In this document: positions 1 through 64,000 of the stretch, piece by piece
Layout: each line of letters opens with the position of its first letter
How positions within the stretch are numbered: the stretch's first letter is position 1
NCBI GenBank assembly: GCA_905221615.1
Contig: CAJNDT010001890.1
Location: 112,102 to 176,101 of the forward strand
Direction: 5' to 3'
DNA length: 64,000 nucleotides
DNA from: Symbiodinium sp. CCMP2592
Lineage: Eukaryota; Sar; Dinophyceae; Suessiales; Symbiodiniaceae
Position numbers and translations under genes: made by a program
Notes under the pieces: generated by a model
Seen by the model: only the letters and a program-made list of their open reading frames with translations
Told to the model about the DNA's origin: nothing
Database searches by the model: none

Positions 1-353
1 ATTCTGGTCCCGGTTTTTGTTTTATTGTCACCCCTGAAGTTCTTCCGACCCCAGTTCTAACATCAACTGTTTGGGCGTTTGGGCGACGCAATGTTAACTA
101 GTCTTTCGCCCAAAAGTCTGCCCCCAGGAAGAGGTTTTATTGTCACCGGGTTTGAAGATTTCATCGTAACATTATATGTAATTATATGTGTAGATATGTG
201 TGCAGCTAGGAAGGTAGGTAGGCAGGTAGGTAGGTACTCCCCAAACTCACAAACTGTCCTAAGCCACTTCCTGAACCGTAACTTGCTACGCCGGCACCCC
301 AGAGAGACCCCAACAACTCACAAGCGCTCCATGCTACACCATAACACCTTAGA

Positions 354-454
354 AGCTGCCCCCACCCTGTAATAGTGACTATAAGGACTATATAGGATTA
401 TATTAGGGCCCTATTATATTCCTACTATACCACTATTACAGGGTGGGGGCAGCT
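354..454. repeat. Foldback element, family C (GGCCCCCAC)
   Basis: Two perfect 24-bp inverted arms (354-377 and 431-454) enclose an AT-rich centre with TATTAGGGCCC. The arm outer part (GCCCCCAC...CAGTAA/TAATAG) resembles the element at 31903-32007. Confidence 0.85.
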
Positions 455-499
455 CCTAAACCCTACACTTAAGACCATGCCACAGCACCCCAAAACAAC

Positions 500-547
500 G
501 GATCCAGCCAATTGCGCCTCAAGCTCTGGAACGTTTGCTAGCAACGC
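500..547 (-). CDS. Microexon of an unrecognised minus-strand gene
   Basis: A 48-nt open segment reads ALLANVPELEAQLAGS, exactly 16 codons. On the minus strand it is preceded by an acceptor (CACTGAG, intron ending at 548) and followed by a GT donor (499-498, GTTGTTTT), so it fits a phase-0 internal exon. It is on the same strand as the exon-like segments at 1870-1928 and 2203-2283 and could belong to the same gene. No family was recognised. Alternative: chance open reading in 48 nt; the helical, coding-like composition and both splice signals argue against this. Confidence 0.4.
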
Positions 548-611
548 CTCAGTGCACAGACAGTACACGGTTTAGGATTTAGGGTTCGGGGCTTCGGAAG
601 CCATGAATTGT

Positions 612-634
612 GCATGTGTGTGTGTGTGTGTGTC
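612..634. repeat. (GT)n microsatellite
   Basis: Short GT dinucleotide run. The rest of 555-1240 shows no confident gene; a short coding-like stretch on the minus strand around 960-1030 lacks clear splice sites. Confidence 0.8.
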
Positions 635-1242
635 AATTCTACACTTGGTTATATTGGGAATGTGGCGCAGTTCGAGGAGTCCACGCTTTAGGGGACGAAT
701 GGAGCCGAGGATGCAATAGAGATAGCTGAATGAGTTATTTTGGAGGGCGGGTATTAAAACATCACTACTGTATAACAAGGACTTAGCCCTAAGCAACGGC
801 AGTACAAACTATCCAGAATTCAGACCGCTACATGACCAGGTTGGCTCTTTGAAACCTTTTCAACAAACTCGTAATATAATACGATCCTCATGAGCCCGAA
901 AAGAGAAAACATAAACAAATCCTTAAAAACCTACCCAGATTACAAAACAAGATCCGAGTCTACATCGGACCCCAATGCAGGCAACATGCCAAGGCCGGAT
1001 GCCCCATGACCTGCCGAAGCTGTTGCCAGGCAATGGGTATAGGGTTGCGGGTAGTGTTCCTTCTTGGTGCCCTTCGGTGGCCTTTATAATGGGCTTAAGG
1101 GAACTACACGGGCATTACACATATCAGCCAGAGTTGAGCCTTTAGAGTCTTTAGAGAGTGGGGGGTGAAGGTTGACAGTTATAGCAACCATAGCAACGGC
1201 AATGGACAATGACACAAGGACCGCGTATGGCAATCACAATCT

Positions 1243-1350
1243 GAATTGATTCTGGATGAATCTGCGGAGCACGTGCCGTGTCGAGCCTGCTGCGATGGTG
1301 GAACCGCGCCCGGCGGGGGAGCCGATGCCAGTGGTGCATACGACATGGCT
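1243..1350. CDS. Coding-like exon, strand uncertain
   Basis: GC-rich segment open on both strands. On the minus strand an acceptor (TTTGTTCAG, ending 1351) precedes an Ala/Ser/Gly-rich reading; on the plus strand the reading LILDESAEHVPCRACCDGG runs from about 1219 to 1375. Neighbouring exon candidates (500-547, 1870-1928, 2203-2283) are on the minus strand, which favours minus, but the plus reading has equally coding-like composition. A transcript read would decide the strand. Confidence 0.3.
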
Positions 1351-1747
1351 CTGAACAAAGCCAGAAGAGGCTGAACAGACTGAAGATTCTACAAGGGAAA
1401 TGTAAAGCGGCCATATACTTCATTATCTCATATCGTATGTTTAGGTTAATCTACTATACTTTACTAGACCATACTAGACTCTACTATACTACCTTCTGCT
1501 CTACTCTTGCTTGCTATACTATTTAATGTTAAATGTCGGCCCCTCCTACCAGTTTCGTTTCTAGAGGTATCTGCACACGCTTACCAAACTTCGCGCAGGG
1601 TGTCGGTGCTCATCTTATTGGGGAACAAATTGGCTGTTGACATGCCATACAGAGTGCAGTGCACTGGAGCCAAAGGCTGCATCACAGCACAGCGCCACAT
1701 ACACATCGCAAGAGAACAGTCACCGGCAGAGATGGCCGGAATGGGTG

Positions 1748-1855
1748 CCCAGAGACTCCAATATCCCGTAACTAAGGAATATTCCTTAAATCATATTAAG
1801 GATCCTATTATAATTTAAGGTATTTTCCTTAATTCAGGTATATTGGAGTTTCTGC
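1748..1855. repeat. Foldback element, family S (CCCAGAGACTCCAATATCCC)
   Basis: Imperfect inverted arms ending CCCAGAGACTCC / GGAGTTTCTGCG, with an internal AAGGAATATTCCTTAAA palindrome and an AGGATCCTA centre. It starts 14 nt inside the putative intron downstream of the exon at 1870-1928. Same family as 30716-30960 (outer) and 40783-40891. Confidence 0.85.
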
Positions 1856-1869
1856 GTGCATTCCTTTAC

Positions 1870-1928
1870 CAAGTGGTCTGCGGCTCTGTTCGATAACCCG
1901 GCCCTGCCTGCCGAGTCGCTTGTGGATC
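1870..1928 (-). CDS. Internal exon (59 nt) of an unrecognised gene
   Basis: Flanked on the minus strand by an acceptor AGTAAGCAG|G and a donor CTTG|GTAAAG. One frame reads STSDSAGRAGLSNRAADHL and ends in phase 0. The complementary strand can also be read as a short 3' exon (WSAALFDNPALPAESLVDPAY, stop at 1937-1939), but without clear splice signals. The splice signals favour minus. Function unknown. Confidence 0.4.
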
Positions 1929-2202
1929 CTGCTTACTAGATGGCGCTGGAAGAAATACTTGGCTTCTCGGGTTCGCTGTAGAGCATTCAAGTAGTAGAGT
2001 TCAGGCAGGGCTCACGGCATAAGGTGTTACGGCGTTGGGGAGTTAACTTGTTCTGGTCTTAAGGGCTCTTAGGGCGTCAGAGAGTTAAGAACCTCAAGGT
2101 TTTAGTTTTAAGGGCTTATACGATACGGTGTCAGGATTACTTCAAGAGCTCCTGTGTAAGGTGTTATAGGGTTCTCTATGGTTTCAAGGTGAATCCTACC
2201 AC

Positions 2203-2283
2203 CGACGCGGCGCGGAGGGAGCTGAGAAGCTCCTCGTCCCACTTGAGCAAGGCTCCGATCTCATCACGGGGCCTGGGCATGGA
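2203..2283 (-). CDS. Internal exon (81 nt), phase 0, unrecognised protein
   Basis: Exactly 27 codons bounded on the minus strand by ACACAG| (ending 2284) and |GTGGTAGG (starting 2202). The translation starts SMPRPRDEIGALLKWDEELL and is helical and charged. No domain recognised. It is the 5'-most of the minus-strand exon candidates in 0.5-2.3 kb. Confidence 0.5.
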
Positions 2284-2343
2284 CTGTGTGTTTCAGGGCT
2301 TAGAGTTTAGGGTTTTGGGCTTTTCAGTTCGCGGGTTGTTTAC

Positions 2344-2432
2344 CAGGACCCCCCAATGGCCCTTTAATGGAGCCCTTATGGCCCTTAATAGTGGGTATTT
2401 GGGATATATTAGAGGGTAGTTGGGGGGTCTGG
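2344..2432. repeat. Foldback element, family AGGACCCCCCAATGG
   Basis: Ends AGGACCCCCCAA / TTGGGGGGTCT are inverted; the interior GGCCCTTTAA...GGTATTTGGGATATATTAG matches a second copy at 37374-37462. 2433-2900 otherwise holds only degenerate TTTAGGG and no gene I can support. Confidence 0.8.
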
Positions 2433-2928
2433 GTAGGGTTGGGCTTTAGGGTTTAGGGTTACTTTAGGCTTGGAGTCCAGAGGAGGGTTGTTTAGGGTCG
2501 GGGTTTAGAGTTTAGTCCAGGGATCCCTGACTGAAACCTCACTTACACTTCCAGCACTTGCTTGCACGACAAGCCAGTCACTGCACAGCGTGGCCTTTTC
2601 CAAAGTCGTACCCAACCCCCTTACAGCCCTTACAGGAATCCAGAATGCAACCCTAAAAAGGCTTCGGCAAGACAACTAAGATATCAGCAAAAGGTAAGTA
2701 AGATACCGATTTGGGCTTTCATTTGGCCCTTAACCTATCACAACCAATCCCGAGGCTGACACACTCACACATTTTCTCGCTGCCTGTTGCTTGCACTTCC
2801 TGACTTGTAATTTTCTAACACATCGGATGTGTCTCTGTGATATGCAGGCAGTCTCAGTCTTGCATTCTGTGTAAGAATTATCAGCCCATACAGTGGTTGT
2901 CCTGCTATCCTATCAACTGTAGGACAGA

Positions 2929-2952
2929 GGACTGCAAGACTGAGGACTGCAA
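2929..2952 (-). repeat. CAGTC minirepeat array, 3' of gene G
   Basis: On the minus strand: CAGTCCTCAGTCTTGCAGTC, units of 7 and 8 nt. It starts 7 nt after the stop codon of gene G. Confidence 0.9.
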
Positions 2953-2959
2953 CGAATTA

Positions 2960-3238
2960 TTAGGTCATCAAATCGACCCACTCTGCGTATGCACGAACTC
3001 TGCTTTTGAACACGTACCACTGACGCTCCCAGGTACGTTTCGAAACGCCGCTCACGTAGACGCGTGGTGTAACGGGTGGATCCCCCGGAGGGGTAGACTG
3101 CATGTCCTTGTTGAGCAACAAGAGCTTCGCACGCTGGTACTCCTCGGATTTCTTCATGCTTGCAACCACCCTGACTCGTTTGAGGACTCTCTCAAAGTCT
3201 GTTAGTACTCGCCGGTCCGGAGAGATGTCCCTGTCCAT
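2960..3238 (-). CDS. Gene G: small basic protein of unknown function, 92 aa
   Basis: ATG at 3238, stop TAA at 2960-2962. The 92-residue product is Arg/Lys-rich and predicted helical in the first half (DFERVLKRVRVVASMKKSEE) with a C-terminal Trp/Tyr-rich part (RTWERQWYVFKSRVRAYAEW). No family recognised. The gene is bracketed: a CAGTC array ends 4 nt upstream of the ATG (3243-3267) and another begins 7 nt after the stop (2929-2952). The upstream array is in frame with the ORF (SCSLAVA-M), so a longer N-terminus is possible; I chose the ATG because the same array-then-ATG arrangement is seen at gene F. It lies at the left end of the minus-strand cluster. Confidence 0.55.
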   Translation of the reverse strand: MDRDISPDRRVLTDFERVLKRVRVVASMKKSEEYQRAKLLLLNKDMQSTPPGDPPVTPRVYVSGVSKRTWERQWYVFKSRVRAYAEWVDLMT

Positions 3239-3242
3239 TGCC

Positions 3243-3267
3243 ACTGCAAGACTGCAGGACTGAGGAC
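3243..3267 (-). repeat. CAGTC minirepeat array, 5' of gene G
   Basis: Minus strand reads CAGTCCTGCAGTCTTGCAGT, three octamer-type units ending 4 nt before the gene G ATG. Confidence 0.9.
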
Positions 3268-3470
3268 GGCTAGTTTGTGCTGTCAGAGGCCAAAAACTGC
3301 GACAACACTCAGTGTGAAACAACTTCTGTGCGACAATGGAGGAAAAAACTACTACTATTGACTACTGTTACTGTTCAGGGTTGGCTGCCCCTTAAGGTAG
3401 GCCTCATGCACAGTCTAGCAGTCTTGCTGTTCCATAAGAAGCCCCAGCTACATGTGTCTGTATTTATAAT

Positions 3471-3495
3471 ATACATATATATATATATATATCTC
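3471..3495. repeat. (AT)n microsatellite
   Basis: Simple AT run; nothing else recognisable in 3300-3600. Confidence 0.85.
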
Positions 3496-3606
3496 TAGGA
3501 TAATCCTATAATATTACAGGACTAAGCTTAAACAAGACCGTTAGGCTGCATAAGAGGCCTTTCGAAGGCTGCCGGGAGCAATCCGACCTTTTTGAGTGCC
3601 TGGCAC

Positions 3607-4360
3607 GTACAGTCTACCAGTCTTGCAGTCCTTAGTAAGCACCCCTAAGAATGGTTATTAGGTCCTTCAACTTAATATAGAAGGACTGGAAGACTGTTAG
3701 ACTGTAAATTAAGAGTCTGCCTGCAAAGAAGCTTGTCAAGGCCATGTACAGTCTACCAGTCCTGCAGTCCTCAGTAAGCACCCCCATTATAGGTATAGGT
3801 CCCAAAATTAGACTAGTATGGGTGGACTGCACGACTGTTAGACTGTAACTTAGGGATTAAGGGTTTAGGTCTAAGAGTCTCCAAGAGGCTCCCTGCCAAG
3901 AGACCTTTTGAGGCCATGTACAGTCTACCAGTCCTGCAGTCCTCAGTAAGCACCCCTAGTATAGGTATAGGTCCCAAAATTAGAATAGTATGGGTGGACT
4001 GCACGACTGTTAGACTGTAACTTAGGGATTAAGGGTTTAGAGTCTAAGAGTCTCCAAGAGGCTCCCTGCCAAGAGACCTTTTGAGGCCCTGTGCAGTCTA
4101 TCAGTCTTGCAGTCCTCAGTAAGCACCCCTATTTTATAGATCTTATAGCATAGGCCCCAAAATTAGAATAATATGGGTGGACTGCGAGACTGATAGACTG
4201 TAAAGAAGTCTTTAAGAGGCTCCCTGCAAAGAGACCTTTTGAGGCCCTGTACAGTACAGCAGTCTTGCAGTCCTCAGTAGGCACCCCTATGTTATCGATA
4301 TAGGTCCCCATAATTAAACTAGTATTGGTGGACTGCAAGACTGTTGGACTGTAAAACTAA
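3607..4360. repeat. Tandem array of foldback units with CAGTC-type terminal repeats
   Basis: Five units begin with (G)TACAGTCTACCAGTCYTGCAG or a variant at 3607, 3745, 3918, 4091 and 4249 (spacing 138, 173, 173, 158 bp). Each contains a foldback of about 100 bp: left arm CAGTCTACCAGTCCTGCAGT, right arm GGACTGCACGACTGTTAGACTG, centre TAGGTATAGGTCCC. Thus the CAGTC minirepeat serves here as the terminal inverted repeat of a MITE-like element. Between foldbacks is a shared spacer with AAGAGTCTCCAAGAGGCTCC. Short minus-strand ORFs inside the array are by-products of the repeat. Confidence 0.9.
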
Positions 4361-4606
4361 GAGGCTCAGTAGGGCTTCACAAACTCTTCTTCGACACTCA
4401 CTGAAGCACTTCAAGCCCTGCAAGCTGCTACGAAAAAGCCAAAAGCCACTAGTAGTGGCAGCTGAAGACCTCTCAGGCCCATAGTGCAAGGCCCGTAAGG
4501 CAAGTCTGCAGTTTTGCAGACTTTTGGGAGGCTTGCCTCTAGGAAAGCATCCTTCAATGTCCACCCTTGGACGAAAACCGCTGAACACATGTGCCAACTT
4601 AGGCAC
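4361..4606 (-). CDS. Doubtful ORF next to the foldback array
   Basis: An open minus-strand frame of about 80 codons (AHVFSGFRPRVDIEGCF near its start) runs into a CAGTC array and a foldback at its 3' end. Composition is plausible for protein but there is no good ATG, no splice evidence and no recognised domain. Confidence 0.2.
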
Positions 4607-4677
4607 GCAACAGTACCATGGAAGCCTTGTAAGCTTGTAAGGTTAGCTTGAGGCTCGGTAACTCAGGCCAAAACCGC

Positions 4678-4776
4678 AGTCTACAGTCTTGCAGTCCTCA
4701 GTACAACCCCTATTTTATAGTATGTTATGGGTCCCCTAGTAGAATAATGTGGTGGACTGCAGGACTGCTAGACTGC
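4678..4776. repeat. Foldback with CAGTC-type arms
   Basis: Left AGTCTACAGTCTTGCAGTCCTC and right GGTGGACTGCAGGACTGCTAGAC are inverted; same family as 3607-4360. Confidence 0.8.
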
Positions 4777-4846
4777 TGAACCTGGAGCTCCGAAGCCACA
4801 GCCTTCACACCCGGGAGTCTCATGTAGAGACTTTCAAAACCCCGGA

Positions 4847-4968
4847 CAGTCCTCAGTCCTGCAGTTTCCATATAGTACATACAACTACATATACATATAT
4901 ATATATATATATATTATGTACTATTTAAGAACATATGGGCCCCTTGTAAACTGCAGGACTGAAGACTG
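4847..4968. repeat. Foldback with CAGTC-type arms and (AT)n centre
   Basis: Arms CAGTCCTCAGTCCTGCAGTT / AACTGCAGGACTGAAGACTG (4949-4968) enclose a second inverted pair, ATAGTACATA / TATGTACTAT, around a TA microsatellite. Confidence 0.8.
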
Positions 4969-5000
4969 GTTAACTAAGAAGCCCAGCTCACACCAAAGAG

Positions 5001-5076
5001 CCTCTCACTCCGGCTGCTGTGGCTGCTGGCCTGTGCGTGGCCGCTGGCGGCCGAGCTGGAGGCCGACCTTGGCGCA
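5001..5076 (+). CDS. Possible exon encoding a hydrophobic leader-like stretch
   Basis: The open segment reads LSLRLLWLLACAWPLAAELE and ends exactly at a consensus donor (GCGCA|GTAAGT, GT at 5077-5078). It resembles a signal sequence but no ATG is visible in frame, so it would be an internal or second exon. No partner exon was identified. 5080-5470 shows telomere-like and AT-rich DNA without a clear gene. Confidence 0.25.
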
Positions 5077-5474
5077 GTAAGTTTAGACTAAGGGTTTTAA
5101 TTTAGGGTGTAGGGTTTTGGGGTTTTAGGCCAAAGAGCTTCTCAGTGAGAGGTGCTTTAGACTTGAATAGTGCATAGTGGGGTGTCTCGAAAAGGTCGGT
5201 GTCTTACAAAGGTGCCGGGGTCTTGAATCCTATGGTTTGCAAGACGCACACTCAGAACGACAAATGCAGCAGTGCAGATTGTTTTTGCAATCAAGATGAA
5301 GCGCAGCTCCGAACAGCTTATTGCTGACTCGAGTGTCTTGTATCAGCTTGCAGACAAGGCACAAAATGCTTGGCATACAAAGATTGATGAAACACTGAAT
5401 GAATCTGGACTCTAAACTGAAAAGTTAGTTTGTGCTATCCTTATGACTCATTACTGGAAACACCAAGCTTGCCT

Positions 5475-5496
5475 GACTGCAGGACTGCAAGACTGC
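5475..5496 (-). repeat. CAGTC minirepeat array, 3' of gene E
   Basis: Minus strand GCAGTCTTGCAGTCCTGCAG, starting 4 nt after the gene E stop codon. Confidence 0.9.
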
Positions 5497-5499
5497 CAC

Positions 5500-8193
5500 T
5501 CACAACTTGGCAATGGAATCCTTTGAAATCCTGGCCTTGCGTTTCATGACTGCCTGAGGCATCATGCCTTTCAGCTTGTTGGCCTGATCATCGTATTCCA
5601 AACAAAACAGCACATCGAATTGTGACAAAGAGTTCAGGGCCACAAAACTGGACAGTTTCGCATGCGGCACGACTGGTGGGGGGAACTTCATATGCGGGTC
5701 CTCTGGGGCCTCCTCGACACTGGGTTTCAAGCACGCCGGCTCCAATGCAAGGATCTTCCACTCCACGTTGTTGCCATTGACTGTGTTCTCGCAGGAATGC
5801 AGGTGGATCGAGGGCTTCGGGAGGCCTGCCACTAACAAGGCATTCAAGATATCCTTGATTGCCCCACCCTTGTTCGAAAACTGCTGAACACTGGGTGGCA
5901 AATTCTTGCCGGCTTTGGGTCGAAGCAGCACCTGTGAATCCTCGGTCAATTTGTAAGCATAAACAGCACCTTCCGAACTGCTGATCAGCTCCGAAGCCTC
6001 CCGCCCCGTCTTGAAAAATCCATGGATCTGGAACTGCGCTCCTTCAAGAATGCAGTCTGTGAGGCCCTTGACATACAAGTCACCACGGGAGTTCACCCAG
6101 AACTCATGGGTTGTCAGGCCTGGCACCTGGCATTTCCCCATATGCTCGAGGTCTGAGGACTGCAAGACTGACGACAAGACTGTCTCGGCAGTGTTGTCCT
6201 GCTGCAACCTGGGTCACAGCACATGCACAAACACTTTTACACTGTTTGAAGCAAAGGATCAATCAACAAACAATGCCAGCAAGGGACACTCCCACCTCTG
6301 TCTCGGAAGCACGCTTAGCACGGATCACCTCTTGGGGATTGAACTCCTGGTTGTGTTTCTCGAAGAGCTGGCTCCACCCAAGGCCTTTCCAAACCTCACT
6401 GTCAGGAAGCAACACCTCTCCACATGACTTAGCTTTGGTGATGGTTTCCCGAAGCCAGTGCAGCTCGTTGTTTCCAGTGGGCTGGGTGAGCTCAAACAGA
6501 TCCAACTTCAGGCTTGGGGGACTGCTGTTCTGCAAGACTGGCCGAGACAGTAGCGAGGGTGGAAGTGCAACAGGACCGTACTCATTCCTGGCAATGGCAG
6601 CTTTGACATGCTCAGTGAACACTTCCTCCACATTCGAGACAATCTGATCCTTGACCTGTGCATTGCCAGCCCATGCGATCCCAACATAGGCGAACCTGGG
6701 GAAAGTGCCATTCTTCACAGCATTCATGTTGGCAACTGCAAGACTGAGCTCAGCATCGTAGAGCGACTCATCGCGTACCAACACCGTGTGCTTGTTTGTC
6801 AGCTTCGTGCCCTTCACAAGGGATGAGATCACCTCTGCCAGAAAGCCTGCCCCAGAGTACCACTGCTTGCCTCAATGCCAAAAAAACATTGACACAATCA
6901 TGTGAAACTTGATCAATTATTATTAAGACTGACACACTGTACCAACCCCACAGTAGAAATTCTGCCCTGGCACGCTCAAGGTCTTGATCACCGTTTGTTT
7001 TGCCACCCGTCACAAACGACATGTCCTTCGCGAAGTTTTTCATGGACTGTCTCGGGAAACAGCTCACCAGTCCTGGAATGGCTTTCCTTTTCAGCAAGAC
7101 TGAGGACTGAAACACATTCGTGTCTGCAGCTGCTGAAACGACAACCCATAGCTCAACTCCAAGTGTTCGCTCATCACTGTACATCGACTCGTGATCAAAC
7201 AGTGCAGTGGCCTTCATCAGCTTGATCTCAGCAACACTTTCAATCTCGGACTTCCAGACTGCTTGGTGGGCAGCCACCTTGTCCTCGCGCTCAGCTTTGG
7301 TAAGCTTTCCCAGTCCGAACGCAACCTGGTTGGGTGGAATGATCAGGTAGACTGCAAGACTGCAGGACTGCTGGAGCTCCGAAGCCATGTGACCCACCAT
7401 AGCCGTCACACATGATGATGCAGCGGCACCCAACATGGGAATGTTGATCACAGTGATGACTGGAATCTGCTTGACATCCTGCATCAAACGACTGGCAAGT
7501 GTCCTGTGTGTCGCATGTTCGAAAGCCTGCCCCACTCCCAATGTCTTGCTGGCATTCACCTGATAGTAGATCGAGTGCTCACCCCATGCACTTTCCACCC
7601 CCTCTGCAATGGACTTCTGGTACTCGGCTTCGGCTGCCACTGTCTGCACCATGTGTCGTTGGAAAGCCACACGATGGCCTCGCATCTCATCCTGCTCTCT
7701 CTTGAGGGACCTTGCAAGGTTTGTCAGACAGCGCACTGCCTCCTGAGCAGCTTCATCCTCCACCAGGTCAGAGGACTGCAAGACTGCAAGACTGTTGCTG
7801 GCCTCTTCTTGCTGCATCCGGAGCCCCAAATCGGTCAAGCTGAAGTCTGGCCTCAGGGCTGCCACTTCCGGGAAGAGCTTCTGGTCCAAGTGTCCCAGTC
7901 GCCAATGGGACATCATCTTGTGGTACTCGTCCGGACTCATATCCTTCATCATCTGGTCCTTAAAGTGCACCATGACACAGGCCATCAGGTAGACTTGGGA
8001 CTCTCTGCCAGAATCACGGAACCCTGCACAGATGGATGACTGATGAATTGGGGGTGGCTGCTGCCTGTCGACATACTCCTGGATCTTGCCATTCCACTTA
8101 GCCTGCAGTCTCTGCAACATCTCCTCGATCTTTTCCCAAGAGAACTTCACAATCTCATGCCAGACCTTGCTCTGAGTTCATAGCTAAATGTGT

Positions 8194-8258
<65 letters not shown>

Positions 8259-8844
8259 ATAGTAGTAGTACTAGTAATGGTAGTGGAAGTCGGTTGTAGT
8301 CGTTCTAGTAGTAGTGGCTCCGAAATACAAAGGTTAGAATGGGACTGAAACCAAAATCAAAATGGATATCTCAACACTGCAAATGACTCCAGCCCTGAAA
8401 CAGGACAATACTTGAATGCTTATCCAGGAACTGGGTTACCGGTAGGCGAGACCTTCAGGTTGCCACTCAGCTGCTTGGTCGGGTTAAAGAACCTGGGCTG
8501 TTGTTTGGATTGGTTTCTGGGACTTTTAACACTTAAACTCAGAGACTCAAGTGCACACACCAAACAAACAAATATAAATTCCACATGGACCAGGAAACGG
8601 CTGTGCAATGCACGACAAGGGAACAGCAGTGTGATGCGGCGCTTCTGTACCCCACACCAACTTGAGCATCCGACGAACATGTGCTGGTGCCAAATCATAA
8701 ACTTGAATGGCAGCAATCTCATCGGGGTTTATGCGGGACTTCGAAACAGTGCTCTTGTTGTGTCGGTTGATCGCCTCTGTCATCATGTCCTTCCGAAGTT
8801 TGCGGGATCCTGCTGCCACCTTCGCTGCCACAATCTTGTCGAAC
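5500..8844 (-). CDS. Gene E: large protein of unknown function, at least 880 aa, four exons
   Basis: Exons 8844-8658, 8165-6974, 6870-6315 and 6208-5500 join in frame (2,643 nt including the stop). Introns: 8657-8166 (GT-AG, contains an AGT microsatellite), 6973-6871 (GT-AG, 103 nt, join LERKQWYSG), 6314-6209 (best fit GC-AG, 106 nt, join RAKLQQDN). A 5' exon (MESLRIKTDAS, ATG 9041) is likely but its junction phase was not resolved. No domain recognised: the N-terminal part is helical and charged, the middle has a hydrophobic stretch (VKQIPVITVINIPMLGAAAS), the C-terminal part is mixed alpha/beta. CAGTC arrays are translated in frame at five or more places (LQSS, SLAV, QSCSLAV, FQSS). A further array follows the stop. 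Confidence 0.6.
8192..8280. repeat. (AGT)n microsatellite in an intron of gene E
   Basis: Mostly perfect AGT trinucleotide repeat lying inside the 492-nt intron 8657-8166. Confidence 0.95.
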
Positions 8845-8884
8845 CTTAAGGTCCACAAGGAACAACAGCATTGTCACAAAGAGC

Positions 8885-8913
8885 AACACACACACACACA
8901 CACACACACACAC
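8885..8913. repeat. (AC)n microsatellite next to a splice donor
   Basis: Adjoins a minus-strand GTAAGTGTGTGTG donor (GT at 8917-8916) of the likely first intron of gene E. Confidence 0.9.
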
Positions 8914-8917
8914 TTAC

Positions 8918-9041
8918 CACAAGAGCAGTCATTCACACTTCTGCATATATCTGGTGACTTAGACCCAGACAGGAAGTGCATGTTAATGATCGAGGGCCTG
9001 CTTCTTGCACTTGCATCCGTCTTAATGCGCAAACTCTCCAT
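8918..9041 (-). CDS. Probable first exon of gene E
   Basis: ATG at 9041; reads MESLRIKTDASARSRPSIIN and ends at a GTAAG donor (8917). The ATG directly follows a CAGTC array (9042-9076) that fills the 65-nt gap to the stop codon of gene D2 (9107). Joining to the exon at 8844 through the obvious acceptor (CTTAAG|G) is out of phase by one, so either the donor is an upstream GA/GT or the exon belongs to something else. Confidence 0.35.
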
Positions 9042-9076
9042 GGACTGCTGCTCGACTGAGGACTGAGGACTGCAGG
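9042..9076 (-). repeat. CAGTC minirepeat array between gene D2 stop and gene E start
   Basis: Minus strand CTGCAGTCCTCAGTCCTCAG followed by TCGAGCAGCAGTCC and immediately ATG. Together with 5-10 nt gaps elsewhere it suggests the arrays mark gene boundaries. Confidence 0.9.
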
Positions 9077-9106
9077 TGCCGAAGATACCTGCAGTCCACA
9101 TCTCAT

Positions 9107-9832
9107 TCAAGCAGGTTGAAACAGGAACTCAAACTGGAAATTAAATGTTTTCTCACATGTGTCCATCATGTCCCAGTTGCAGAGACAGCTCATCAATCGG
9201 CCCGCCACATCCTTCTTGACATGGTCCAGGACTGTTGGACTGTTCAACCAATCAAGCTTCATCGCAGCATAGGCGAGAAGATGGCATGCCATGGTAACAG
9301 TCGTCCCAATGCTGACTGCAACACTGAAGGCCTGGATCAATGACCCCGGTGCAGGGCTAGACGATTTCCACGCAGTTGGCCAATCAAACAGAATCTCCAG
9401 CGGGAACTTGTGTGTCTCACACCCCATCCCTGTCATGAACTTCTGTATGCAGTCCCGCACTCCATGGAGTTGTGGGGCCCCCTTGACATGCGAGGCTTCA
9501 TGACCGCCAAGCTGCCACAGTCGCAAAGGGAACCGCTTCAACATCTTGCTACTGGCCTCCTGGAGGTCTGCAGGACTGGGGACTGAGGACTGGAAGGAGG
9601 TCACCCCAGCTCCAGCCACTGCTTCACAGCTAGCCAAGAGCTGCTCCAGATTTGCCTGGTGAGCCGACCTCTCCCCATCGGAGCCTAGCTTCTGACCCAA
9701 CCATTCACAAACATCTGTGAATTGTGGCTGACCATCTGCACTCTTCACATCCAGCTCTGCTTTGAGGACAGCCATAGCCTCACCATACAAGGTGTAAAGT
9801 TGTTGCTGATTCGCAACAGGTTCGGGGTCCAT
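9107..9832 (-). CDS. Gene D2: unknown protein, at least 241 aa
   Basis: Open frame from ATG 9832 (MDPEPVANQQQLYTLYGEAM) to TGA at 9107. The frame is also open upstream to about 9985, through a CAGTC array and a TTTTTAG acceptor-like site 2 nt before the ATG. An upstream coding piece (10000-10100; IEVDTEVIQMPVPMLWKQ) can be joined in frame using a GTTTGTGAG donor and this acceptor, so the ATG may be internal. No domain recognised; one internal array is translated as SFQSSVPSP. Gene D lies upstream and may be the same gene; the frame changes between 10597 and 9833 prevent a firm model. Confidence 0.5.
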   Translation of the reverse strand: MDPEPVANQQQLYTLYGEAMAVLKAELDVKSADGQPQFTDVCEWLGQKLGSDGERSAHQANLEQLLASCEAVAGAGVTSFQSSVPSPADLQEASSKMLKRFPLRLWQLGGHEASHVKGAPQLHGVRDCIQKFMTGMGCETHKFPLEILFDWPTAWKSSSPAPGSLIQAFSVAVSIGTTVTMACHLLAYAAMKLDWLNSPTVLDHVKKDVAGRLMSCLCNWDMMDTCEKTFNFQFEFLFQPA

Positions 9833-9842
9833 GGCTAAAAAG

Positions 9843-9866
9843 ACAGCAGGACTGCAGGACTGCAGG
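9843..9866 (-). repeat. CAGTC minirepeat array upstream of gene D2
   Basis: Minus strand CTGCAGTCCTGCAGTCCTGC leading into TGTCTTTTTAG, i.e. it forms the pyrimidine tract of a likely 3' splice acceptor. Confidence 0.9.
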
Positions 9867-9869
9867 TGC

Positions 9870-10597
9870 TTGTCCTCCAAAATCTTCATTAGCCAAGAGC
9901 CACACACACACAACATGAGAGAGGAGCTTGCATCGACAAGGAAGCATAACACAGTCACTGCAGTGACTTCATACATAACACTCACAAACGCATTTTTTGT
10001 CGGGCTTCACTGACTATCGATCCTTGCTTCCACAACATGGGCACGGGCATCTGGATTACTTCTGTGTCCACCTCAATCCCCGGAGCCAGTTGAGGCCTCG
10101 GCTGAAACTGATATTACACCAGTCCGGTTCAACTGCTGAGTGGAGTCGACATTCTTTAACTATTTGAAATTCTTCAAGTGCAAGGGACAGTTGAAACCAC
10201 ACAGTATGCAAAGACTCCATTACAGCCTCATCTTCACAATAGATCGGTCCTCTGGCATGCACTGTGCACACTCTCTGAAGATCACTGACAGCTGATTCCT
10301 GAACTTGGCTACACAAGACCAATGTGTTCAAAAAGCAGAGAGCAGTCACTGCTACAATTCCTCATCATTCAGATCAAGGACAGTATCTAGCCACATAATG
10401 CAAGGATTCAGGCCAGTGCTTCTTCCGAACCCCCTTAAAATTGTGACAGTAGCATCTGGATGTTCCACCCAGCCACATCAGACTGAGGACTGAGGAATGC
10501 AACAAGGTTGTCGACACGAAATGCCCCAGAATCAAAACTCTTCCCCAGATGTTCCAACAGCCACTTAGGACTGAGGACTGAGGACTGCAAAACACAT
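9870..10597 (-). pseudogene. Coding-like stretch with frame changes between genes D and D2
   Basis: Several minus-strand segments are clearly protein-like but lie in different frames: LLEHLGKSFDSGAFRVDNLV (about 10560-10500), TVTILRGFGRSTGLNPCIMW (about 10450-10380), then AVSDLQRVCTVHARGPIYCE and EEFQIVKECRLHSAVEPDW (10300-10130), then IEVDTEVIQMPVPMLWKQ (10090-10030). The first change of frame happens at a CAGTC array (10480-10498). Either there are tiny or non-canonical introns, or single-base indels have broken this part. Confidence 0.4.
10568..10590 (-). repeat. CAGTC minirepeat array, 3' of gene D
   Basis: Minus strand GCAGTCCTCAGTCCTCAGTC, 7 nt after the TGA of gene D (10598-10600). 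Confidence 0.9.
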
Positions 10598-11722
10598 TCA
10601 GCCCTCAACCTGCTTCTTGAAGGCTTGGATGATCTGGACTGTGGTCATGTCCGCATCTGCAATACTGTAGAACAGGCGCTCATTCTTCTCACTCCAATGG
10701 CACTGGGGAACGTACCTGTAGAACATCTCTCTGCGCAAATCCCACAGCTTGGCTGCATCCTGGTTCCTGTTCCTGTGTCGACCAGCAAAAGTCACCTTGT
10801 CTGGCCACTCCACGTTCACATTCTTGTGGAGCACAATCTCCAGTGCATCTCGGTCTGACTTGGTCGGGCTGATCTCGGACTGAGGACTGAGGACTGCTGG
10901 CTTGGCCGGACTGCCCTGGGAATCCTTGGGGTCCTGCTTGTCATCCTCCTCACCCTTCTGGCTCTCCATGGGGTCCTGCTTGTCATCCTCCTCACCCTTC
11001 TGGCTCTCCATGGGGTCCTGCTTGTCATCCTGGTTGCCATCCTTCTTGTCATCGTCCTGGTCCTTCATGGGCTCGAGGGCTGCAGTGTCTGCCTCCTTCT
11101 CATGCATCTCCTGGTCGATGTCCTGCAAACAGTGAACCAACAACACTCATAGGCTGGGGAGACTATTAAGTGCAATAAAAGTTCCGTCCTTGCTTGCTTT
11201 GGAAACCGAAGCAGCAGGCCGTTTGAGACTGGCAGGCTTCTTCATGACACCCGACTTTGCCTTTGCCTTGCCTTTGGGCCAGCCCTTTTTCTTGGGAAGT
11301 GGCTGCTGCTGGACTGCGGACTCTGGGGCAGGGGTGAGAGGGTCAGTCTTGGCTTGGGTCTTGGCTTGGGCCTTGGCCTTGGCATCTGCTTTCTTCTGTG
11401 CTTTTGTCTGCACCAACTGGATCGGACTGCCTCCATCTGCTGTGCCTGCAGTAACATCCTCCACAGAAGCACTGGGAACTAGACCTGCCTTGTCTGCTGC
11501 GAGCTTCTCTCTACTTGTGATTGTGCCGAACAAGACCCGGGGCTTCACAGGCGACACCTTCTCACCAGTCAGTGGATCAGCCACCTTGTGCGGTAGCGCA
11601 GCTGGGGTGACATTCTCTTCCATCTGAATGTCTCCCTGTCCATCCTCGGGCCAGTCAATCGCATCACCTTCAGCATCGTCTTCTAGCATCGGGATAGAAG
11701 CAGCCATGAATCCTCCGAACAT
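10598..11722 (-). CDS. Gene D: Lys/Ala- and Asp-rich protein of unknown function, two exons
   Basis: Exon 1 11722-11189 starts at ATG (MFGGFMAASIPMLEDDAEGD); exon 2 11122-10598 starts DIDQEMHEKEAD. The 66-nt intron (11188-11123) fits best as GA-AG: AAG|GAC ... TTTGCAG|GAC, with the tetramer GGAC repeated at both ends. Product about 352 aa. The end of exon 1 is an Ala/Lys basic tract (KAKAQAKTQAKT, GWPKGKAKAKS), exon 2 begins with an acidic repeat (EDDKQDPMESQKGE, 2-3 copies of a 42-bp unit at 10930-11035). The C-terminal 100 residues (YVPQCHWSEKNERLFYSIAD) look globular. Low-complexity charged linkers suggest nucleic-acid or chromatin contact, which is inference. Confidence 0.55.
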
Positions 11723-11746
11723 TGTGGTGAGACAGCTCAGACAAAG

Positions 11747-11760
11747 GACTGCAAGACTGG
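11747..11760 (-). repeat. CAGTC minirepeat, 5' of gene D
   Basis: Minus strand CCAGTCTTGCAGTCC, ending 24 nt before the gene D ATG. Confidence 0.85.
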
Positions 11761-11947
11761 ACCACAGCTTGACCTTAACTGAATCTCAGCCAGAATGCAA
11801 TCATCATAATTCATATCAATGAGGCAGACAAGTTCAAGGCACTTTGCATGCAGGCACAGCACACAGACACAGGCAACAGTGCATTGCTCACTCCAGGGTC
11901 CAGTCCTTTTCCACGCACAAACAAATACTATGATGCCGAACACAAAA

Positions 11948-13234
11948 TCAGCAGCCTGCCCATGGATCATCCTCTGAAAGTCCACCGGGCAAAGACTCTG
12001 CTACACAGGAAGATCTTGCACTGGGCTTCTTCATGGCTTTCATGGCACACTTCCGCACTTTTGCTTTGGATTTGGACTTGGCTTTGGGCTTGGCTTTCAT
12101 CGCAGTCCGGGCTGCCGGCTTCTTCGAAGGAGCAGAAGTTCCAGACTCTCCAGCCTCTCCCCAGGGATCATCTTCGGGTTCTTCTTCATTGAAAAGGGCT
12201 CCGATCTGATCAGGTGTCAAATCTTCCCACCGCCGAGGAACATCAGCAGCAGGACTGAGGACTGCAGGACTGAGGACTGCAGAACTGACACCAGATGTAC
12301 TGCTTGGCAAAGGATGCTTTCTCTCCAGCAGACTGGGTTTTGCATCCGGAGCAAAACGAATCAACCAAGCAAGTACAATTGATTCACCCAGTGATGCAGG
12401 GTAAAGACCGCTTGCCTTCAGGTCTGCATTTCCAGTCTTCTTGGTTGCTCCACCCTTCTCCTTTTTCACATCCATCAATGGCAGGTGCTTCTCTTTGCAG
12501 GTGCATGGACTGTGCACAGCTTTTTTGAACCAGCAAGGACTGAAGACTGCATGACTGGGGTGCAAGCACAGGAACTTGTACCTTTTGCCATATGTAGGTC
12601 TCTCGGTCACAAAGGCACAGCGGTCAACAAGGAAGAACAGAGGACTGAGGACTGCATCCAGCGCTAAGATGTGTGCCTTCAGGTATGAGAACAGTGTCGA
12701 GCCCACTGGGTTCTCCAAACAAACATATACACCTCGTGCTGCTGCCAAGACAAACAGGAAGAACGACACCTCAGCCATGAAGTTCCCATGCCTGACAGTG
12801 GGATTGCCAGTGTCTCCTGCAAAGTTTTTCTTGGTGCGCTTGGTCTTACTTGAGCATGCCCAAGAAAAGCTGGAACAATCGGGTGCAATACACATCAGAC
12901 CAGCTTCCTTCAACCGCATGACCATCCGAATTGCTTGATGAAAACCGGTCTCTGACAAGACGTCCCCTTGCCCTGGGTTCATGTAGTCGAAACTCTCTGC
13001 ACTCAGCCCACGTGTTTCTGCCGCATTGACCAGTGTCTTGGAAAGACTGAAGACTTCCAAAACATGAAGATCACGAGGTCCCTGGCAAAACAGTTCAGAC
13101 TGGAGGATCCCAATGACTGTCAATCCGAAGATCTCCAGCCGACATGTCCGTGCAACTCCGGAGCCACTCTGCATCTTGGGGACACTGTTGAAGCGGACTG
13201 CCGGACTGCAGGACTGCCTCAAAACTCGAGCCAT
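11948..13234 (-). CDS. Gene C: DNA methyltransferase-like (class I, SAM-dependent) protein
   Basis: Single open frame, 428 aa from ATG 13234. Visible motifs: an SAM-binding-like start (LHVLEVFSLSKTLVNAA, residues ~53-69), a PC-like motif in IAPDCSSFSWACS (~116-128) and an ENP motif in GVYVCLENPVGSTLF (~167-181), the order of cytosine-C5-type or related N-methyltransferases. Similar methyltransferase-like domains are abundant in dinoflagellate genomes and some occur in their retroelements. The C-terminal third is disordered and basic (AMKAKPKAKSKSKAKVRK) with two acidic-DPW motifs (EDDPWGE, EDDPWAG) like those in gene B. Two CAGTC arrays are translated in the linker (VLSPAVLSP). Lack of a full target-recognition domain leaves the substrate open. 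It could be inactive. Confidence 0.6.
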   Translation of the reverse strand: MARVLRQSCSPAVRFNSVPKMQSGSGVARTCRLEIFGLTVIGILQSELFCQGPRDLHVLEVFSLSKTLVNAAETRGLSAESFDYMNPGQGDVLSETGFHQAIRMVMRLKEAGLMCIAPDCSSFSWACSSKTKRTKKNFAGDTGNPTVRHGNFMAEVSFFLFVLAAARGVYVCLENPVGSTLFSYLKAHILALDAVLSPLFFLVDRCAFVTERPTYGKRYKFLCLHPSHAVFSPCWFKKAVHSPCTCKEKHLPLMDVKKEKGGATKKTGNADLKASGLYPASLGESIVLAWLIRFAPDAKPSLLERKHPLPSSTSGVSSAVLSPAVLSPAADVPRRWEDLTPDQIGALFNEEEPEDDPWGEAGESGTSAPSKKPAARTAMKAKPKAKSKSKAKVRKCAMKAMKKPSARSSCVAESLPGGLSEDDPWAGC

Positions 13235-13382
13235 GAATTCAGAGTGTGTGACAGTCGATACTGACTCCCAACAACTGACTGAGTCTGATAACTGCTAACT
13301 ACCTGCTCCAACTTGGCAGCCATACTTTAATCCTCACCAGCAAAGTCACGCCCAATCTTCAGCTTTGCAACTGCAAGACTGC

Positions 13383-16053
13383 TCAGCGGTGAAACTTGGC
13401 CATCAGTTTCCAGCATGAGTTAGGCAAATATGGCAATTGTGCAAAGCCTTCTGGCTCTGGACTGAAAACTCTTGGTGCTTGTCTCATAAACTCCAAACTA
13501 TGCACATCATAGCGCCTCACAAAAACAATCCCTCTCAAAGCCTTGGCAGCTTCTGTCATGCCATACTTGTCTGCCAGGTCTGACAATTTTGTGAAAGTGT
13601 CAATCTGGACGCCAGACAGCTCAACTGCAGCATGAACACCACGTGGGATTTCGGGGAATACTGATGCAATCTGGGCCATGCTCGCAACCTTGACCGGGGG
13701 CTGGCTCAGGTTCAGGTCACGGGAGTACATTTTGACGCACACATAGACTGCTGTCCCATCCAAGCCCTCTTCCATCATCTCCCTGTGCTTCAAACACATC
13801 GTATCACCAGTGATCATCGTGAAACAGTGAGGAATTTCTGGAAGGTTTCCTGCTCGTGCAAGTGGATGCTTGTGACTTCTTTGCCTCAATGCATTGTACA
13901 AAGTTACCCCCATGGGCTGGAGCCAAGAATCGAAATCTCGAACTGCTGTCACATGTCTGGCAGAAATTTGTCCTGGTCGTTGAGCATGAGAACTGGTCTC
14001 CAAGCCTCAGTTGCATCAGGTTCTATCTGTTCGGGACAATCCTGCACACTGGCACACATGCTGTACCTAACTGCAGTCCTATTTGGCAGCAAGTAGCAGG
14101 ACTTGATATGTTGCAAAATCTCATCCGGAGTTTGCCAGCTTGCCTTCTTCTTCAGGTATGAATACACAACTGCAAAGAGCTGATCCAAGTCTTCATGGGT
14201 GTGGCCAACCATGAGCTGAAACAGAGTCACTGATTTGAAAATTTTGCGGCCCACCAGGTAAGACAGAAATCGCAGCACATACTGGTTCTTTGCCGACTTT
14301 GTGGTGTTGTCAGCAACTAGCACCAAATGAGATGGCCAAGACTGAGGACTGCAAGACTGCCATACCTGCTCCAAAGTCTGACACAGGACCTCCAAAAAAT
14401 AGTCCGATCCCCCAACAACTTGTGGCCCGGCCATATACAGGAAGGTGCCCCATCCATGTGCATATGCACCTGTGAATGTGACTGTTGGTCGTATCAATCC
14501 ATCCATCTCATGTGGCTGTTTGCGAAACTCCCACCGTGGCCATGCAAACTTGCTGTGATCCATGTCATCGATCATAACAGTGAGAACTGTTCCTGACTGC
14601 AAGGGCTGCTTGGACTGCTGCTTGGACTGAGGACTGCAAGACTGTGCTTGGACAGTCGAAGCCCATCTCAGAGACCAATACAGCAAACGATCTTGGTACT
14701 GATCCTTTTGATGCTGCCGCAACAATTTTGCAACCTCCAGCTTTCGACTCCATGACACTTTGGGGCTACGCAGCATCATCTGCAGGTCAAAGCATCGCTG
14801 GCACTGCTTGTGCTGACTCTTTTCACGCATGCGAATCATGTTGCTCCAGTGAGAATTCCACCTGCGTCGAAAGGTATCACAGCTGGGCATCTCTGCCCCA
14901 TAGTGTGCATGCAACTCAGTGAGGGCAGACCATTCAGCTTGAAACTGCCAGTACAAATCAGAAATCTGACATTTCTGAATGTAGCGCCGCTGCAGGCCAC
15001 CATAGACTGCAAGACTGGAGACTGTGAGGGGTGTGGACACGTGCCCGTAGAGAGTGTCCTGCCATGAATCTGAAACAAAGCAACAAGCACTCCTACATAT
15101 GCAAGCATTACTCACAAGAATTACTTTCAACAGGAGTCCTGATCCCACGGATCATCCACTGCAGCTTCATCATCTTCCGGCATACATTCTGCTACGGACT
15201 GGTGCAGCTCCCGGAAGAAGTGATCACACTTCAATGTTGCTGCGGCCTCCCGCTGTTGACTGCCCCACTTGGACCCACCAGCCACACCCTTCTTTCGCAT
15301 GTCCGGCTGTCCAGCTATGTATTTTCTCATTGTGCTCTGGCTGCATGCTAGCTTCTTGCAAAAATTACAGAAGCAAACCCGTGAGGATCCAATGTAGTAC
15401 TCGGTGCCCTTGCCAGTCCCATCACCATAAATGACCTGAAGTAGATGAATCCTTTCCTCTGTAGTGATACTCCAGAAGCTCTGGCACAAGTCTTGGAGAG
15501 ACTTCAAATGCAGCGCCCGGGGTGCACAACCATCAAGTTGACAGTTGCTTCGGGGACATTTCTGGGCCCATCGTAATCGAATCTTGTCTGGGTCCATTGC
15601 AGAAATCTCATAAGAGTTCGAATGGGCCTTCAAGGTGGACTCTGCCAGTAAGCGACTGCCTGCATCTAACGACACATGTCTTTTCGCACACTGGACTGAG
15701 GACTGAGGACTGCTGCAAGACTCCCCAATTCCATCCCATGGGTTGTCCTCATGTCGTTTCCTGCACTGGACTGAGGACTGAGGACTGGAACACTCCCCAA
15801 CCTCACCCCATGGGTTGTCCTCAGGGTCTTTCCCTTGCTGGACTGAGGACTGAGGACTGGAACACTTCTCAACCTCATCCCATGGGTTGTCCTCTTCTAC
15901 CACATATTTCCAGGGATCCTCGGATTGCTCACAGACTGGATTCTCAGCAGGAGGTGCATTCCAGGGATCAAAATCAGTGGGAACATCTTGCTCAACCACC
16001 CGCTGCTTCTTGGCGGGCTTGTTTTTGGGCCGCCTGACTCTAAGCTTGGGCAT
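13383..16053 (-). CDS. Gene B: DUF7869/DDE-transposase-like protein, frame-interrupted
   Basis: ATG 16053 (MPKLRVRRPKNKPAKK). Exon 1 runs to 15132, intron 15131-15070 (GT-AG, 62 nt), exon 2 from 15069. The basic N-terminus carries six DPW-type motifs (FDPW, EDPW, three EDNPW, DDPW), three of them in tandem modules with CAGTC arrays translated as SSPQSSVQ. Then a Cys/basic region (SSRVCFCNFCKKLACSQSTM) and a core with MIDDMDHSKFAWPRW, LVLVADNTTKSAKNQ and LMVGHTHEDLDQLF, giving candidate D, D and E/D residues as in the DUF7869 family. At about 13965 the frame shifts by one (LMLNDQDKF to AVRDFDSWLQPMGV) and continues to TGA 13383; after the stop a CAGTC array follows and protein-like sequence resumes in another frame (KLKIGRDFAGED). 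Transposition function is inference. Confidence 0.6.
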
Positions 16054-16162
16054 AATGCTACCCGATGACATAAAGTATCTTCGGAGTCTCTGTTGCCATG
16101 GAACAGCAGTGTCTAGATGTAGCAGGCAGACTCGACACCTCCTTTTTCTGCCTATCCACACC

Positions 16163-16195
16163 GAGCTGCACCACTGCAGGACTGCAGGACTGCGG
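16163..16195 (-). repeat. CAGTC minirepeat array between genes A and B
   Basis: Minus strand CGCAGTCCTGCAGTCCTGCAG then TGGTGCAG; a run of four acceptor-like CAGs about 110 nt upstream of the gene B ATG. Confidence 0.9.
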
Positions 16196-16226
16196 GTGCT
16201 CGAATTAAGAATTACAGTGCTGGGCT

Positions 16227-16802
16227 CTACTTTGAATTCCGACTTGCAACACCTGCAAGCTTCTCCTTCATGCGCTGCAGTCTCTTGGCTTTTCTAAAAG
16301 CTTTTAAATCTTTGGCTGCACGTTGCTTCTCTTGCCGAGCTTCCTCTCGAGCAACAGCAAGGGGATGTTGCTTCCACAAAGCTGCAATGTACTTCCAAGA
16401 AAAACCCCTACTTCGATAAGTAGAAAAGAACTTTGTTCGTTGCTGCCTGGGGGTCAACCCGCACATTGCTTCATCCAACAGAGTATCATTCAAAACTTCG
16501 TCGGAGTTATGCCTCCAGTGTGCTATCCATCTCTTTACTTTGCGCTTTTGGCAGTCCCACTTGCTCTTCTCCCGAACTTTGCTGACAAGTGTGTTAGGAT
16601 TCAGAGCAGGTGTGTCCTGAACACAAAGGCGATCACAGAAGGAGGCTGTCGGAGCTTTTGTTCCAATCATATGCGGCGGTGTGAAGTCTGTCAGCATCTG
16701 CATCATGCCACCGAACATTGCCTTGGCTGGGTAGATGGGCAAGGGGCTTACAGTTGGGTCAGGAACTACTTTCGGGGTTGGCTGGCCGGCCGGTGACGAC
16801 AT
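16227..16802 (-). CDS. Gene A: basic protein of unknown function, 191 aa
   Basis: ATG 16802 (MSSPAGQPTPKVVPDP), stop at 16227. The middle has a basic helical region (KSKWDCQKRKVKRWIAHWRH) followed by TPRQQRTKFFSTYRSRGFSW and a long Lys/Arg/Ala/Glu helix to the end. The composition suggests nucleic-acid binding; no family recognised. Its start codon and first seven codons lie inside the left arm of the 295-bp palindrome, so its 5' region is duplicated in inverse orientation. A GTGTTG donor-like site near the end leaves open that it is exon 1 of gene B. Confidence 0.5.
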   Translation of the reverse strand: MSSPAGQPTPKVVPDPTVSPLPIYPAKAMFGGMMQMLTDFTPPHMIGTKAPTASFCDRLCVQDTPALNPNTLVSKVREKSKWDCQKRKVKRWIAHWRHNSDEVLNDTLLDEAMCGLTPRQQRTKFFSTYRSRGFSWKYIAALWKQHPLAVAREEARQEKQRAAKDLKAFRKAKRLQRMKEKLAGVASRNSK

Positions 16803-17077
16803 CAGAGTCAGGCCTCAGATCCCGAAGCTCCCAAGGCCAGGCAGTCACCTCTAACGATTCGGGGATCTAGGCCTAGATCCCCGAATCGCTTCGGACCAGA
16901 TTGAACATCCCGAAGTGTTAGAGGTGACTGCCTGGCCTCTAGCACTTAGGGATGTTCAATCTGGTCCGAAGCGATTCGGGGATCTAGGCCTAGATCCCCG
17001 AATCGTTAGAGGTGACTGCCTGGCCTTGGGAGCTTCGGGATCTGAGGCCTGACTCTGATGTCGTCACCGGCCGGCCA
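16783..17077. repeat. Nested 295-bp palindrome at the head of the gene cluster
   Basis: Outer arms 16783-16888 and 16972-17077 are near-identical inverted copies (GGCCGGCCGGTGACGACATC ... mirrored). Within each arm end is a perfect 34-bp palindrome, 16855-16888 and 16972-17005 (CGATTCGGGGATCTAGG and its complement). The centre 16889-16971 is itself an inverted repeat (CTTCGGACCAGATTGAACAT / ATGTTCAATCTGGTCCGAAG) around a copy of TTAGAGGTGACTGCCTGGCC. The right arm carries a second ATGTCGTCACCGGCCGGC start on the plus strand that runs only 20 codons. Confidence 0.9.
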
Positions 17078-18460
17078 CCGGAAGAAACAACCAAACAGAG
17101 ATACTCAGTGCATCTTATGATCGGCTTGCCCAACGTAGTGTATACAAACACTATTTCATTATGATATTTAACTGCTACTGCAGTCTGACTCCTACCACCA
17201 CAACTACTAACAGAACTTCGTGTATGAGTACTAGAGCTTGTAGTATTGTTCGGACCAGGACAAGTACTAGCATATTAAATATACTATTAGAAGAAGTATG
17301 ACTCCTGCAATAACCACAACACCTACACTTCATGAAGTACCGGAGTACATGCTCATTCTACCACTACCAGTGAATGTATTCCTGCCACTACTAGTACTGA
17401 TAGTAGTGTCTGCTTCGACTACTACGATGACTTCCCACTGGTACTTGCACTATTGCAAGTTCTACTGCTTATCAAACTATGGCCGAACTGCTGCTGCCTA
17501 GCTGCTGCTGGAAAGTGGGAAGCACGGCGCAGCAGATGCAAACCTGGATTGGGATTGAAAGGAAATGCACCCACAGCTCCCCGACAAAGTTTGCCAATGT
17601 ACGTGCAGCACAAGTGCCGGTTCTCCAAACCCGAATCCTGAAATGCCGAACCCGAGCTATTGATGTTCAGATTGCCAAGCCCAGCACCTGTCTGTCGTCT
17701 TGCACGACTCTACCAAGTGTCTTCTGCCTTCCATGAGACAGGCTTGGGCTATTATGAGATTTGTCTAGTTAAAGTGTGCTTGCACAGGTGTGTTGATTCC
17801 CCTCAGGAGTTTACATATCAGGATGTTGACATGCTAGGACATGATACCTTTGGCTTTGAGGGTTCACTGTATGCGAAAATAGAAATCGGAGTATTCTGTA
17901 CCCGAGCCACATATGTACAGAAACAACACTGTGTTTCTTCCTCAAGGCTCTGAGCTCTAAGACCCCCAAGATATCCGAATACATATATATATATATATAT
18001 ATATACATATAATGTTCCAGGACTATGAATGAATGTCAAGGGAATCCAAACCTCGACCTAGGAACCATAAGTCTCCCTGGTAAGGACTGAATGACAGTCA
18101 ACCCTAAAACCCAAAGCAGTCTTACAGTCTTACAGTCTCCCAATGTCCTGAACAGTCTTCAGCAGTGGCCCTTCCTAACAAGCCCTTTGAATACCCGAGA
18201 TCCTACATCATCTAGATTTAATACCATCCATTTCATTATGATCACAATAATAACAATAATAACTAAACCCTGCTATCTAGGCAAACCAGTGGTGCCTCTG
18301 CGTCGACGGCAAGACTGAGGACTGTCCTGCATGCTTTTGTTTTAAAGGAGTTTAGGGCTTGGGGTTTGGGGTATAGGACAGAGCCTTGAGCGCTTTGCCG
18401 TGCCCCACCTATTCTCCGAAGCCCTCCCTAAACCCTAAGCCCTAACCATAGTCCTTCTGC
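17078..18460. other. Intergenic DNA rich in ACT/AGT-like triplets
   Basis: 17160-17450 is loosely CTA/ACT-triplet-like (degenerate microsatellite), 17983-18008 is (AT)n, 18110-18140 and 18308-18325 hold single CAGTC units. A plus-strand open stretch at 17480-17640 looks possible but lacks splice signals. No gene is called. Confidence 0.5.
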
Positions 18461-18463
18461 CAG

Positions 18464-18509
18464 GAAATCTTCAATGCTGTGGCTGCATGCGGCGTGCGCA
18501 GAGACCGGG
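18464..18509 (+). CDS. Small exon, unrecognised gene
   Basis: Flanked by CTTCTGCCAG| and |GTCTAG. Reads EIFNAVAACGVRRDR and leaves one base (G). The 39-nt exon candidate at 21022-21060 continues it in phase (GHFLPQFSRRCLR). Gene F would then sit in the intron between them. Product unknown. Confidence 0.35.
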
Positions 18510-18803
18510 GTCTAGAGTTAAAGTATTTGGTCTCTTGGCAGGTTTAATTTTCAAAGGGGCCGGGGGTTGTAGAGTTAAGGGTTTAATAAGGGTTTAGGGT
18601 TTTGGGGTTGTTGCAAGCATTCTTCCTACCAGTGGGGGCTTCAAGTGATGATGTTTCCCTAAGCCCTAAACCCTAAATAACCTTCAGGCAACCTATGGAA
18701 CCCAGGCAAATCTTCTGAACACAACCCTAGAACCCCTTCAATCCAAATCATGAACCCAAAACAGCTCTAAAGCTGTTAACCCCAGACCCTGAATCCGGAG
18801 TTT

Positions 18804-19172
18804 GCAATCTTCAACCGGAAGACTCAAGACCCACCCTCAACCCTAAACCCCAAATCCAGGTGCTCTGAGCAGTCATGCAGTCCTGCAGTATGCTTTGCAA
18901 TCCTCAACCGGAAGACTCAACACCCACCCTCAACCCTAAACCCCAAACCCAGGTGCTCTGGGCAGTCATGCAGTCCTGCAGTATGCTTTGCAATCCTCAA
19001 CCGGAAGACTCAACACCCACCCTCAACCCTAAACCCCAAACCCAGGTGCTCTGGGCAGTCATGCAGTCCTGCAGTATGCTTTGCAATCCTCAACCGGAAG
19101 ACTCAACACCCACCCTCAACCCTAAACCCCAAACCCAGGTGCTCTGGGCAGTCATGCAGTCCTGCAGTATGC
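18804..19172 (+). repeat. 93-bp tandem repeat containing telomere-like and CAGTC units
   Basis: Copies begin (AGGTGCTCTG) at 18858, 18951, 19044 and 19137, exactly 93 bp apart, with a partial copy before. Each unit has GCAGTCATGCAGTCCTGCAG, GCAATCCTCAACCGGAAGAC and CAACCCTAAACCCCAAACCC. Because 93 is 31 codons, all frames keep phase and an open frame runs through; I do not regard it as a gene. Confidence 0.95.
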
Positions 19173-19578
19173 CAGGGCCCCAGCCACCAGTGAGAGAGGC
19201 ACAAAAAACAGCCAAACAAAATCTTGCATTGTTGAGCCATTGTGGTACCGGACAGCAGGACTGCATGACAGTAACCAACATGAGAGTCTGCTTGCCACTG
19301 ATTGCTATCATTCATGGGACAGCAGGACTGCAAGACTGTAGGCACATGTGCATGCGATGTCAGGTCGACCACTGCAGTCCAGTACTTCTTCTGCATGCAC
19401 CGGAGTCAGGCCCGGACTTGCACTGCAGGGCTAGCACCTGGCACAGGACATGTGGAGATAAGGCTTGAAAGGGTTTGAAGATTTAGGGTCTAAGGAACAT
19501 AGTGGTTGGGGAGTTTTCGTGCAGAGGGATGCAGCTGACACCTTGGCATTGCAATGGGCATTGATGCTCAATATAGGT

Positions 19579-19600
19579 ACAGTCCTGCAGTCCTGCTGTC
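19579..19600 (+). repeat. CAGTC minirepeat array, 5' of gene F
   Basis: TACAGTCCTGCAGTCCTGCT followed by GTCGCC and ATG 19604. Same layout, on the opposite DNA strand, as at gene G and gene D2. Confidence 0.9.
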
Positions 19601-19603
19601 GCC

Positions 19604-20416
19604 ATGCCTAAACCCAAGACCATCAAGACCAAGTTGAAGAAGAAATGGGCGAGACTACCAGGAAATAAGGCTGCAGTTCAACAGAAGATGACCCAGTCCA
19701 AAAAGGTCGAGAACATTGCCTATGCTCGCACTTCCTCATTCGGGAAAAAGGTGCAAGGTTCCCGGGCAAGGCAAGTTTCGCAGTGCATTCAGGCTGCAGA
19801 AAAGCAAGGCATGCAGGTTCACTCGGCAATTGCAGAGGTCATTTCTGGATATGTCAAATACGACCAGCGAGCAACCCTCAAGCAGATCCTGGAGCGCAAA
19901 CTACCCGGCATGCCAGAGGAGAGGAAACGAACAGTCCATGTGTTTGTGGAGAGTGTCCGTGCTTTGGCGAGGAATGCAATGGTGGGTGAGGAGATCTATA
20001 AGCAGAGCAAGAAGAACAACATCAACATCATTCCTCAAGACTATCCGACATTGTTCAGTCACAGTGAGACTCCTACCGGTAATTTTATTCGAAAGTTGAT
20101 TTGTTCCCTACAAGAACTCGATCGAGACACACTCGTGTGGCGCCTTCAACAAGGTCGGGAGAACAAGGCCAAAACAACAACATTGAGGACTCAGTCAGGC
20201 AAGCCCAAAGTGAATGGAATCAAGAGCTACCTCGAGGATCTGCAACCATCCAAGAATGTGCAAAAGAAGATTGTGGCCCTGGGGAAGAAAAGAGATCGGG
20301 GTGACTTTGGATGGAGACCCATGGCAAACGAGGTTAGCAAGCTCCTGGGTATGAAGCAGTCCCTGCCACATGAGACTGTCCGTCGAATGTACAATGAGAT
20401 TCTTAACAAGAAATGA
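19604..20416 (+). CDS. Gene F: basic protein of unknown function, 270 aa
   Basis: Single exon, ATG 19604, TGA 20414-20416. Lys-rich N-terminus (MPKPKTIKTKLKKKWARLPG), then helical segments (SRARQVSQCIQAAEKQGMQV; RATLKQILERKLPGM; KRTVHVFVESVRALARNAMV), and a C-terminal charged region ending in KQSLPHETVRRMYNEILNKK. No domain recognised; composition suggests DNA or RNA binding. Bracketed by CAGTC arrays 3 nt upstream of the ATG and 7 nt after the stop. It is divergent from genes A-G across the palindrome, so it may be part of the same cluster. Confidence 0.65.
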   Translation: MPKPKTIKTKLKKKWARLPGNKAAVQQKMTQSKKVENIAYARTSSFGKKVQGSRARQVSQCIQAAEKQGMQVHSAIAEVISGYVKYDQRATLKQILERKLPGMPEERKRTVHVFVESVRALARNAMVGEEIYKQSKKNNINIIPQDYPTLFSHSETPTGNFIRKLICSLQELDRDTLVWRLQQGRENKAKTTTLRTQSGKPKVNGIKSYLEDLQPSKNVQKKIVALGKKRDRGDFGWRPMANEVSKLLGMKQSLPHETVRRMYNEILNKK

Positions 20417-20423
20417 ACATGTA

Positions 20424-20451
20424 CAGTCCCCAGTCTTCAGTCTTGCAGTCC
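20424..20451 (+). repeat. CAGTC minirepeat array, 3' of gene F
   Basis: CAGTCCCCAGTCTTCAGTCT followed by TGCAGTCC, four units, 7 nt after the stop codon. Confidence 0.9.
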
Positions 20452-20479
20452 CTCGGTGCTGCACCTCCATTGGTTGATG

Positions 20480-20584
20480 CAGCACTGCAGTCTTCGCACC
20501 GGCCACCTGGCCAAGGTTAATGCATCAGAGTCAGCAGATATTCTGAAGCCGCCAATGCCGTGGAACTGCAAAAATGCTCATTAG
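20480..20584 (+). CDS. Possible 3' exon after gene F
   Basis: Open frame ending in TAG at 20582-20584 with protein-like end TGHLAKVNASESADILKPPM. It follows acceptor-like GCAG sites in CAGTC units. It could be an alternative C-terminus of gene F or an unrelated exon. Confidence 0.25.
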   Translation, partial: QHCSLRTGHLAKVNASESADILKPPMPWNCKNAH

Positions 20585-21021
20585 ATCAGTTCATAATGAT
20601 GATTACAATTCCAGACCCAGACAGATCCCGAAAACCTAGTCCCCCACTACCATAAAAAGCAGAAACCTCAAGCCCTAATTAAACCCTAGGAACATCACCC
20701 AGGCTTTTCCGAGTATGAGTGCTGAAACCCTTACATTGGCTGAAACCCTGAACACTAAATTATACCCACCCTCCCGAACAAACCCACTCAGTATAAACGG
20801 TCTAGATGTTGACTCCGGATTTTAGATACTGGCAGCAATATGTTCACTTAAAAACCCACACCAAGCACCGGTCCTACCTGCCCATACCTAAAAGCCTAAA
20901 CCCTACATCCTAAGAACCAGTAAAGACCAACTCATGTGAGCCCCAACTGGCACCCACACCCTCAGCCCTGTATAACCCTGAACCTTAAACTAAACCCGAA
21001 ATCCCTTGCTCACACCTGCAG

Positions 21022-21060
21022 GCCACTTCTTGCCGCAGTTCAGCAGGCGCTGCCTCCGGG
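21022..21060 (+). CDS. 39-nt microexon
   Basis: CACACCTGCAG|...|GTGAGG: both splice signals are textbook. Reads (G)HFLPQFSRRCLR in phase with the exon at 18464-18509. Surrounding DNA is AT-rich and telomere-like. Confidence 0.4.
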
Positions 21061-21514
21061 GTGAGGGCTTACTGGGTGTCTGAAAATTCAGTTAGTAGGG
21101 GGTTCAGCCTTAACCCACAAGTAAAAGCAAGATTTTCAGGTTTCATTATGGTTTCTGCTGTGAGAAATAGGGTGATTAAGTTAAGGCAGTAGGAGCATAC
21201 AAAAGCAATTATTAATTATTAAGAATTGAAGACTAAATCGTTTGATCCAGTACTGTAAACCTAATGCAGTACATTTGACCTTCAAATCTAAATCGCGAGG
21301 ACCGACATCCCTCCAACCTATTAACCCAACATCCCTGAAGCCTATTAAACCTACATCCCTGCATTACTGTCTAACCAAACAACAGTAACAGTGAATACAC
21401 CCCTTAGATCATTACCACACCAGGGCAAACTTTCTCTAATTTTGTGAGAAGTTATTAACTTAAAAGTAGAACACACCAACAAACAATACATCCTGCAGCT
21501 GTGCAATGCTACCT

Positions 21515-21735
21515 GAGCCCTAAACCCTAAGCCCCTAAACCCTAAACCCCTAAACCCTAAACCCTACACCCTAAACCTTACTAAACCTTGAACCCCTAAA
21601 AAACCCTGAATCCTAAACCCCTAAAACCCTAAACCTTAAATACCCTAAACCCTAAAAAAAAACCCTAAACCCTAAGCCCCTAAAAAGCCCTCAACCCTAA
21701 ACCCCTAAAAAACCCTAAGCCCTAAACCCTATATC
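21515..21735. repeat. Interstitial CCCTAAA array, degenerate
   Basis: About 25 CCCTAAA/CCCCTAAA-type units with interruptions; opposite orientation to the arrays at 32.8 and 49.6 kb. Confidence 0.9.
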
Positions 21736-22419
21736 TTACAACCCACTTGGCCCTTTGCCCCCACATGCCTCGAAGGTTTTGGTGGCAGCAGCGCGGCCGG
21801 CGGTTTGGGAACTCCGGCCTGTACCGGGTTCAGGGTGGGGGGGTTCAGGGTGGGGGCCTTAGGGATGTCGAGCTCTTTAGGTTTAGGGTGCTTAGGGTTT
21901 TAGAGCATCTATCGGTAGTTCATTGTGCTTTAAGCACAAGGAAGACCCTATTTACCCTAAGCACCATAAGATCCCCGAGATGCTAGAACAATGAAACCCC
22001 AAAAAAAAACACACTGACTACTAAGTGCTCAGTAAACCCTAGTCACCCGAAGCCTACTCCAATCCTACCATGTAAAGCTTAGGGTTTAGGGAGTATCGAT
22101 CTGGTGTGTTTATCAGGGTTTGTTGAGGGGAGGTGGTTGTTTGTCAGTTTTAATTTAAAGTTGGATTGCTGTTGTTTTGAGGTTGCAGGATTCTGCAGGG
22201 TTCTGCACAAAGAATGGTTACAGTTATTCTTGTGTTTTGTGCATTGAAGATTTGAAGGACTAGGAGTGTTTGCTTATTATTAAGTGTTTTCATCCACCAT
22301 ACAGAATGGGAACAAGCTTAGCTTGTGTTGTGAATGACAATGATGAGATGTTGTGTTTATAAATGTTTGGTTTTAGTTACCAACCACACAACACAAATGG
22401 CTCGATGGGCTCGAAGTCG

Positions 22420-22722
22420 TCAAGGCTGCAGAATAAGTTGCAGCGTAGTGGTCGCAGCTCTCTTGATGAAGCTCTGCTGCGGGTATGTCAGTGAAGATCC
22501 CATCGAGCTTGGACTGGAGGTCCAGCTCTTGCATTGTTGGGGATCCGTCTCCTCAGACTCGTCTTCGTCTACACTGATAGGAGGCTCGGGCTCGTGAACC
22601 ATCGGCTCTTCGGGAACTTCGGGCCGCATATGGGCGCAGAAGTATTCAGTGTAGGGAAGCCCACGGTTAGTGACGCACACAGTGCTATTCGCTTCCTGCA
22701 GCACCACTCGACTCGGTGCCAA
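22420..22722 (-). CDS. Acidic coding-like exon, unrecognised
   Basis: Open minus-strand stretch with PEPPISVDEDESEETDPQQC in the middle; the other frame becomes protein-like further on (LQSKLDGIFTDIPAAELHQE), so a junction or shift is likely near 22520. A CAGTC array on the same strand lies upstream (22777-22799). Function unknown. Confidence 0.35.
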   Translation of the reverse strand: MAPSRVVLQEANSTVCVTNRGLPYTEYFCAHMRPEVPEEPMVHEPEPPISVDEDESEETDPQQCKSWTSSPSSMGSSLTYPQQSFIKRAATTTLQLILQP

Positions 22723-23436
22723 TCGATGAGAAAAAAAACCCTAAGTTTAAACCCCTATGAAGCTTATAAGATCTTAAGACTGCAGGACTGGGGACTGGGA
22801 AATGGGCTTACTTTAGGTTCGGTGTGATCGCCACCCAATGACTCTGTCAATTAGTAAGTTAGGACCACTCAGTGTCCATCAATCCAAAGGTATACTAAAA
22901 GTAACAGCCCAATGCTCCAGAACCCACAAGCTCTACATCTTGGTCAGAATACTCCGAAATCTTCAAATGCACTAAGAATTATGCTTAAATTAAGGGTTTT
23001 AGGGTTTAATGTCTCCCTAATAATTTGCCTCAAAGAAGGGGTTTTAAGGATCTGTCTTGGCAAAGAAATGAAGCTCACTGTCAAAGGGCCTTAAGGGGTT
23101 TTAGGGAAGGGAGCCCTGGGTGGTGAAGACTCAGACTGGGGCTTAGAATCACTTCATGAAATTTATTCAGGGTTTTAGAGTCAGTCCAAATTAGAACCTC
23201 CAAAACAAAACCCCTAAATCAAAAGCCATCCAGACCTCAACCTAAGAACCCCAATGCACCAATAAGCTTGTGCCTAAAGCCTAATAATTAAGCCTCAGTA
23301 AACAACACGAAACCCTAAACCAAAATCACATTAAACTATACCCATCAAAAGCACCCAAAACTCTACTAATCTGAAGAACCCCAGCCAACCGAAAGCTCCT
23401 AGTTAAATGCTAACAACCTTAATCTTAACCCCTAAG

Positions 23437-23476
23437 GACTGCACGGACCTGGCCCGGCGCATTGTGGTGGTGGCAG
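23437..23476 (+). CDS. 40-nt exon joined in phase to 24507-24574
   Basis: CCCCTAAG|GAC ... GCAG|GTGCCC. Reads DCTDLARRIVVVA plus one base, which pairs with two bases from the next exon. An intron of about 1 kb holding telomere-like DNA and a poly-G run separates them. Confidence 0.45.
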
Positions 23477-24506
23477 GTGCCCTGCATGCAGGGCTATTTA
23501 GGGCTGTAGATTAATAATGGTTGGAGATTTGGGTGTCAAGGGCTTTAGGGCATTAGGGTTTACAGTTTTGATTGATTTTGGTGTCAAGGGCTTTAGGGCA
23601 TTTAGGGTTTCGGGTTTTAAGGGCTTTAGGGCTTTCAGGATTTTGGTGTTTGGACTGTTTGGGGTTAGGTGTTGACAGAGGTTGCTTGGATGTGGTTGGT
23701 TTACAGAGCTTCAGGGTTAGTGTGTTAGGACCTGTGGGACCTGGAGTGTTAGGGCTTCGGGTATCATACTGCCTTTGGGACTTTGGGCCTTCACATAGTT
23801 TAGGGCTGGGGGTGGTACTGGGGGGGGGGGGGTTGGGGGGGTAGGGAATTTAGGGTCTGTAGGGATTGTAATTATTGGGGTTTGGGGCCCTTCGGGTTTG
23901 GAATGGCTTGGGGCTCGGAGCTTACTACCCTATCCTAATTTAAATCCAGTAATGAAATAAACCCTGCCAAAACCCCTGTAAACCCCGAAGCCCTATTACT
24001 AAGCAGGCTCTTTTTGTGCAGCTCCTTTGCAGGGCATCGGCCAAAATGGGAGGCAGGTTGAATTGCATCGAATGTTCCTTCACCTTCATTACTATGTATC
24101 AAGATGTGACAATAATTTATTGTTGCCATATTAAAGACATCACTTTAAAATACCATCACATTCGACCTTGTGTAGCCAGGGGTCTTTGCTAACCTCATAG
24201 CTCATGGTGTTGCGAGCCATAGGGTCGCAAACTCACTTATCCGATGTGCATATCACTCAGTCGTCCTTCACCATTGCACAGTGCACCAGTTACTACTGCA
24301 AGACTGCAGGACTGTCTGTGAATATTGACATACAGAATCTAATTCCAGCATTCTGCTTGCAAATGGGGACTGAAGACTGAGGACTGTCTAGTACTGTGCG
24401 TACTTGACAAATCTCAACAGCTCCTCAGGGATCGTCGTGTTGTCAAACTTAGATCGCACTCACAGAGCTTCAACTCCAAACATCATTTAAAATTTGTCAA
24501 GCCAAG

Positions 24507-24574
24507 GTGCTTTGATCAAAGTCAAAGATGGCCTGCGCTGGGAGTGCCGGCCTGGTTCGTGGGTCCTGAGCAAG
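24507..24574 (+). CDS. 68-nt exon, unrecognised gene
   Basis: AGCCAAG|GTG ... AGCAAG|GTGGGT. Joined to 23437-23476 it continues GALIKVKDGLRWECRPGSWV and ends in phase 0. The fit of both junctions and phase supports a genuine gene on the plus strand, converging on the minus-strand gene at 24.6-26.3 kb. Confidence 0.45.
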
Positions 24575-24628
24575 GTGGGTCTGGGTTGTAACAAAAGAAT
24601 CACTTAAATTAATTATGTGACTTCGGAA

Positions 24629-25573
24629 TTAGTTAGAAGCGAGGTGCATCTCGAGAATGAAGATCTTGCGCTTTCGAAACTCTGGGGTGGCAACACCGAT
24701 GCGGTTGCAAGTCCATTTCCCAATTTGCATGTAGGATTTCTGGATTCCAGGAATGGACTGTATGCACCAATTCGGCTCCAGGACTTCGCGCTCGGCATAC
24801 TCTGGGTTGAACTGCGACTTAGTGGCTTCCAGAATCAGGCTTTATTGGGGGTTTAGAAATCAGGGTTTATTAGGGTTTGAGGGAACTGTCTAACAATAAC
24901 AAACCGACCATTCATTCTCAAGCAACATTGTCCGCGGGCTGCCAGACATAGTTGTCCCCGATATGAACGTAGCGGCCGTTCTGCTGGCTCCTCGATTGCA
25001 ATGTCAGGTTAACTAGGTAACTAGTCATCATTCAACTTCAATGTCATTGCATCCTAAAGCTTCCACGGCACCGGACGATCTTCCAAAAGCTGACTGTGCG
25101 AATGCCATTGTCGGTATCCGGAGGGGTGTACCTTAGTGTAGGTTTAGGGTTTAGGGGTTTAGGGTAGCTTAGGGTTTAGGTAGCTTAAACCCGAAATCCG
25201 TACTCATAGCCCTAAACCCCAAACCACAGCCGAAAGACATTGCCCAGATGAAGGTTCCATTAATCGGAAGCCACCATGACCAAAGATCATCAACATCGAA
25301 GAAGTCGTCCACTCCTGAGATTCAGTCATGGTTACTAGAAGATCAGATGTAGTACTACTATTACCACCACAATCAAAACCACCACCCCCTAAACCCTGAA
25401 CCCTTAAAGCATATTGAACCCTAAAGCCACGAGTTAAGGATCCCTTTAAGGCTAGAGCTGGTTTTGGGTTTTAGGGTTTTGGGTTATTGTGATGGAAGAC
25501 ATGAGTGTTCTGTCCTAGTAGTCATAGTAGTAGCAGTAGCAGTACAAGTAGTAGCAGTAGTAGTTGTAGTGGC

Positions 25574-25615
<42 letters not shown>

Positions 25616-25820
25616 CCTAGTAGTCGTAGTAGTAGTAGTAGTAGTAGTAGTAGATAGTAGTAGTAGTAGTAGTAGATAGTAGTACCAGTTGGAGTGTGAG
25701 TACTAGTACTGCTACCAGTACTAGTAGCTAGTACAAGTGGTCGTAGTAGTGTTGTCTCAGCTAGCAATAGTAGTACGGGCCGGAGTAATAGTAGTAGTAG
25801 TAGTAGTTGTTGTTGTTGTT

Positions 25821-25908
<88 letters not shown>

Positions 25909-25984
25909 GTAGTAGTTGTTGTACTAGTATGTAGTATCAGCAGCAGTAGTTGTAGTAGTAGTAGTAGTAGAAGTAGTTGTAATA

Positions 25985-26029
<45 letters not shown>

Positions 26030-26282
26030 CAGTAGCAGTAGTAGTAATAGTAGGGAAGTAGCAGTAGCTTTAGTGGTAGTAGCAGGGAGTAGATGTTGTT
26101 GATGACGAGTCGCGGAAGTCATCCACCTGGGCAGTCAGGACTGCGAACTCCGATGTGCTGTATTCACCACGAGTGTAGTCAGGAACGTAGTCAAACGGAC
26201 ATCTCCAGCGCGCCCAGCCATATCCAAAATACTGGTCCAAGAACTGCGAGACTGTCTCCTGAAGCAGAGTCCACTTGAACAA
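24629..26282 (-). CDS. Multi-exon minus-strand gene of unknown function
   Basis: Coding-like segments follow each other on the minus strand: 26282-~26094 (FLDQYFGYGWARWRCPFDYV), 25314-25239 (DDLWSWWLPINGTFIWA, acceptor TCTCAG|G, donor GTCTTTC), 25131-~25062 (YTPPDTDNGIRTVSFWKIVR, acceptor CACTAAG|G), ~24993-24931 (QQNGRYVHIGDNYVWQPADN) and 24839-24629 (ATKSQFNPEYAEREVLEPNW ... stop TAA). Some donors would have to be GC or weak GT. The intron between the first two contains the long AGT repeats. Trp/Tyr-rich, probably enzymatic, but no family was recognised. The 5' part runs into the assembly gap. Confidence 0.45.
25508..26060. repeat. Long (AGT)n microsatellite tract
   Basis: AGT trinucleotide repeats with short interruptions across about 550 bp; it gives spurious poly-Val and poly-Leu reading frames. 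Confidence 0.95.
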
Positions 26283-26400
26283 TGTTGCATGAAGCCCTCA
26301 GTCCTACAGTCTTGCAGTCATGTATCTCTTCTCGACGGTGGTGCCAGACTGTCTTCGACAGACGTAGGGAAACAGCGGGCCAAGATGAGAGCATCGCACA

Positions 26401-26500
26401 NNNNNNNNNNNNNNNNNNNNNNNNNNNNNNNNNNNNNNNNNNNNNNNNNNNNNNNNNNNNNNNNNNNNNNNNNNNNNNNNNNNNNNNNNNNNNNNNNNNN
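26401..26500. other. Assembly gap (100 N)
   Basis: Exactly 100 N, the usual placeholder for a gap of unknown length; order and orientation across it rest on the assembler. Confidence 0.99.
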
Positions 26501-27092
26501 CCGTTTAGGGTTTTAAGGTTTTAGGGTTTTAGGGTTTTGGGGTTTATAGGGTTGTTCGCGCTACGGGGTTTCTCAGCAAACTGGGAAGCACAACAGTAGG
26601 GTTCTCAGGGTGTTGTTTTATAGTGGGGTTCTTAGGGGTTATAGGCGGGTTTACAGTCTCGCAACTTGGACACAGCCAGACGAGGCCGGTGGGCTTAGGG
26701 TTTAGGCTTTAGGGTTAGGGGCTTCGGCTTTCGGTGGGCCTTTGCTTTTGGCTTCAGAACCCTAAACCCTAAATAACCACAATTTCCGAGCCCTACAACC
26801 ATAAATGTTTAGATTCTAGATGATGTAGATACTGCATGAGCAAGATGACTGCTGCATGTTGCTGCTGCTGCTGGTGAGGATAATGATGATGGTGGCGATC
26901 ATGATGATATGATAATGATACAGTGATGTAATGATGCTGGTGGAGATGATGTTGTGATGATGGTGATGACGATATGCTGCTCATATCGATGACCATGATG
27001 ATCATGTTGATGGTAATATGGTCTTGTCAGAGGTGCTGGCATGCATGGTGTGATATGGTAAATGACATGATATACCAGGACATGATATGTAC

Positions 27093-27216
27093 AAAAACAT
27101 ATGGGAGTTTCCGGACATTAGGGTTACCGTATTTTGGGGGCCTTATAATATGAATCCTACTGTAGGTAGGGTGCTATATTCGGGACCACTATGTTCGGAA
27201 ACTCCCATATGTTTTT
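27093..27216. repeat. Foldback element, family P (GGGAGTTTCCG)
   Basis: Perfect 21-bp arms AAAAACATATGGGAGTTTCC(G) and complement. Related copies at 27458, 33083 and 47789 share the GGGAGTTTCCG(A)AAATAGGGG arm. Confidence 0.9.
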
Positions 27217-27390
27217 AATATTTGAAGGCTTTGGGGCCTACCTTCAGGAATTTGTTGTTCCTTTTTTTTTCTTCCCCCCCAACTCCCCCCAAACATTGGT
27301 ATCTTACTTACCTTTTGCTGATATCTTAGTTGTCCCGCCGAGCCCTTTAAACCCTAAAACCTCAAAAGGAGACCTGAAACCAGCCCTCAC

Positions 27391-28211
27391 CAAGTGTGGC
27401 CAGGGGGCTGCTCGTAGTTTGTGGGCACCTGCGGGAGTGCCTGCAAAAGTCATGTGAATGCATATATGGGAGTTTCCGCAAATAGGGGTACCATATTTAG
27501 ATGTCCTTATAATAAGGATCCTACTATTTAGGGTACTATATTAGGGTCCCCTATTTTCGGAAACCCCATATATATGCATCGCATGCTTAGGGTTTAGGGT
27601 TGCGCACATGTACACACATGTCAGTCAATCAGTCAGTCCGGCAGGCAAGCTAGTTGGCTGGCTAGCTTGCCTTCTAGCTTGCTACCCTTACGAACGTATA
27701 AGCAAGTAGACAGATCGATCCCCCGATGGCATTGTTGTTGTGTAAGAAAAGAGATGAATAGCTAGTTACATACATATCCTCTGTGTTTCCGTATTTTAGT
27801 TAACGAGTTGCGGTTCTTGGGACCCAGTTGCAGAATCACAAGAATGTTTGTATCTCATTCCCAGGATTTTTGATCTCAGCCGTGGGTTCGCTGTTGCTGG
27901 GGCTACAGGTACCCCCTCACTTCACACGGTTTATGGTTTAGGGTACGAGGTTGCAGCTAATCACAACGATGTCTTGCCTCACTTACCTGCATCCCCAAGC
28001 TGTCGAGTCGCGGCATCGTAGCCTCTGCTTACTTCTTACCTTTGGTTAGTAGGGAATGGAGGAATGGGGTACATTTAAAATTACTATTACTACCATTCTT
28101 CCATTCCCTACTAACCAAAGGTAAGACTTACCTGCATCCATGCACCTGCAAGCAAGTTCAGCTGCAAACTCAGCGGCTGATTCCTCAAGACGGTCACTTC
28201 CAGCTACTCGT
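27391..28211 (-). CDS. Three exons of a minus-strand gene; one intron is a foldback
   Basis: Exons 28211-28132 (DRLEESAAEFAAELACRCMD), 28022-27987 (YDAATRQLGDA) and 27440-27391 (TPAGAHKLRAAPWPHL) join in phase 1 (each intron interrupts a Gly codon). Donors GATGCAG|GTAAGT twice and CTTG|GTGAGG; acceptors CGGCAG|, GCAGAG|GC and TTTTGCAG|GC. A possible further upstream exon is at 28325-28364 (AIDNSKPGPRQEA). The 109-nt intron 28131-28023 is almost entirely the foldback 28035-28125. The product is Ala-rich and helical; function unknown. Confidence 0.5.
27458..27579. repeat. Foldback element, family P, intronic
   Basis: Arms ATGCATATATGGGAGTTTCC(G) / CGGAAACCCCATATATATGC(AT). It lies 18 nt upstream of the acceptor side of the exon 27440-27391, inside an intron. 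Confidence 0.85.
28035..28125. repeat. Foldback that makes up a whole intron
   Basis: Perfect 25-bp arms CTTACCTTTGGTTAGTAGGG(AATGG) and complement around an AT-rich loop. Only about 6 nt at the donor side and 12 nt at the acceptor side of the intron (28131-28023) lie outside the foldback. Confidence 0.9.
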
Positions 28212-28390
28212 CTGCCGGTTGTGCAAACCCTAAACCCCTGAACGTGATTAAGAAACCTTGGGCCTTTCTTAGGGATTACGCTGAACCGTAAGGCTCTAAG
28301 CCCCCAAGACCATAAGACCCCAGCCTCTTGTCGTGGACCCGGCTTGGAGTTGTCGATGGCAGCTGGCAGAGAAAGGCCGCTACACTCTCT

Positions 28391-28578
28391 GGTTCTTAGT
28401 AGGGAATAGGGTTCCTTTAAGGGTTCCTTTAAAGGGTCCCATAAGGGTTCTATAAGGGGTCTTAGGGTATCTACAGTGGTTCAAAGTAGGGACTGGGGGA
28501 ATGGATTATGGTGACGATTATTGGGGACTATATAGGGACCACTATAGGGATCCATTCCCCCCTTCCCTACTAAGCACC
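28391..28578. repeat. Foldback, complex, ends GGTTCTTAGTAGGGAA
   Basis: Outer arms GGTTCTTAGTAGGGAA / TTCCCTACTAAGCACC share the TTAGTAGGGAA motif with 28035-28125, with AAGGGTTCCTTTAAGGG repeats inside. Confidence 0.75.
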
Positions 28579-28923
28579 AGACAGTCAGAGTGTGCTGAGG
28601 CTGTTAGGGCTTCGTGGTTTGGGGTTTAGGATAATCTACGGGTTTATAAGCTTTGGGTGAGCCGAAGAGCCTTGGCTGAACATGATGTAAGCGTACAGTG
28701 CAACTTGTGGTACCTTTTCTTGCATTCTTGCTTTAAGGGGGGGCAGTAGATAGGTAAGTAATTAGAAGTCTACATGTGCGTGTATCTGAAAGTCTGAAAG
28801 AGATGAACATGTTTTTATACCAATACGTAGATGTGGATGTATGTGATTAGATAAGTATGTATGCAGAAGCACTGAAAACCAGTACATTTCTTCATGCACA
28901 CAGAGATCCAAACATGCTCGTTA

Positions 28924-29110
28924 TACTGGCAAGATAAAGCCTGGATTCTGAAGTATCCAGGGAGAAACACATCACAGGTTGTTAGTTCATGATGGTTCTT
29001 TTAAGGGACAGGTCATACTGGCGAGACAAAGCCTGAAGTTTGAAGTAACCAGGGAGAACAGTTTCATGGACTTCTATTTCGTGATGGTTCTTTCAAGGGA
29101 CAGGTCCCCA
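28924..29110. repeat. Tandem pair of a dispersed repeat (TACTGGCAAGATAAAGCCTG)
   Basis: Two copies 92 bp apart (28924 and 29016) with AACCAGGGAGAA and ATGGTTCTTTTAAGGGACAGG. Related sequence at 34007-34130 and 35434-35535. Confidence 0.8.
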
Positions 29111-29573
29111 AACAAGGACTCAAGCACGGAAACAGGAAGCACAAAAACCTTAAACCCTAAACCAGTATTCGGCCATGACATTTTTGCGCCATCGAAGCGA
29201 TCGAAGCGGTCTCAGGAAGGCGCAGATGCTGCAGCTTCCTCCCCGGCTGAGGCTGCCTCCTGGATTGAGACATACGGAGTTTAGGGTCTAGGGCTTTGGG
29301 GTTTAGGGTCTTATAGGGATGGTTCAGGATCTTATGGTTTAGGGCTTAGGCTCTCAGGGTCTTAGGGTTCAGGGTCTTAGGGTCTACTGTAGGGCTTTCG
29401 GGCTTAATTCGGGTTCAGGGATTAAGCTTTGACGATTCTAAGTATACCGCAAACCCTCAAACCCTATAAACCCTACAAACCCTATAAACCCAACGAGCTC
29501 TATAAACCCTATAAACCCCGACAAAACCCATAAAGCCTCAACCCGTGTGTTTGCTTCTGTGCTTGCTTTAAAG

Positions 29574-29655
29574 GATTTGAAGCCCGACCTCATCTGCGGT
29601 GGCCTCCGGTTCTTCTGGCAGCTGAGACAGCATTTCCTGTGGTGCAAGCTCTGGG
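29574..29655 (+). CDS. Exon candidate, unrecognised
   Basis: After the acceptor TTTAAAG|, the plus strand reads DLKPDLICGGLRFFWQLRQH. High-quality coding composition; the 3' end merges into a G-rich telomere-like tract, so the donor is unclear. Confidence 0.35.
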
Positions 29656-30180
29656 GGGGGTGGGGGTTTGGGGATTTAGAGTTTGGGGATTTAGGGTTTG
29701 AGGATTTAGGGCTTCGGGATTTAGGGTTGGGGGATTTGGGGTTTGGGGGTTTTGGGGATTGAGGGGTTTAGGTTGGGTGGCTTTCCGCCCTAATATTCCC
29801 GAAGCAACCGACATCCATGTTCAAAGCACTCAAAAATATCTCCTCAAAACTTCCCTGGTCCCAGGTATATATTGGTTCTCCACATCGAGGTGCGGCTTAG
29901 CAGTACTGCGACAATATCAAACGCCCCAGGACCCTGTTCGAACGGCTATCTCCGGGTTTCCCGAGCAACCTTTTTGAATCAGGGTACCCCTCAACTGTAA
30001 CAAAGAAACGCCCAGAGCACAAAAGGGTAGGGGCCATATATCAGACCTTGCAACATCCTCAAAGTAACCCCATATAGAACCCTTTGAAGGAACAGCTGCT
30101 TTCAGAACGCTTTAGAGTAATCCTTCGTGTAATCAAGACCTTTTAACGGAAGCTCGTCTTGATCCGCAGCACAACAACCT

Positions 30181-30268
30181 CTATCCTTGAGTGCTCCGAG
30201 TAGCGTCCAGCGCCTTCGCGCAATCCTCCAGGACTTGTCGCTGGCCATCGCGGTAGCGCGCTATGTAC
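30181..30268 (-). CDS. 3' exon candidate, unrecognised
   Basis: Acceptor GAAAG|G, reads YIARYRDGQRQVLEDCAKAL and ends at TAG (30181-30183). Helical and charged. A GCTATGTACCTTT phrase near its start recurs at 30453 and 30492. Confidence 0.4.
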
Positions 30269-30306
30269 CTTTCAAGGCCCCAGGGCGCAATTTAGAGTTG
30301 TAGGGT

Positions 30307-30432
30307 CTACTTAGAGGCCCAGGGGACTTAGTAAGTAGGTTATAAGTAGGGTTATATGTACCCTAAATGGAGTTACCCCAATTATAACCCTACTTATAAC
30401 CTACTTACTAAGTCCCCTGGGCCTCTAAGTAG
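30307..30432. repeat. Foldback with perfect 50-bp arms
   Basis: 30307-30356 and 30383-30432 are perfect inverted copies (CTACTTAGAGGCCCAGGGGA...), with a 26-bp loop. The longest perfect arms among the intergenic foldbacks here. Confidence 0.95.
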
Positions 30433-30570
30433 GGTTCAGGATTTGGGGGCTATGTACCTTTGAGGGCCCTATTTAGGGTTTAGGTTTCAGGATTCGGGCT
30501 ATGTACCTTTGAGGGCTCTACTTAAGGGTTTAGGGATTTGAGTTCCGGATTTGGGTTCGTCTAAGGGTTA

Positions 30571-30644
30571 CCCCAAAGTAGTTCCTTTTTGGGGTTCATA
30601 TATAGAACCCTACAAGGTAATCCCAAAAAGGAACTACTTTGGGG
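30571..30644. repeat. Foldback, family T variant (CCCCAAAGTAGTTCC)
   Basis: Arms CCCCAAAGTAGTTCCTTTTT / AAAAAGGAACTACTTTGGGG; near twin of 62558-62651. Confidence 0.9.
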
Positions 30645-30715
30645 CCTGTGGGTTAATGGAAGCATCCTACGAGGCTTCTATAGAGGTTTAAGCTCAAGCC
30701 CCCCGGAGCGAGCTT

Positions 30716-30960
30716 ACCCAGAGACTCCAATATCCCTTAATTAAGGAATATACCTTAAATTACCCAGACCTTCCAAAATCCTTTAATTAAGGAATATACC
30801 TTAAATCATATTAGGGCCCCTATTATAATTTAAGGTATATTCCTTAATTAAGGGATTTTGGAAGGTCTGGGTAATCAAGGAATATACCTTACATTATAAT
30901 AGGATCCTTAGTATGATTTAAGGAAGATTCCGTAATTAAGGGATGTTGGAGTCTCTGGGT
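30716..30960. repeat. Foldback nested within a foldback (family S)
   Basis: Outer ends ACCCAGAGACTCC / GGAGTCTCTGGGT; inner element 30762-30872 ends ACCCAGACCTTCC / GGAAGGTCTGGGT and is inserted at TA (AATTA|CCCAG...CTGGG|TAATC). The two differ in arms but share AATTAAGGAATATACCTTAA. Confidence 0.9.
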
Positions 30961-31309
30961 ATAAAGCTGCAATGCAACCTGAACCGTGAACCAATGGGAC
31001 CAGAGCAAATGGGGCAATCTAGGGGCCTTGGTAATTCGCATTGGGTTTCGAGACGGAATAGAAACGCCACCAGTGTGACTGCCCAGAACTTCAAGAGCAA
31101 GCATGCCCCAAGAGTGATATACCTAATCTAGAAACCTGCAACCCGACTTTACCTATGCAATCCCCAAACCCTTAGGCCATAGCCCAATCCTCAACTTGAA
31201 CCCTCAACCCTAGCCCAACCTGGAAGCCTTGAATTTGCACAGCCTCTACATGTAATTCTAGTCCGGGCACCATAGACTGGCTTCTTGTTGCGGAACATAT
31301 TTTCAGTTA

Positions 31310-31490
31310 ACATCGCAGATATATGGTCAACAATGCGGTGTCCACGCCGCAGCCACTTAGCTCAAGCTTCTTAAAAAAGATCCCCTGATGCAAAAGGAGT
31401 TGTATCACTAGCATCCCGGCAATCACACCCGGAAACCTACCGAGACCTACCTGCACTGGCAAAAAGCTTTTGGCGAAATTGTACAAGCCC
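31310..31490 (-). CDS. Two coding-like segments, unrecognised
   Basis: 31490-31452 reads VQFRQKLFASA and ends at a GTGCAG|GTAGGT donor; 31372-31310 reads KKLELSGCGVDTALLTIYLR and ends in TAA. A joining acceptor was not settled. Confidence 0.3.
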
Positions 31491-31902
31491 TAAAACCCAA
31501 AAAACTCGCTAGACCCGGCTCACTGACAATTTTCATCCTTTACAGGATCCCTTTTAGGATCCCTTTACTATACTGAACTTGGAACCCTAGCAAACATTAT
31601 TTATAATTTTGGCTGTCTCTTGGGGATTATCATAACCAAAAATTCAAAAGTATTTCTAAGTACCCCTAAGTTAAAAGGAACCTTAGGGCCCCTTGGGGCA
31701 CCGGATTCGTGGATCCAAAGCTCCGCCCTCTGCAGCGCCGCCGGAGGCGAAGTGCCGGTCCCGCGTCTTCGTGGCTGTAAAGTCCTCCCACGGGTGCTTT
31801 GGGGTTTAGGGTTTAGGGTTGAGGTTTTAGGTTGGTGTTAAGGGTTTGGGGCTTTGGGGTTTAGGGTTTTTGAAAGGCTGTAGCGTTTCAGGGCATAGGT
31901 TA

Positions 31903-32007
31903 GGTACGGCCCCCATACAGTAAGAGTCTATGATAGGGCTACTATTAAGGTCCTACTATATCTATAGCAATAATACTATTCACCTATTACTGAGTGGGGG
32001 CCGTACC
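31903..32007. repeat. Foldback element, family C
   Basis: Arms GGTACGGCCCCCATACAGTAA / TTACTGAGTGGGGGCCGTACC. Confidence 0.85.
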
Positions 32008-32503
32008 CAAGGCATAGGGCTTTAGGGTTGTAGGGTTCAGGGTTCTTATCGGATCGAAGTATAGAGTCTTATACTCACAGTCTAGTGCTCCCTAAGTCTT
32101 CCTAGTAATCTCGGAGGCTTTCGAGAAGTTGACGGATCCTTCAACCCTGAACCTGCCGCCCTCCACAGCCCAACGCCAAAAACCCTGAAGCCCTAAACCA
32201 ACTCTTTTCGATAAGGTTTAGGGTTTGGGGGTTTATGGCTTAGAACTGAACATGCAACGGAACCAGTAAAGCCTAAACCCACGAGACCAGAAGACTTTTC
32301 TTTCAAAGCCCCTTGTGCAACATGGCAATGCAAGGTCTGAGCATTTCGCACTAGGGCCTAGAGGATCATAACGCAGACCAAAGCCTCACTCCCAAATTTG
32401 GAAGCCCAGAGAAGAAGCCTTATAAGACTCTACGGAACCCCTCTGGAACCCTTTAACCCTTCTGCTATAAGACGGACTCCAAAAACCCTACACCCTTAAA
32501 CCC

Positions 32504-32606
32504 TACCTCTAGTCTCCATTGTAGTTCCTTTTATTAGTTTAACCAACTATATATTTATGATCCGAAAAGGGAACCCCAAAAAGGAACTACAATGGAGACT
32601 ATAGGT
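32504..32606. repeat. Foldback element, family T (CTATAGTCTCCATTGTAGTTCC)
   Basis: Arms ACCTCTAGTCTCCATTGTAG / CTACAATGGAGACTATAGGT; same subfamily as 42651-42763 and 56173-56276. Confidence 0.9.
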
Positions 32607-32699
32607 AAACTCTGAAGACCCTAAAAGCCCCCCTAAACCCTAAACCCTAAACCCTAAACGGTAAAAGCCCAGAAGTATCGCTGTTTGCTGTTAGGGTTC

Positions 32700-32749
32700 T
32701 CGTCCTCGAGGCGCTGTTGCAGCAAAGAGGACAGCGCCCTGGAGTCACA
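32700..32749 (-). CDS. Short exon-like scrap between telomere-like arrays
   Basis: Minus strand reads ECDSRALSSLLQQRLEDEN. No clear splice sites. Similar GC-rich scraps edged by CCCTAAA/TTTAGGG occur at 47178-47228 (LLPQLRQRKPELFGSSPA) and 48735-48790 (GTNLAAAVAEERSKFGSQ). Confidence 0.25.
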
Positions 32750-32769
32750 TTCGGTGCTTATAAGGGTTT

Positions 32770-32960
32770 AGGCTCTGGGCTTAGGGTTTAGGGTTTAGGG
32801 TTTGGGGTTTAGGGTTTAGGGTTTAAGGTTTAGGGTTTAGGCTTAGGGTTTGGGGTTTAGGGTTTAAGGTTTAGGGTTTAGGGTTTGGGTTTAGGGTTTA
32901 GGGTTTAGGGTTTAGGGTTCAGGGTTTGGGGTTTAGGGTTTGGGGTTTAGGGTTTAGTTC
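32770..32960. repeat. Interstitial TTTAGGG array
   Basis: About 27 units of TTTAGGG, with TTTGGGG, TTAAGG and TTCAGGG variants. Confidence 0.95.
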
Positions 32961-32999
32961 AGGCTTTGGGGGCTTGTTGGGCATCAGCTTAGTTGTCGG

Positions 33000-33075
33000 A
33001 TGGCTTGGACTTGCTGACTTTGCTTCTCAGCCTGGAGATCCACATTCGTTGTGCGAAGGTTTGAGGCCCGTCATG
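33000..33075 (+). CDS. Exon candidate followed by a foldback-filled gap
   Basis: Reads GLADFASQPGDPHSLCEGLR on the plus strand. The foldback 33083-33184 follows at once, and then TTTTTGCTTGTGCAG|, a good acceptor at 33197-33199, so a foldback may again occupy an intron. The donor (CCC|GTCATG) is weak. Confidence 0.3.
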
Positions 33076-33082
33076 TGCTTTT

Positions 33083-33184
33083 GGGAGTTTCCGAAAATTA
33101 GGGGTACCCTATTCCGGGGTCATTATAATAAGGATCCTACTATTTGGAGTACTATATTAGGGTCCCCTATTTTCGGAAACTCCC
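33083..33184. repeat. Foldback element, family P
   Basis: Arms GGGAGTTTCCGAAAATTAGG / CCTATTTTCGGAAACTCCC. Confidence 0.9.
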
Positions 33185-33644
33185 TTTTTGCTTGTGCAGA
33201 ATGTCGTCATGTCAGGCTCTTCGATAGGCGTGGGTGCAGGGCTTTTGGTCTTCTAGTATGCTGAAAATTCTGTGCAGGGGCAGAAAGGGTTTGATAATTG
33301 GACTTAGCCTTAGAAGTAGCTTATGTAGACTATTGTAAATCAATATAGCAACCCTAAGGACCACAAGGGGGTTATGATTACTAGTCAATCTGGAGACCTT
33401 ATAAGTACAATATCGTATACTTGTGTGCGGACTATACAGGATTTTCCAAGCAATCAAACCGACCCTAAACCAGCGGTTGCCAGTCTTTTCTTCAGGAGTC
33501 AGGAGGTGCGTGCAGAAATTTATGAATAGGGACCCAGAAAAGGACCTAAACAAAAAGCATATGGTTGGGATATCCCAGAATCCCCTCTTTGATAAAGCCA
33601 ACAAGATAGGGATATCCCCTCTGAAAGTCTATATCTGGGTGCTT

Positions 33645-33710
33645 CTTTGGCTCCTGAATGAAGGATGCTGCTTGGGGACCGAGGAGCTGCCACGGCTCTT
33701 TGTCGACCCT
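33645..33710 (-). CDS. Exon candidate, unrecognised
   Basis: Minus strand reads VDKEPWQLLGPQAASFIQEP. Splice sites not resolved. Confidence 0.3.
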
Positions 33711-33790
33711 TTATACCCTAACTAGGGGTTCCTTTTAGGGTTCCTTTAAGTGTTACTCTAAGGGTTCTATAATCATAAGGGATCTATAAT

Positions 33791-33917
33791 GGTTCTATAC
33801 CCTAAGGGTCCATGTACCCAAATAGTATATACTTTGGCCTTAAAGTAGTCCCTATATAGCTACTTTGGGGCCAAAGTGTGTACCATTTGGGTACATGGAC
33901 CCTTAGGGATAGAACCC
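33791..33917. repeat. Foldback element, family W (AAGGGTCCATGTACCCA)
   Basis: 30-bp arms, GGTTCTATACCCTAAGGGTC... and its near-perfect complement, around a second inverted pair with TACTTT. Confidence 0.9.
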
Positions 33918-34215
33918 TAGAGCCCCAAAGCCGAAGACGCTTGAACCCCCTTAAACCTGGAACCTCAAGGCCCGGAGCCCCGATCCTCCCTTCGTAAAAA
34001 CCCGAACTGGGCTTTGAAGTAACCAGGGAGAAAAATATAGACTCTTATGATCTTATGTATTTCATAATGGTTCCTTGAAGGAACAGGTACCCCCCCAAAA
34101 GTATTCAAGTATGGTACTCCAAACCCAGGCTAAAGCAGAGCCCTGAACCCTATCAGCGCCTCAGATGGTCGGGTTCAACTGCCAGGTGCGTCGCGCCCTG
34201 AGCATGGCAGCATTT

Positions 34216-34290
34216 CGACTTCTACAGCGAAATTCAAGAATTTCAAGACGCAGCAGCGCTTCAGGATTCAAGATTGGGCTGCCATGAAGA
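34216..34290 (+). CDS. Exon candidate, unrecognised
   Basis: After acceptor TTCTACAG| the plus strand is open with KTQQRFRIQDWAAMKNERFT in one frame. An upstream piece (34160-34182) ends at CCAG|GTGCGT. Confidence 0.3.
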
Positions 34291-34905
34291 ATGAAAGGTT
34301 TACAGGGTGCTAGGAGGTCTTTCGTTTTCAAGTTAAAGGTCCAAAGGACCTACTACAGCAGATCAACCGCAGCCCTGAATCCCTAGACCCTATACCCTAA
34401 GGCAGACTAGATTAGTATCTCGGGAAGTGTATGACTGTTAGGCACTTGGGCCCTAAAGCACGAGAGCCTTTGGGCTTCGAACTGTCTTTGCGGGAGTTTA
34501 GGCATTAGGGTCTCTTACGTTTTCGTAGGGCTGTAGGCATGAGGGTCTCTAGGTAGTCTAGGCGTTACATTCGGTATTCAGGACTTCCTACGGATTCTGG
34601 GGACAAAGCTGTTCAGGGTTTGGAAGGCTTCTAGGTGTCAGGGTCTTTCGGTGACAGCGTTTTGGGGTGTTTAGGGTTTTCCGGCTACGAAAGACCCGTC
34701 CTCCGAGCCTAAATACGATGGCTTTTGATTGTAGGCCTTGTGGCCGAGGGAATTCCATATCTCAGGGATATTGGCGTTTCTGAAATACGGCTCGTTTTCA
34801 ACATACGGGGATTGAACTCGACCAACACAAGAGGATTAGACTGTGGGCAACGTGAATACTGCCTCAAGTGCAGGTCAAGATCCAAAGTAGATCATGGAAT
34901 CATAG

Positions 34906-35009
34906 TGTAGGAACCTCATTAAGAAACCTTGGGTCTTTATTAGGGTCCATTGTGTGAATCCTACTATTATGGGGTTACAGGGCCGGGGTTTCTCAATCAG
35001 GTTCCTACA
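34906..35009. repeat. Foldback element (TGTAGGAACCTCATTAAG)
   Basis: Arms TGTAGGAACCTCATTAAGAAACC / GGTTTCTCAATCAGGTTCCTACA, 2 mismatches. A coding-like plus-strand stretch lies before it (34745-34880). Confidence 0.85.
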
Positions 35010-35324
35010 ATAGAATCAATAGAATTATGGTATATACATTCTCGAAACGGCGCGGCGAACCCCTGAACCCCAAACCCTGAAACACCTCGAACGCCACCAA
35101 ACTCTGAAAGCCCCTGACTTGAAAACCTGCATCCCTGCAATCGCGCTAAGCGGCCCAATATCTCAAGGACCTCAAAAACCATAAAGCACTGAAAGCACCC
35201 TTGAAGTTTGCAAACAACGCCCCTCAAACCGCACCTAAATGCCCGCAAAGGAGCCCTCAAATAGCTGAAAGGATCTCTTAAAGGACCCCCTAAAGGATCC
35301 CGTAAAAAAGCCCTCCGCTCACGA

Positions 35325-35450
35325 GTTCTCACCCGGAACGGGCGCGGCCTCGCCCGCGGCCGGTGTCTCTCGGCTACTCGCCGAAGACAGGGCTAGCCAA
35401 AGTTCTGCAGGGAACTGGTCCCACCTTCTCTGACTGGGCTGTTGAGCAAC
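35325..35450 (+). CDS. Exon candidate, unrecognised
   Basis: GC-rich, reads ... SPKTGLAKVLQGTGPTFSDW on the plus strand. No partner exon found. Confidence 0.3.
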
Positions 35451-35645
35451 CAGGCAGAAAAAAGTATAAACTTGCTTTTTTTCATAATGGTTCCGTTAAG
35501 AAAAAAATACTAAAGTATGGTACTCCAAAGCCCAGTTGAGGGTCAACGGTTTAGGGATGTTCCGGGTTCAGGGGGACTGGTCCCACGTGGCTCCAGGGCT
35601 TAGGCTTTGAGTTGCTTGGCCCTCTTAGTACAGAAGCATATATAG

Positions 35646-35774
35646 GGCCCCAAAAAAGCACATAAGCAGAAATTAGGATAGGGATATCCCATATAAACCC
35701 CCTTACAATGGAGCCCAATAAGGTAGGGATATACCCATATAATGCTTATGCTTATGTGCTTTTTGGGTCCCTGA
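35646..35774. repeat. Foldback element (GGGCCCCAAAAAAGCACATAAG)
   Basis: Arms with AAAAAGCACATAAGCA... and GGATATCCCATAT / ATATGGGTATATCCC inside; a degraded relative lies at 33529-33655. Confidence 0.75.
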
Positions 35775-36048
35775 ATATGGGCACTTCGCTGCTGCACGGT
35801 TCTAATGAGCAATATCTAGTACCGAAGCATCAAAGGAGGCTCTGCAATCAGAGAACTCTATGTCTGAAAAACCGAGCACAGTGATGCTCACTCATAGACC
35901 CGAATACAAATTAACATGGCAGAATGTGCCCCTCAAAGCCCTACTCTAGTCAGAAAGGCCGCTATTGCAATGTAAACCCTTGTTTATAGGATCCTCAACG
36001 GAAGGAAACCCTACTCTAATATTATTAAGACCCCTAGTTTGCTTCAGA

Positions 36049-36140
36049 CGGCGCGCCGGGGATCAGAACGACGGAGGAGGAAAGGTCCAATCCGCTGAGT
36101 CTTCGGCGACGCCCTGACCAGAAGGAAGCAGAAGGGTTAA
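36049..36140 (+). CDS. Exon candidate, unrecognised
   Basis: Reads APGIRTTEEERSNPLSLRRR on the plus strand. No clear splice pair. Confidence 0.25.
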
Positions 36141-36494
36141 GTCATTTTAGGGACCAGGAGCAGGGCCCTACACTCCGAAGAAGCCCCTGACAAGAAGGAC
36201 ATAGAGTTAGTTGCTGAGTTCATAAGCCCTAAAACGTGTACACTTTTGGTTTTATAGTGGGTAATATAGCCCAAAAAAGTGTAAAGCAACTACTAAGCAG
36301 AAGAAGCGACACTTGTAAGTTTTGGGTCCAGGGCTTCCAAAACATGGCTTGCTCAAGAATTTGGGGTTCTGGGAGGGCCCTGTCTGGGCCTCCATGTCAG
36401 TTGCGGGAGGGAGGGCGCACATCAAGAAACAGGCCTTAATAACTAGAATGGGGCTCCTTTAAGGGGCTCTACCAGGGGTCTATAGTAGGGTTCT

Positions 36495-36595
36495 GTACTA
36501 GGGGCCCTAATAATTAGAATAGAGTTTTGGGGCCCATTATGCTATATTTAGAGTAAGGAACCCCCAAAAGAATATTGGTAATTATTCAAGCCCCT
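36495..36595. repeat. Dispersed repeat, family N (ATTAGAATAGGGTTTTGGGG)
   Basis: Weak foldback with TAATTAGAATAGAGTTTTGG and CCCCCAAAAGAATATTGGTAATTA ends. Other copies: 37463-37585, 38324-38405, 40203-40275, 41259-41342, 52835-52950, 62010-62095. Confidence 0.7.
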
Positions 36596-37373
36596 ATATT
36601 GCACTTCACGAAAAAGGCCTGCACACATTAGAGTGCGGCTTTGGGGCACACTAGTACGGCCATAAACCCTAAACACCCAAAATCCCTGAACTCGAAACTC
36701 TTAAACGCCTAGACACTAAAGCCTACCTAAACCCCTATAACCTTAACCCCAAGGGTCCAAGTACCCAATAATCATAGATTCTCCAAAATCCTAACCTACA
36801 TAACTACTGTCCTAAAACCGAGTACCTAAATTATTGGGTCCTGTGAACAAATGCCAAACATGGGAATTCCCAGGTTGGGAGCAACATTCATCATTGCTCT
36901 ATATCGGCACGGTCAACCTGCCCCAAGCTCTTACGCAGCCATTGAGAAGACTCCCTGTCGCCTTGGCTTTTGAAGTGAGGTTTGCGTCGAAGCCGAAATG
37001 TGGAAGCCTAAAGGAAGCGTAACATGTACGTAGTCGGGGCACATCACTATTCAAGTCACTGCCTTCGCTTCTTCTTTGGCCGCTGCGTTGGCGGCTCCTG
37101 GTACGCAAGGTTGCAAAGAGGGCCGCGTTGCTTTAGGTTTAAGTTTAGAGGCAAAGACTCGACGATGAGCCGTGACAGATGTGGTCTTCAAGAACACTCG
37201 GTTGCAACAGCCTCGCCAATACAGATTTCTGACTTCTTCGTAGCTGAAAGGCGCAACAGGGAGAACTCAAATCGCCCATGATTGAACCCTAGGCTCTAAA
37301 CCCTAAACCCTGAATCGTATACTCAAAGTTCCACATCCTAAACCAACTAACCCCAAGATCATCGACCTGTGCC

Positions 37374-37585
37374 AGGACCCCCCCAATGGCCCTTTAACAG
37401 AGCCCGAATTTACTAATGGCCTAATCGTAGGTATTTGGGGTATATTAGGGGGCAGTTGGGGGTCTAATCTAGGGGCCTTTACAATTAGACTAGGGTTTTG
37501 GGGTCGATTATACTACTGCTTATCATAAGGAAGCTTGTCATAAGGAACCCCCAACATAGTATCAATAATTATTGAGGCCGCTATA
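37374..37585. repeat. Adjacent copies of the AGGACCCCCCAATGG foldback and family N
   Basis: 37374-37462 matches 2344-2432; 37463-37585 is a family N copy. 36660-37370 is otherwise weakly open DNA without a gene I can support. Confidence 0.75.
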
Positions 37586-37798
37586 TCAAAAACACCATAA
37601 TACCCCATATAGTACCCCTAATAATAGGACCCTTTTTAAACAGCCCTTTAAGGGAACCCCAGTCTACTTATAGTATTTGTGGGTGTACTGCTTGGAAACC
37701 TTAAACCCTAAACCCTAAACCCAGGGCCCCTGGCGGCGGGCCTCCGAGACCTGGACCGAGAGCCACAAGCCTGAGTTGGCCCAGTTTTATGGGATTTT

Positions 37799-37914
37799 CT
37801 ACTATTTGCTTAAGAACCCCCAAAAAAATCAAAATAATAATCCCTATATTACCCCCATAAGGAATATATTTTTTATTTTTTGGGGGTTCTTAAGCAAATA
37901 GTAGTTTTAGGGCT
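37799..37914. repeat. Foldback with 29-bp arms
   Basis: CTACTATTTGCTTAAGAACCCC(CAAAAAA) and perfect complement. Confidence 0.95.
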
Positions 37915-38182
37915 TAGAGCTTTGGGGGGTTAGGGTTCGAGGGCTTGTCGGATTTAGGGTTTTAGGGTTTGTAGGATTTAGGGTGTTTTAGGGTTTAGGA
38001 TTTATGGGGCTTCAGGGTTTTAGGGCTTAGGGCCTGCAGGTTTGAGGTCTAGGGTGTGCGGTTTCGGCATTAATTAATTCAGGCGAAGATAGAGACACGA
38101 AAGCTCTTTTGTACCGTGACGGCTCTGTAAAAGCAACGGCAGGAGGAATGCCGGTAGCACTGATAAGCATGAACACCGTAGG

Positions 38183-38565
38183 CGAGCAGGACAGACGCCG
38201 TCATCTGCCGAGGGGCCATATGTGTCGAAGATGTTGTCCAGCAAGGCAAAGCCGTGAATGAGCAACAAGTCTTCGTTACTCCTGAGCAAACCCAAAACCC
38301 CAATGTAGTCGCCTTGATATTAAAATAGGGTGTTGGGGCCCATTATACTACAATGATAATAAAGAACCCCCCAAAACAGCATGAGCCATTAAATTGAGAC
38401 CCCTACATAAACGTGCAGAAGGATGAGCTCAAGCAAGCGAAAATGAACAGATGATGCAGCATCAGGTTCTGCAAGGGACGGCGCTTATCTCTCCGAAACA
38501 AAGGCCGAGCATCTTATCACCATAGTTGTTGAATACCTCCGCGCCCGCTTCCACGCCCGGCTCTC
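38183..38565 (-). CDS. SET-domain protein (SETD3/Rubisco LSMT-like), two exons of the C-terminal SET core
   Basis: Exon 38565-38514 reads EPGVEAGAEVFNNYGDK and exon 38281-~38183 reads SNEDLLLIHGFALLDNIFDT. Joined, they match the conserved end of SET domains of the SETD3/RLSMT group: GEEVFNNYG, then SNEELL..GF...N..D. This gives lysine (or histidine) methyltransferase as the likely role. The join needs a GA donor (GATAA|GATGCTC, 38513) with acceptor TTTGCTCAG|G (38282), typical for dinoflagellates. The 232-nt intron contains a family N repeat (38324-38405). Upstream exons were not located with confidence; the fragment could be a remnant. Confidence 0.6.
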
Positions 38566-39243
38566 CTTAGCACCATAATGAAGCAAACAGCGAAACATAA
38601 GAACCGAATAATGACAGCGACTGCCCCTCATTCAACTCATTCGAGCTCTGCCGCCTGCTGTGAAGGTGACATGCTCGTCGTCGGCAGACCAAGCCTTTGT
38701 AGACGGGCACAGACCACTCGGAGGACAGCCGCTTAAGCCCACCTATACCCCCTCATCCACACGCCGAGTACTGCCTGCAGCTACTAGCGCTGTAACATAC
38801 CACGATAGTCTTGTGCAACTTAGTATGGTTTTGACCGCTGCAGCCCGAAACCCTAAACCCTAAGCCCTAAACCCCAAATTTCAAATCCTAGTCCATAAAC
38901 CCTGAACCCTAGTCCCTATATGCCCTAAGCTCGAATGACTTCAAGCCAAACAGGCGGAAACCTCGAACCGAAATTCAAGTTTCAAGACGGCTTGGCGAGG
39001 AAGCTCGCCCGAAACGGCTTAGGGTTTGGGATTCAATCAGGGTAGTATCTTATGTAATAGGGCCCTAAGAAATGGTCAGCCAAGGCCACACAGCCTTCCA
39101 TCGAGACACGGCTTAAAGGTTTGGGTAACATTGACGCAAGTAGACACAACCGTAATTATAGTCCGTTTTGCTTCCAGCAATGCACTTGCCACATCGACGA
39201 CCACGGGCACGAAACATCATCTAACCGGATTTTGGCTTCGGTG

Positions 39244-40155
39244 CTAAGTGCGTCCACGTTTTATCTGCACAAGCTTTTTCACCATTGTGTGGGCCACTTT
39301 GACACGACTCCTCAAGTTGCTGTGCCGGCTTACCTGCAAACACCGGCTGAAGAACGTCCTCCATTTTCGGGCATCCCTCATTCGCTCTGCGAAAAGTCCG
39401 ACCTTCCGACGCTGCTTCTGCAGCAGCAGCTGCACAAGCTCTGATGTCTGCAATCCACCTCTGCGGGCAGCACGCAAAGCTCGGAGTAGCTCCCGCAAGT
39501 CACTCGCAGCCCCTGACTGCACCAGAAAAAGTGCCACATCCTCATGGCCAGCCATGCATGCAAGGCAAAGAGAAGAAGTGTGGACAATTCCACCGGGGCA
39601 GCGGGTGGTTCCTTCCGCATGCATGTCAGCACCATGTGATAGCAAGCTACGCACGCACTGAACATGGCCAAAATATGCTGCACAGTTAAGCGGCGTGATC
39701 CACTGTATCCCACGATCATCAGCTCGCATTTCTGTGTCAGCACTAGCTTCCAGCAGCAAATCCAGACACGCAGCGCGCCCGCGATGGGCAGCATATAAAA
39801 GCGGTGTTCTATGGAAGGGCTGCGCAAAAAAACTAGCAACATTCGGATCCGTAGGACGCTGCAAGATGTCCTCTAGCCTTTCAGGATTGCTCCCGTCAAC
39901 GGATTCGAAGATCTCGAATACCTGCCCATCAGACCAGGGCACAAAATCAAGAAGCAGCAACTGCACTTGGGTCACCTGCATGAGGCTGCAATCATCTGCC
40001 ATCCTGCAGCCATTCTCCAAAATGGCCTGCCGGAACCGTGGTGGGGCTCCATGACGTTCATGCAACACTTTCTTCAATGTCCTGACGTCAGGCAACTCCT
40101 CCGACGGCAGCACGACCAACTCTTCACCAGACAGACACCAACACACGCAGAGCAT
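39244..40155 (-). CDS. Ubiquitin-like plus ankyrin-repeat protein, intronless, 303 aa
   Basis: ATG 40155, stop TAG 39244. The N-terminus (CLSGEELVVLPSEELPDVRT, residues 7-26, to ~72) has the beta-grasp pattern of a short ubiquitin-like domain; such a module in front of ankyrin repeats is very common in Symbiodiniaceae proteins. Ankyrin repeats: 115-144 (RTPLLYAAHRGRAACLDLLL), 152-181 (TPLNCAAYFGHVQCVRSLLS), 192-217 (weaker), with a possible degenerate one at 81-105. The C-terminal 80 residues are basic and helical. Probably a protein-interaction scaffold; partners unknown. Absence of introns, unlike neighbouring genes, suggests a retrogene. Confidence 0.85.
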   Translation of the reverse strand: MLCVCWCLSGEELVVLPSEELPDVRTLKKVLHERHGAPPRFRQAILENGCRMADDCSLMQVTQVQLLLLDFVPWSDGQVFEIFESVDGSNPERLEDILQRPTDPNVASFFAQPFHRTPLLYAAHRGRAACLDLLLEASADTEMRADDRGIQWITPLNCAAYFGHVQCVRSLLSHGADMHAEGTTRCPGGIVHTSSLCLACMAGHEDVALFLVQSGAASDLRELLRALRAARRGGLQTSELVQLLLQKQRRKVGLFAERMRDARKWRTFFSRCLQVSRHSNLRSRVKVAHTMVKKLVQIKRGRT

Positions 40156-40441
40156 GGCGCCACAACTGCAAGACTCGTGAGGTACTTTTTTGATGTTTCC
40201 AAAATAAGGGCCTGAACAATTAGCATGGGGTCTTGGGGTATGTTATACTACGGTTAATGATAATATGGAACCCTTTCGGCCCATATATGAGATGCACCTG
40301 CAACAACCTGAATACTGTCAACATGGATGCAAAGCAAAGACGGACACAACAGTTTGGCAAATTGAAAGAACACATCTCGTCATACAGACCCCAGGACGAC
40401 TAAACAAGGAGCGTGTGAATCTTGAGGAATGTCAACCCCTA

Positions 40442-40706
40442 ACGGTCCATGTGCTCAACTAGGGGTTCCTTTAAGGGTTACTATAAGGGTTCTATAAGGT
40501 CTATAAGCGTTCTGTAGTTTAAGGGTTCATGTAATAGTATATGCATTGACCTTAATGTAGTCCCTATATAGGTACTTTGGGGCCCATGTATCTCTACCTA
40601 GAGGCTCCATAGTAGTTCCTTTTTGGGATTCATATTTAGAAGCCTATAATGTAATCTCAAAAAGGAACTAAGCCTATGGGTATATGGTACATGGACCCTT
40701 GGGGAA
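40442..40706. repeat. Family W foldback interrupted by a family T foldback
   Basis: The outer element (GGTCCATGTGC...GGTACATGGACCC) is split at TCTCTA by a family T element 40596-40682 (CCTAGAGGCTCCATAG ... AAGCCTATGGG). An uninterrupted outer copy at 51525-51631 has TCTCTATAT at this point, so the insertion duplicated TA. Confidence 0.9.
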
Positions 40707-40782
40707 ATCATCTCGAGCTGCTCGCAAAGCTTCGGCTCGCGAAGCATCCATCTGTGCAACTGTCGGAAGTCAAACGAATGTT

Positions 40783-40891
40783 CCCAGAGACTCCAATATC
40801 CCTCAATTAAGGAATATTCCTTAAATCATATTAGGGACCCTACTATAATTTAAGGAATATTCCTTAATTAAGGGATATTGGAGTCTCTGGG
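40783..40891. repeat. Foldback element, family S (CCCAGAGACTCC)
   Basis: Near-perfect 109-bp foldback, arms CCCAGAGACTCCAATATCCC and complement. Confidence 0.95.
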
Positions 40892-41416
40892 TTTGCAGAA
40901 GACAGGGACGCTCATGGAAATCCGGCACAAACAATAGGATGTACAGTAAGATCAAACATCGTATCTTGGCCCAGCATCACATGCTGTCGAAATTCACATC
41001 ACCCTCTGCAAATCCGAACGCCAGCCAAGACTTCACGAAACCTCAAGATGTGCGACGCATCGCCAGAATCCCCAACGCAGTAAACCCTCTACGAACCTGT
41101 GGCCGTATGGTTCTTACAATCATGTTGCAAGACCCGAAACCCTAACCCGCAAAAGGCTGTGAAGAGAGTAATTATATGTGCCCAGCAACAATCTTCGTAC
41201 CACTTCGATGATTGGTGAAGTCCATGAACCTCTGGCCACGCTGCACTCACTAAAAAATATAGGACCCGTAATAATTAGAAACAGTTTTGGGGCCCACTGT
41301 ACTACAGCTATAACAAGGATCCCCAAAACAGTATATGTAATTATTTAGGTTAGCCCTCCGCCGTAACTTCGTGATGCCGCGCTATATGCAGATTCGGCCC
41401 TGTCCAAGGAGGGGCA

Positions 41417-41529
41417 CCCAGACCTTCCAAAATCCCTTAATTAATTAAGGAATAGACCTTAAATTATAATCGGGTCCCTAATATGATTTAAGGTATATTC
41501 CTTAATTAAGGGATTTTGGAAGGTCTGGG
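41417..41529. repeat. Foldback element, family S (CCCAGACCTTCC)
   Basis: Arms CCCAGACCTTCCAAAATCCC and complement; twin of the inner 30762 element and of 50614-50722. Confidence 0.95.
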
Positions 41530-41639
41530 CATAAGAGGGCATTCAGACTGCACCTTCTATTGCATCGTAGTCTGCTACGCCTCGCACAAAACGATACTAA
41601 CTATGCGGCATTATCCAACGACATATTATCTGCATAATG

Positions 41640-41849
41640 GCTTCTGTGTCTTATGTATGTGTGTGTGTATGTGTGTGTATGTGTGTGTATGTGTGTGTAT
41701 GTGTGTATGTGCGTGTGTGTGTGTATGTATGTGTATATGTATGTATATGTATGTGTATATGTATAAATGTATATGCATATGTATATGTATACGTATACGT
41801 CTATGTATATGTATCTGCATGTGTGTATGCATATATGTACAAATCTGTG

Positions 41850-41885
<36 letters not shown>

Positions 41886-41930
41886 CATATATATATATAT
41901 ATATATGCACATGTATATGTATATGCTTAG

Positions 41931-41974
<44 letters not shown>

Positions 41975-42110
41975 GTACATATGTGTACATATATATATAT
42001 GTGTGTGTGTATTTGTATGTGTATGCTTACGTGTAGGTGCATGTGCATGTGCATGTGTATGTACATGTACAGGTACATGTAGATGTGTATGTCATGTACG
42101 TATCTGTGTA
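41640..42110. repeat. GTGTAT/TATATG microsatellite tract
   Basis: About 470 bp of mixed (GTGTAT)n, (TATG)n and (AT)n; all reading frames here are by-products. Confidence 0.95.
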
Positions 42111-42484
42111 TGTATGCATGTAAGTGTGCCTGTGTGTGAATATTTGTGTCGCATATGTGCATGCTGTATATGTGCAAACTCCGCATGCACATTGTGTTTG
42201 TGCTTGCATGTAGCCGCCACTGCACAACGTGTTGCAGGTAACTGTGGACATACATAGCATGTATACATGCACCAGCATCTCCATCTTCATGTCCATGTCT
42301 GTGTCCGGATCCTTGTTCACACGTACCTACACTCGCAAATGCTGAGAATTAAGGGCAGAATTGGCGCAGCGCTTGCCTCGCTTCAGTCGGTTTGGGGTTT
42401 AGAGGGGACATGTGTTCACCAAGGTTGTGGGTTTAGGGTCTCGGGTGTATGGTTCAGGGTTTAGGGTTTCGGGTTTAGGCTTCG

Positions 42485-42605
42485 TGTCGATGATGTAGCG
42501 ACGAGACTGGCAGCAGCTGGCACTATCCAAACATCCCATGCATCCAAAGCACGGAACCATGGCTCCTTCACCGTCCGACTCTTCCTGTTCCCACGCCAGC
42601 AACAA
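42485..42605 (-). CDS. Cys-rich exon candidate, unrecognised
   Basis: Reads EGAMVPCFGCMGCLDSASCC on the minus strand, then into telomere-like DNA. Splice sites not resolved. Confidence 0.25.
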
Positions 42606-42650
42606 GTAGCTAAATCGGAGTAGGGTTCAGCGTACATCCAATGACATCAC

Positions 42651-42763
42651 TACCTATAGTCTCCATTGTAGTTCCTTTTTTTGTTAACCAAAATCTCTAT
42701 TATAGGATCCTAACCATAAAACTGGTTAACCAAAAAACGGAACTACAATGGGGCCTGTGGGTA
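42651..42763. repeat. Foldback element, family T
   Basis: Starts TACCTATAGTCTCCATTGTA and ends CAATGGGGCCTGTGGGTA, so ends in TA as expected for TA target duplication. Confidence 0.9.
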
Positions 42764-42853
42764 GACCTGCAAGACCAAAACCCAAATAACCCTCAACTGA
42801 TCAAGTGATTCGATGTTTGGAAACCCAGAGGATGATTTGCCGTGCCCGATGTG

Positions 42854-42955
42854 GGTGGGTTGTCAATATTAGGGTCCCTTTTTGGGGTGCTTACTATAAT
42901 ACGGCACCCAATTTTTAGGGTACCCAAAAAGGGACCCTAATTTTGATAACCACCC
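42854..42955. repeat. Foldback element, family K (GGGTGGTTGTCAA)
   Basis: Arms GGGTGGGTTGTCAATATTAG / CTAATTTTGATAACCACCC, interior GGGTCCCTTTTTGGGGT; sister copy at 61730-61820. Confidence 0.9.
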
Positions 42956-43260
42956 ATGTGGCTTAGTGTCTAGCTTTGTTGGGTTGGGACGTTCTGCTAT
43001 ACTTGTAAATGCGGGCTGCGCGGTAATGCGGGGATCAGACAGTTATTTAAACTAGGATACCCAGTAACCTAAGAATAAAAAGACCTCTCTTTTTGGTATT
43101 GGGTAACTTTATAATGAACCTAGGACTACAAAAAGGGAATAAGGGTACTACTGGGCATCCTAGGGAAACCCCTAGGAGACCCAGCAGCACCCTGTAAGTG
43201 CCCAGGTAAACCTCAACAGGTCACTTCCCCTGGCCCTCCCCAGTTCAAACCGCCTGAACT

Positions 43261-43331
43261 TACCCATAGGCTCCATAGTAGTTCCTTTTTGGGACTACAT
43301 TATAGGATTCTAAATGTGAATCCCAAAAAAG
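43261..43331. repeat. Truncated family T foldback at the start of an ORF
   Basis: Left arm TACCCATAGGCTCCATAGTA and the centre are intact, but after AATCCCAAAAAAG the right arm is missing and coding sequence begins. Confidence 0.85.
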
Positions 43332-43357
43332 TCAAACTGTGCCGACAAACCTTGCCA

Positions 43358-44520
43358 ATGCCGCTTGAGCCTGCACTGCCAGAGCATGTACCTCGCCGTG
43401 CGCCCTTAGACACTTGGCTGCAAAGCCCTGCTGGCCCCTTGTTCCTGCGTGAAGCCCGCTGGGCTTTGCTTCCCCCTTCGGCAGCTGTCAACAGACTCCG
43501 TGCCTGCAGTCCGGCTGGGCGTACCTCCACTGCGCAGCTGATCGACTGGCTTCAATCCCAAAGTGTGCCACTCCTGATCGAGCAACTCCCCTCCTGGGGC
43601 CCGAACTGCCCTCTCTGGCGAGAAGCACTGTCTTGTTTAGCTCTCCGGTGTCAATGCCCCAACTCGGGTGTCGTAATGCGCGCAGCCGCCTGCTGGGCGT
43701 GCGGCGGGACCGACTGGCCTGCACAACAAGGCGGTGCTCCCTTGGCCTGCCCGTGGTGCAAAGTCCAGGGCCCCAACCAATGCGCCTCCTGCCATGATAC
43801 CATCCACATTCGCGGCCAATGCCGCTGGAACATGGGTGCACACCCAGCTTACTACCGTGATGCATCGTCTCCAGCAATATGCCCAGATTGCTGGACTTCC
43901 TTCGTCCAGAGCCTCGCGGCGTGCCCGCGCCGCCGGCGAGTGCCGTCCCTTCCTCACGAGTTGCTCACTCATATGCGAGCACAGGCAGCGGGTTGCCTTC
44001 CTGGTGCAGGGTCCTCTGCGCATCTTGTCCCAGAGCTGCGATTGCGCCGGGTTCGTAAGTGGCTCCTGGCCCACATTCGTGCTCGAGGGCAGTGCGGCGT
44101 GGATGTGCTCCTTCAGGCACTCCTGCTCCGAGCGCCCACTGCAGACCTCGGGCCTGCATGCCCGCACCGTTCTTTCCCAAGCCTGCAGAGCTTTGTGCAC
44201 AGAAGGCCGCGCCTTCTTCACGGACGGCGTTCTCTGCCCGCTCCCAGGCTAGGAAAAAGAGAACGCCTTGCTCTATACTTGCAAGTACCTGGTACCCGGC
44301 GCTCCTTGCCTTGTCAAGCCTGCTCAACTGCCGCTGCTGTTTGCCCTCAAACCGCTCGTCACGGCGCTACAAGCCCTCCTCCTCCTCCTCCTCCTCCTTC
44401 CTCTGCGATGCTTGGCTGCAAGTTTCCAACCCCTCTTGAACCTTTCGTGGAGGGGGCGCCGATGACGTTTGCGGAGGCCCCCCCTGAGATACGGAAGGGG
44501 AAGAGTGCGGTGACCGCGGT
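43358..44520 (+). CDS. Cys-rich, zinc-ribbon-like protein of unknown function (3' end uncertain)
   Basis: First in-frame ATG at 43358 (MPLEPALPEHVPRRAPL); the frame stays open to 44698 but the last part is low complexity (PPPPPPPP) and a CTAC microsatellite. Counting from the ATG, four CXXC pairs lie at about residues 112-115 (CWAC), 131-134 (CPWC), 142-145 (CASC) and 175-178 (CPDC), with histidines between, so one or two zinc-binding modules are likely. High GC, unlike the flanks. The 5' edge abuts a truncated foldback, so the gene may be a fragment or have lost its first exon. No family recognised. Confidence 0.5.
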
Positions 44521-44540
44521 AACCACCGTGGGTCGACCCC

Positions 44541-44575
44541 TACCTACCTACCTACCTACCTACCTACCTACTTCT
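44541..44575. repeat. (CTAC)n microsatellite
   Basis: Eight tandem CTAC units. Nearby, 44733-44785 is a TA-rich microsatellite. Confidence 0.95.
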
Positions 44576-45055
44576 ATGCAGCCTCTAGGTAGACACAAAC
44601 ACTCCGGAGCCTTTGCAAAGCTACGGACATGGTTGGAAACAAAACCTTTAAGCCACCCTTCCGCAGTGCTCGTGACCTTAATTGATAAACACTACTGATA
44701 TGTATATTGGTGTGTAACTGCATCCCTGCATACATATATATATATATATATACACATGTATGTATATACATATATATATATGCATGTATGTGTGTACGTA
44801 CTTAGGTAGGTATGTATGTACGTCGGTCCGCCGAAGGGCAACCTACTACCTCATCGCCGGTGGGGCCCTCGAGACGGGATCAGAGGACTTAGCAAGAAGG
44901 CTAGAAGAAAGCTCATAAGCAGTATACCTCACAGGTTGAGCTACCTCTTACCAGAACGACGACCTACTTAGTTGGTCTAAAATCTCGAGGGTTCAGGTTA
45001 GTTGGGGGTTTAGGATACTCTGATCTTCCAATGTGCCTCCATCTCCTCTTCGGCA

Positions 45056-45135
45056 TGCCGCTGCCAACCTAAAGAAGCAGTGGAAATGTCCGAATCCCAA
45101 GCTGCCAAACGCTCTGTTCGAGGTCTCACGCGTTT
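45056..45135 (+). CDS. Exon candidate, unrecognised
   Basis: Reads AANLKKQWKCPNPKLPNALF on the plus strand before telomere-like DNA. 45250-45960 has open frames on both strands and a direct repeat ACCGAGAACTATC (45360, 45407) but nothing I can name. Confidence 0.25.
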
Positions 45136-46070
45136 TGGGGTTTGGGGTTTCGGGATATGCGGTCTGAAGGGTGTAAGGTTCAGGGGTCCACGGGCTAAGG
45201 GCCTAGGGCTTTAAAAGGGTCAAGGGATAGTAAAAGGGGCTTCAGGAATTGATTGGGTAGGAGGTTTCAAAGACGGGCCGGGTCACGGCCTCACTGCTTT
45301 GGATGGGGCAACAGGGGAACCCTGTTTGGAGAACTATGTTTTTGGGCTGTTGCTAGTGGCACCGAGAACTATCCATGTGACATCGGGCTTTTGTCACTAA
45401 TTATCACCGAGAACTATCAGTGTGATAAGACCAAAAATCGACACTCACCCGAACGCATATGGAGCCCTGTAGGCACTCACCAAATCCGTGATATGTAGGC
45501 CACCTCATGCGCAAGGAGGAAGTCGAGCTGCGAATATGAAGGGTCTGCATGATTACTCATAATGTTCCTGAGGGTGCCCTAATCAAAACTGTCATATAAT
45601 GGCCTAGAGCCCTGTTCTACTTCTTGGGGTTGTACATGACACCGTGAAAAAGGCACGCAGGAGCACTGTCTTTATGTAAAGCCCTTGCGTTGCGCCCTGA
45701 AAGACGAAGGCGCCTTAGCCTCAGAGCCTGAAAATCCTGAACAGCGAACCGTAAACTAACACCGTACAGCTTGTGCGCTTGACAGACCAGGGGCGATAGC
45801 CAGCGCTTTTGCCGTGAGATGCAAGAGCAGTAGGAAATCGCCGGGAGAACCACATGCCGTAAGCCCAGAAAAGCATCTGGGCACAGACTTCCAATCTGGG
45901 ACCCGGTTTGGGGTGTATGACGTCGGGTTACGGTTACGAATTCTGGAAAAAGCATGCCGGTTTCCTAAGTGGTGGGTTTAGGCTTCACGGCTTTGAGTTT
46001 AAAAGCATATTCTAATGCTGATGGTAATACCGGAGCAAACCAATCATCTGTAACATAGGACTCGGATAAC

Positions 46071-46141
46071 CCTAAGGGTCCATGTGCCCAAATAGTATAT
46101 ACATTGGCCCCAAAGTACCTCTCTCTCTATATATATATATC

Positions 46142-46172
<31 letters not shown>

Positions 46173-46219
46173 GGACTACTTTAAGGCCTATGGGGTATTT
46201 GGGTACATGGACCCTTAGA
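46071..46219. repeat. Foldback element, family W, with TA microsatellite centre
   Basis: Arms CCTAAGGGTCCATGTGCCCA / TGGGGTATTTGGGTACATGGACCC; centre (AT)n. Confidence 0.85.
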
Positions 46220-46575
46220 TTAACCTAACAATCAGTGCACACTCTCTCGAAATTGTGTAGAGGCAGCCTCCCTGAGGCCCCCTAAACCCTAAACCTACAA
46301 TCCTGGGAATCAAAATGGCCCAAAAGCCTTGTATACCCAAAGCCTTAATATATGAGTAATTAGATCCCTAGGGAATATAGGTAAGTTACGCCGGCTTACC
46401 AAAATCCTAGCCTACATAACTACCATCCTAAATCCGATTACCTAATTGTTAGGTCTTTTGGACCCTTGGGGTAAGTTAAGCCGGCTTAAACTCCTGACTT
46501 GGCAGCCGAGATACCTCAAGGCTGTAGTGCTCACCTGGGCAGCCACTGCACAAAGATACCTTTGACCCCTAGACC

Positions 46576-46669
46576 TACCCGTAGGCTCTATAGTAGTTCC
46601 TTTTTGGGATTCATATTTAGAATCCTATAATGTAATCCCCAAAAGGAACTACTATGGAGCCTATGGGTA
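46576..46669. repeat. Foldback element, family T, well preserved
   Basis: TACCCGTAGGCTCTATAGTA ... TACTATGGAGCCTATGGGTA; 94 bp, best reference copy of the family. Confidence 0.95.
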
Positions 46670-47258
46670 GTTCGTAGTTCGAGTGCATGTCACGTTGGCT
46701 CTGCGAATTTGTGGGAGCTACGCAATGCCGTACCTCGTAACCATTGAATAGCCGGCGCAATATGCCTGTGATTAGTACCAGCTTCCGGTGTAGTTGAAAG
46801 TGTAGCTGTATTGGGACTATCCGGGCTTGATTGTTCGGATCTCCATCTTATCGAGCATGTTCGACGATCACCACAGGCAGGCACCTACGCAAGCAAACCC
46901 CTCGCCGCAAGACACCAACCCAAGTCCCTCTGATATGGACATTTTACACGGACAAAGCCTTCAAAAGCAAGAACTCAGACGGTAGCTAGGGTTGTTCTGA
47001 AACGAACCTAGCGGGCAAGTACTGCAAGTTGTGAACATTACGTAAACCCGAACGGCATGTTCTAGAAGTTCGAACAACCCGTGGTATGTAATCATCGATC
47101 TCCCTAATTAAACCCTAAACCCTTAAGCCTAACCCTTTACAGCAACCCTAAATTAGGCTCTAAACCCTGAACCGCTGGCGAGGAGCCGAACAGCTCAGGC
47201 TTGCGCTGCCGGAGCTGCGGCAGCAGTATGTTAAAGTCATCCTCCAACCTGAAGCTCC

Positions 47259-47345
47259 AAGTTTAGGGTTTAGGGTATAGGGTTTAGGGTTTAGGGTTTA
47301 GGGTCTAGGGTCTAGGGTTTAGGGTGTAGTGTAGGGTTTAGGGTT
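47259..47345. repeat. Interstitial TTTAGGG array
   Basis: About eleven TTTAGGG-type units. 46680-47250 and 47350-47780 show no gene beyond the exon-like scrap at 47178-47228. Confidence 0.9.
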
Positions 47346-47788
47346 AGGGGGTACTGTAGGGCGTAAGGGGGCTTAAGTAGGTGTAAGAGTGTAGGGTTTC
47401 CTTTAACCTCGACCTTCAACCCAAGACCCCCGACATAAGGCTCAGGTTTGGGGTTTCTGCAGTTACGGTTGATGATATAGATCTTGCATTACCCATAGTA
47501 AGGAACGTACCAAAATTCCCATAGTGTCGGATCATGAACTTGGCGGACTTCTGAACCCATCCTACAAGTTAAACTTTTAGCCTCCTTATTATAGTTCATA
47601 TAGAAACCCAATAAAGTTAAAGTCTAAAGAGCCAACCAGAAGAACGCCAAGTTAAGGTAGTGCAGGGTTTGTACCATCGACCGTAGGGTTCCGGGTTCAG
47701 GGTTCGAGACGAGCTGTTGGTGCTTGTGTATGGCTTGGGTTTTGCCTCAAAGGGTTGGGCTCAAAGGGTCCTGAGTACTTTTGGTGGA

Positions 47789-47896
47789 ATATGGGAGTTT
47801 CCGAAAATAGGGGACTTTTTTTGTACCATGAATAATAGGATCCTTATTATAAGGACTCCCACATAAGGCACCTCTAATTTTCGGAGCTTTCCATAA
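47789..47896. repeat. Foldback element, family P, diverged
   Basis: Arms TATGGGAGTTTCCGAAAATA / TAATTTTCGGAGCTTTCCATA. Confidence 0.8.
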
Positions 47897-47937
47897 GCCT
47901 ACAGCAATGATCCTGGTAGGTTGTCAAAGATGCATTG

Positions 47938-48008
47938 GGTAGATAGATAGATAGATAGAGATAGATAGACAGATCGACAGACAGACAGTAGACAGAGACA
48001 GAGAGAGA
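47938..48008. repeat. GATA/GACA microsatellite
   Basis: (GATA)n then (GACA)n-like repeats. Confidence 0.9.
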
Positions 48009-49574
48009 TGAGTAGATCGACAGATCGTGCGTACTTACTAAGCACCCTTGTGGCAGCAGAGCTGGGGCAAAAGGCTAACCTTCAGGACCAGTGCTCTGCT
48101 TAGGGTTTCGTACAAAGGCTACATCGAGAGTTTCTCCAGTCGTAGTAGTGATAGTCATGGTCAGAGTAACAGTCGTCATACTCGCAATTGTACCTGTAGC
48201 AGCAGGCTAAACCATGTTTTCAATTCTAACCCCAGACTCTGGACCCTAAACCCAAAATCCTAAACCCCAGACTCTAAAGCCAGGGGAAGCCCCGAAAGGG
48301 TTGCTGTTAGAGCTCTTAAAAGGGGCCTCACAAGGCTTCTAATCATACATCCGAAACGCCTACACTGCTAAACACCTTGAACCGCGAACCCCTCGAAACC
48401 CTAAACCCTATAAGCCCTAAACACTAAAAACACCTGAAAACCCTAGACCCCGAAGCGCCCATGAACTCTAGACTTTAAACCCGATCAACCCTAAACCAGG
48501 TTGGCCCGGCCCTTCAAAGCCTCTGAAGAATGATGAGAATTGGGGTCCTAATTAGCCCAATAAAGGAAAATATAAAATACCCCAAGGGCCTACCTAGGAA
48601 ACCCTCAACAATTATAACTTTAGCTCTTCCTCAGGGATTGAAGGAACCCAAGATTGAAAAATCTTCCTAAGTACCCCGAAGAAACCCTCAACCATCAAGC
48701 CAAAACCCTAAACCCTAAACCCTAAGCCGAAACTGGGAGCCGAACTTGGAGCGCTCCTCCGCCACGGCAGCAGCGAGGTTTGTGCCCTGCATCATCGCAC
48801 CTTGTCGTAGTCAGGGGCTTCGGGTTTAGAGGGCTTATAGGGCTTATAGGGTTTAAGGTATTTAGAGTTTCGGGTTTCGGGTTTTAGGCTCGAGGGTTTA
48901 GGGTATTCAGGGTTTAGGGTTTAGGGTCTAGGTTTTAGGATGTAGGGTCCTTTTAAAGGGGTCCGTGAAGGGCGATACAAAGCGTATTTTATGGTCTCTA
49001 TATTCAGCGATGAGGGCTTACGGTGGAGGTCGTGTGAACGGGTTTTCGGGGTTCAAGCAGGTGTATGGCTTTACTGAGGCCTTTACTGGTTCAGACATTA
49101 ACGTGGTTGCGGATATACGGGGTTCAAGTGTAAGATGAAGGGTTTGAGGCTTGGCGTTGAAGCGGTTTAGGCTTGCCCTCGACATGTTCGAGACTCGGAG
49201 TTAAGGCCTCAAGGAGTTAAGCCTTGACTGACACGGTTCGAGGCTCAAACTTTGAATTTTAACTTACAAACCCCGAACCCCAAAATTTAAGTCTTAAAGC
49301 CACAACCTAGACACTCCAATGATCCTTAAGTAAGGACTATGCCTGCAATTTTGAATAGCATCCCTAATACGCATACCTAAACCCTGCTAAACCCCTAAGC
49401 CCTCAACACCAAAACCCCAAAACCCCAAACCCCAAAACCTAAGTCTCAAAACCAAAGTCTTGAGCCACAGGCCTAAACCCTAAACCCTAAACCCCAGACA
49501 TTGGCATAAAAACGGAACTGAGAAGGCGGCTCTAGAGTTCAGCAATCGAGACTTTGCGGCTTCCGGTCAAGGCT

Positions 49575-50395
49575 CTCAAGTCTTTAGGGTTTAGGGTATA
49601 GGGCTTTAGGGTTTAGGGGCTTAGGGGTTTTTAGGGTTTAGGGTTTAGGGGTTTAGGGGTTAAGGGTTTCGGGTTTAGGGTTTCGGGTTTAGGGGTTTAG
49701 GGTTTCGGGTTTCGGGTTTAGGGGTTTAGGGGCTTAGGGTTTAGGGTATAGGGGTTGAGGGTTGAGGGTTTAGGGTTTAGGGGCTTAGGGGTTTAGGGTT
49801 TAGGGTTTAGGGGTTTAGGGGTTTAGGGTTTCGGGTTTAGGGGTTTAGGGTTTCGGGTTTAGGGGTTTAGGGTTTCGGGTTTCGGGTTTAGGGGTTTAGG
49901 GGCTTAGGGTTTAGGGTTTCGGGTCTAGGGGTTTAGGGGTTCGGGTTTAGGGGTTTAGGGTTTCGGGTTTCGGGTTTAGGGTTTCGGGTTTAGGGGCTTA
50001 GGGTTTAGGGTTTCGGGTCTAGGGGTTTAGGGGTTCGGGTTTAGGGTTTAGGGTTTAGGGGTTTAGGGTTTCGGCTTTAGGGGTTTAGGGTTTCAGGTTT
50101 AGGGGTTTAGGGGTTTAGGGTTTCGGGTTTAGGGGCTTAGGGTTTAGGGTTTCGGGTTTAGGGGTTTAGGGGTTTAGGGTTTCGGGTTTAGGGGTTTAGG
50201 GGTTGCGGGTTTCGGGTTTAGGGGTTTAGGGTTTAGGGGCTTAGGGTTTCGGGTTTAGGGGTTTAGGGGTTTAGGGTTTCGGGTTTAGGGGTTTAGGGTT
50301 TCGGGTTTAGGGGTTTAGGGTTTGGGTTTAGGGGTTTAGGGTCTCGGGTTTAGGGGTTTAGGGGTTTAGGGTTTGGGTTTAGGGTTGAGGGGTTC
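49575..50395. repeat. Long interstitial telomere-like array
   Basis: About 820 bp of 7- and 8-nt units: TTTAGGG, TTTAGGGG and TTTCGGG, with some higher-order order (GGGTTTAGGGGTTTAGGGTT). 48100-49570 before it is CCCTAAA-rich intergenic DNA without a supported gene except the scrap at 48735-48790. Confidence 0.95.
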
Positions 50396-50613
50396 TGGTA
50401 TAGGGGTAGTTCTCTAAGGGTGCCGAAATGTTTTGGGGACGTGAAAAATAGAACTACCTACATGCGTTCAGATGCAGCTTTGCTTCTTGGTAGGGTTTAG
50501 AAGTTACTAATATGTACTTAGATGTGCATTTGTAAAACCCTAGTGCTATATCATTACTAACAGTGTACTACGGGTCTTAGGCTTAGGTGACCCTGAACAC
50601 TTAACCGAGACTT

Positions 50614-50722
50614 CCCAGACCTTCCAAAATCCCTTAATTAAGGAATATACCTTAAATCATATTAGGGACCCGATTATAATTTAAGGTATATTCCTTAATT
50701 AAGGGATTTTGGAAGGTCTGGG
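50614..50722. repeat. Foldback element, family S (CCCAGACCTTCC)
   Basis: 109 bp, near-perfect arms; centre AGGGACCCGATTATAATTT. Confidence 0.95.
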
Positions 50723-51027
50723 TTGTTTCGCATTTTCGTCTCAGTCACGCAGCGCCGGTGGCCAACCCACTGGCGAGGGAGCAGCTGACGGCAGCGAAGC
50801 GGCGTAGGCTGCCCTGGCGAGATAATAAGTTTTGGTAAAGGGGTTTGGGAGTATTCTGTACTATAGGCACACTGTCAGGAAATTGCGGGGACGTAGAGGA
50901 TGCTTTGGAAACTACGATCCTTTCATGAAATGTCAATGATTCGTGTAATCTCAGGAAACCCTTTCAACCCTAAACCGTGTACATGCAATCGCGTTGCAGG
51001 GGGCAAAGCGGGTTGCAGCCCTAAACC

Positions 51028-51151
51028 AAAGGGTAAAAGGAGGGACCCTTAATAAGGACCCCTAGGTATATACCCTTAATTTAGCTATTATATACCCATT
51101 AGCCCATTATAGGGTAAGGGTCCCCATTAAGGGTCCCTCCTTTTCCCCTTT
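51028..51151. repeat. Foldback element, family G (AAAAGGAGGGACCC)
   Basis: Arms AAGGGTAAAAGGAGGGACCC / GGGTCCCTCCTTTTCCCCTT. A copy in the opposite orientation is at 60345-60473. Confidence 0.9.
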
Positions 51152-51524
51152 GACTAAGCTAAACCCTAGGAAGGCTCGGCAGGGAATACGTGCAGGTGGT
51201 GGCTTCCCAGATCTCCAGTAAGTATGTCAGAAATATGCCCCTAAACCATCTTGAAGATCATGCTATACTTCAAGGCATATATTCCTTAACTGAGACATAT
51301 GGGGCCTCAACATAGCCCCGTACAAACATCCTTGTCCCCGTTATCGTTGCTTTTTCTTCTTATCGTTTGTCGAGGAGTCTCGCATTATCGTTTTGATATC
51401 GTTGTCCTTTCTTCTTGTCGCTTTTGCCATAGAAAACCATCCAAAACCCAACAAGGACTTGCCAACACTAAACGAACAGGCGCGGTTTATACTAAACAAT
51501 TTGGGACTGCCTGGCCCCAAGGGT

Positions 51525-51631
51525 CCATGTACTCATATACTAGATACATTGGCCTTAATGTAGTCCCTATATAGGTACCTTGGGGCCCATGTATCTCTAT
51601 ATAGTCTATATGGGTTCATGGACCCTTAGGG
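51525..51631. repeat. Foldback element, family W, uninterrupted
   Basis: CCCCAAGGGTCCATGTACTC ... TGGGTTCATGGACCCTTAGG. Serves as the empty-site reference for the nested insertion at 40596-40682. Confidence 0.9.
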
Positions 51632-51704
51632 TGGCTTCAAACTTGAGACGCAAGGCTTGGCACAACGCAGCCGAAACCCACAACCGGCCCTCAGTTCTGC
51701 CAGG

Positions 51705-51803
51705 CTACTGCGGGTGCTCCTTGTTCGAGCGCGCCGCGATGAGATCCAGCAGAAAAACCATCTTGTTGGAGACTTTGCTTTTGCCATCCTTCCGGAAGTT
51801 GGG
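51705..51803 (-). CDS. 3' exon candidate, unrecognised
   Basis: Reads GKSKVSNKMVFLLDLIAARS and ends in TAG (51705-51707). Its 5' side merges into CCTAAACCC without a clear acceptor. Further minus-strand coding-like sequence upstream (51830-51920) is in an uncertain frame. Confidence 0.35.
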   Translation of the reverse strand, partial: PNFRKDGKSKVSNKMVFLLDLIAARSNKEHPQ

Positions 51804-52457
51804 TTTAGGGATTTAAGGCTTCCGGAAGGGTGAGCGCAGCGATCCCGAACTCCGAGAACCCAGAGGCAGTCATACACCCAAGAAGCCGTCGACACCATCC
51901 CAAGCCTCTCCCTTTGGAAAGGTGTCCAAGCAGGCCTGTCCTCAGTCGGTTTAGGTTTTAGGGGTTTAGGGTTTAGGATTCAGGGTCTATATAGGGCTTT
52001 AGGGTTTTAGGGTCTATAGGGTTTAGGCAAAGGCACTAGGCCCCTACATTTCACCATCTTTCGGTCCCCTTGGGCCAGTAAACCGAACGACGGGGCTGGA
52101 AGCCACATCTCCCAATGTCGTGGGAGTTCTTTGGGCCCTAAACCCTAAACCCTAAAATTACACCATGACCCCATGGTGTAAGAATCTTAAACCCGTTTCG
52201 GGCTCACTTCGTCTATCCGACATGGGAACCTTAACCTCAAGCAGACATCTGGCATCCGAAACCCCCAATCCGGTACAAAACCATAAAACGGCTTAGGGTT
52301 TAGGGGTTTAGGGCCCTCGGGTTAGGGGTCCCTCGGGTTAGGGGTTTAGGGCCCTAGGATTAGGGGGTTAGGGTTTAGGGCCCCAAGGTTAGGGGTTTAG
52401 GGTGTAGGGTTTAGGGTTTTGGGGTTTGGGGTGGTTCAGGGCCAGGGAACCTTCAGG

Positions 52458-52517
52458 ACGACCCGACTGTGAAAAATCTGGGAATGCTCGCTGGCATCGC
52501 AGCATTTGGATCCTTGC
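52458..52517 (-). CDS. Exon candidate, unrecognised
   Basis: TTGCTTAGCAAG| then DPNAAMPASIPRFFTVGSS, then CCTGAAG|GTTCCC. Good splice context; function unknown. Confidence 0.35.
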
Positions 52518-52721
52518 TAAGCAATGTAATTCAAGATGCCGAAATTTAAGATTCCGTATCCATACGGTCTCTGTACAAGTTGGGTCCTCGTGAAGGAATG
52601 TATTTGAAGTTGCCAAAATTTAAAGTTCCTCTAAGGGTTCCGTTGAGGGTTCTATAAGGTTTCTGCAAAGGTTTAGGGGACAGGGATCATTTGCTTAATA
52701 AACCCAATTGGAACTCCCGCA

Positions 52722-52845
52722 AACGAGCCCAGGCATACATATTTGATTGCGGCCAAGCGCCTACTGCGCTTTCCCAAGCCTTCTCGGAAGAGAACACGCA
52801 GGACTGTGGAACCTGCAGCCAAACTATGTCATATAGGGAATAGTG
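52722..52845 (+). CDS. Exon candidate, unrecognised
   Basis: Plus strand reads AQAYIFDCGQAPTALSQAFS then EENTQDCGTCSQTMSY. Ends by running into a family N repeat. Confidence 0.35.
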
Positions 52846-53400
52846 TAATCATTAGAGCAGGGGCTTTGGAGTAGATTATACCAGCTGTTATACCACAGTC
52901 AAAAATCTTCAGGAACCCTCAACACCGTATTGATGATACCTATCAAAGCCCCACATGACGATGCAGGGCATTGGGTTCCAGGAGAGGGCTTTCGCCGAAC
53001 GGCCGGTCCGAAAACTCGCGCCAACAGCAGGACGAATTTTGCGGCATCGACATGCTGAGTTCAGGGTTTAGGGGTGTAGGGTAGTATTGCGCCTAGTCGA
53101 AGGTTCAAGCGAGTCAAGTGAGTTGCAAGGCTATTCGTTAAGCTTAAAAACCTTCGGAATCAATGCTCACTGAAACAAGTCTGAATTTTGTGGCTTGCTG
53201 ACAAGCTGACATAATAAACTTCTGAGTTCCCAAACCCACCATACATTTCCTAGTGCCCCTCGATCCTGTAGTCCTCGAGCCGTAAAGAAGGGTTTAGGGG
53301 TTTAGGCGGTTTAGGATCTGGGGTTAAGGAGTTTAAGGCTTTTCGAAAATGCAACGGCATTTCTCCGCATGACAGCAAGGAATTTAGGGAAAAGGGCTCC

Positions 53401-53488
53401 TAAGGTGGGATAAAGGTAGGTGGGATATTCCCAAGTAAGAGTCCTCATATGAGGGATCCTTCATCCTACCTACCTTCATCCCACCTTT
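53401..53488. repeat. Foldback element (AAGGTGGGATAAAGGTAGG)
   Basis: Arms AAGGTGGGATAAAGGTAGGT / ACCTACCTTCATCCCACCTT around TATGAGGGATCC. Confidence 0.9.
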
Positions 53489-53645
53489 TGAGGCCTCCGA
53501 GAAGTTGACCCCTGCTACGATTCCTTAATATGAACCCCACTCTGGGAAGGGCTGCCGGATCAAAAAAAAATAAAAAGGGATCAAAAAAAAAATAAAAAAA
53601 TCAGGATCAAAAAAAAAATAAAAAGGGATCAATATAAAAATAAAT

Positions 53646-55895
53646 GTGGAAACAAAAAGTGTGTATTTGCACACATTTTGTGTGTGTTTGCAAAGATTTT
53701 GCGTGTATTTGCACGGATTTTGTGTGTATTTGCACACACGTAGTGTGTATTTGTACACATTTAGTGTGTATTTGCACAAATGTGTTGTGTATTTGTACAC
53801 ATTTAGTGTGTATTTCCACACATTTACTGTGGATTTTGTCTGTATTTGCACGGATTTCGTGTGTATTTGCACACATGTAGTGTGTGTTTGCACACATTTA
53901 ATGTGTATTTGCACACATTTAGTGTGTATTTGTACACATTTAGTGTGTATTTGTACACATTTAGTGTGTATTTGTACACATTTAGTGCGTATTTGCACGC
54001 ATTTAGTGTGTATTTGTACACATTTAGTGTGTATTTGTACACATTTAGTGTGTATTTGCACACATTTAATGTGTATTTGCACACATGTGGTGTGTGTTTG
54101 CACACATGTAGTGTGTGTTTGCACACATTTAGTGTGTATTTGCACACATTAGTGTGTATTTGCAAGGTTTTTGCGTGTATTTTCACGGATTTAATGTGTA
54201 TTTGCACACATGTAGTGTGTGTTTGCACACATTTAGTGTGTGTTTGCACACATTTAGTGTGTATTTGCACGGATTTAGTGTGTATTTTTGTACACATTTA
54301 GTGTGTATTTGCACAAATGTGTTATGTATTTGTATATATTTAGTGTGTATTTGTACACTTTTAGTGTGTATTTGTACACATTTAATGTGTATTTGCACAC
54401 ATTTAGTGTGTATTTGTACACATTTAATGTGTATTTGTACACATTTAGTGTGTATTTGTACACATATGGTGTGTATTTGTACACATTTACTGTGTATTTG
54501 CACGGATTTAGTGTGTATTTGCACGGATTTTGTGTGTATTTGCACGGATTTGCACACATTTATGTGTATTTGCATAGGTTTTGTGTGTATTTGCACGGAT
54601 TTAATGTGTATTTGCACACATGTAGTGTGTGTTTGCACACTTTAATGTGTGTTTGCACACATTTAGTGTGTATTTGCACGGATTTAGTGCATATTTGCAC
54701 GGATTTAGTGTGTATTTGCGCGGATTTGGTGTGTATTTGCACACATCTAGTGTGTATTTGTGCGGATTTTGTGTGTATTTGCACACATCTAGTGTGTATT
54801 TGTACACATGTAGTGTGTATTTGTGCACAGTTAGTGTGTATTTGTACACATTTAGTGTGTATTTGCACGGATTTAATGTATTTGCACACATTTAGTGTGT
54901 ATTTGCACGGATTTGGTGTGTATTTGCACACATTTACTATTTGCACACATGTAGTGTGTATTTGCACACATTTATATAGTGTGTATTTGCACACAGTTAA
55001 TGTGTATTTGTATACATTTAATGCGTATTTGTACACATCTAGTGTGTATTTGCACACATGTAGTGTGTATTTGCACACATGTAGTGTGTGTGTGTGTGTG
55101 TGTGCACATTTAGTGTGTATTTGCACACATTTACTCAAAATTTAATATGTATTTGTACACATTTACTGTGTATTTGTACACATATAGTGTGTATTGCACG
55201 GATTTAGTGTGTATTTGCAGACATTTTGTGTGTATTTGCACACATTTAGTGTGTATTTGCACGGATTTTGTGTGTATTTGCACGGGTTTAGTTTAGTGTG
55301 TATTTGCACACATGTAGTGTGTGTTTGCACAGATTTAGTGTGCATTTTTGCACAGTGTGTATTTGCAGACATTTAGTGTGCATTTGCACACATTTAGTGT
55401 GTATTTGTACACATTTAGTGTGTATTTGCACACATTTAGTGTGTATTTGCACATTTAGTGTGTATTTGCACATTTAGTGTGTTTGTACACATTTAGTGTG
55501 TATTTGTACACATTTAGTGTGTATTTGTACACATTTAATGTGTATTTGTACACATTTAGTGTGTATTTGTACACATTCAGTGTGTATTTGTACACATTTA
55601 GTGTGTATTTGCACACATTTAGTGTGTATTTGTACACATTTAGTGTGTATTTGTACGCGTGTAGTGTGTGTTTGCACACTTTTTTGTAGTGTGTATTTGC
55701 ACACAGTTCGTGTGTATTTGCACTGATTTAGAGTGTATTTGCACGGATTTAGTGTGTATTTCTATGGATTTAGTGTGTATTTCTATGGATTTAGTGTGTA
55801 TTTGCACACATGTAGTGTGTGTTTGCACACATTTAGTGTGTATCTGCACAAATTTACTGTGTATTTGCAAAGTTTTTGTGTGTATTTGCACGGAT
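53646..55895. repeat. 21-bp satellite, about 105 copies
   Basis: Consensus TTTAGTGTGTATTTGCACACA with common variants CACGGATTT, GTACACATTT and CATGTAGTG. Since 21 is seven codons and the unit has no stop in several frames, long frames (such as CICTHLV or QIHTKCV repeats) appear on both strands; they are not genes. Confidence 0.97.
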
Positions 55896-55905
55896 TCAAG
55901 AGTAC

Positions 55906-55982
55906 AAGAGGACCAGGGGACCAGAGGACCAGGGAACCAGAGGACCAGGGGACCAGAGGACCAGGGGACCAGGGGACCGGAA
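55906..55982. repeat. GGACCAG minisatellite
   Basis: About nine units of GGACCAG(A/G)G directly after the satellite. Confidence 0.9.
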
Positions 55983-56172
55983 GCCTAGCTCTTGATTGAG
56001 CGTTTATTTTGTTTTTGATCCTTTTTTATTTTCTTCTTGATCCCTTTTTATTTTTTTTTTGATCCTTTTCTATTTTTTTTTTGATCCCTATCCCACTCTG
56101 GGAACCCTAATCCCTGCTAAACCCCCATAATTAGGCTAAACCCCTGTTGGCCTCCTATGAAATTTAGGGATT

Positions 56173-56276
56173 ACCTATAGTCTCCATTGTAGTTCCTTTT
56201 TTTGGGTTACCTTATAGGATCCTTAATATACATATTGGTTAAACCAAAAAAGGAACTACCATGGAGACTACATGTA
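56173..56276. repeat. Foldback element, family T
   Basis: TACCTATAGTCTCCATTGTA ... CCATGGAGACTACATGTA. Confidence 0.9.
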
Positions 56277-56344
56277 CTATACCCTTATGGATCCCTTTAA
56301 AGGGACCCTAAACCCCTAAACCCCCCCTGCTGTGCTGCATCAAG

Positions 56345-56418
56345 GCGCCTTGGCGATCACTTCGCCTTGAGAGAGTTTGCTCTGGGCCTGCTCGCCGTGC
56401 ACATCTGCGACACTTTTG
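56345..56418 (+). CDS. 74-nt exon, unrecognised
   Basis: GCATCAAG|GCG ... CTTTTG|GTGGGT. Reads LGDHFALREFALGLLAVHIC in one frame. Good splice context. Confidence 0.4.
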
Positions 56419-56756
56419 GTGGGTTGGGGTTTGGGGTTCAGGGTTTGAGGTTCAGGATTTAGAATTCGGGGTTTAGGGTTTACGATTTAGGGTTTGAGGT
56501 GTGGGGTGTAGGGTTTACGATTTAGGGTTTGGGGTGCGGCGTTTAGGGTTTTTTTTTTTTTTTTAAGGTGCAGCGGCCTTTTCTGTTGTGCAGCGTCAGC
56601 CTGCCTCATTGAGGCCTACACAGAAAGAGTACTGCTCAAAGTCATAAGAACGACCCATGAGCAGGCAATCAAAACATCCCATCACCGGAAGGTGAAGCTT
56701 CGCTGTATGGCTGATCAGACAGCCACGGACTCTGCATTTAGCTTTCGACCCTGCAC

Positions 56757-59700
56757 TCACGGACAAGCCTCACTAGAGGAAGGACAACCCAGCTGCTCAG
56801 AAGGGTTCGTGCCTGTGTCTTCACCAGCAGGAGATGCTGGTAACTCACATTCCGAACATCCCACTGGCTGGAGTTCCATCTCCCCTTCTACTCCATGACC
56901 CGGGCGGACAGCAGGAACTTCGCAAGGACGGGGAAGATCACCAGGAGAGGGAACTGCGGAAGAGTGAGCACCAGGTGGATCGGAACATCCCTCAGGTTGT
57001 TCGGGCAGACTTCCCAGGGTACTTGGGTTGACCACCTCCTCACAGGGTTGATGTACAGAAGGTGCACCATGAGGGACACTGCGAACTTCTCCTTCAGCTT
57101 GTTGTACCGGTAGAGCAGGTTGTGCAGGGAGAACAGGTGGTACTGGAAGAGGTGGATGTCCACATGGGTGGCTTCCCAGGAAGTCAGGGGCAACCACCTC
57201 TTCACTGGGTGGATGTACAGAAGGTGCACCATGAAGGACGCCACGAACTTCTCCTCCAGCTTGTTGTACAGGTAGAGCAGGATGTGCAGGCAGAACAGGT
57301 GGTGCAGGAACTAGTTGATGTACTTCTTGGGCAGGGGTGCCATGTACACCATCTACACCACCATCTCCCGCCGAATGGCTCCCCAAGTCATTGTTGAGGC
57401 CAGTCATCCCAGCACTTCGAGTAGCAGGTGGAGCATCGCGTTGCACGTCCCGGCGAGCATCGCGTTGCACGTCCCGGCTGCGGGAGCGGGAGCGACTGCC
57501 ACGTGGTGCCTCACGAGTGGCTCTGCTCCACCCCACACCGGCATCAGGGAAGGGTCCAAACGGGTTGGTACTTCCAGGAGGACACCCCGTTAGTTCGCGA
57601 AGACTGGCCTCAATTTCCCTGTCGAAGGTCTGGACCACCAGATGTCTGTACTCAGACATCCATGCAACGACTCGTGAGCGCAACGTCCCAAAAGGAGGAA
57701 CGTGCTGGCATGGGAAGCTGCACATCACCCCACTGGGTTGGACTCACGCAGTATGCGAAGCACCCCCTGTACCACTGACGAAGCTTCAGAGGAGGAGTGA
57801 AGTAGTTGTTGAACACCCCAGCGGTATTCAGCATCGTACACGAAGTTCATCACACACCCCGAGCTCCTGGAGAAGGCCCTCCTCCGCCGCCGTGAGCTGC
57901 ATGAGCGTGGCATCGTCCACATCTTCATCGGAACCATCCCCATCGTCGGCATCACCAGCTCGATCAGCTCCATCATCACGATCAGCACGTCCCGGCGGTG
58001 GTTCATGACTGGCACGTGCACCACTGGTGGTGTCAGCTGCACCAGCATCTCTTACTTCGCCAGGCTGTTGTTGCACCCCACGTTGACTTCTGGCACGCAT
58101 TATCATGGCACGTGCTCTAGCACGAGCAGTGTCGAGGGCGATCGCAGCCGTGTTCGTATTGGCAGCTATCATCATCCCAGGCGGTGGCAAATACGGTGGA
58201 TCCCCAACGTCCTTGGCCTCCAACCAAACGTCCTGCATGAGCCTCTGGACGATCTTCAGGTGGAACGACCCAAGGACCTTCTGGAAACCAGCAAACCCCA
58301 CGCACAGGCGTCCACGCATGCCCACATCCTCCGGCCTTTGTTCGCTCGCCCCACCGACTCGACGAAACAACACGTCATGCACAAGGTCCAGGGTGGTTTC
58401 CGAGAGGATGAGCGAGTGAGCCCACTGTCCCAATGCCCACGCCACTGCTTCCACCCCTGCGCGGTCACGGACACCTCCAGGTACGCGAGGAACTCACGCA
58501 GGTCATCGACAACGCCAGCGTCCCACCCCAGCTCCAACAGTTCATCCCTTTCATCAGCAGTCAGTTGGAAAGGCACGTCAGGCTCCACAGGCTCCTCGGG
58601 GTTGGTGTCAGTCTCGTTTGGCCCAGGTACATCCCTATCTTCATCATGTTCACCATCTTCACCTGGGCGGTTTGGTGGAGGGTCTCCACACCCCGTTGCT
58701 CGTGCTTGCATGAGCACCGTGGTGTCACCATCATCTTCGGCAGTTTCCGCCCCGGTCCGCGTAGTGGTTGTCGAGGTCAACGAAGGCGATGACATGGGGG
58801 TCGTGGTAGGCTTCCATCCCAGCGAGGTGGTCGTAGTGGACGAGGTGCACGTGCTTTGCATTCCTGTCGACAGCGCCGCGACAAAGGACTGGAGATCAGG
58901 CAAGCCATCGCCAGACCAGTCCAGGTTGGTCTCCACCCCATCCGCATCACCATCTCGACAGCGTCGACGAGCCATTTCTACGGACCAGGCGTTCCATTCA
59001 GCTGCAGTCCATCTGGGCGATGTCCACGTCCCTGTAGATGTATGCGACTGAACTTGATGGGTCATCCCAGGTGCTGGCTGATCATCCCACGCTTGGTTTT
59101 GCTGGACACCACCATGGCCGTGGTTCCGAAGTGGGGCGTCGGCTTGTCGAAGTAACTCTCGAAAGTGGTCCCGCAAACGCGGATCCGGTGTCACCCCACT
59201 ACCGTGTTGCTCTTGTGCTCGACGGAAGGCGGCTGGGCGAAAGGATCCGTCAAACCACTGTGCTTGTCGTCCCTCTCTTCGTTGTGTACGAGTCTCCCCT
59301 CCTCCACCACGTTGCCATCTCTCCTCCCAATCGTTGCGAGGACGGTCGAACCAATAGCCACCACGGTAAAACCCCGGGGCTCGACGGTCTGGAGGAAGAA
59401 GAGGAGCACCCCGACCCCATCCAGGCACCCAAAGGTATGGACCACGATCTTCGCCAGTATGCCCATCACCACCAGCAGAAGGACGGTCTTGTTCACGACG
59501 TGCTTGTTGTTCATCCCACCACTGTTCTCGACGAGGTTGTACATGCTGGTCATCCCATTGTTGATCTCCCCGCGCACGATGAGGTTGAGCAGGTCGAAGT
59601 CGTACAGGTGGGCGAGAATCGTCACGTTGTGCATGCCAGTCAGGTACTTCACGTCCCCACAGTTGGTAATCAGCTCGACTTTGTTGTTCAGGCTGATGTT

Positions 59701-59902
59701 GGAGTGACCCATCGCGGCCATAATAGTTACCAGTCCCTCCTTCATCCCACCACGTGCTTGAAGTTCCAGGTGAGGCACGGCTCCAGTCGTTGTACTGGTT
59801 CCATCCCTGTCCCGAGCTTCCAGACCACTGGTTGTTGTTGTTGTTGAAGTTGGTGTTGTCGCCCCATGAAGACCAGGTCCACGTAGGCGACCACTGTCCC
59901 AT
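56757..59902 (-). pseudogene. Long low-complexity coding region, frame-broken
   Basis: ATG 59902 (MGQWSPTWTWSSWGDNTNFN) directly follows CCCTAAACCCTAAACGC. The first ~480 codons are Trp/Asn/Gln/Arg-rich and probably disordered, ending in ADERDELLELGWDAGVVDDL. Near 58440 the frame changes (to LSETTLDLVHDVLFRRVGGA, LCVGFAGFQKVLGSFHLKIV), again near 57845 (YDAEYRWGVQQLLHSS) and near 57740 (FPCQHVPPFGTLRSRVVAWM). The last part has a Ser/Arg tract (RGSRSRSRSRD) and two ~54-residue tandem repeats with ALPVQQA and GAPSVH. GC-rich throughout. It could be a gag-like ORF of a decayed retroelement or a host gene with small introns; no reverse transcriptase or integrase is seen. Confidence 0.4.
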
Positions 59903-59995
59903 GCGTTTAGGGTTTAGGGTTTGGGGTTTAGGTGCTTGGGTGGGGTCGGCGGGGGTTGGGCGTTCTTCAGATTCCGGTTACCTTGCCTTGGTCGT

Positions 59996-60094
59996 CAGGA
60001 GCCAGCTATCCTAGCGAGATAGCGTTTGAGGATCAGGGAGACCCACTTTAAGTTTATGAGCACTTCTAGGGCATGCCTACGCACTTCTTGCGGC
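59996..60094 (-). CDS. 3' exon candidate, unrecognised
   Basis: GATGCAAG| then PQEVRRHALEVLINLKWVSL ... ending in TGA at 59996. Helical, charged. Confidence 0.35.
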
Positions 60095-60344
60095 CACTTG
60101 CATCGAAGACTGCCGTTCGTTCTATCAATGCAATAACATCGTCATCGTCATGACCAAGGCTCATCAAGGATCCTAAGCCCAAAATTCTAAATGTTACTAT
60201 GACACCCCAACTAATTAAATCCTAAGCCCCAGACCCCAAGCCCTGAACTCGCTGAAACGCTGAATCTGATTGCAAGACAAGCCACAAAGATGCCTCGCTC
60301 CTGGCACACACAGTTTCTGCTCAATGCTGACCTTACGCTTTTCT

Positions 60345-60473
60345 CAAGGGGGAAAAGGAGGGAACCTTAATGGGGACCCCTACCGTATAATGGGCTATAT
60401 AATGGGTATATAATAGCTATATTAAGGGTATATACCTACGGGTCCTTATTAAGGGTCACTCCTTTTACCCTTG
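60345..60473. repeat. Foldback element, family G, inverted copy
   Basis: Arms CAAGGGGGAAAAGGAGGGAA / ACTCCTTTTACCCTTG; interior is the reverse complement of 51028-51151. Confidence 0.9.
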
Positions 60474-60489
60474 GAATTTCTTCTTCAAA

Positions 60490-60590
60490 AGGATTTCGGG
60501 GCAGTGAGGCCCACGGAGGCAAGCTCAGCAGCAGTGGGATTGTGCAAGGACTCTACCAGATCTTCCTCTCCAATACCATTAATCGAGGAA
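60490..60590 (-). CDS. 3' exon candidate, unrecognised
   Basis: Reads EEDLVESLHNPTAAELASVG and ends in TGA close to 60488. The opposite strand is also open (HGGKLSSSGIVQGLYQIF). Confidence 0.3.
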
Positions 60591-61264
60591 ACACCTTCAA
60601 GTACATGAGGGATCCTACTATAATCCTCCTTTTCCTGCTACTAAACCCCAAACCCTAAAGCCTAAACCCAAAACCCTGAAGTCTAAACCGCAAACCCTAA
60701 GCCGGTCTATTCCTTAATTAAGGGACCGCCCCAGCAGCAGCTTGTTGGGAAGGAGTACTGGTGCAATAGATCGGAGTCAGGATTAGGGACCCTAAACCAG
60801 TAACCAGGGTTTAGGGGTTTAGTGACTTAGGAAATTTAGGGCGGGGTAGGGATGAGGGATTAGGGCTTAGGGACTGGACGGTTAGGATTAAGGGGGTCCC
60901 GTTGGAGACATGGACCCTCTCAATAAGGTCCCGTTTAAAGGAGAGCAAGAAGTGGGGTTAAGGAAGGTCCCCTTTAAGGGGGGTCCCCCTAATACCATCG
61001 AGAAATTATCCTGTGCACGGCGCCGCACACAGCTATATCAGCTGCATGCCGGGAAGGGATGCTATCCATTGCAGTGATTTCCGTCACGGTTTGCGAGAAG
61101 CCATGCTGATTTGTTCGGGGCAATATCTCTAGAATCAAGTATCCTGCAATCCCTGAAGCCCTACACCCTAAAACCCAGAAGCCTGGAATTTAAGATGCCA
61201 AGACCCTAAACTTGGAAGTCGATGCCCGCTCGCGAGGTCTGACATATAGAACCAGTCTGACTAC

Positions 61265-61340
61265 AGAAACCCTAAACCCCTAAACCTTGAACCTTAAACC
61301 CTAAACCCCTAAACCCTAAACCCCTAAACCCTTAACCTTA
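61265..61340. repeat. Interstitial CCCTAAA array
   Basis: About ten CCCTAAA/CCCCTAAA units. 60640-61400 shows no gene. Confidence 0.9.
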
Positions 61341-61400
61341 AACACCAAGCAGGAGAGAGAAACCCTGGAGCCTTCTAAACTACACGACCTCAAACCTGCC

Positions 61401-61506
61401 CCTAAGGATCCATGGGGGTACCCATATAGAGATACATGGACCCCAAAGGACCTGTGTAGGGACTACTTTAAGGTTAATGTGCCTAGTATATGAGTACATG
61501 GACCCT
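61401..61506. repeat. Foldback element, family W, opposite orientation
   Basis: Reverse-complement relative of 51525-51631 (GAGATACATGGACCCC ... GAGTACATGGACCC). Confidence 0.8.
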
Positions 61507-61615
61507 CAAACTATAGAACCCTAATAGATCCCTTATACAGCCCTTATAGTAACCCTTATAGTAACCCTTAAAGTACCCTTAAAGGGACCCCTATATGAGC
61601 ACATGGATCCTTAGG

Positions 61616-61690
61616 GTGCAGCATCACCGTCCTCCTTGGAATCCTCCGGCGCCGCGGCGGCCACGTGCAGCCTCGCGCAGAGAGCTGGAG
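61616..61690 (-). CDS. 3' exon candidate, unrecognised
   Basis: Reads CARLHVAAAAPEDSKEDGDA and ends in TAA. Its terminal bases overlap the AGGGT of a repeat edge. Confidence 0.3.
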
Positions 61691-61729
61691 ACTAGTCTGC
61701 ACGATTCCGTCTCCATATAGGTGGTGGTC

Positions 61730-61820
61730 AAAATTAGGGTCCCTTTTTGGGGTACCCTAAATATTAGGTGCCGTATTACAATAGGGACGCAAAACGGGAC
61801 CACAATTTTGACAACCACCC
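61730..61820. repeat. Foldback element, family K
   Basis: GGTGGTGGTCAAAATTAGGG ... CACAATTTTGACAACCACC. Confidence 0.9.
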
Positions 61821-62375
61821 ATACCTAAGCTGCCGCAACACAATCTCCATAGCTACAATGCTTTCTTGGTTTTGTTTGAAGAGCTTCTTTTGGAAGATTG
61901 CGCCAAAGCTAAGGCGATTGTCTCAATTTAGAAGAGCACTTACCCAGAAGATTGCGCATCTAACATGTAGAATATGAACATTCAGACCGAAAGCCCCTCT
62001 AACCAGAGCCTTAATTAACACTATTTGGGGGGCCCCTTGCTATAACTGTAATAATGGCCCCCAAGACCCTACTCTAATTATTGAGGGCCCCTTTTTTAAG
62101 TCTGGGACTTAAGGTCTGGTCCACAAGAAGAGGCTTCGGGGCTGGGTTTTACATTTTTTTACAAGTTAGGTTTAGGGACTTGGGCTTAGGTTTTCGAAGG
62201 AAGGTTTAGGGCTTGGTTTTCTGAGTATCCTAGCCCCAAAAAAGTTAATCTTTTAAGTCATAGAAGGGTACGATATTGGTTGTATGAGCCCAAAAGGTGA
62301 AAGGTTACCTACTCAGCCCCTAAGACAAGGCTTAGGGTTGTAAGTTTAGGAGTCTGTTCCTAAAGAATTGGCCAG

Positions 62376-62461
62376 TACCCATAGGCTCCATAGTACTTCC
62401 TTTTGGGGATTACATTATAGGATTAAATATGAAACAGGAACTACTATGGAGCCTCTAGGTA
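62376..62461. repeat. Foldback element, family T, shortened
   Basis: TACCCATAGGCTCCATAGTA ... TACTATGGAGCCTCTAGGTA with a small deletion in the right half. Confidence 0.9.
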
Positions 62462-62557
62462 GGCGTTAGTCTTGGGTTCATGGTATCTCCCAGAGGAGCG
62501 TCGGTTTTCGTTGGGAAGCCCACGCGACGCAGGTTCGTCCTCCGAAGCAAACATCCC

Positions 62558-62651
62558 TACCCCAAGGCCCCAAAGTAGTTCCTTTTTGGGGCTCATATAT
62601 AGAATCCTATAAGGTAACCCCAAAAAGGAACTACTTTGGGGTCTATGGGTA
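62558..62651. repeat. Foldback element, family T variant
   Basis: TACCCCAAGGCCCCAAAGTA ... TACTTTGGGGTCTATGGGTA; 94 bp, same size as 46576-46669. Confidence 0.95.
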
Positions 62652-62904
62652 ATCAGGACATCAGAAAAATGTTAAGGGTGCTCGCGGCTTAGGGTTTTGG
62701 AAGAGCGTTGGGCACATGCCACAGACGAAAAGGAAGCCAAATGTGCAGGTCAGTCTTTCAACATGACCAAGCTGCTCCGACTCATTCCAATAATCAGGCA
62801 AGATGTATGTTCTTAGCTCTTCAATGTGAGTGCTTGAACCCCTAAGGTCTATGCCGTCGTGGGCCCAAAGATGACTAGATGTTGGTTAGGGGAACCCTGC
62901 ACCG

Positions 62905-63020
62905 AAACCCAAGAGGCCAAAATGTGGCCTGTCCAGGCCATGTGCGCCGCGTTCCTGAAGCCAGGTGCGCAGACGGAGGACCGACCTCAAGCAACAGAGC
63001 TCTTCAACAGCTCTCTGCAC
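62905..63020 (+). CDS. Exon candidate, unrecognised
   Basis: Plus strand reads AKMWPVQAMCAAFLKPGAQT then EDRPQATELFNSSLH; ends in CCCTAAACCC. Splice sites not resolved; minus strand also open. Confidence 0.3.
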
Positions 63021-63159
63021 CCCAAAAGCCCTAAACCCCACAACCTAGATCCTAAACTCTAATCTACGGAGTCTTGAAAGCCTCCCATACTTGTCAAGGG
63101 TCTGCGGTTGCCTAGGATGTTTGCTAGGATGGTTCTCAGGGCATCAATCAGGGTAGTTA

Positions 63160-63460
63160 GGGTCACGAGGATTCGAGCGTGGAACGGCTTTTGCGAAACC
63201 TTCAAACAGCCATGATCCTGCAATTGTCGTCCAACCATCAACGAAACATGTTATAGATAAGCTAGGAAGACTGCTTCGTTTGCTGAGTATTCGTACTGAA
63301 ATCATGATTTTACATCTGGAAGCTGCAAAGGAGGAAGAGCAGCAGCAGTCTGCGGCTGAGCGGCTCATCCTCCTTCTCCGCAGAAGCCATGAGAAGCGTG
63401 CTCAGATGTGGTGGCTGTGCGCATGCAGCTCTAGGGTGAATCTTTTCGGATCTGATTAGG
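63160..63460 (+). CDS. 3' exon candidate with coiled-coil-like segment
   Basis: One plus-strand frame is open from about 63165 to the stop TAG at 63458-63460 and contains DKLGRLLRLLSIRTEIMILH and EAAKEEEQQQSAAERLILLL, a heptad-like helical stretch. A second frame is open at the 5' part (VERLLRNLQTAMILQ), so a junction near 63210 is possible. No family recognised. Confidence 0.35.
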
Positions 63461-64000
63461 ATCTAATAAGTGTTTCCACTCTTAGTTTTCATGCTAATGC
63501 AGTGGCCATAATTTAGCAATGATTCAATATACACGCCTTTACACTTGATTAACGACCAGTAATAATGGACGGGCTTTTGTCATTCCGTAGAACGGACGAT
63601 AAGGACGCCTTCCTGAACCTAAACCCTATAGAACCTAAATGATCCCTTCTCGAACCCTTGTGCGCTCTTCAAAAGAACATGCACGGATGCCCACCTCTCT
63701 CGGGCTCAAGGCTTGCCACTATTTGCAATACAGGCTTGCTGTGGAAGCCATAGGGTTTAGGGCACATACTACAACATACTGTAGTGTACCATAACATACA
63801 TATACGATAATTTAATAAACAACACTTCAATTCAATCAGTTAATCCATTATGACATAATGCAATATGAGTTACGATGACCCCTTCGGATATAGATCATGG
63901 GGTTAAGCTGGAATGCTGCGACACTGAGTCTGCCAGCTTCTCATGGATCTAGGCTTGCCTGGTGTGGGCTGCACCGCAGCAGGTGCTGGCGTCGAAGGTG

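Follow-up and report, generated by a model that had tools for sequence, protein, structure and literature searches.

One-strand CAGTC arrays in and around mobile-element-like genes of Symbiodinium: a possible signal at the RNA level or in copying

Short tandem arrays of the unit CAGTCYT(G), repeated at a 7/8-nt step, occur in and around mobile-element-like genes of Symbiodinium, which raises the question of what could build up the same short unit on one strand, inside coding exons as well as beside them. Our array analysis covers one locus, a window of 64,000 nt. In positions 1-26,400 of the window, 89 pairs of CAGTC cores stand at 7/8-nt spacing, whereas 200 resamplings under a first-order Markov model gave a mean of 0.2 and never more than 3. 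The first-pass annotation had reported these minirepeats at more than 30 sites between 2.9 and 20.5 kb, which agrees with the 50 clusters of at least two cores that we count in 2926-20451 (15 plus, 35 minus), even if array counts overstate independent events because tandem repeats of 72, 93 and 172 nt contain arrays. In the open-licence literature, the exact DNA strings of the array turned up in three papers that, by title, are on other subjects, and the RNA strings in none. Beyond the assembly gap (26,501-64,000), a single CAGTC pair has the 7/8-nt spacing. A scaffold fusing two organisms at the gap is disfavoured, a palindromic repeat family of ~100 bp being common to both sides; the DNA on either side is likely one genome, and our guess is that the drop in arrays past the gap reflects gene content.

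The window carries a multigene and probably mobile element of Symbiodinium, and many of the arrays lie in its genes. Gene C (13383..16071, minus strand) encodes a DUF7869 protein, scoring 106.9 bits in Pfam, above the gathering cut-off of 26, with a predicted mariner/Mos1-like transposase fold; its parts 15040-14099 and 14006-13386 are backed by protein P0010, and 16071-15127 is an assumed first exon. Gene D (11948..13174, minus) possibly adopts a C5-cytosine-methyltransferase fold, according to a low-confidence model. Gene E (5500..8834, minus) has several exons and relatives P0041-P0048, its part 6207-5500 being called from the open reading frame only. The 92-codon gene or exon G (2960..3238, minus), whose stretch 3172-2963 is common to P0043, P0045 and P0046, weakly resembles the SLBP RNA-hairpin-binding domain (20.2 bits, E 6e-4, under the 27-bit Pfam gathering cut-off), and a PDB sequence search with it (E up to 10) returned four matches, none of them an SLBP chain. 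Gene F (19604..20416, plus) is a serine recombinase with a Resolvase N-terminal domain (E 2e-13); its match to IS607 is weak and far under the cut-off. No reverse transcriptase was found among 20 ORFs scanned with Pfam.

Within the gene block (5,400-16,300), 24 arrays lie on the minus strand, which is the sense of its genes, and none on the plus strand. These arrays, spread over 5475..16192, comprise 16 inside open coding exons (11 in homology-backed and 5 in ORF-only exons) and 8 outside called exons. The strand lock to transcription that had been proposed thus holds in the block (24 of 24 sense) but not over the whole interval, as the arrays at 2.8-5.0 kb form opposed pairs, making hairpin arms, and those at 18-26 kb lie on both strands. 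The plus-strand gene F does have plus-strand arrays, as had been noted, one ending 11 nt ahead of its ATG (19580..19592) and a four-core one starting 7 nt past its stop (20424..20450). Stop avoidance as the sole source of the lock was ruled out, given that 10 of the 16 coding arrays would keep the frame open if turned round; with the 8 sense arrays outside called exons, the lock goes beyond stop avoidance. Single CAGTC cores show an uneven sense bias, with 0 sense and 2 antisense in ORF 16227-16802 and 3 of each in ORF 11147-11722.

Wider searches gave no relatives in viral_contigs, either by the exact array pattern or by protein scans. A looser pattern matched at least 119 stretches in genome_contigs and 51 in viral_contigs; of the 337 overlapping matches listed in these 170 loci, 313 advance by 7 nt throughout, and we take them for unrelated heptamers. 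Arrays of at least three cores in mechanically called ORFs of the listed loci are 48 sense and 4 antisense, which is no evidence of a lock because three consecutive 7-nt units read in antisense put a stop in every frame; the listed arrays between ORFs show no sense preference (31 near a same-strand and 47 near an opposite-strand ORF stop).

Inside the exons, the arrays exceed what the encoded proteins require. When synonymous codons were shuffled 2,000 times, leaving the protein unchanged, CAGTC on the sense strand averaged 14.5 (maximum 27) against 51 observed, and sense 7/8-nt pairs averaged 0.45 (maximum 5) against 20; none of the 2,000 reached the observed excess. The antisense strand shows no excess (8 CAGTC against 5.8, with 0 pairs), and CAGTC has the top z among the 5-mers of the shuffled exons. 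The arrayed cores use all three codon phases (8/11/12).

Protein alignments of relatives, rather than their DNA, suggest that some arrays replaced other codons in place, four of the nine aligned ones doing so at equal length. The array encoding QSCSLAV (7350..7370, minus, as are all the coding arrays) has the same length as QAPSVTM, QAPALMI and ASCNLTI in the relatives P0047, P0048 and P0041; FQSSVLL (7098..7109) stands where relatives have FGSSVLV or FGSSVLL, again at equal length; and AVLSP (12643..12654) matches the length of P0005, whose peptide cannot carry the array. Two of the nine coincide with longer stretches: NSLAVLQS (7774..7794) is one residue longer between anchors than in P0047 and P0048, and the stretch with the array at 12538..12557 is nine residues longer than in P0005, P0006 and P0008. 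The four-core array AVLSPAVLSP (12253..12279) lies in a tail that is poorly conserved and modelled with low confidence, QSCSPQSKQQS (14613..14644) in a linker of variable length within the DUF7869 protein, and QSCSPQS (14340..14359) at the end of a helix and in a loop of that protein; three more (15694..15859) occur one per copy of the 72-nt tandem repeat. All six arrays in the modelled proteins C and D map to predicted loops, helix ends or low-confidence stretches.

Next to the gene block, the non-coding stretch 3600..4976 (no strand assigned) contains seven hairpins of ~95-125 nt whose arms are opposite CAGTC arrays, part of it being the 172-nt tandem repeat. The seven plus-strand stretches fold with z of -3.6 to -7.8, into stable hairpins with the ~22-nt duplex of a miRNA or siRNA precursor. 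Terminal inverted repeats, as in MITEs, are present in five of nine copies, with ungapped arms identical at 21-22 of 24 positions, the other four copies being out of register at the chosen ends; TA stands on both sides of three of the nine, two of which are tandem duplicates. The arms share 13-20 identical nt with all 22 block arrays compared (of 24). One arm with its flank (4739..4798, minus) matches the coding array at 7350-7370 over 60 nt at 77%, including 17 identical flank nt, and since this exon flank recurs at the hairpin arm, an exchange between exon and hairpin at an array probably happened once. The coding arrays themselves do not have the two arms of a MITE (0 plus arrays in 5400-16300), and 11 of them lie in open exons that can be aligned with relatives, which, on sequence grounds, would speak against intron removal of the introner type. 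Among 21 published smRNAs of Symbiodinium microadriaticum (PMC3853145), CAGUC occurs in only one, whose sequence does not match that of the array.

The arrays had also been described as bracketing genes, and this is the weaker part of the earlier interpretation: arrays are significantly associated with stops, but the stops are few, and 16 of the 24 block arrays are inside exons. At three of six minus-strand ORF stops, an array begins at most 10 nt downstream (shift mean 0.16, p 0.0004), namely 4 nt past the stop at 5500 (5475..5495, minus), 10 nt past that at 10598 (10569..10587, minus), and 10 nt past that at 2960 (2930..2949, minus), the last facing a plus array at 2849-2859. The nearest arrays to the remaining three stops are 34, 166 and 188 nt away. 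At the stop at 13383, CAGTCTTGCAGTT begins 1 nt later, but it has one CAGTC core only and is outside the array count. The corresponding claim for arrays just before ATGs could not be established. Seven of 14 starts checked have a unit within 60 nt upstream, and in all seven no stop interrupts the frame across the unit, as for the array at 6158..6182 (minus), where an open frame runs into the ATG at 6141 (LQQDNTAETVLSSVLQSSDLEH-M) and LQQDNTAETVL is also found in P0045. These open frames, and the fact that the ATGs at 6727 and 13913 fall within coding exons by homology, make the gene starts doubtful.

Taken together, the arrays have the look of a signal that works in RNA or during copying. Their accumulation on one strand, often length-neutral and in any reading frame, suggests that the driver acts on the nucleic acid rather than the protein. 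We tentatively favour the explanation that the arrays are a sense-strand motif of a multigene mobile element, an RNA recognition site gained where the protein tolerates it, without assigning it an even chance. This reading rests on the shuffle excess, the three phases, the uniform sense orientation, the length-neutral replacements and the arrays past stops, together with the position of arrays at loops, helix ends and low-confidence stretches and the identity of the arms with 22 arrays. Against it stand the smRNA mismatch, the single locus, the tandem repeats that inflate the counts, the reading of in-place replacement from proteins, the two longer stretches and the uneven bias of single cores. 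The element's genes would gain such sites at protein-tolerant positions, where either a protein would bind or a small RNA would pair. The adjoining hairpins could be the source of the pairing RNA, or derivative elements (MITEs) with the CAGTC unit, and binding might affect transcript processing, protection from silencing or element copying. A more specific version, which we consider a long shot, is a self-recognition tag: small RNAs from the hairpins, which the SLBP-like protein of the element might handle, would pair with the sense arrays and mark the element's transcripts for protection, processing or copying, the coding sequence evolving in place.

The arrays could instead have spread as DNA, the unit being the one that a transposase binds in the end repeats of a Tc1/mariner-like MITE family, short patches of which passed from hairpin arms into partly matching genes by gene conversion or template switching, antisense copies being purged by selection. 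The CAGTC composition of the arms, the TA on both sides of three copies, the mariner-like fold of gene C and the exon flank repeated beside a hairpin arm agree with this, and equal length suits patch conversion. Nevertheless, conversion alone should leave both orientations where no stop arises, and no antisense array is found among the 24; the exchange between exon and hairpin could also have gone either way, and of the three copies flanked by TA two are tandem duplicates. We consider this origin possible but unlikely. Relics of MITE or introner insertions, of which one arm outlasted excision or splicing, would fit the agreement of 13-20 nt between arms and arrays and the two arrays in longer stretches, and S. 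microadriaticum is reported to have introners with TIRs and 4-bp TSDs (PMC9860276). The single orientation, the lack of any plus-strand arm in 5400-16300 and the four length-neutral arrays make such an origin improbable.

Slippage of the 7/8-nt unit, retained where the frame survives, is similarly doubtful: it would explain the tandem units, the longer stretch at 12538 and the array-bearing local duplications, and 7-nt arrays of the CAGTC unit exist in bacterial and viral contigs, yet it alters length and makes no choice of strand, whereas sites such as FGSSVLL to FQSSVLL are length-neutral. We give equally little credence to a transcript-processing signal, with tandem pyrimidine-rich CAGs serving as spliced-leader or splice acceptors or as 3'-end marks in a polycistronic block. 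Arrays near some stops and ORF starts, and the P0004 gene model, which joins an exon starting with the array peptide QSCSPAV, are in its favour, but exons hold 16 of the 24 arrays and no DinoSL relict was found within 3 mismatches of the consensus in the whole window. Selection for the encoded peptide (QSCSPAV / QSSVLSP) could draw on the recurrence of QSCSP in P0004, P0009, P0011 and P0029, among the first 40 proteins; as a sufficient cause, protein-level selection is refuted by the synonymous shuffles and codon phases, and with arrays also beyond exons we regard it as extremely improbable.

The one-strand build-up of a motif in coding sequence would place a driver on the nucleic acid in eukaryote genes. 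If acting in RNA, the arrays would be the self-tag of a dinoflagellate mobile element; if acting in DNA, they would offer a route for transposon end sequences to rewrite exons. DNA uptake sequences and over-represented motifs of the HIP1 type also accumulate in coding sequence and alter amino acids where the protein tolerates it, and they are single, prokaryotic and not known to be locked to the sense strand, whereas the CAGTC arrays are tandem, sense-only and at one locus.

DNMT-bearing retrotransposons occur in dinoflagellates (PMC5890265), and the present locus resembles them in its possible C5-methyltransferase gene and mobile setting in Symbiodinium, but differs in its DUF7869 transposase-like and serine recombinase genes, no reverse transcriptase being among the 20 scanned ORFs. 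The hairpins at 3.6-4.97 kb, with inverted arms, are similar to MITEs and introners (PMC9860276, PMC7789003), unlike the coding arrays, which have one orientation and no second arm and are often length-neutral. The earlier statement that no element with this behaviour had been described was partly wrong, as the heptamers GGGAATC and GGGGA(T/C)T of Xanthomonas and Nostoc lie preferentially 0-50 bp past stops on the coding strand, though they are mostly intergenic (89-93% in the two xanthomonads), G-rich, quadruplex-forming and bacterial (PMC4692102). Like the CAGTC arrays, these heptamers are short units repeated in tandem at many sites, with a placement at gene edges that depends on the strand, and the Symbiodinium arrays likewise follow stops on the coding strand (3 of 6, p 0.0004); the block arrays differ in being mostly coding (16 of 24 exonic), in mixing 7- and 8-nt steps and in their eukaryotic setting.

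Within the minus-strand gene block (5,400-16,300), which includes genes C (13383-16071), D (11948-13174) and E (5500-8834), 24 arrays of tandem CAGTCYT(G) units lie on the minus strand and 0 on the plus strand. The strand-locking to transcription proposed in the first-pass annotation is supported here, all 24 being sense, including the 8 outside called exons (8/8). Inverting the coding arrays in place creates a stop in 6 of 16 and leaves the frame open in 10, although three of these ten are tandem duplicates (15694-15859) of limited independence.

Across 1-26,400, CAGTC cores lie 7 or 8 nt apart in 89 pairs on both strands together; 200 first-order Markov resamplings averaged 0.2 such pairs and never exceeded 3. 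A single such pair occurs in 26,501-64,000, beyond an assembly gap of 100 N (26401-26500). Clusters of cores no more than 12 nt apart number 18 on the plus and 38 on the minus strand of the whole window, and each of the four copies of a 93-bp tandem repeat (18801-19172) has a plus-strand array. The ankyrin-repeat ORF 39244-40155 (-) has one sense core and no array. Telomere-like CCCTAAA/CCCCTAAA units, also a 7/8-nt mix, are dispersed in large numbers at 21518-21731 and 25-54 kb (187 CCCTAAA on both strands in the latter). CAGTCCT/CAGTCTT heptamer arrays, several per contig and in some cases as opposed pairs, are found in bacterial and viral contigs (loci L065, L059, L001, L162 and L167).

The array excess is at the nucleotide level, not the protein level. 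In 5,562 nt of homology-backed exon (nine stretches), the sense strand has 51 cores and 20 pairs, whereas permuting synonymous codons, so that neither protein nor codon usage changed, gave means of 14.5 and 0.45 and maxima of 27 and 5 (2,000 trials). Antisense cores number 8 versus 5.8 (386 of 2,000 trials reach 8), with no antisense pair in this set. Isolated sense cores are only mildly raised (20 versus 13.4; maximum 22 in 400 shuffles), so the excess belongs to the arrays, whose cores use all three codon phases (8/11/12). Sense/antisense cores per ORF are 13/1 in 15127-16071, 0/2 in 16227-16802 and 3/3 in 11147-11722.

Nine arrays were compared in alignments A1-A3 with relatives available as protein sequences only, and in four the anchor-to-anchor length equals that of a relative whose peptide is incompatible with the array: 12643 (versus related protein P0005), 12253 (versus P0001, in a poorly conserved region), 7350 (versus P0047 and P0048; QSCSLAV in the window, ASCNLTI in P0041, QAPSVTM in P0047) and 7098 (FQSSVLL, versus FGSSVLV in P0047 and FGSSVLL in P0048). 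Array 7774 is one or two residues off distant relatives, as is 14340 for seven distant relatives, with a larger difference from others; at 12538 the stretch is 9 residues longer, and at 14613 the linker is 4 longer than in P0010, P0012 and P0020 and 17-18 longer than in most others. The ninth array, 13196, is an N-terminal end.

The bracketing of genes by arrays, also proposed earlier, stands in part: called exons hold 16 of the 24 block arrays (11 homology-backed, 5 ORF-only) and the other 8 lie outside, and an association with the region downstream of stops is supported by a small number of cases. An array starts within 10 nt after three of six minus-strand ORF stops (4, 10 and 10 nt; p 0.0004 when the block's 33 minus arrays were shifted circularly 20,000 times), the other distances being 34, 166 and 188 nt and the stops at 5500, 10598 and 16227 being without support from homologues; gene F (19604-20416, plus strand) has an array 7 nt downstream of its stop. 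A unit lies within 60 nt upstream of 7 of 14 candidate starts, with the frame open through it in 7/7. Some of the genes first called are exons of larger ones, as seen in tblastn of relatives: P0047 and P0048 each run as one protein across 8834-8586, 8171-6972 and 6868-6251, and P0010, an S. natans DUF7869 protein, spans 15040-14099 and 14006-13386, which makes the ATGs at 6727 and 13913 internal. Exons 9832-9548, 9331-9113 and 3172-2963, counted as homology-backed, are supported by CCMP2592 gene models alone.

The 48 relatives gave 80 tblastn matches to the window, none outside 2.9-16.3 kb among those of the 15 proteins inspected. Among named relatives, those closest to the window's proteins come from Symbiodinium: two Symbiodinium sp. 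CCMP2592 proteins match ORF 11948-13234 (-) at 98-99%, and three further ones match ORF 6768-8120 (-) at 93-98%. The records of these five CCMP2592 relatives give contigs of five different lengths, as would fit a multicopy element, the ends of which were not located. Gene C contains DUF7869 (PF25273, E 1e-30), and its predicted model (mean pLDDT 72) matches the Mos1 and SETMAR/Metnase transposase domains, with 7 hits that reach E<=1e-3 and target-normalised TM-scores no higher than 0.5. For gene D, whose model is of low confidence (pLDDT 57), C5-methyltransferases form nearly all of the 50 matches listed, but with a single match at E<=1e-3 and low TM-scores. Gene F, a serine recombinase, has a Resolvase domain. 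Gene G (2960-3238, minus strand, 92 codons) has a weak likeness, scoring below cut-off (E 6e-4), to the hairpin-binding domain of SLBP; its score against a human sequence was reached by 3 of 1,000 shuffles, P0043, P0045 and P0046, carriers of its exon, gave SLBP-domain E values of 0.012-0.23, and a PDB sequence search with gene G found no SLBP chain.

The favoured reading of this pattern, which is sense-only, exon-rich, often length-neutral and protein-blind, is a sequence that would be recognised in RNA, a function that we infer. Counting against this, no array match occurs among 21 published S. microadriaticum smRNAs in the accessible part of PMC3853145. The main rival is that the arrays were copied from MITE-like arms. 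Between 2.85 and 4.97 kb, plus and minus arrays form eight opposed nearest pairs whose members are 53-98 nt apart, and seven stretches, as plus-strand RNA, fold with z of -3.6 to -7.8 (0/200 shuffles equally stable). TA stands on both sides in 3 of 9 candidate hairpin copies, which are partly a 172-nt tandem repeat. The flank of the copy at 4677-4775 has TGGCTTCGGAGCTCCAG, within a 60-nt, 77% match, in common with the exon at the coding array 7350, so array-bearing exon sequence and hairpin would have been exchanged or be of one origin. Further palindromes are a near-perfect one of 295 bp (16783-17077; 95.6%), with which the start of ORF 16227-16802 (-) overlaps, and a dispersed family of about 100 bp on both sides of the gap (1748-1857, about 30.9, 40.8, 41.4 and 50.6 kb).

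Exact array strings, as DNA or RNA, had no match in the open-licence literature searched, and the portions seen of the work on heptamer repeats, MITEs and introners contained no description of length-neutral, sense-only coding arrays. Relative to known systems, the hairpins share the anatomy of MITEs and introners, as far as these are described in the portions seen, and the arrays resemble bacterial heptamer repeats, for which the available part of PMC4692102 reports strand-dependent placement at gene edges.
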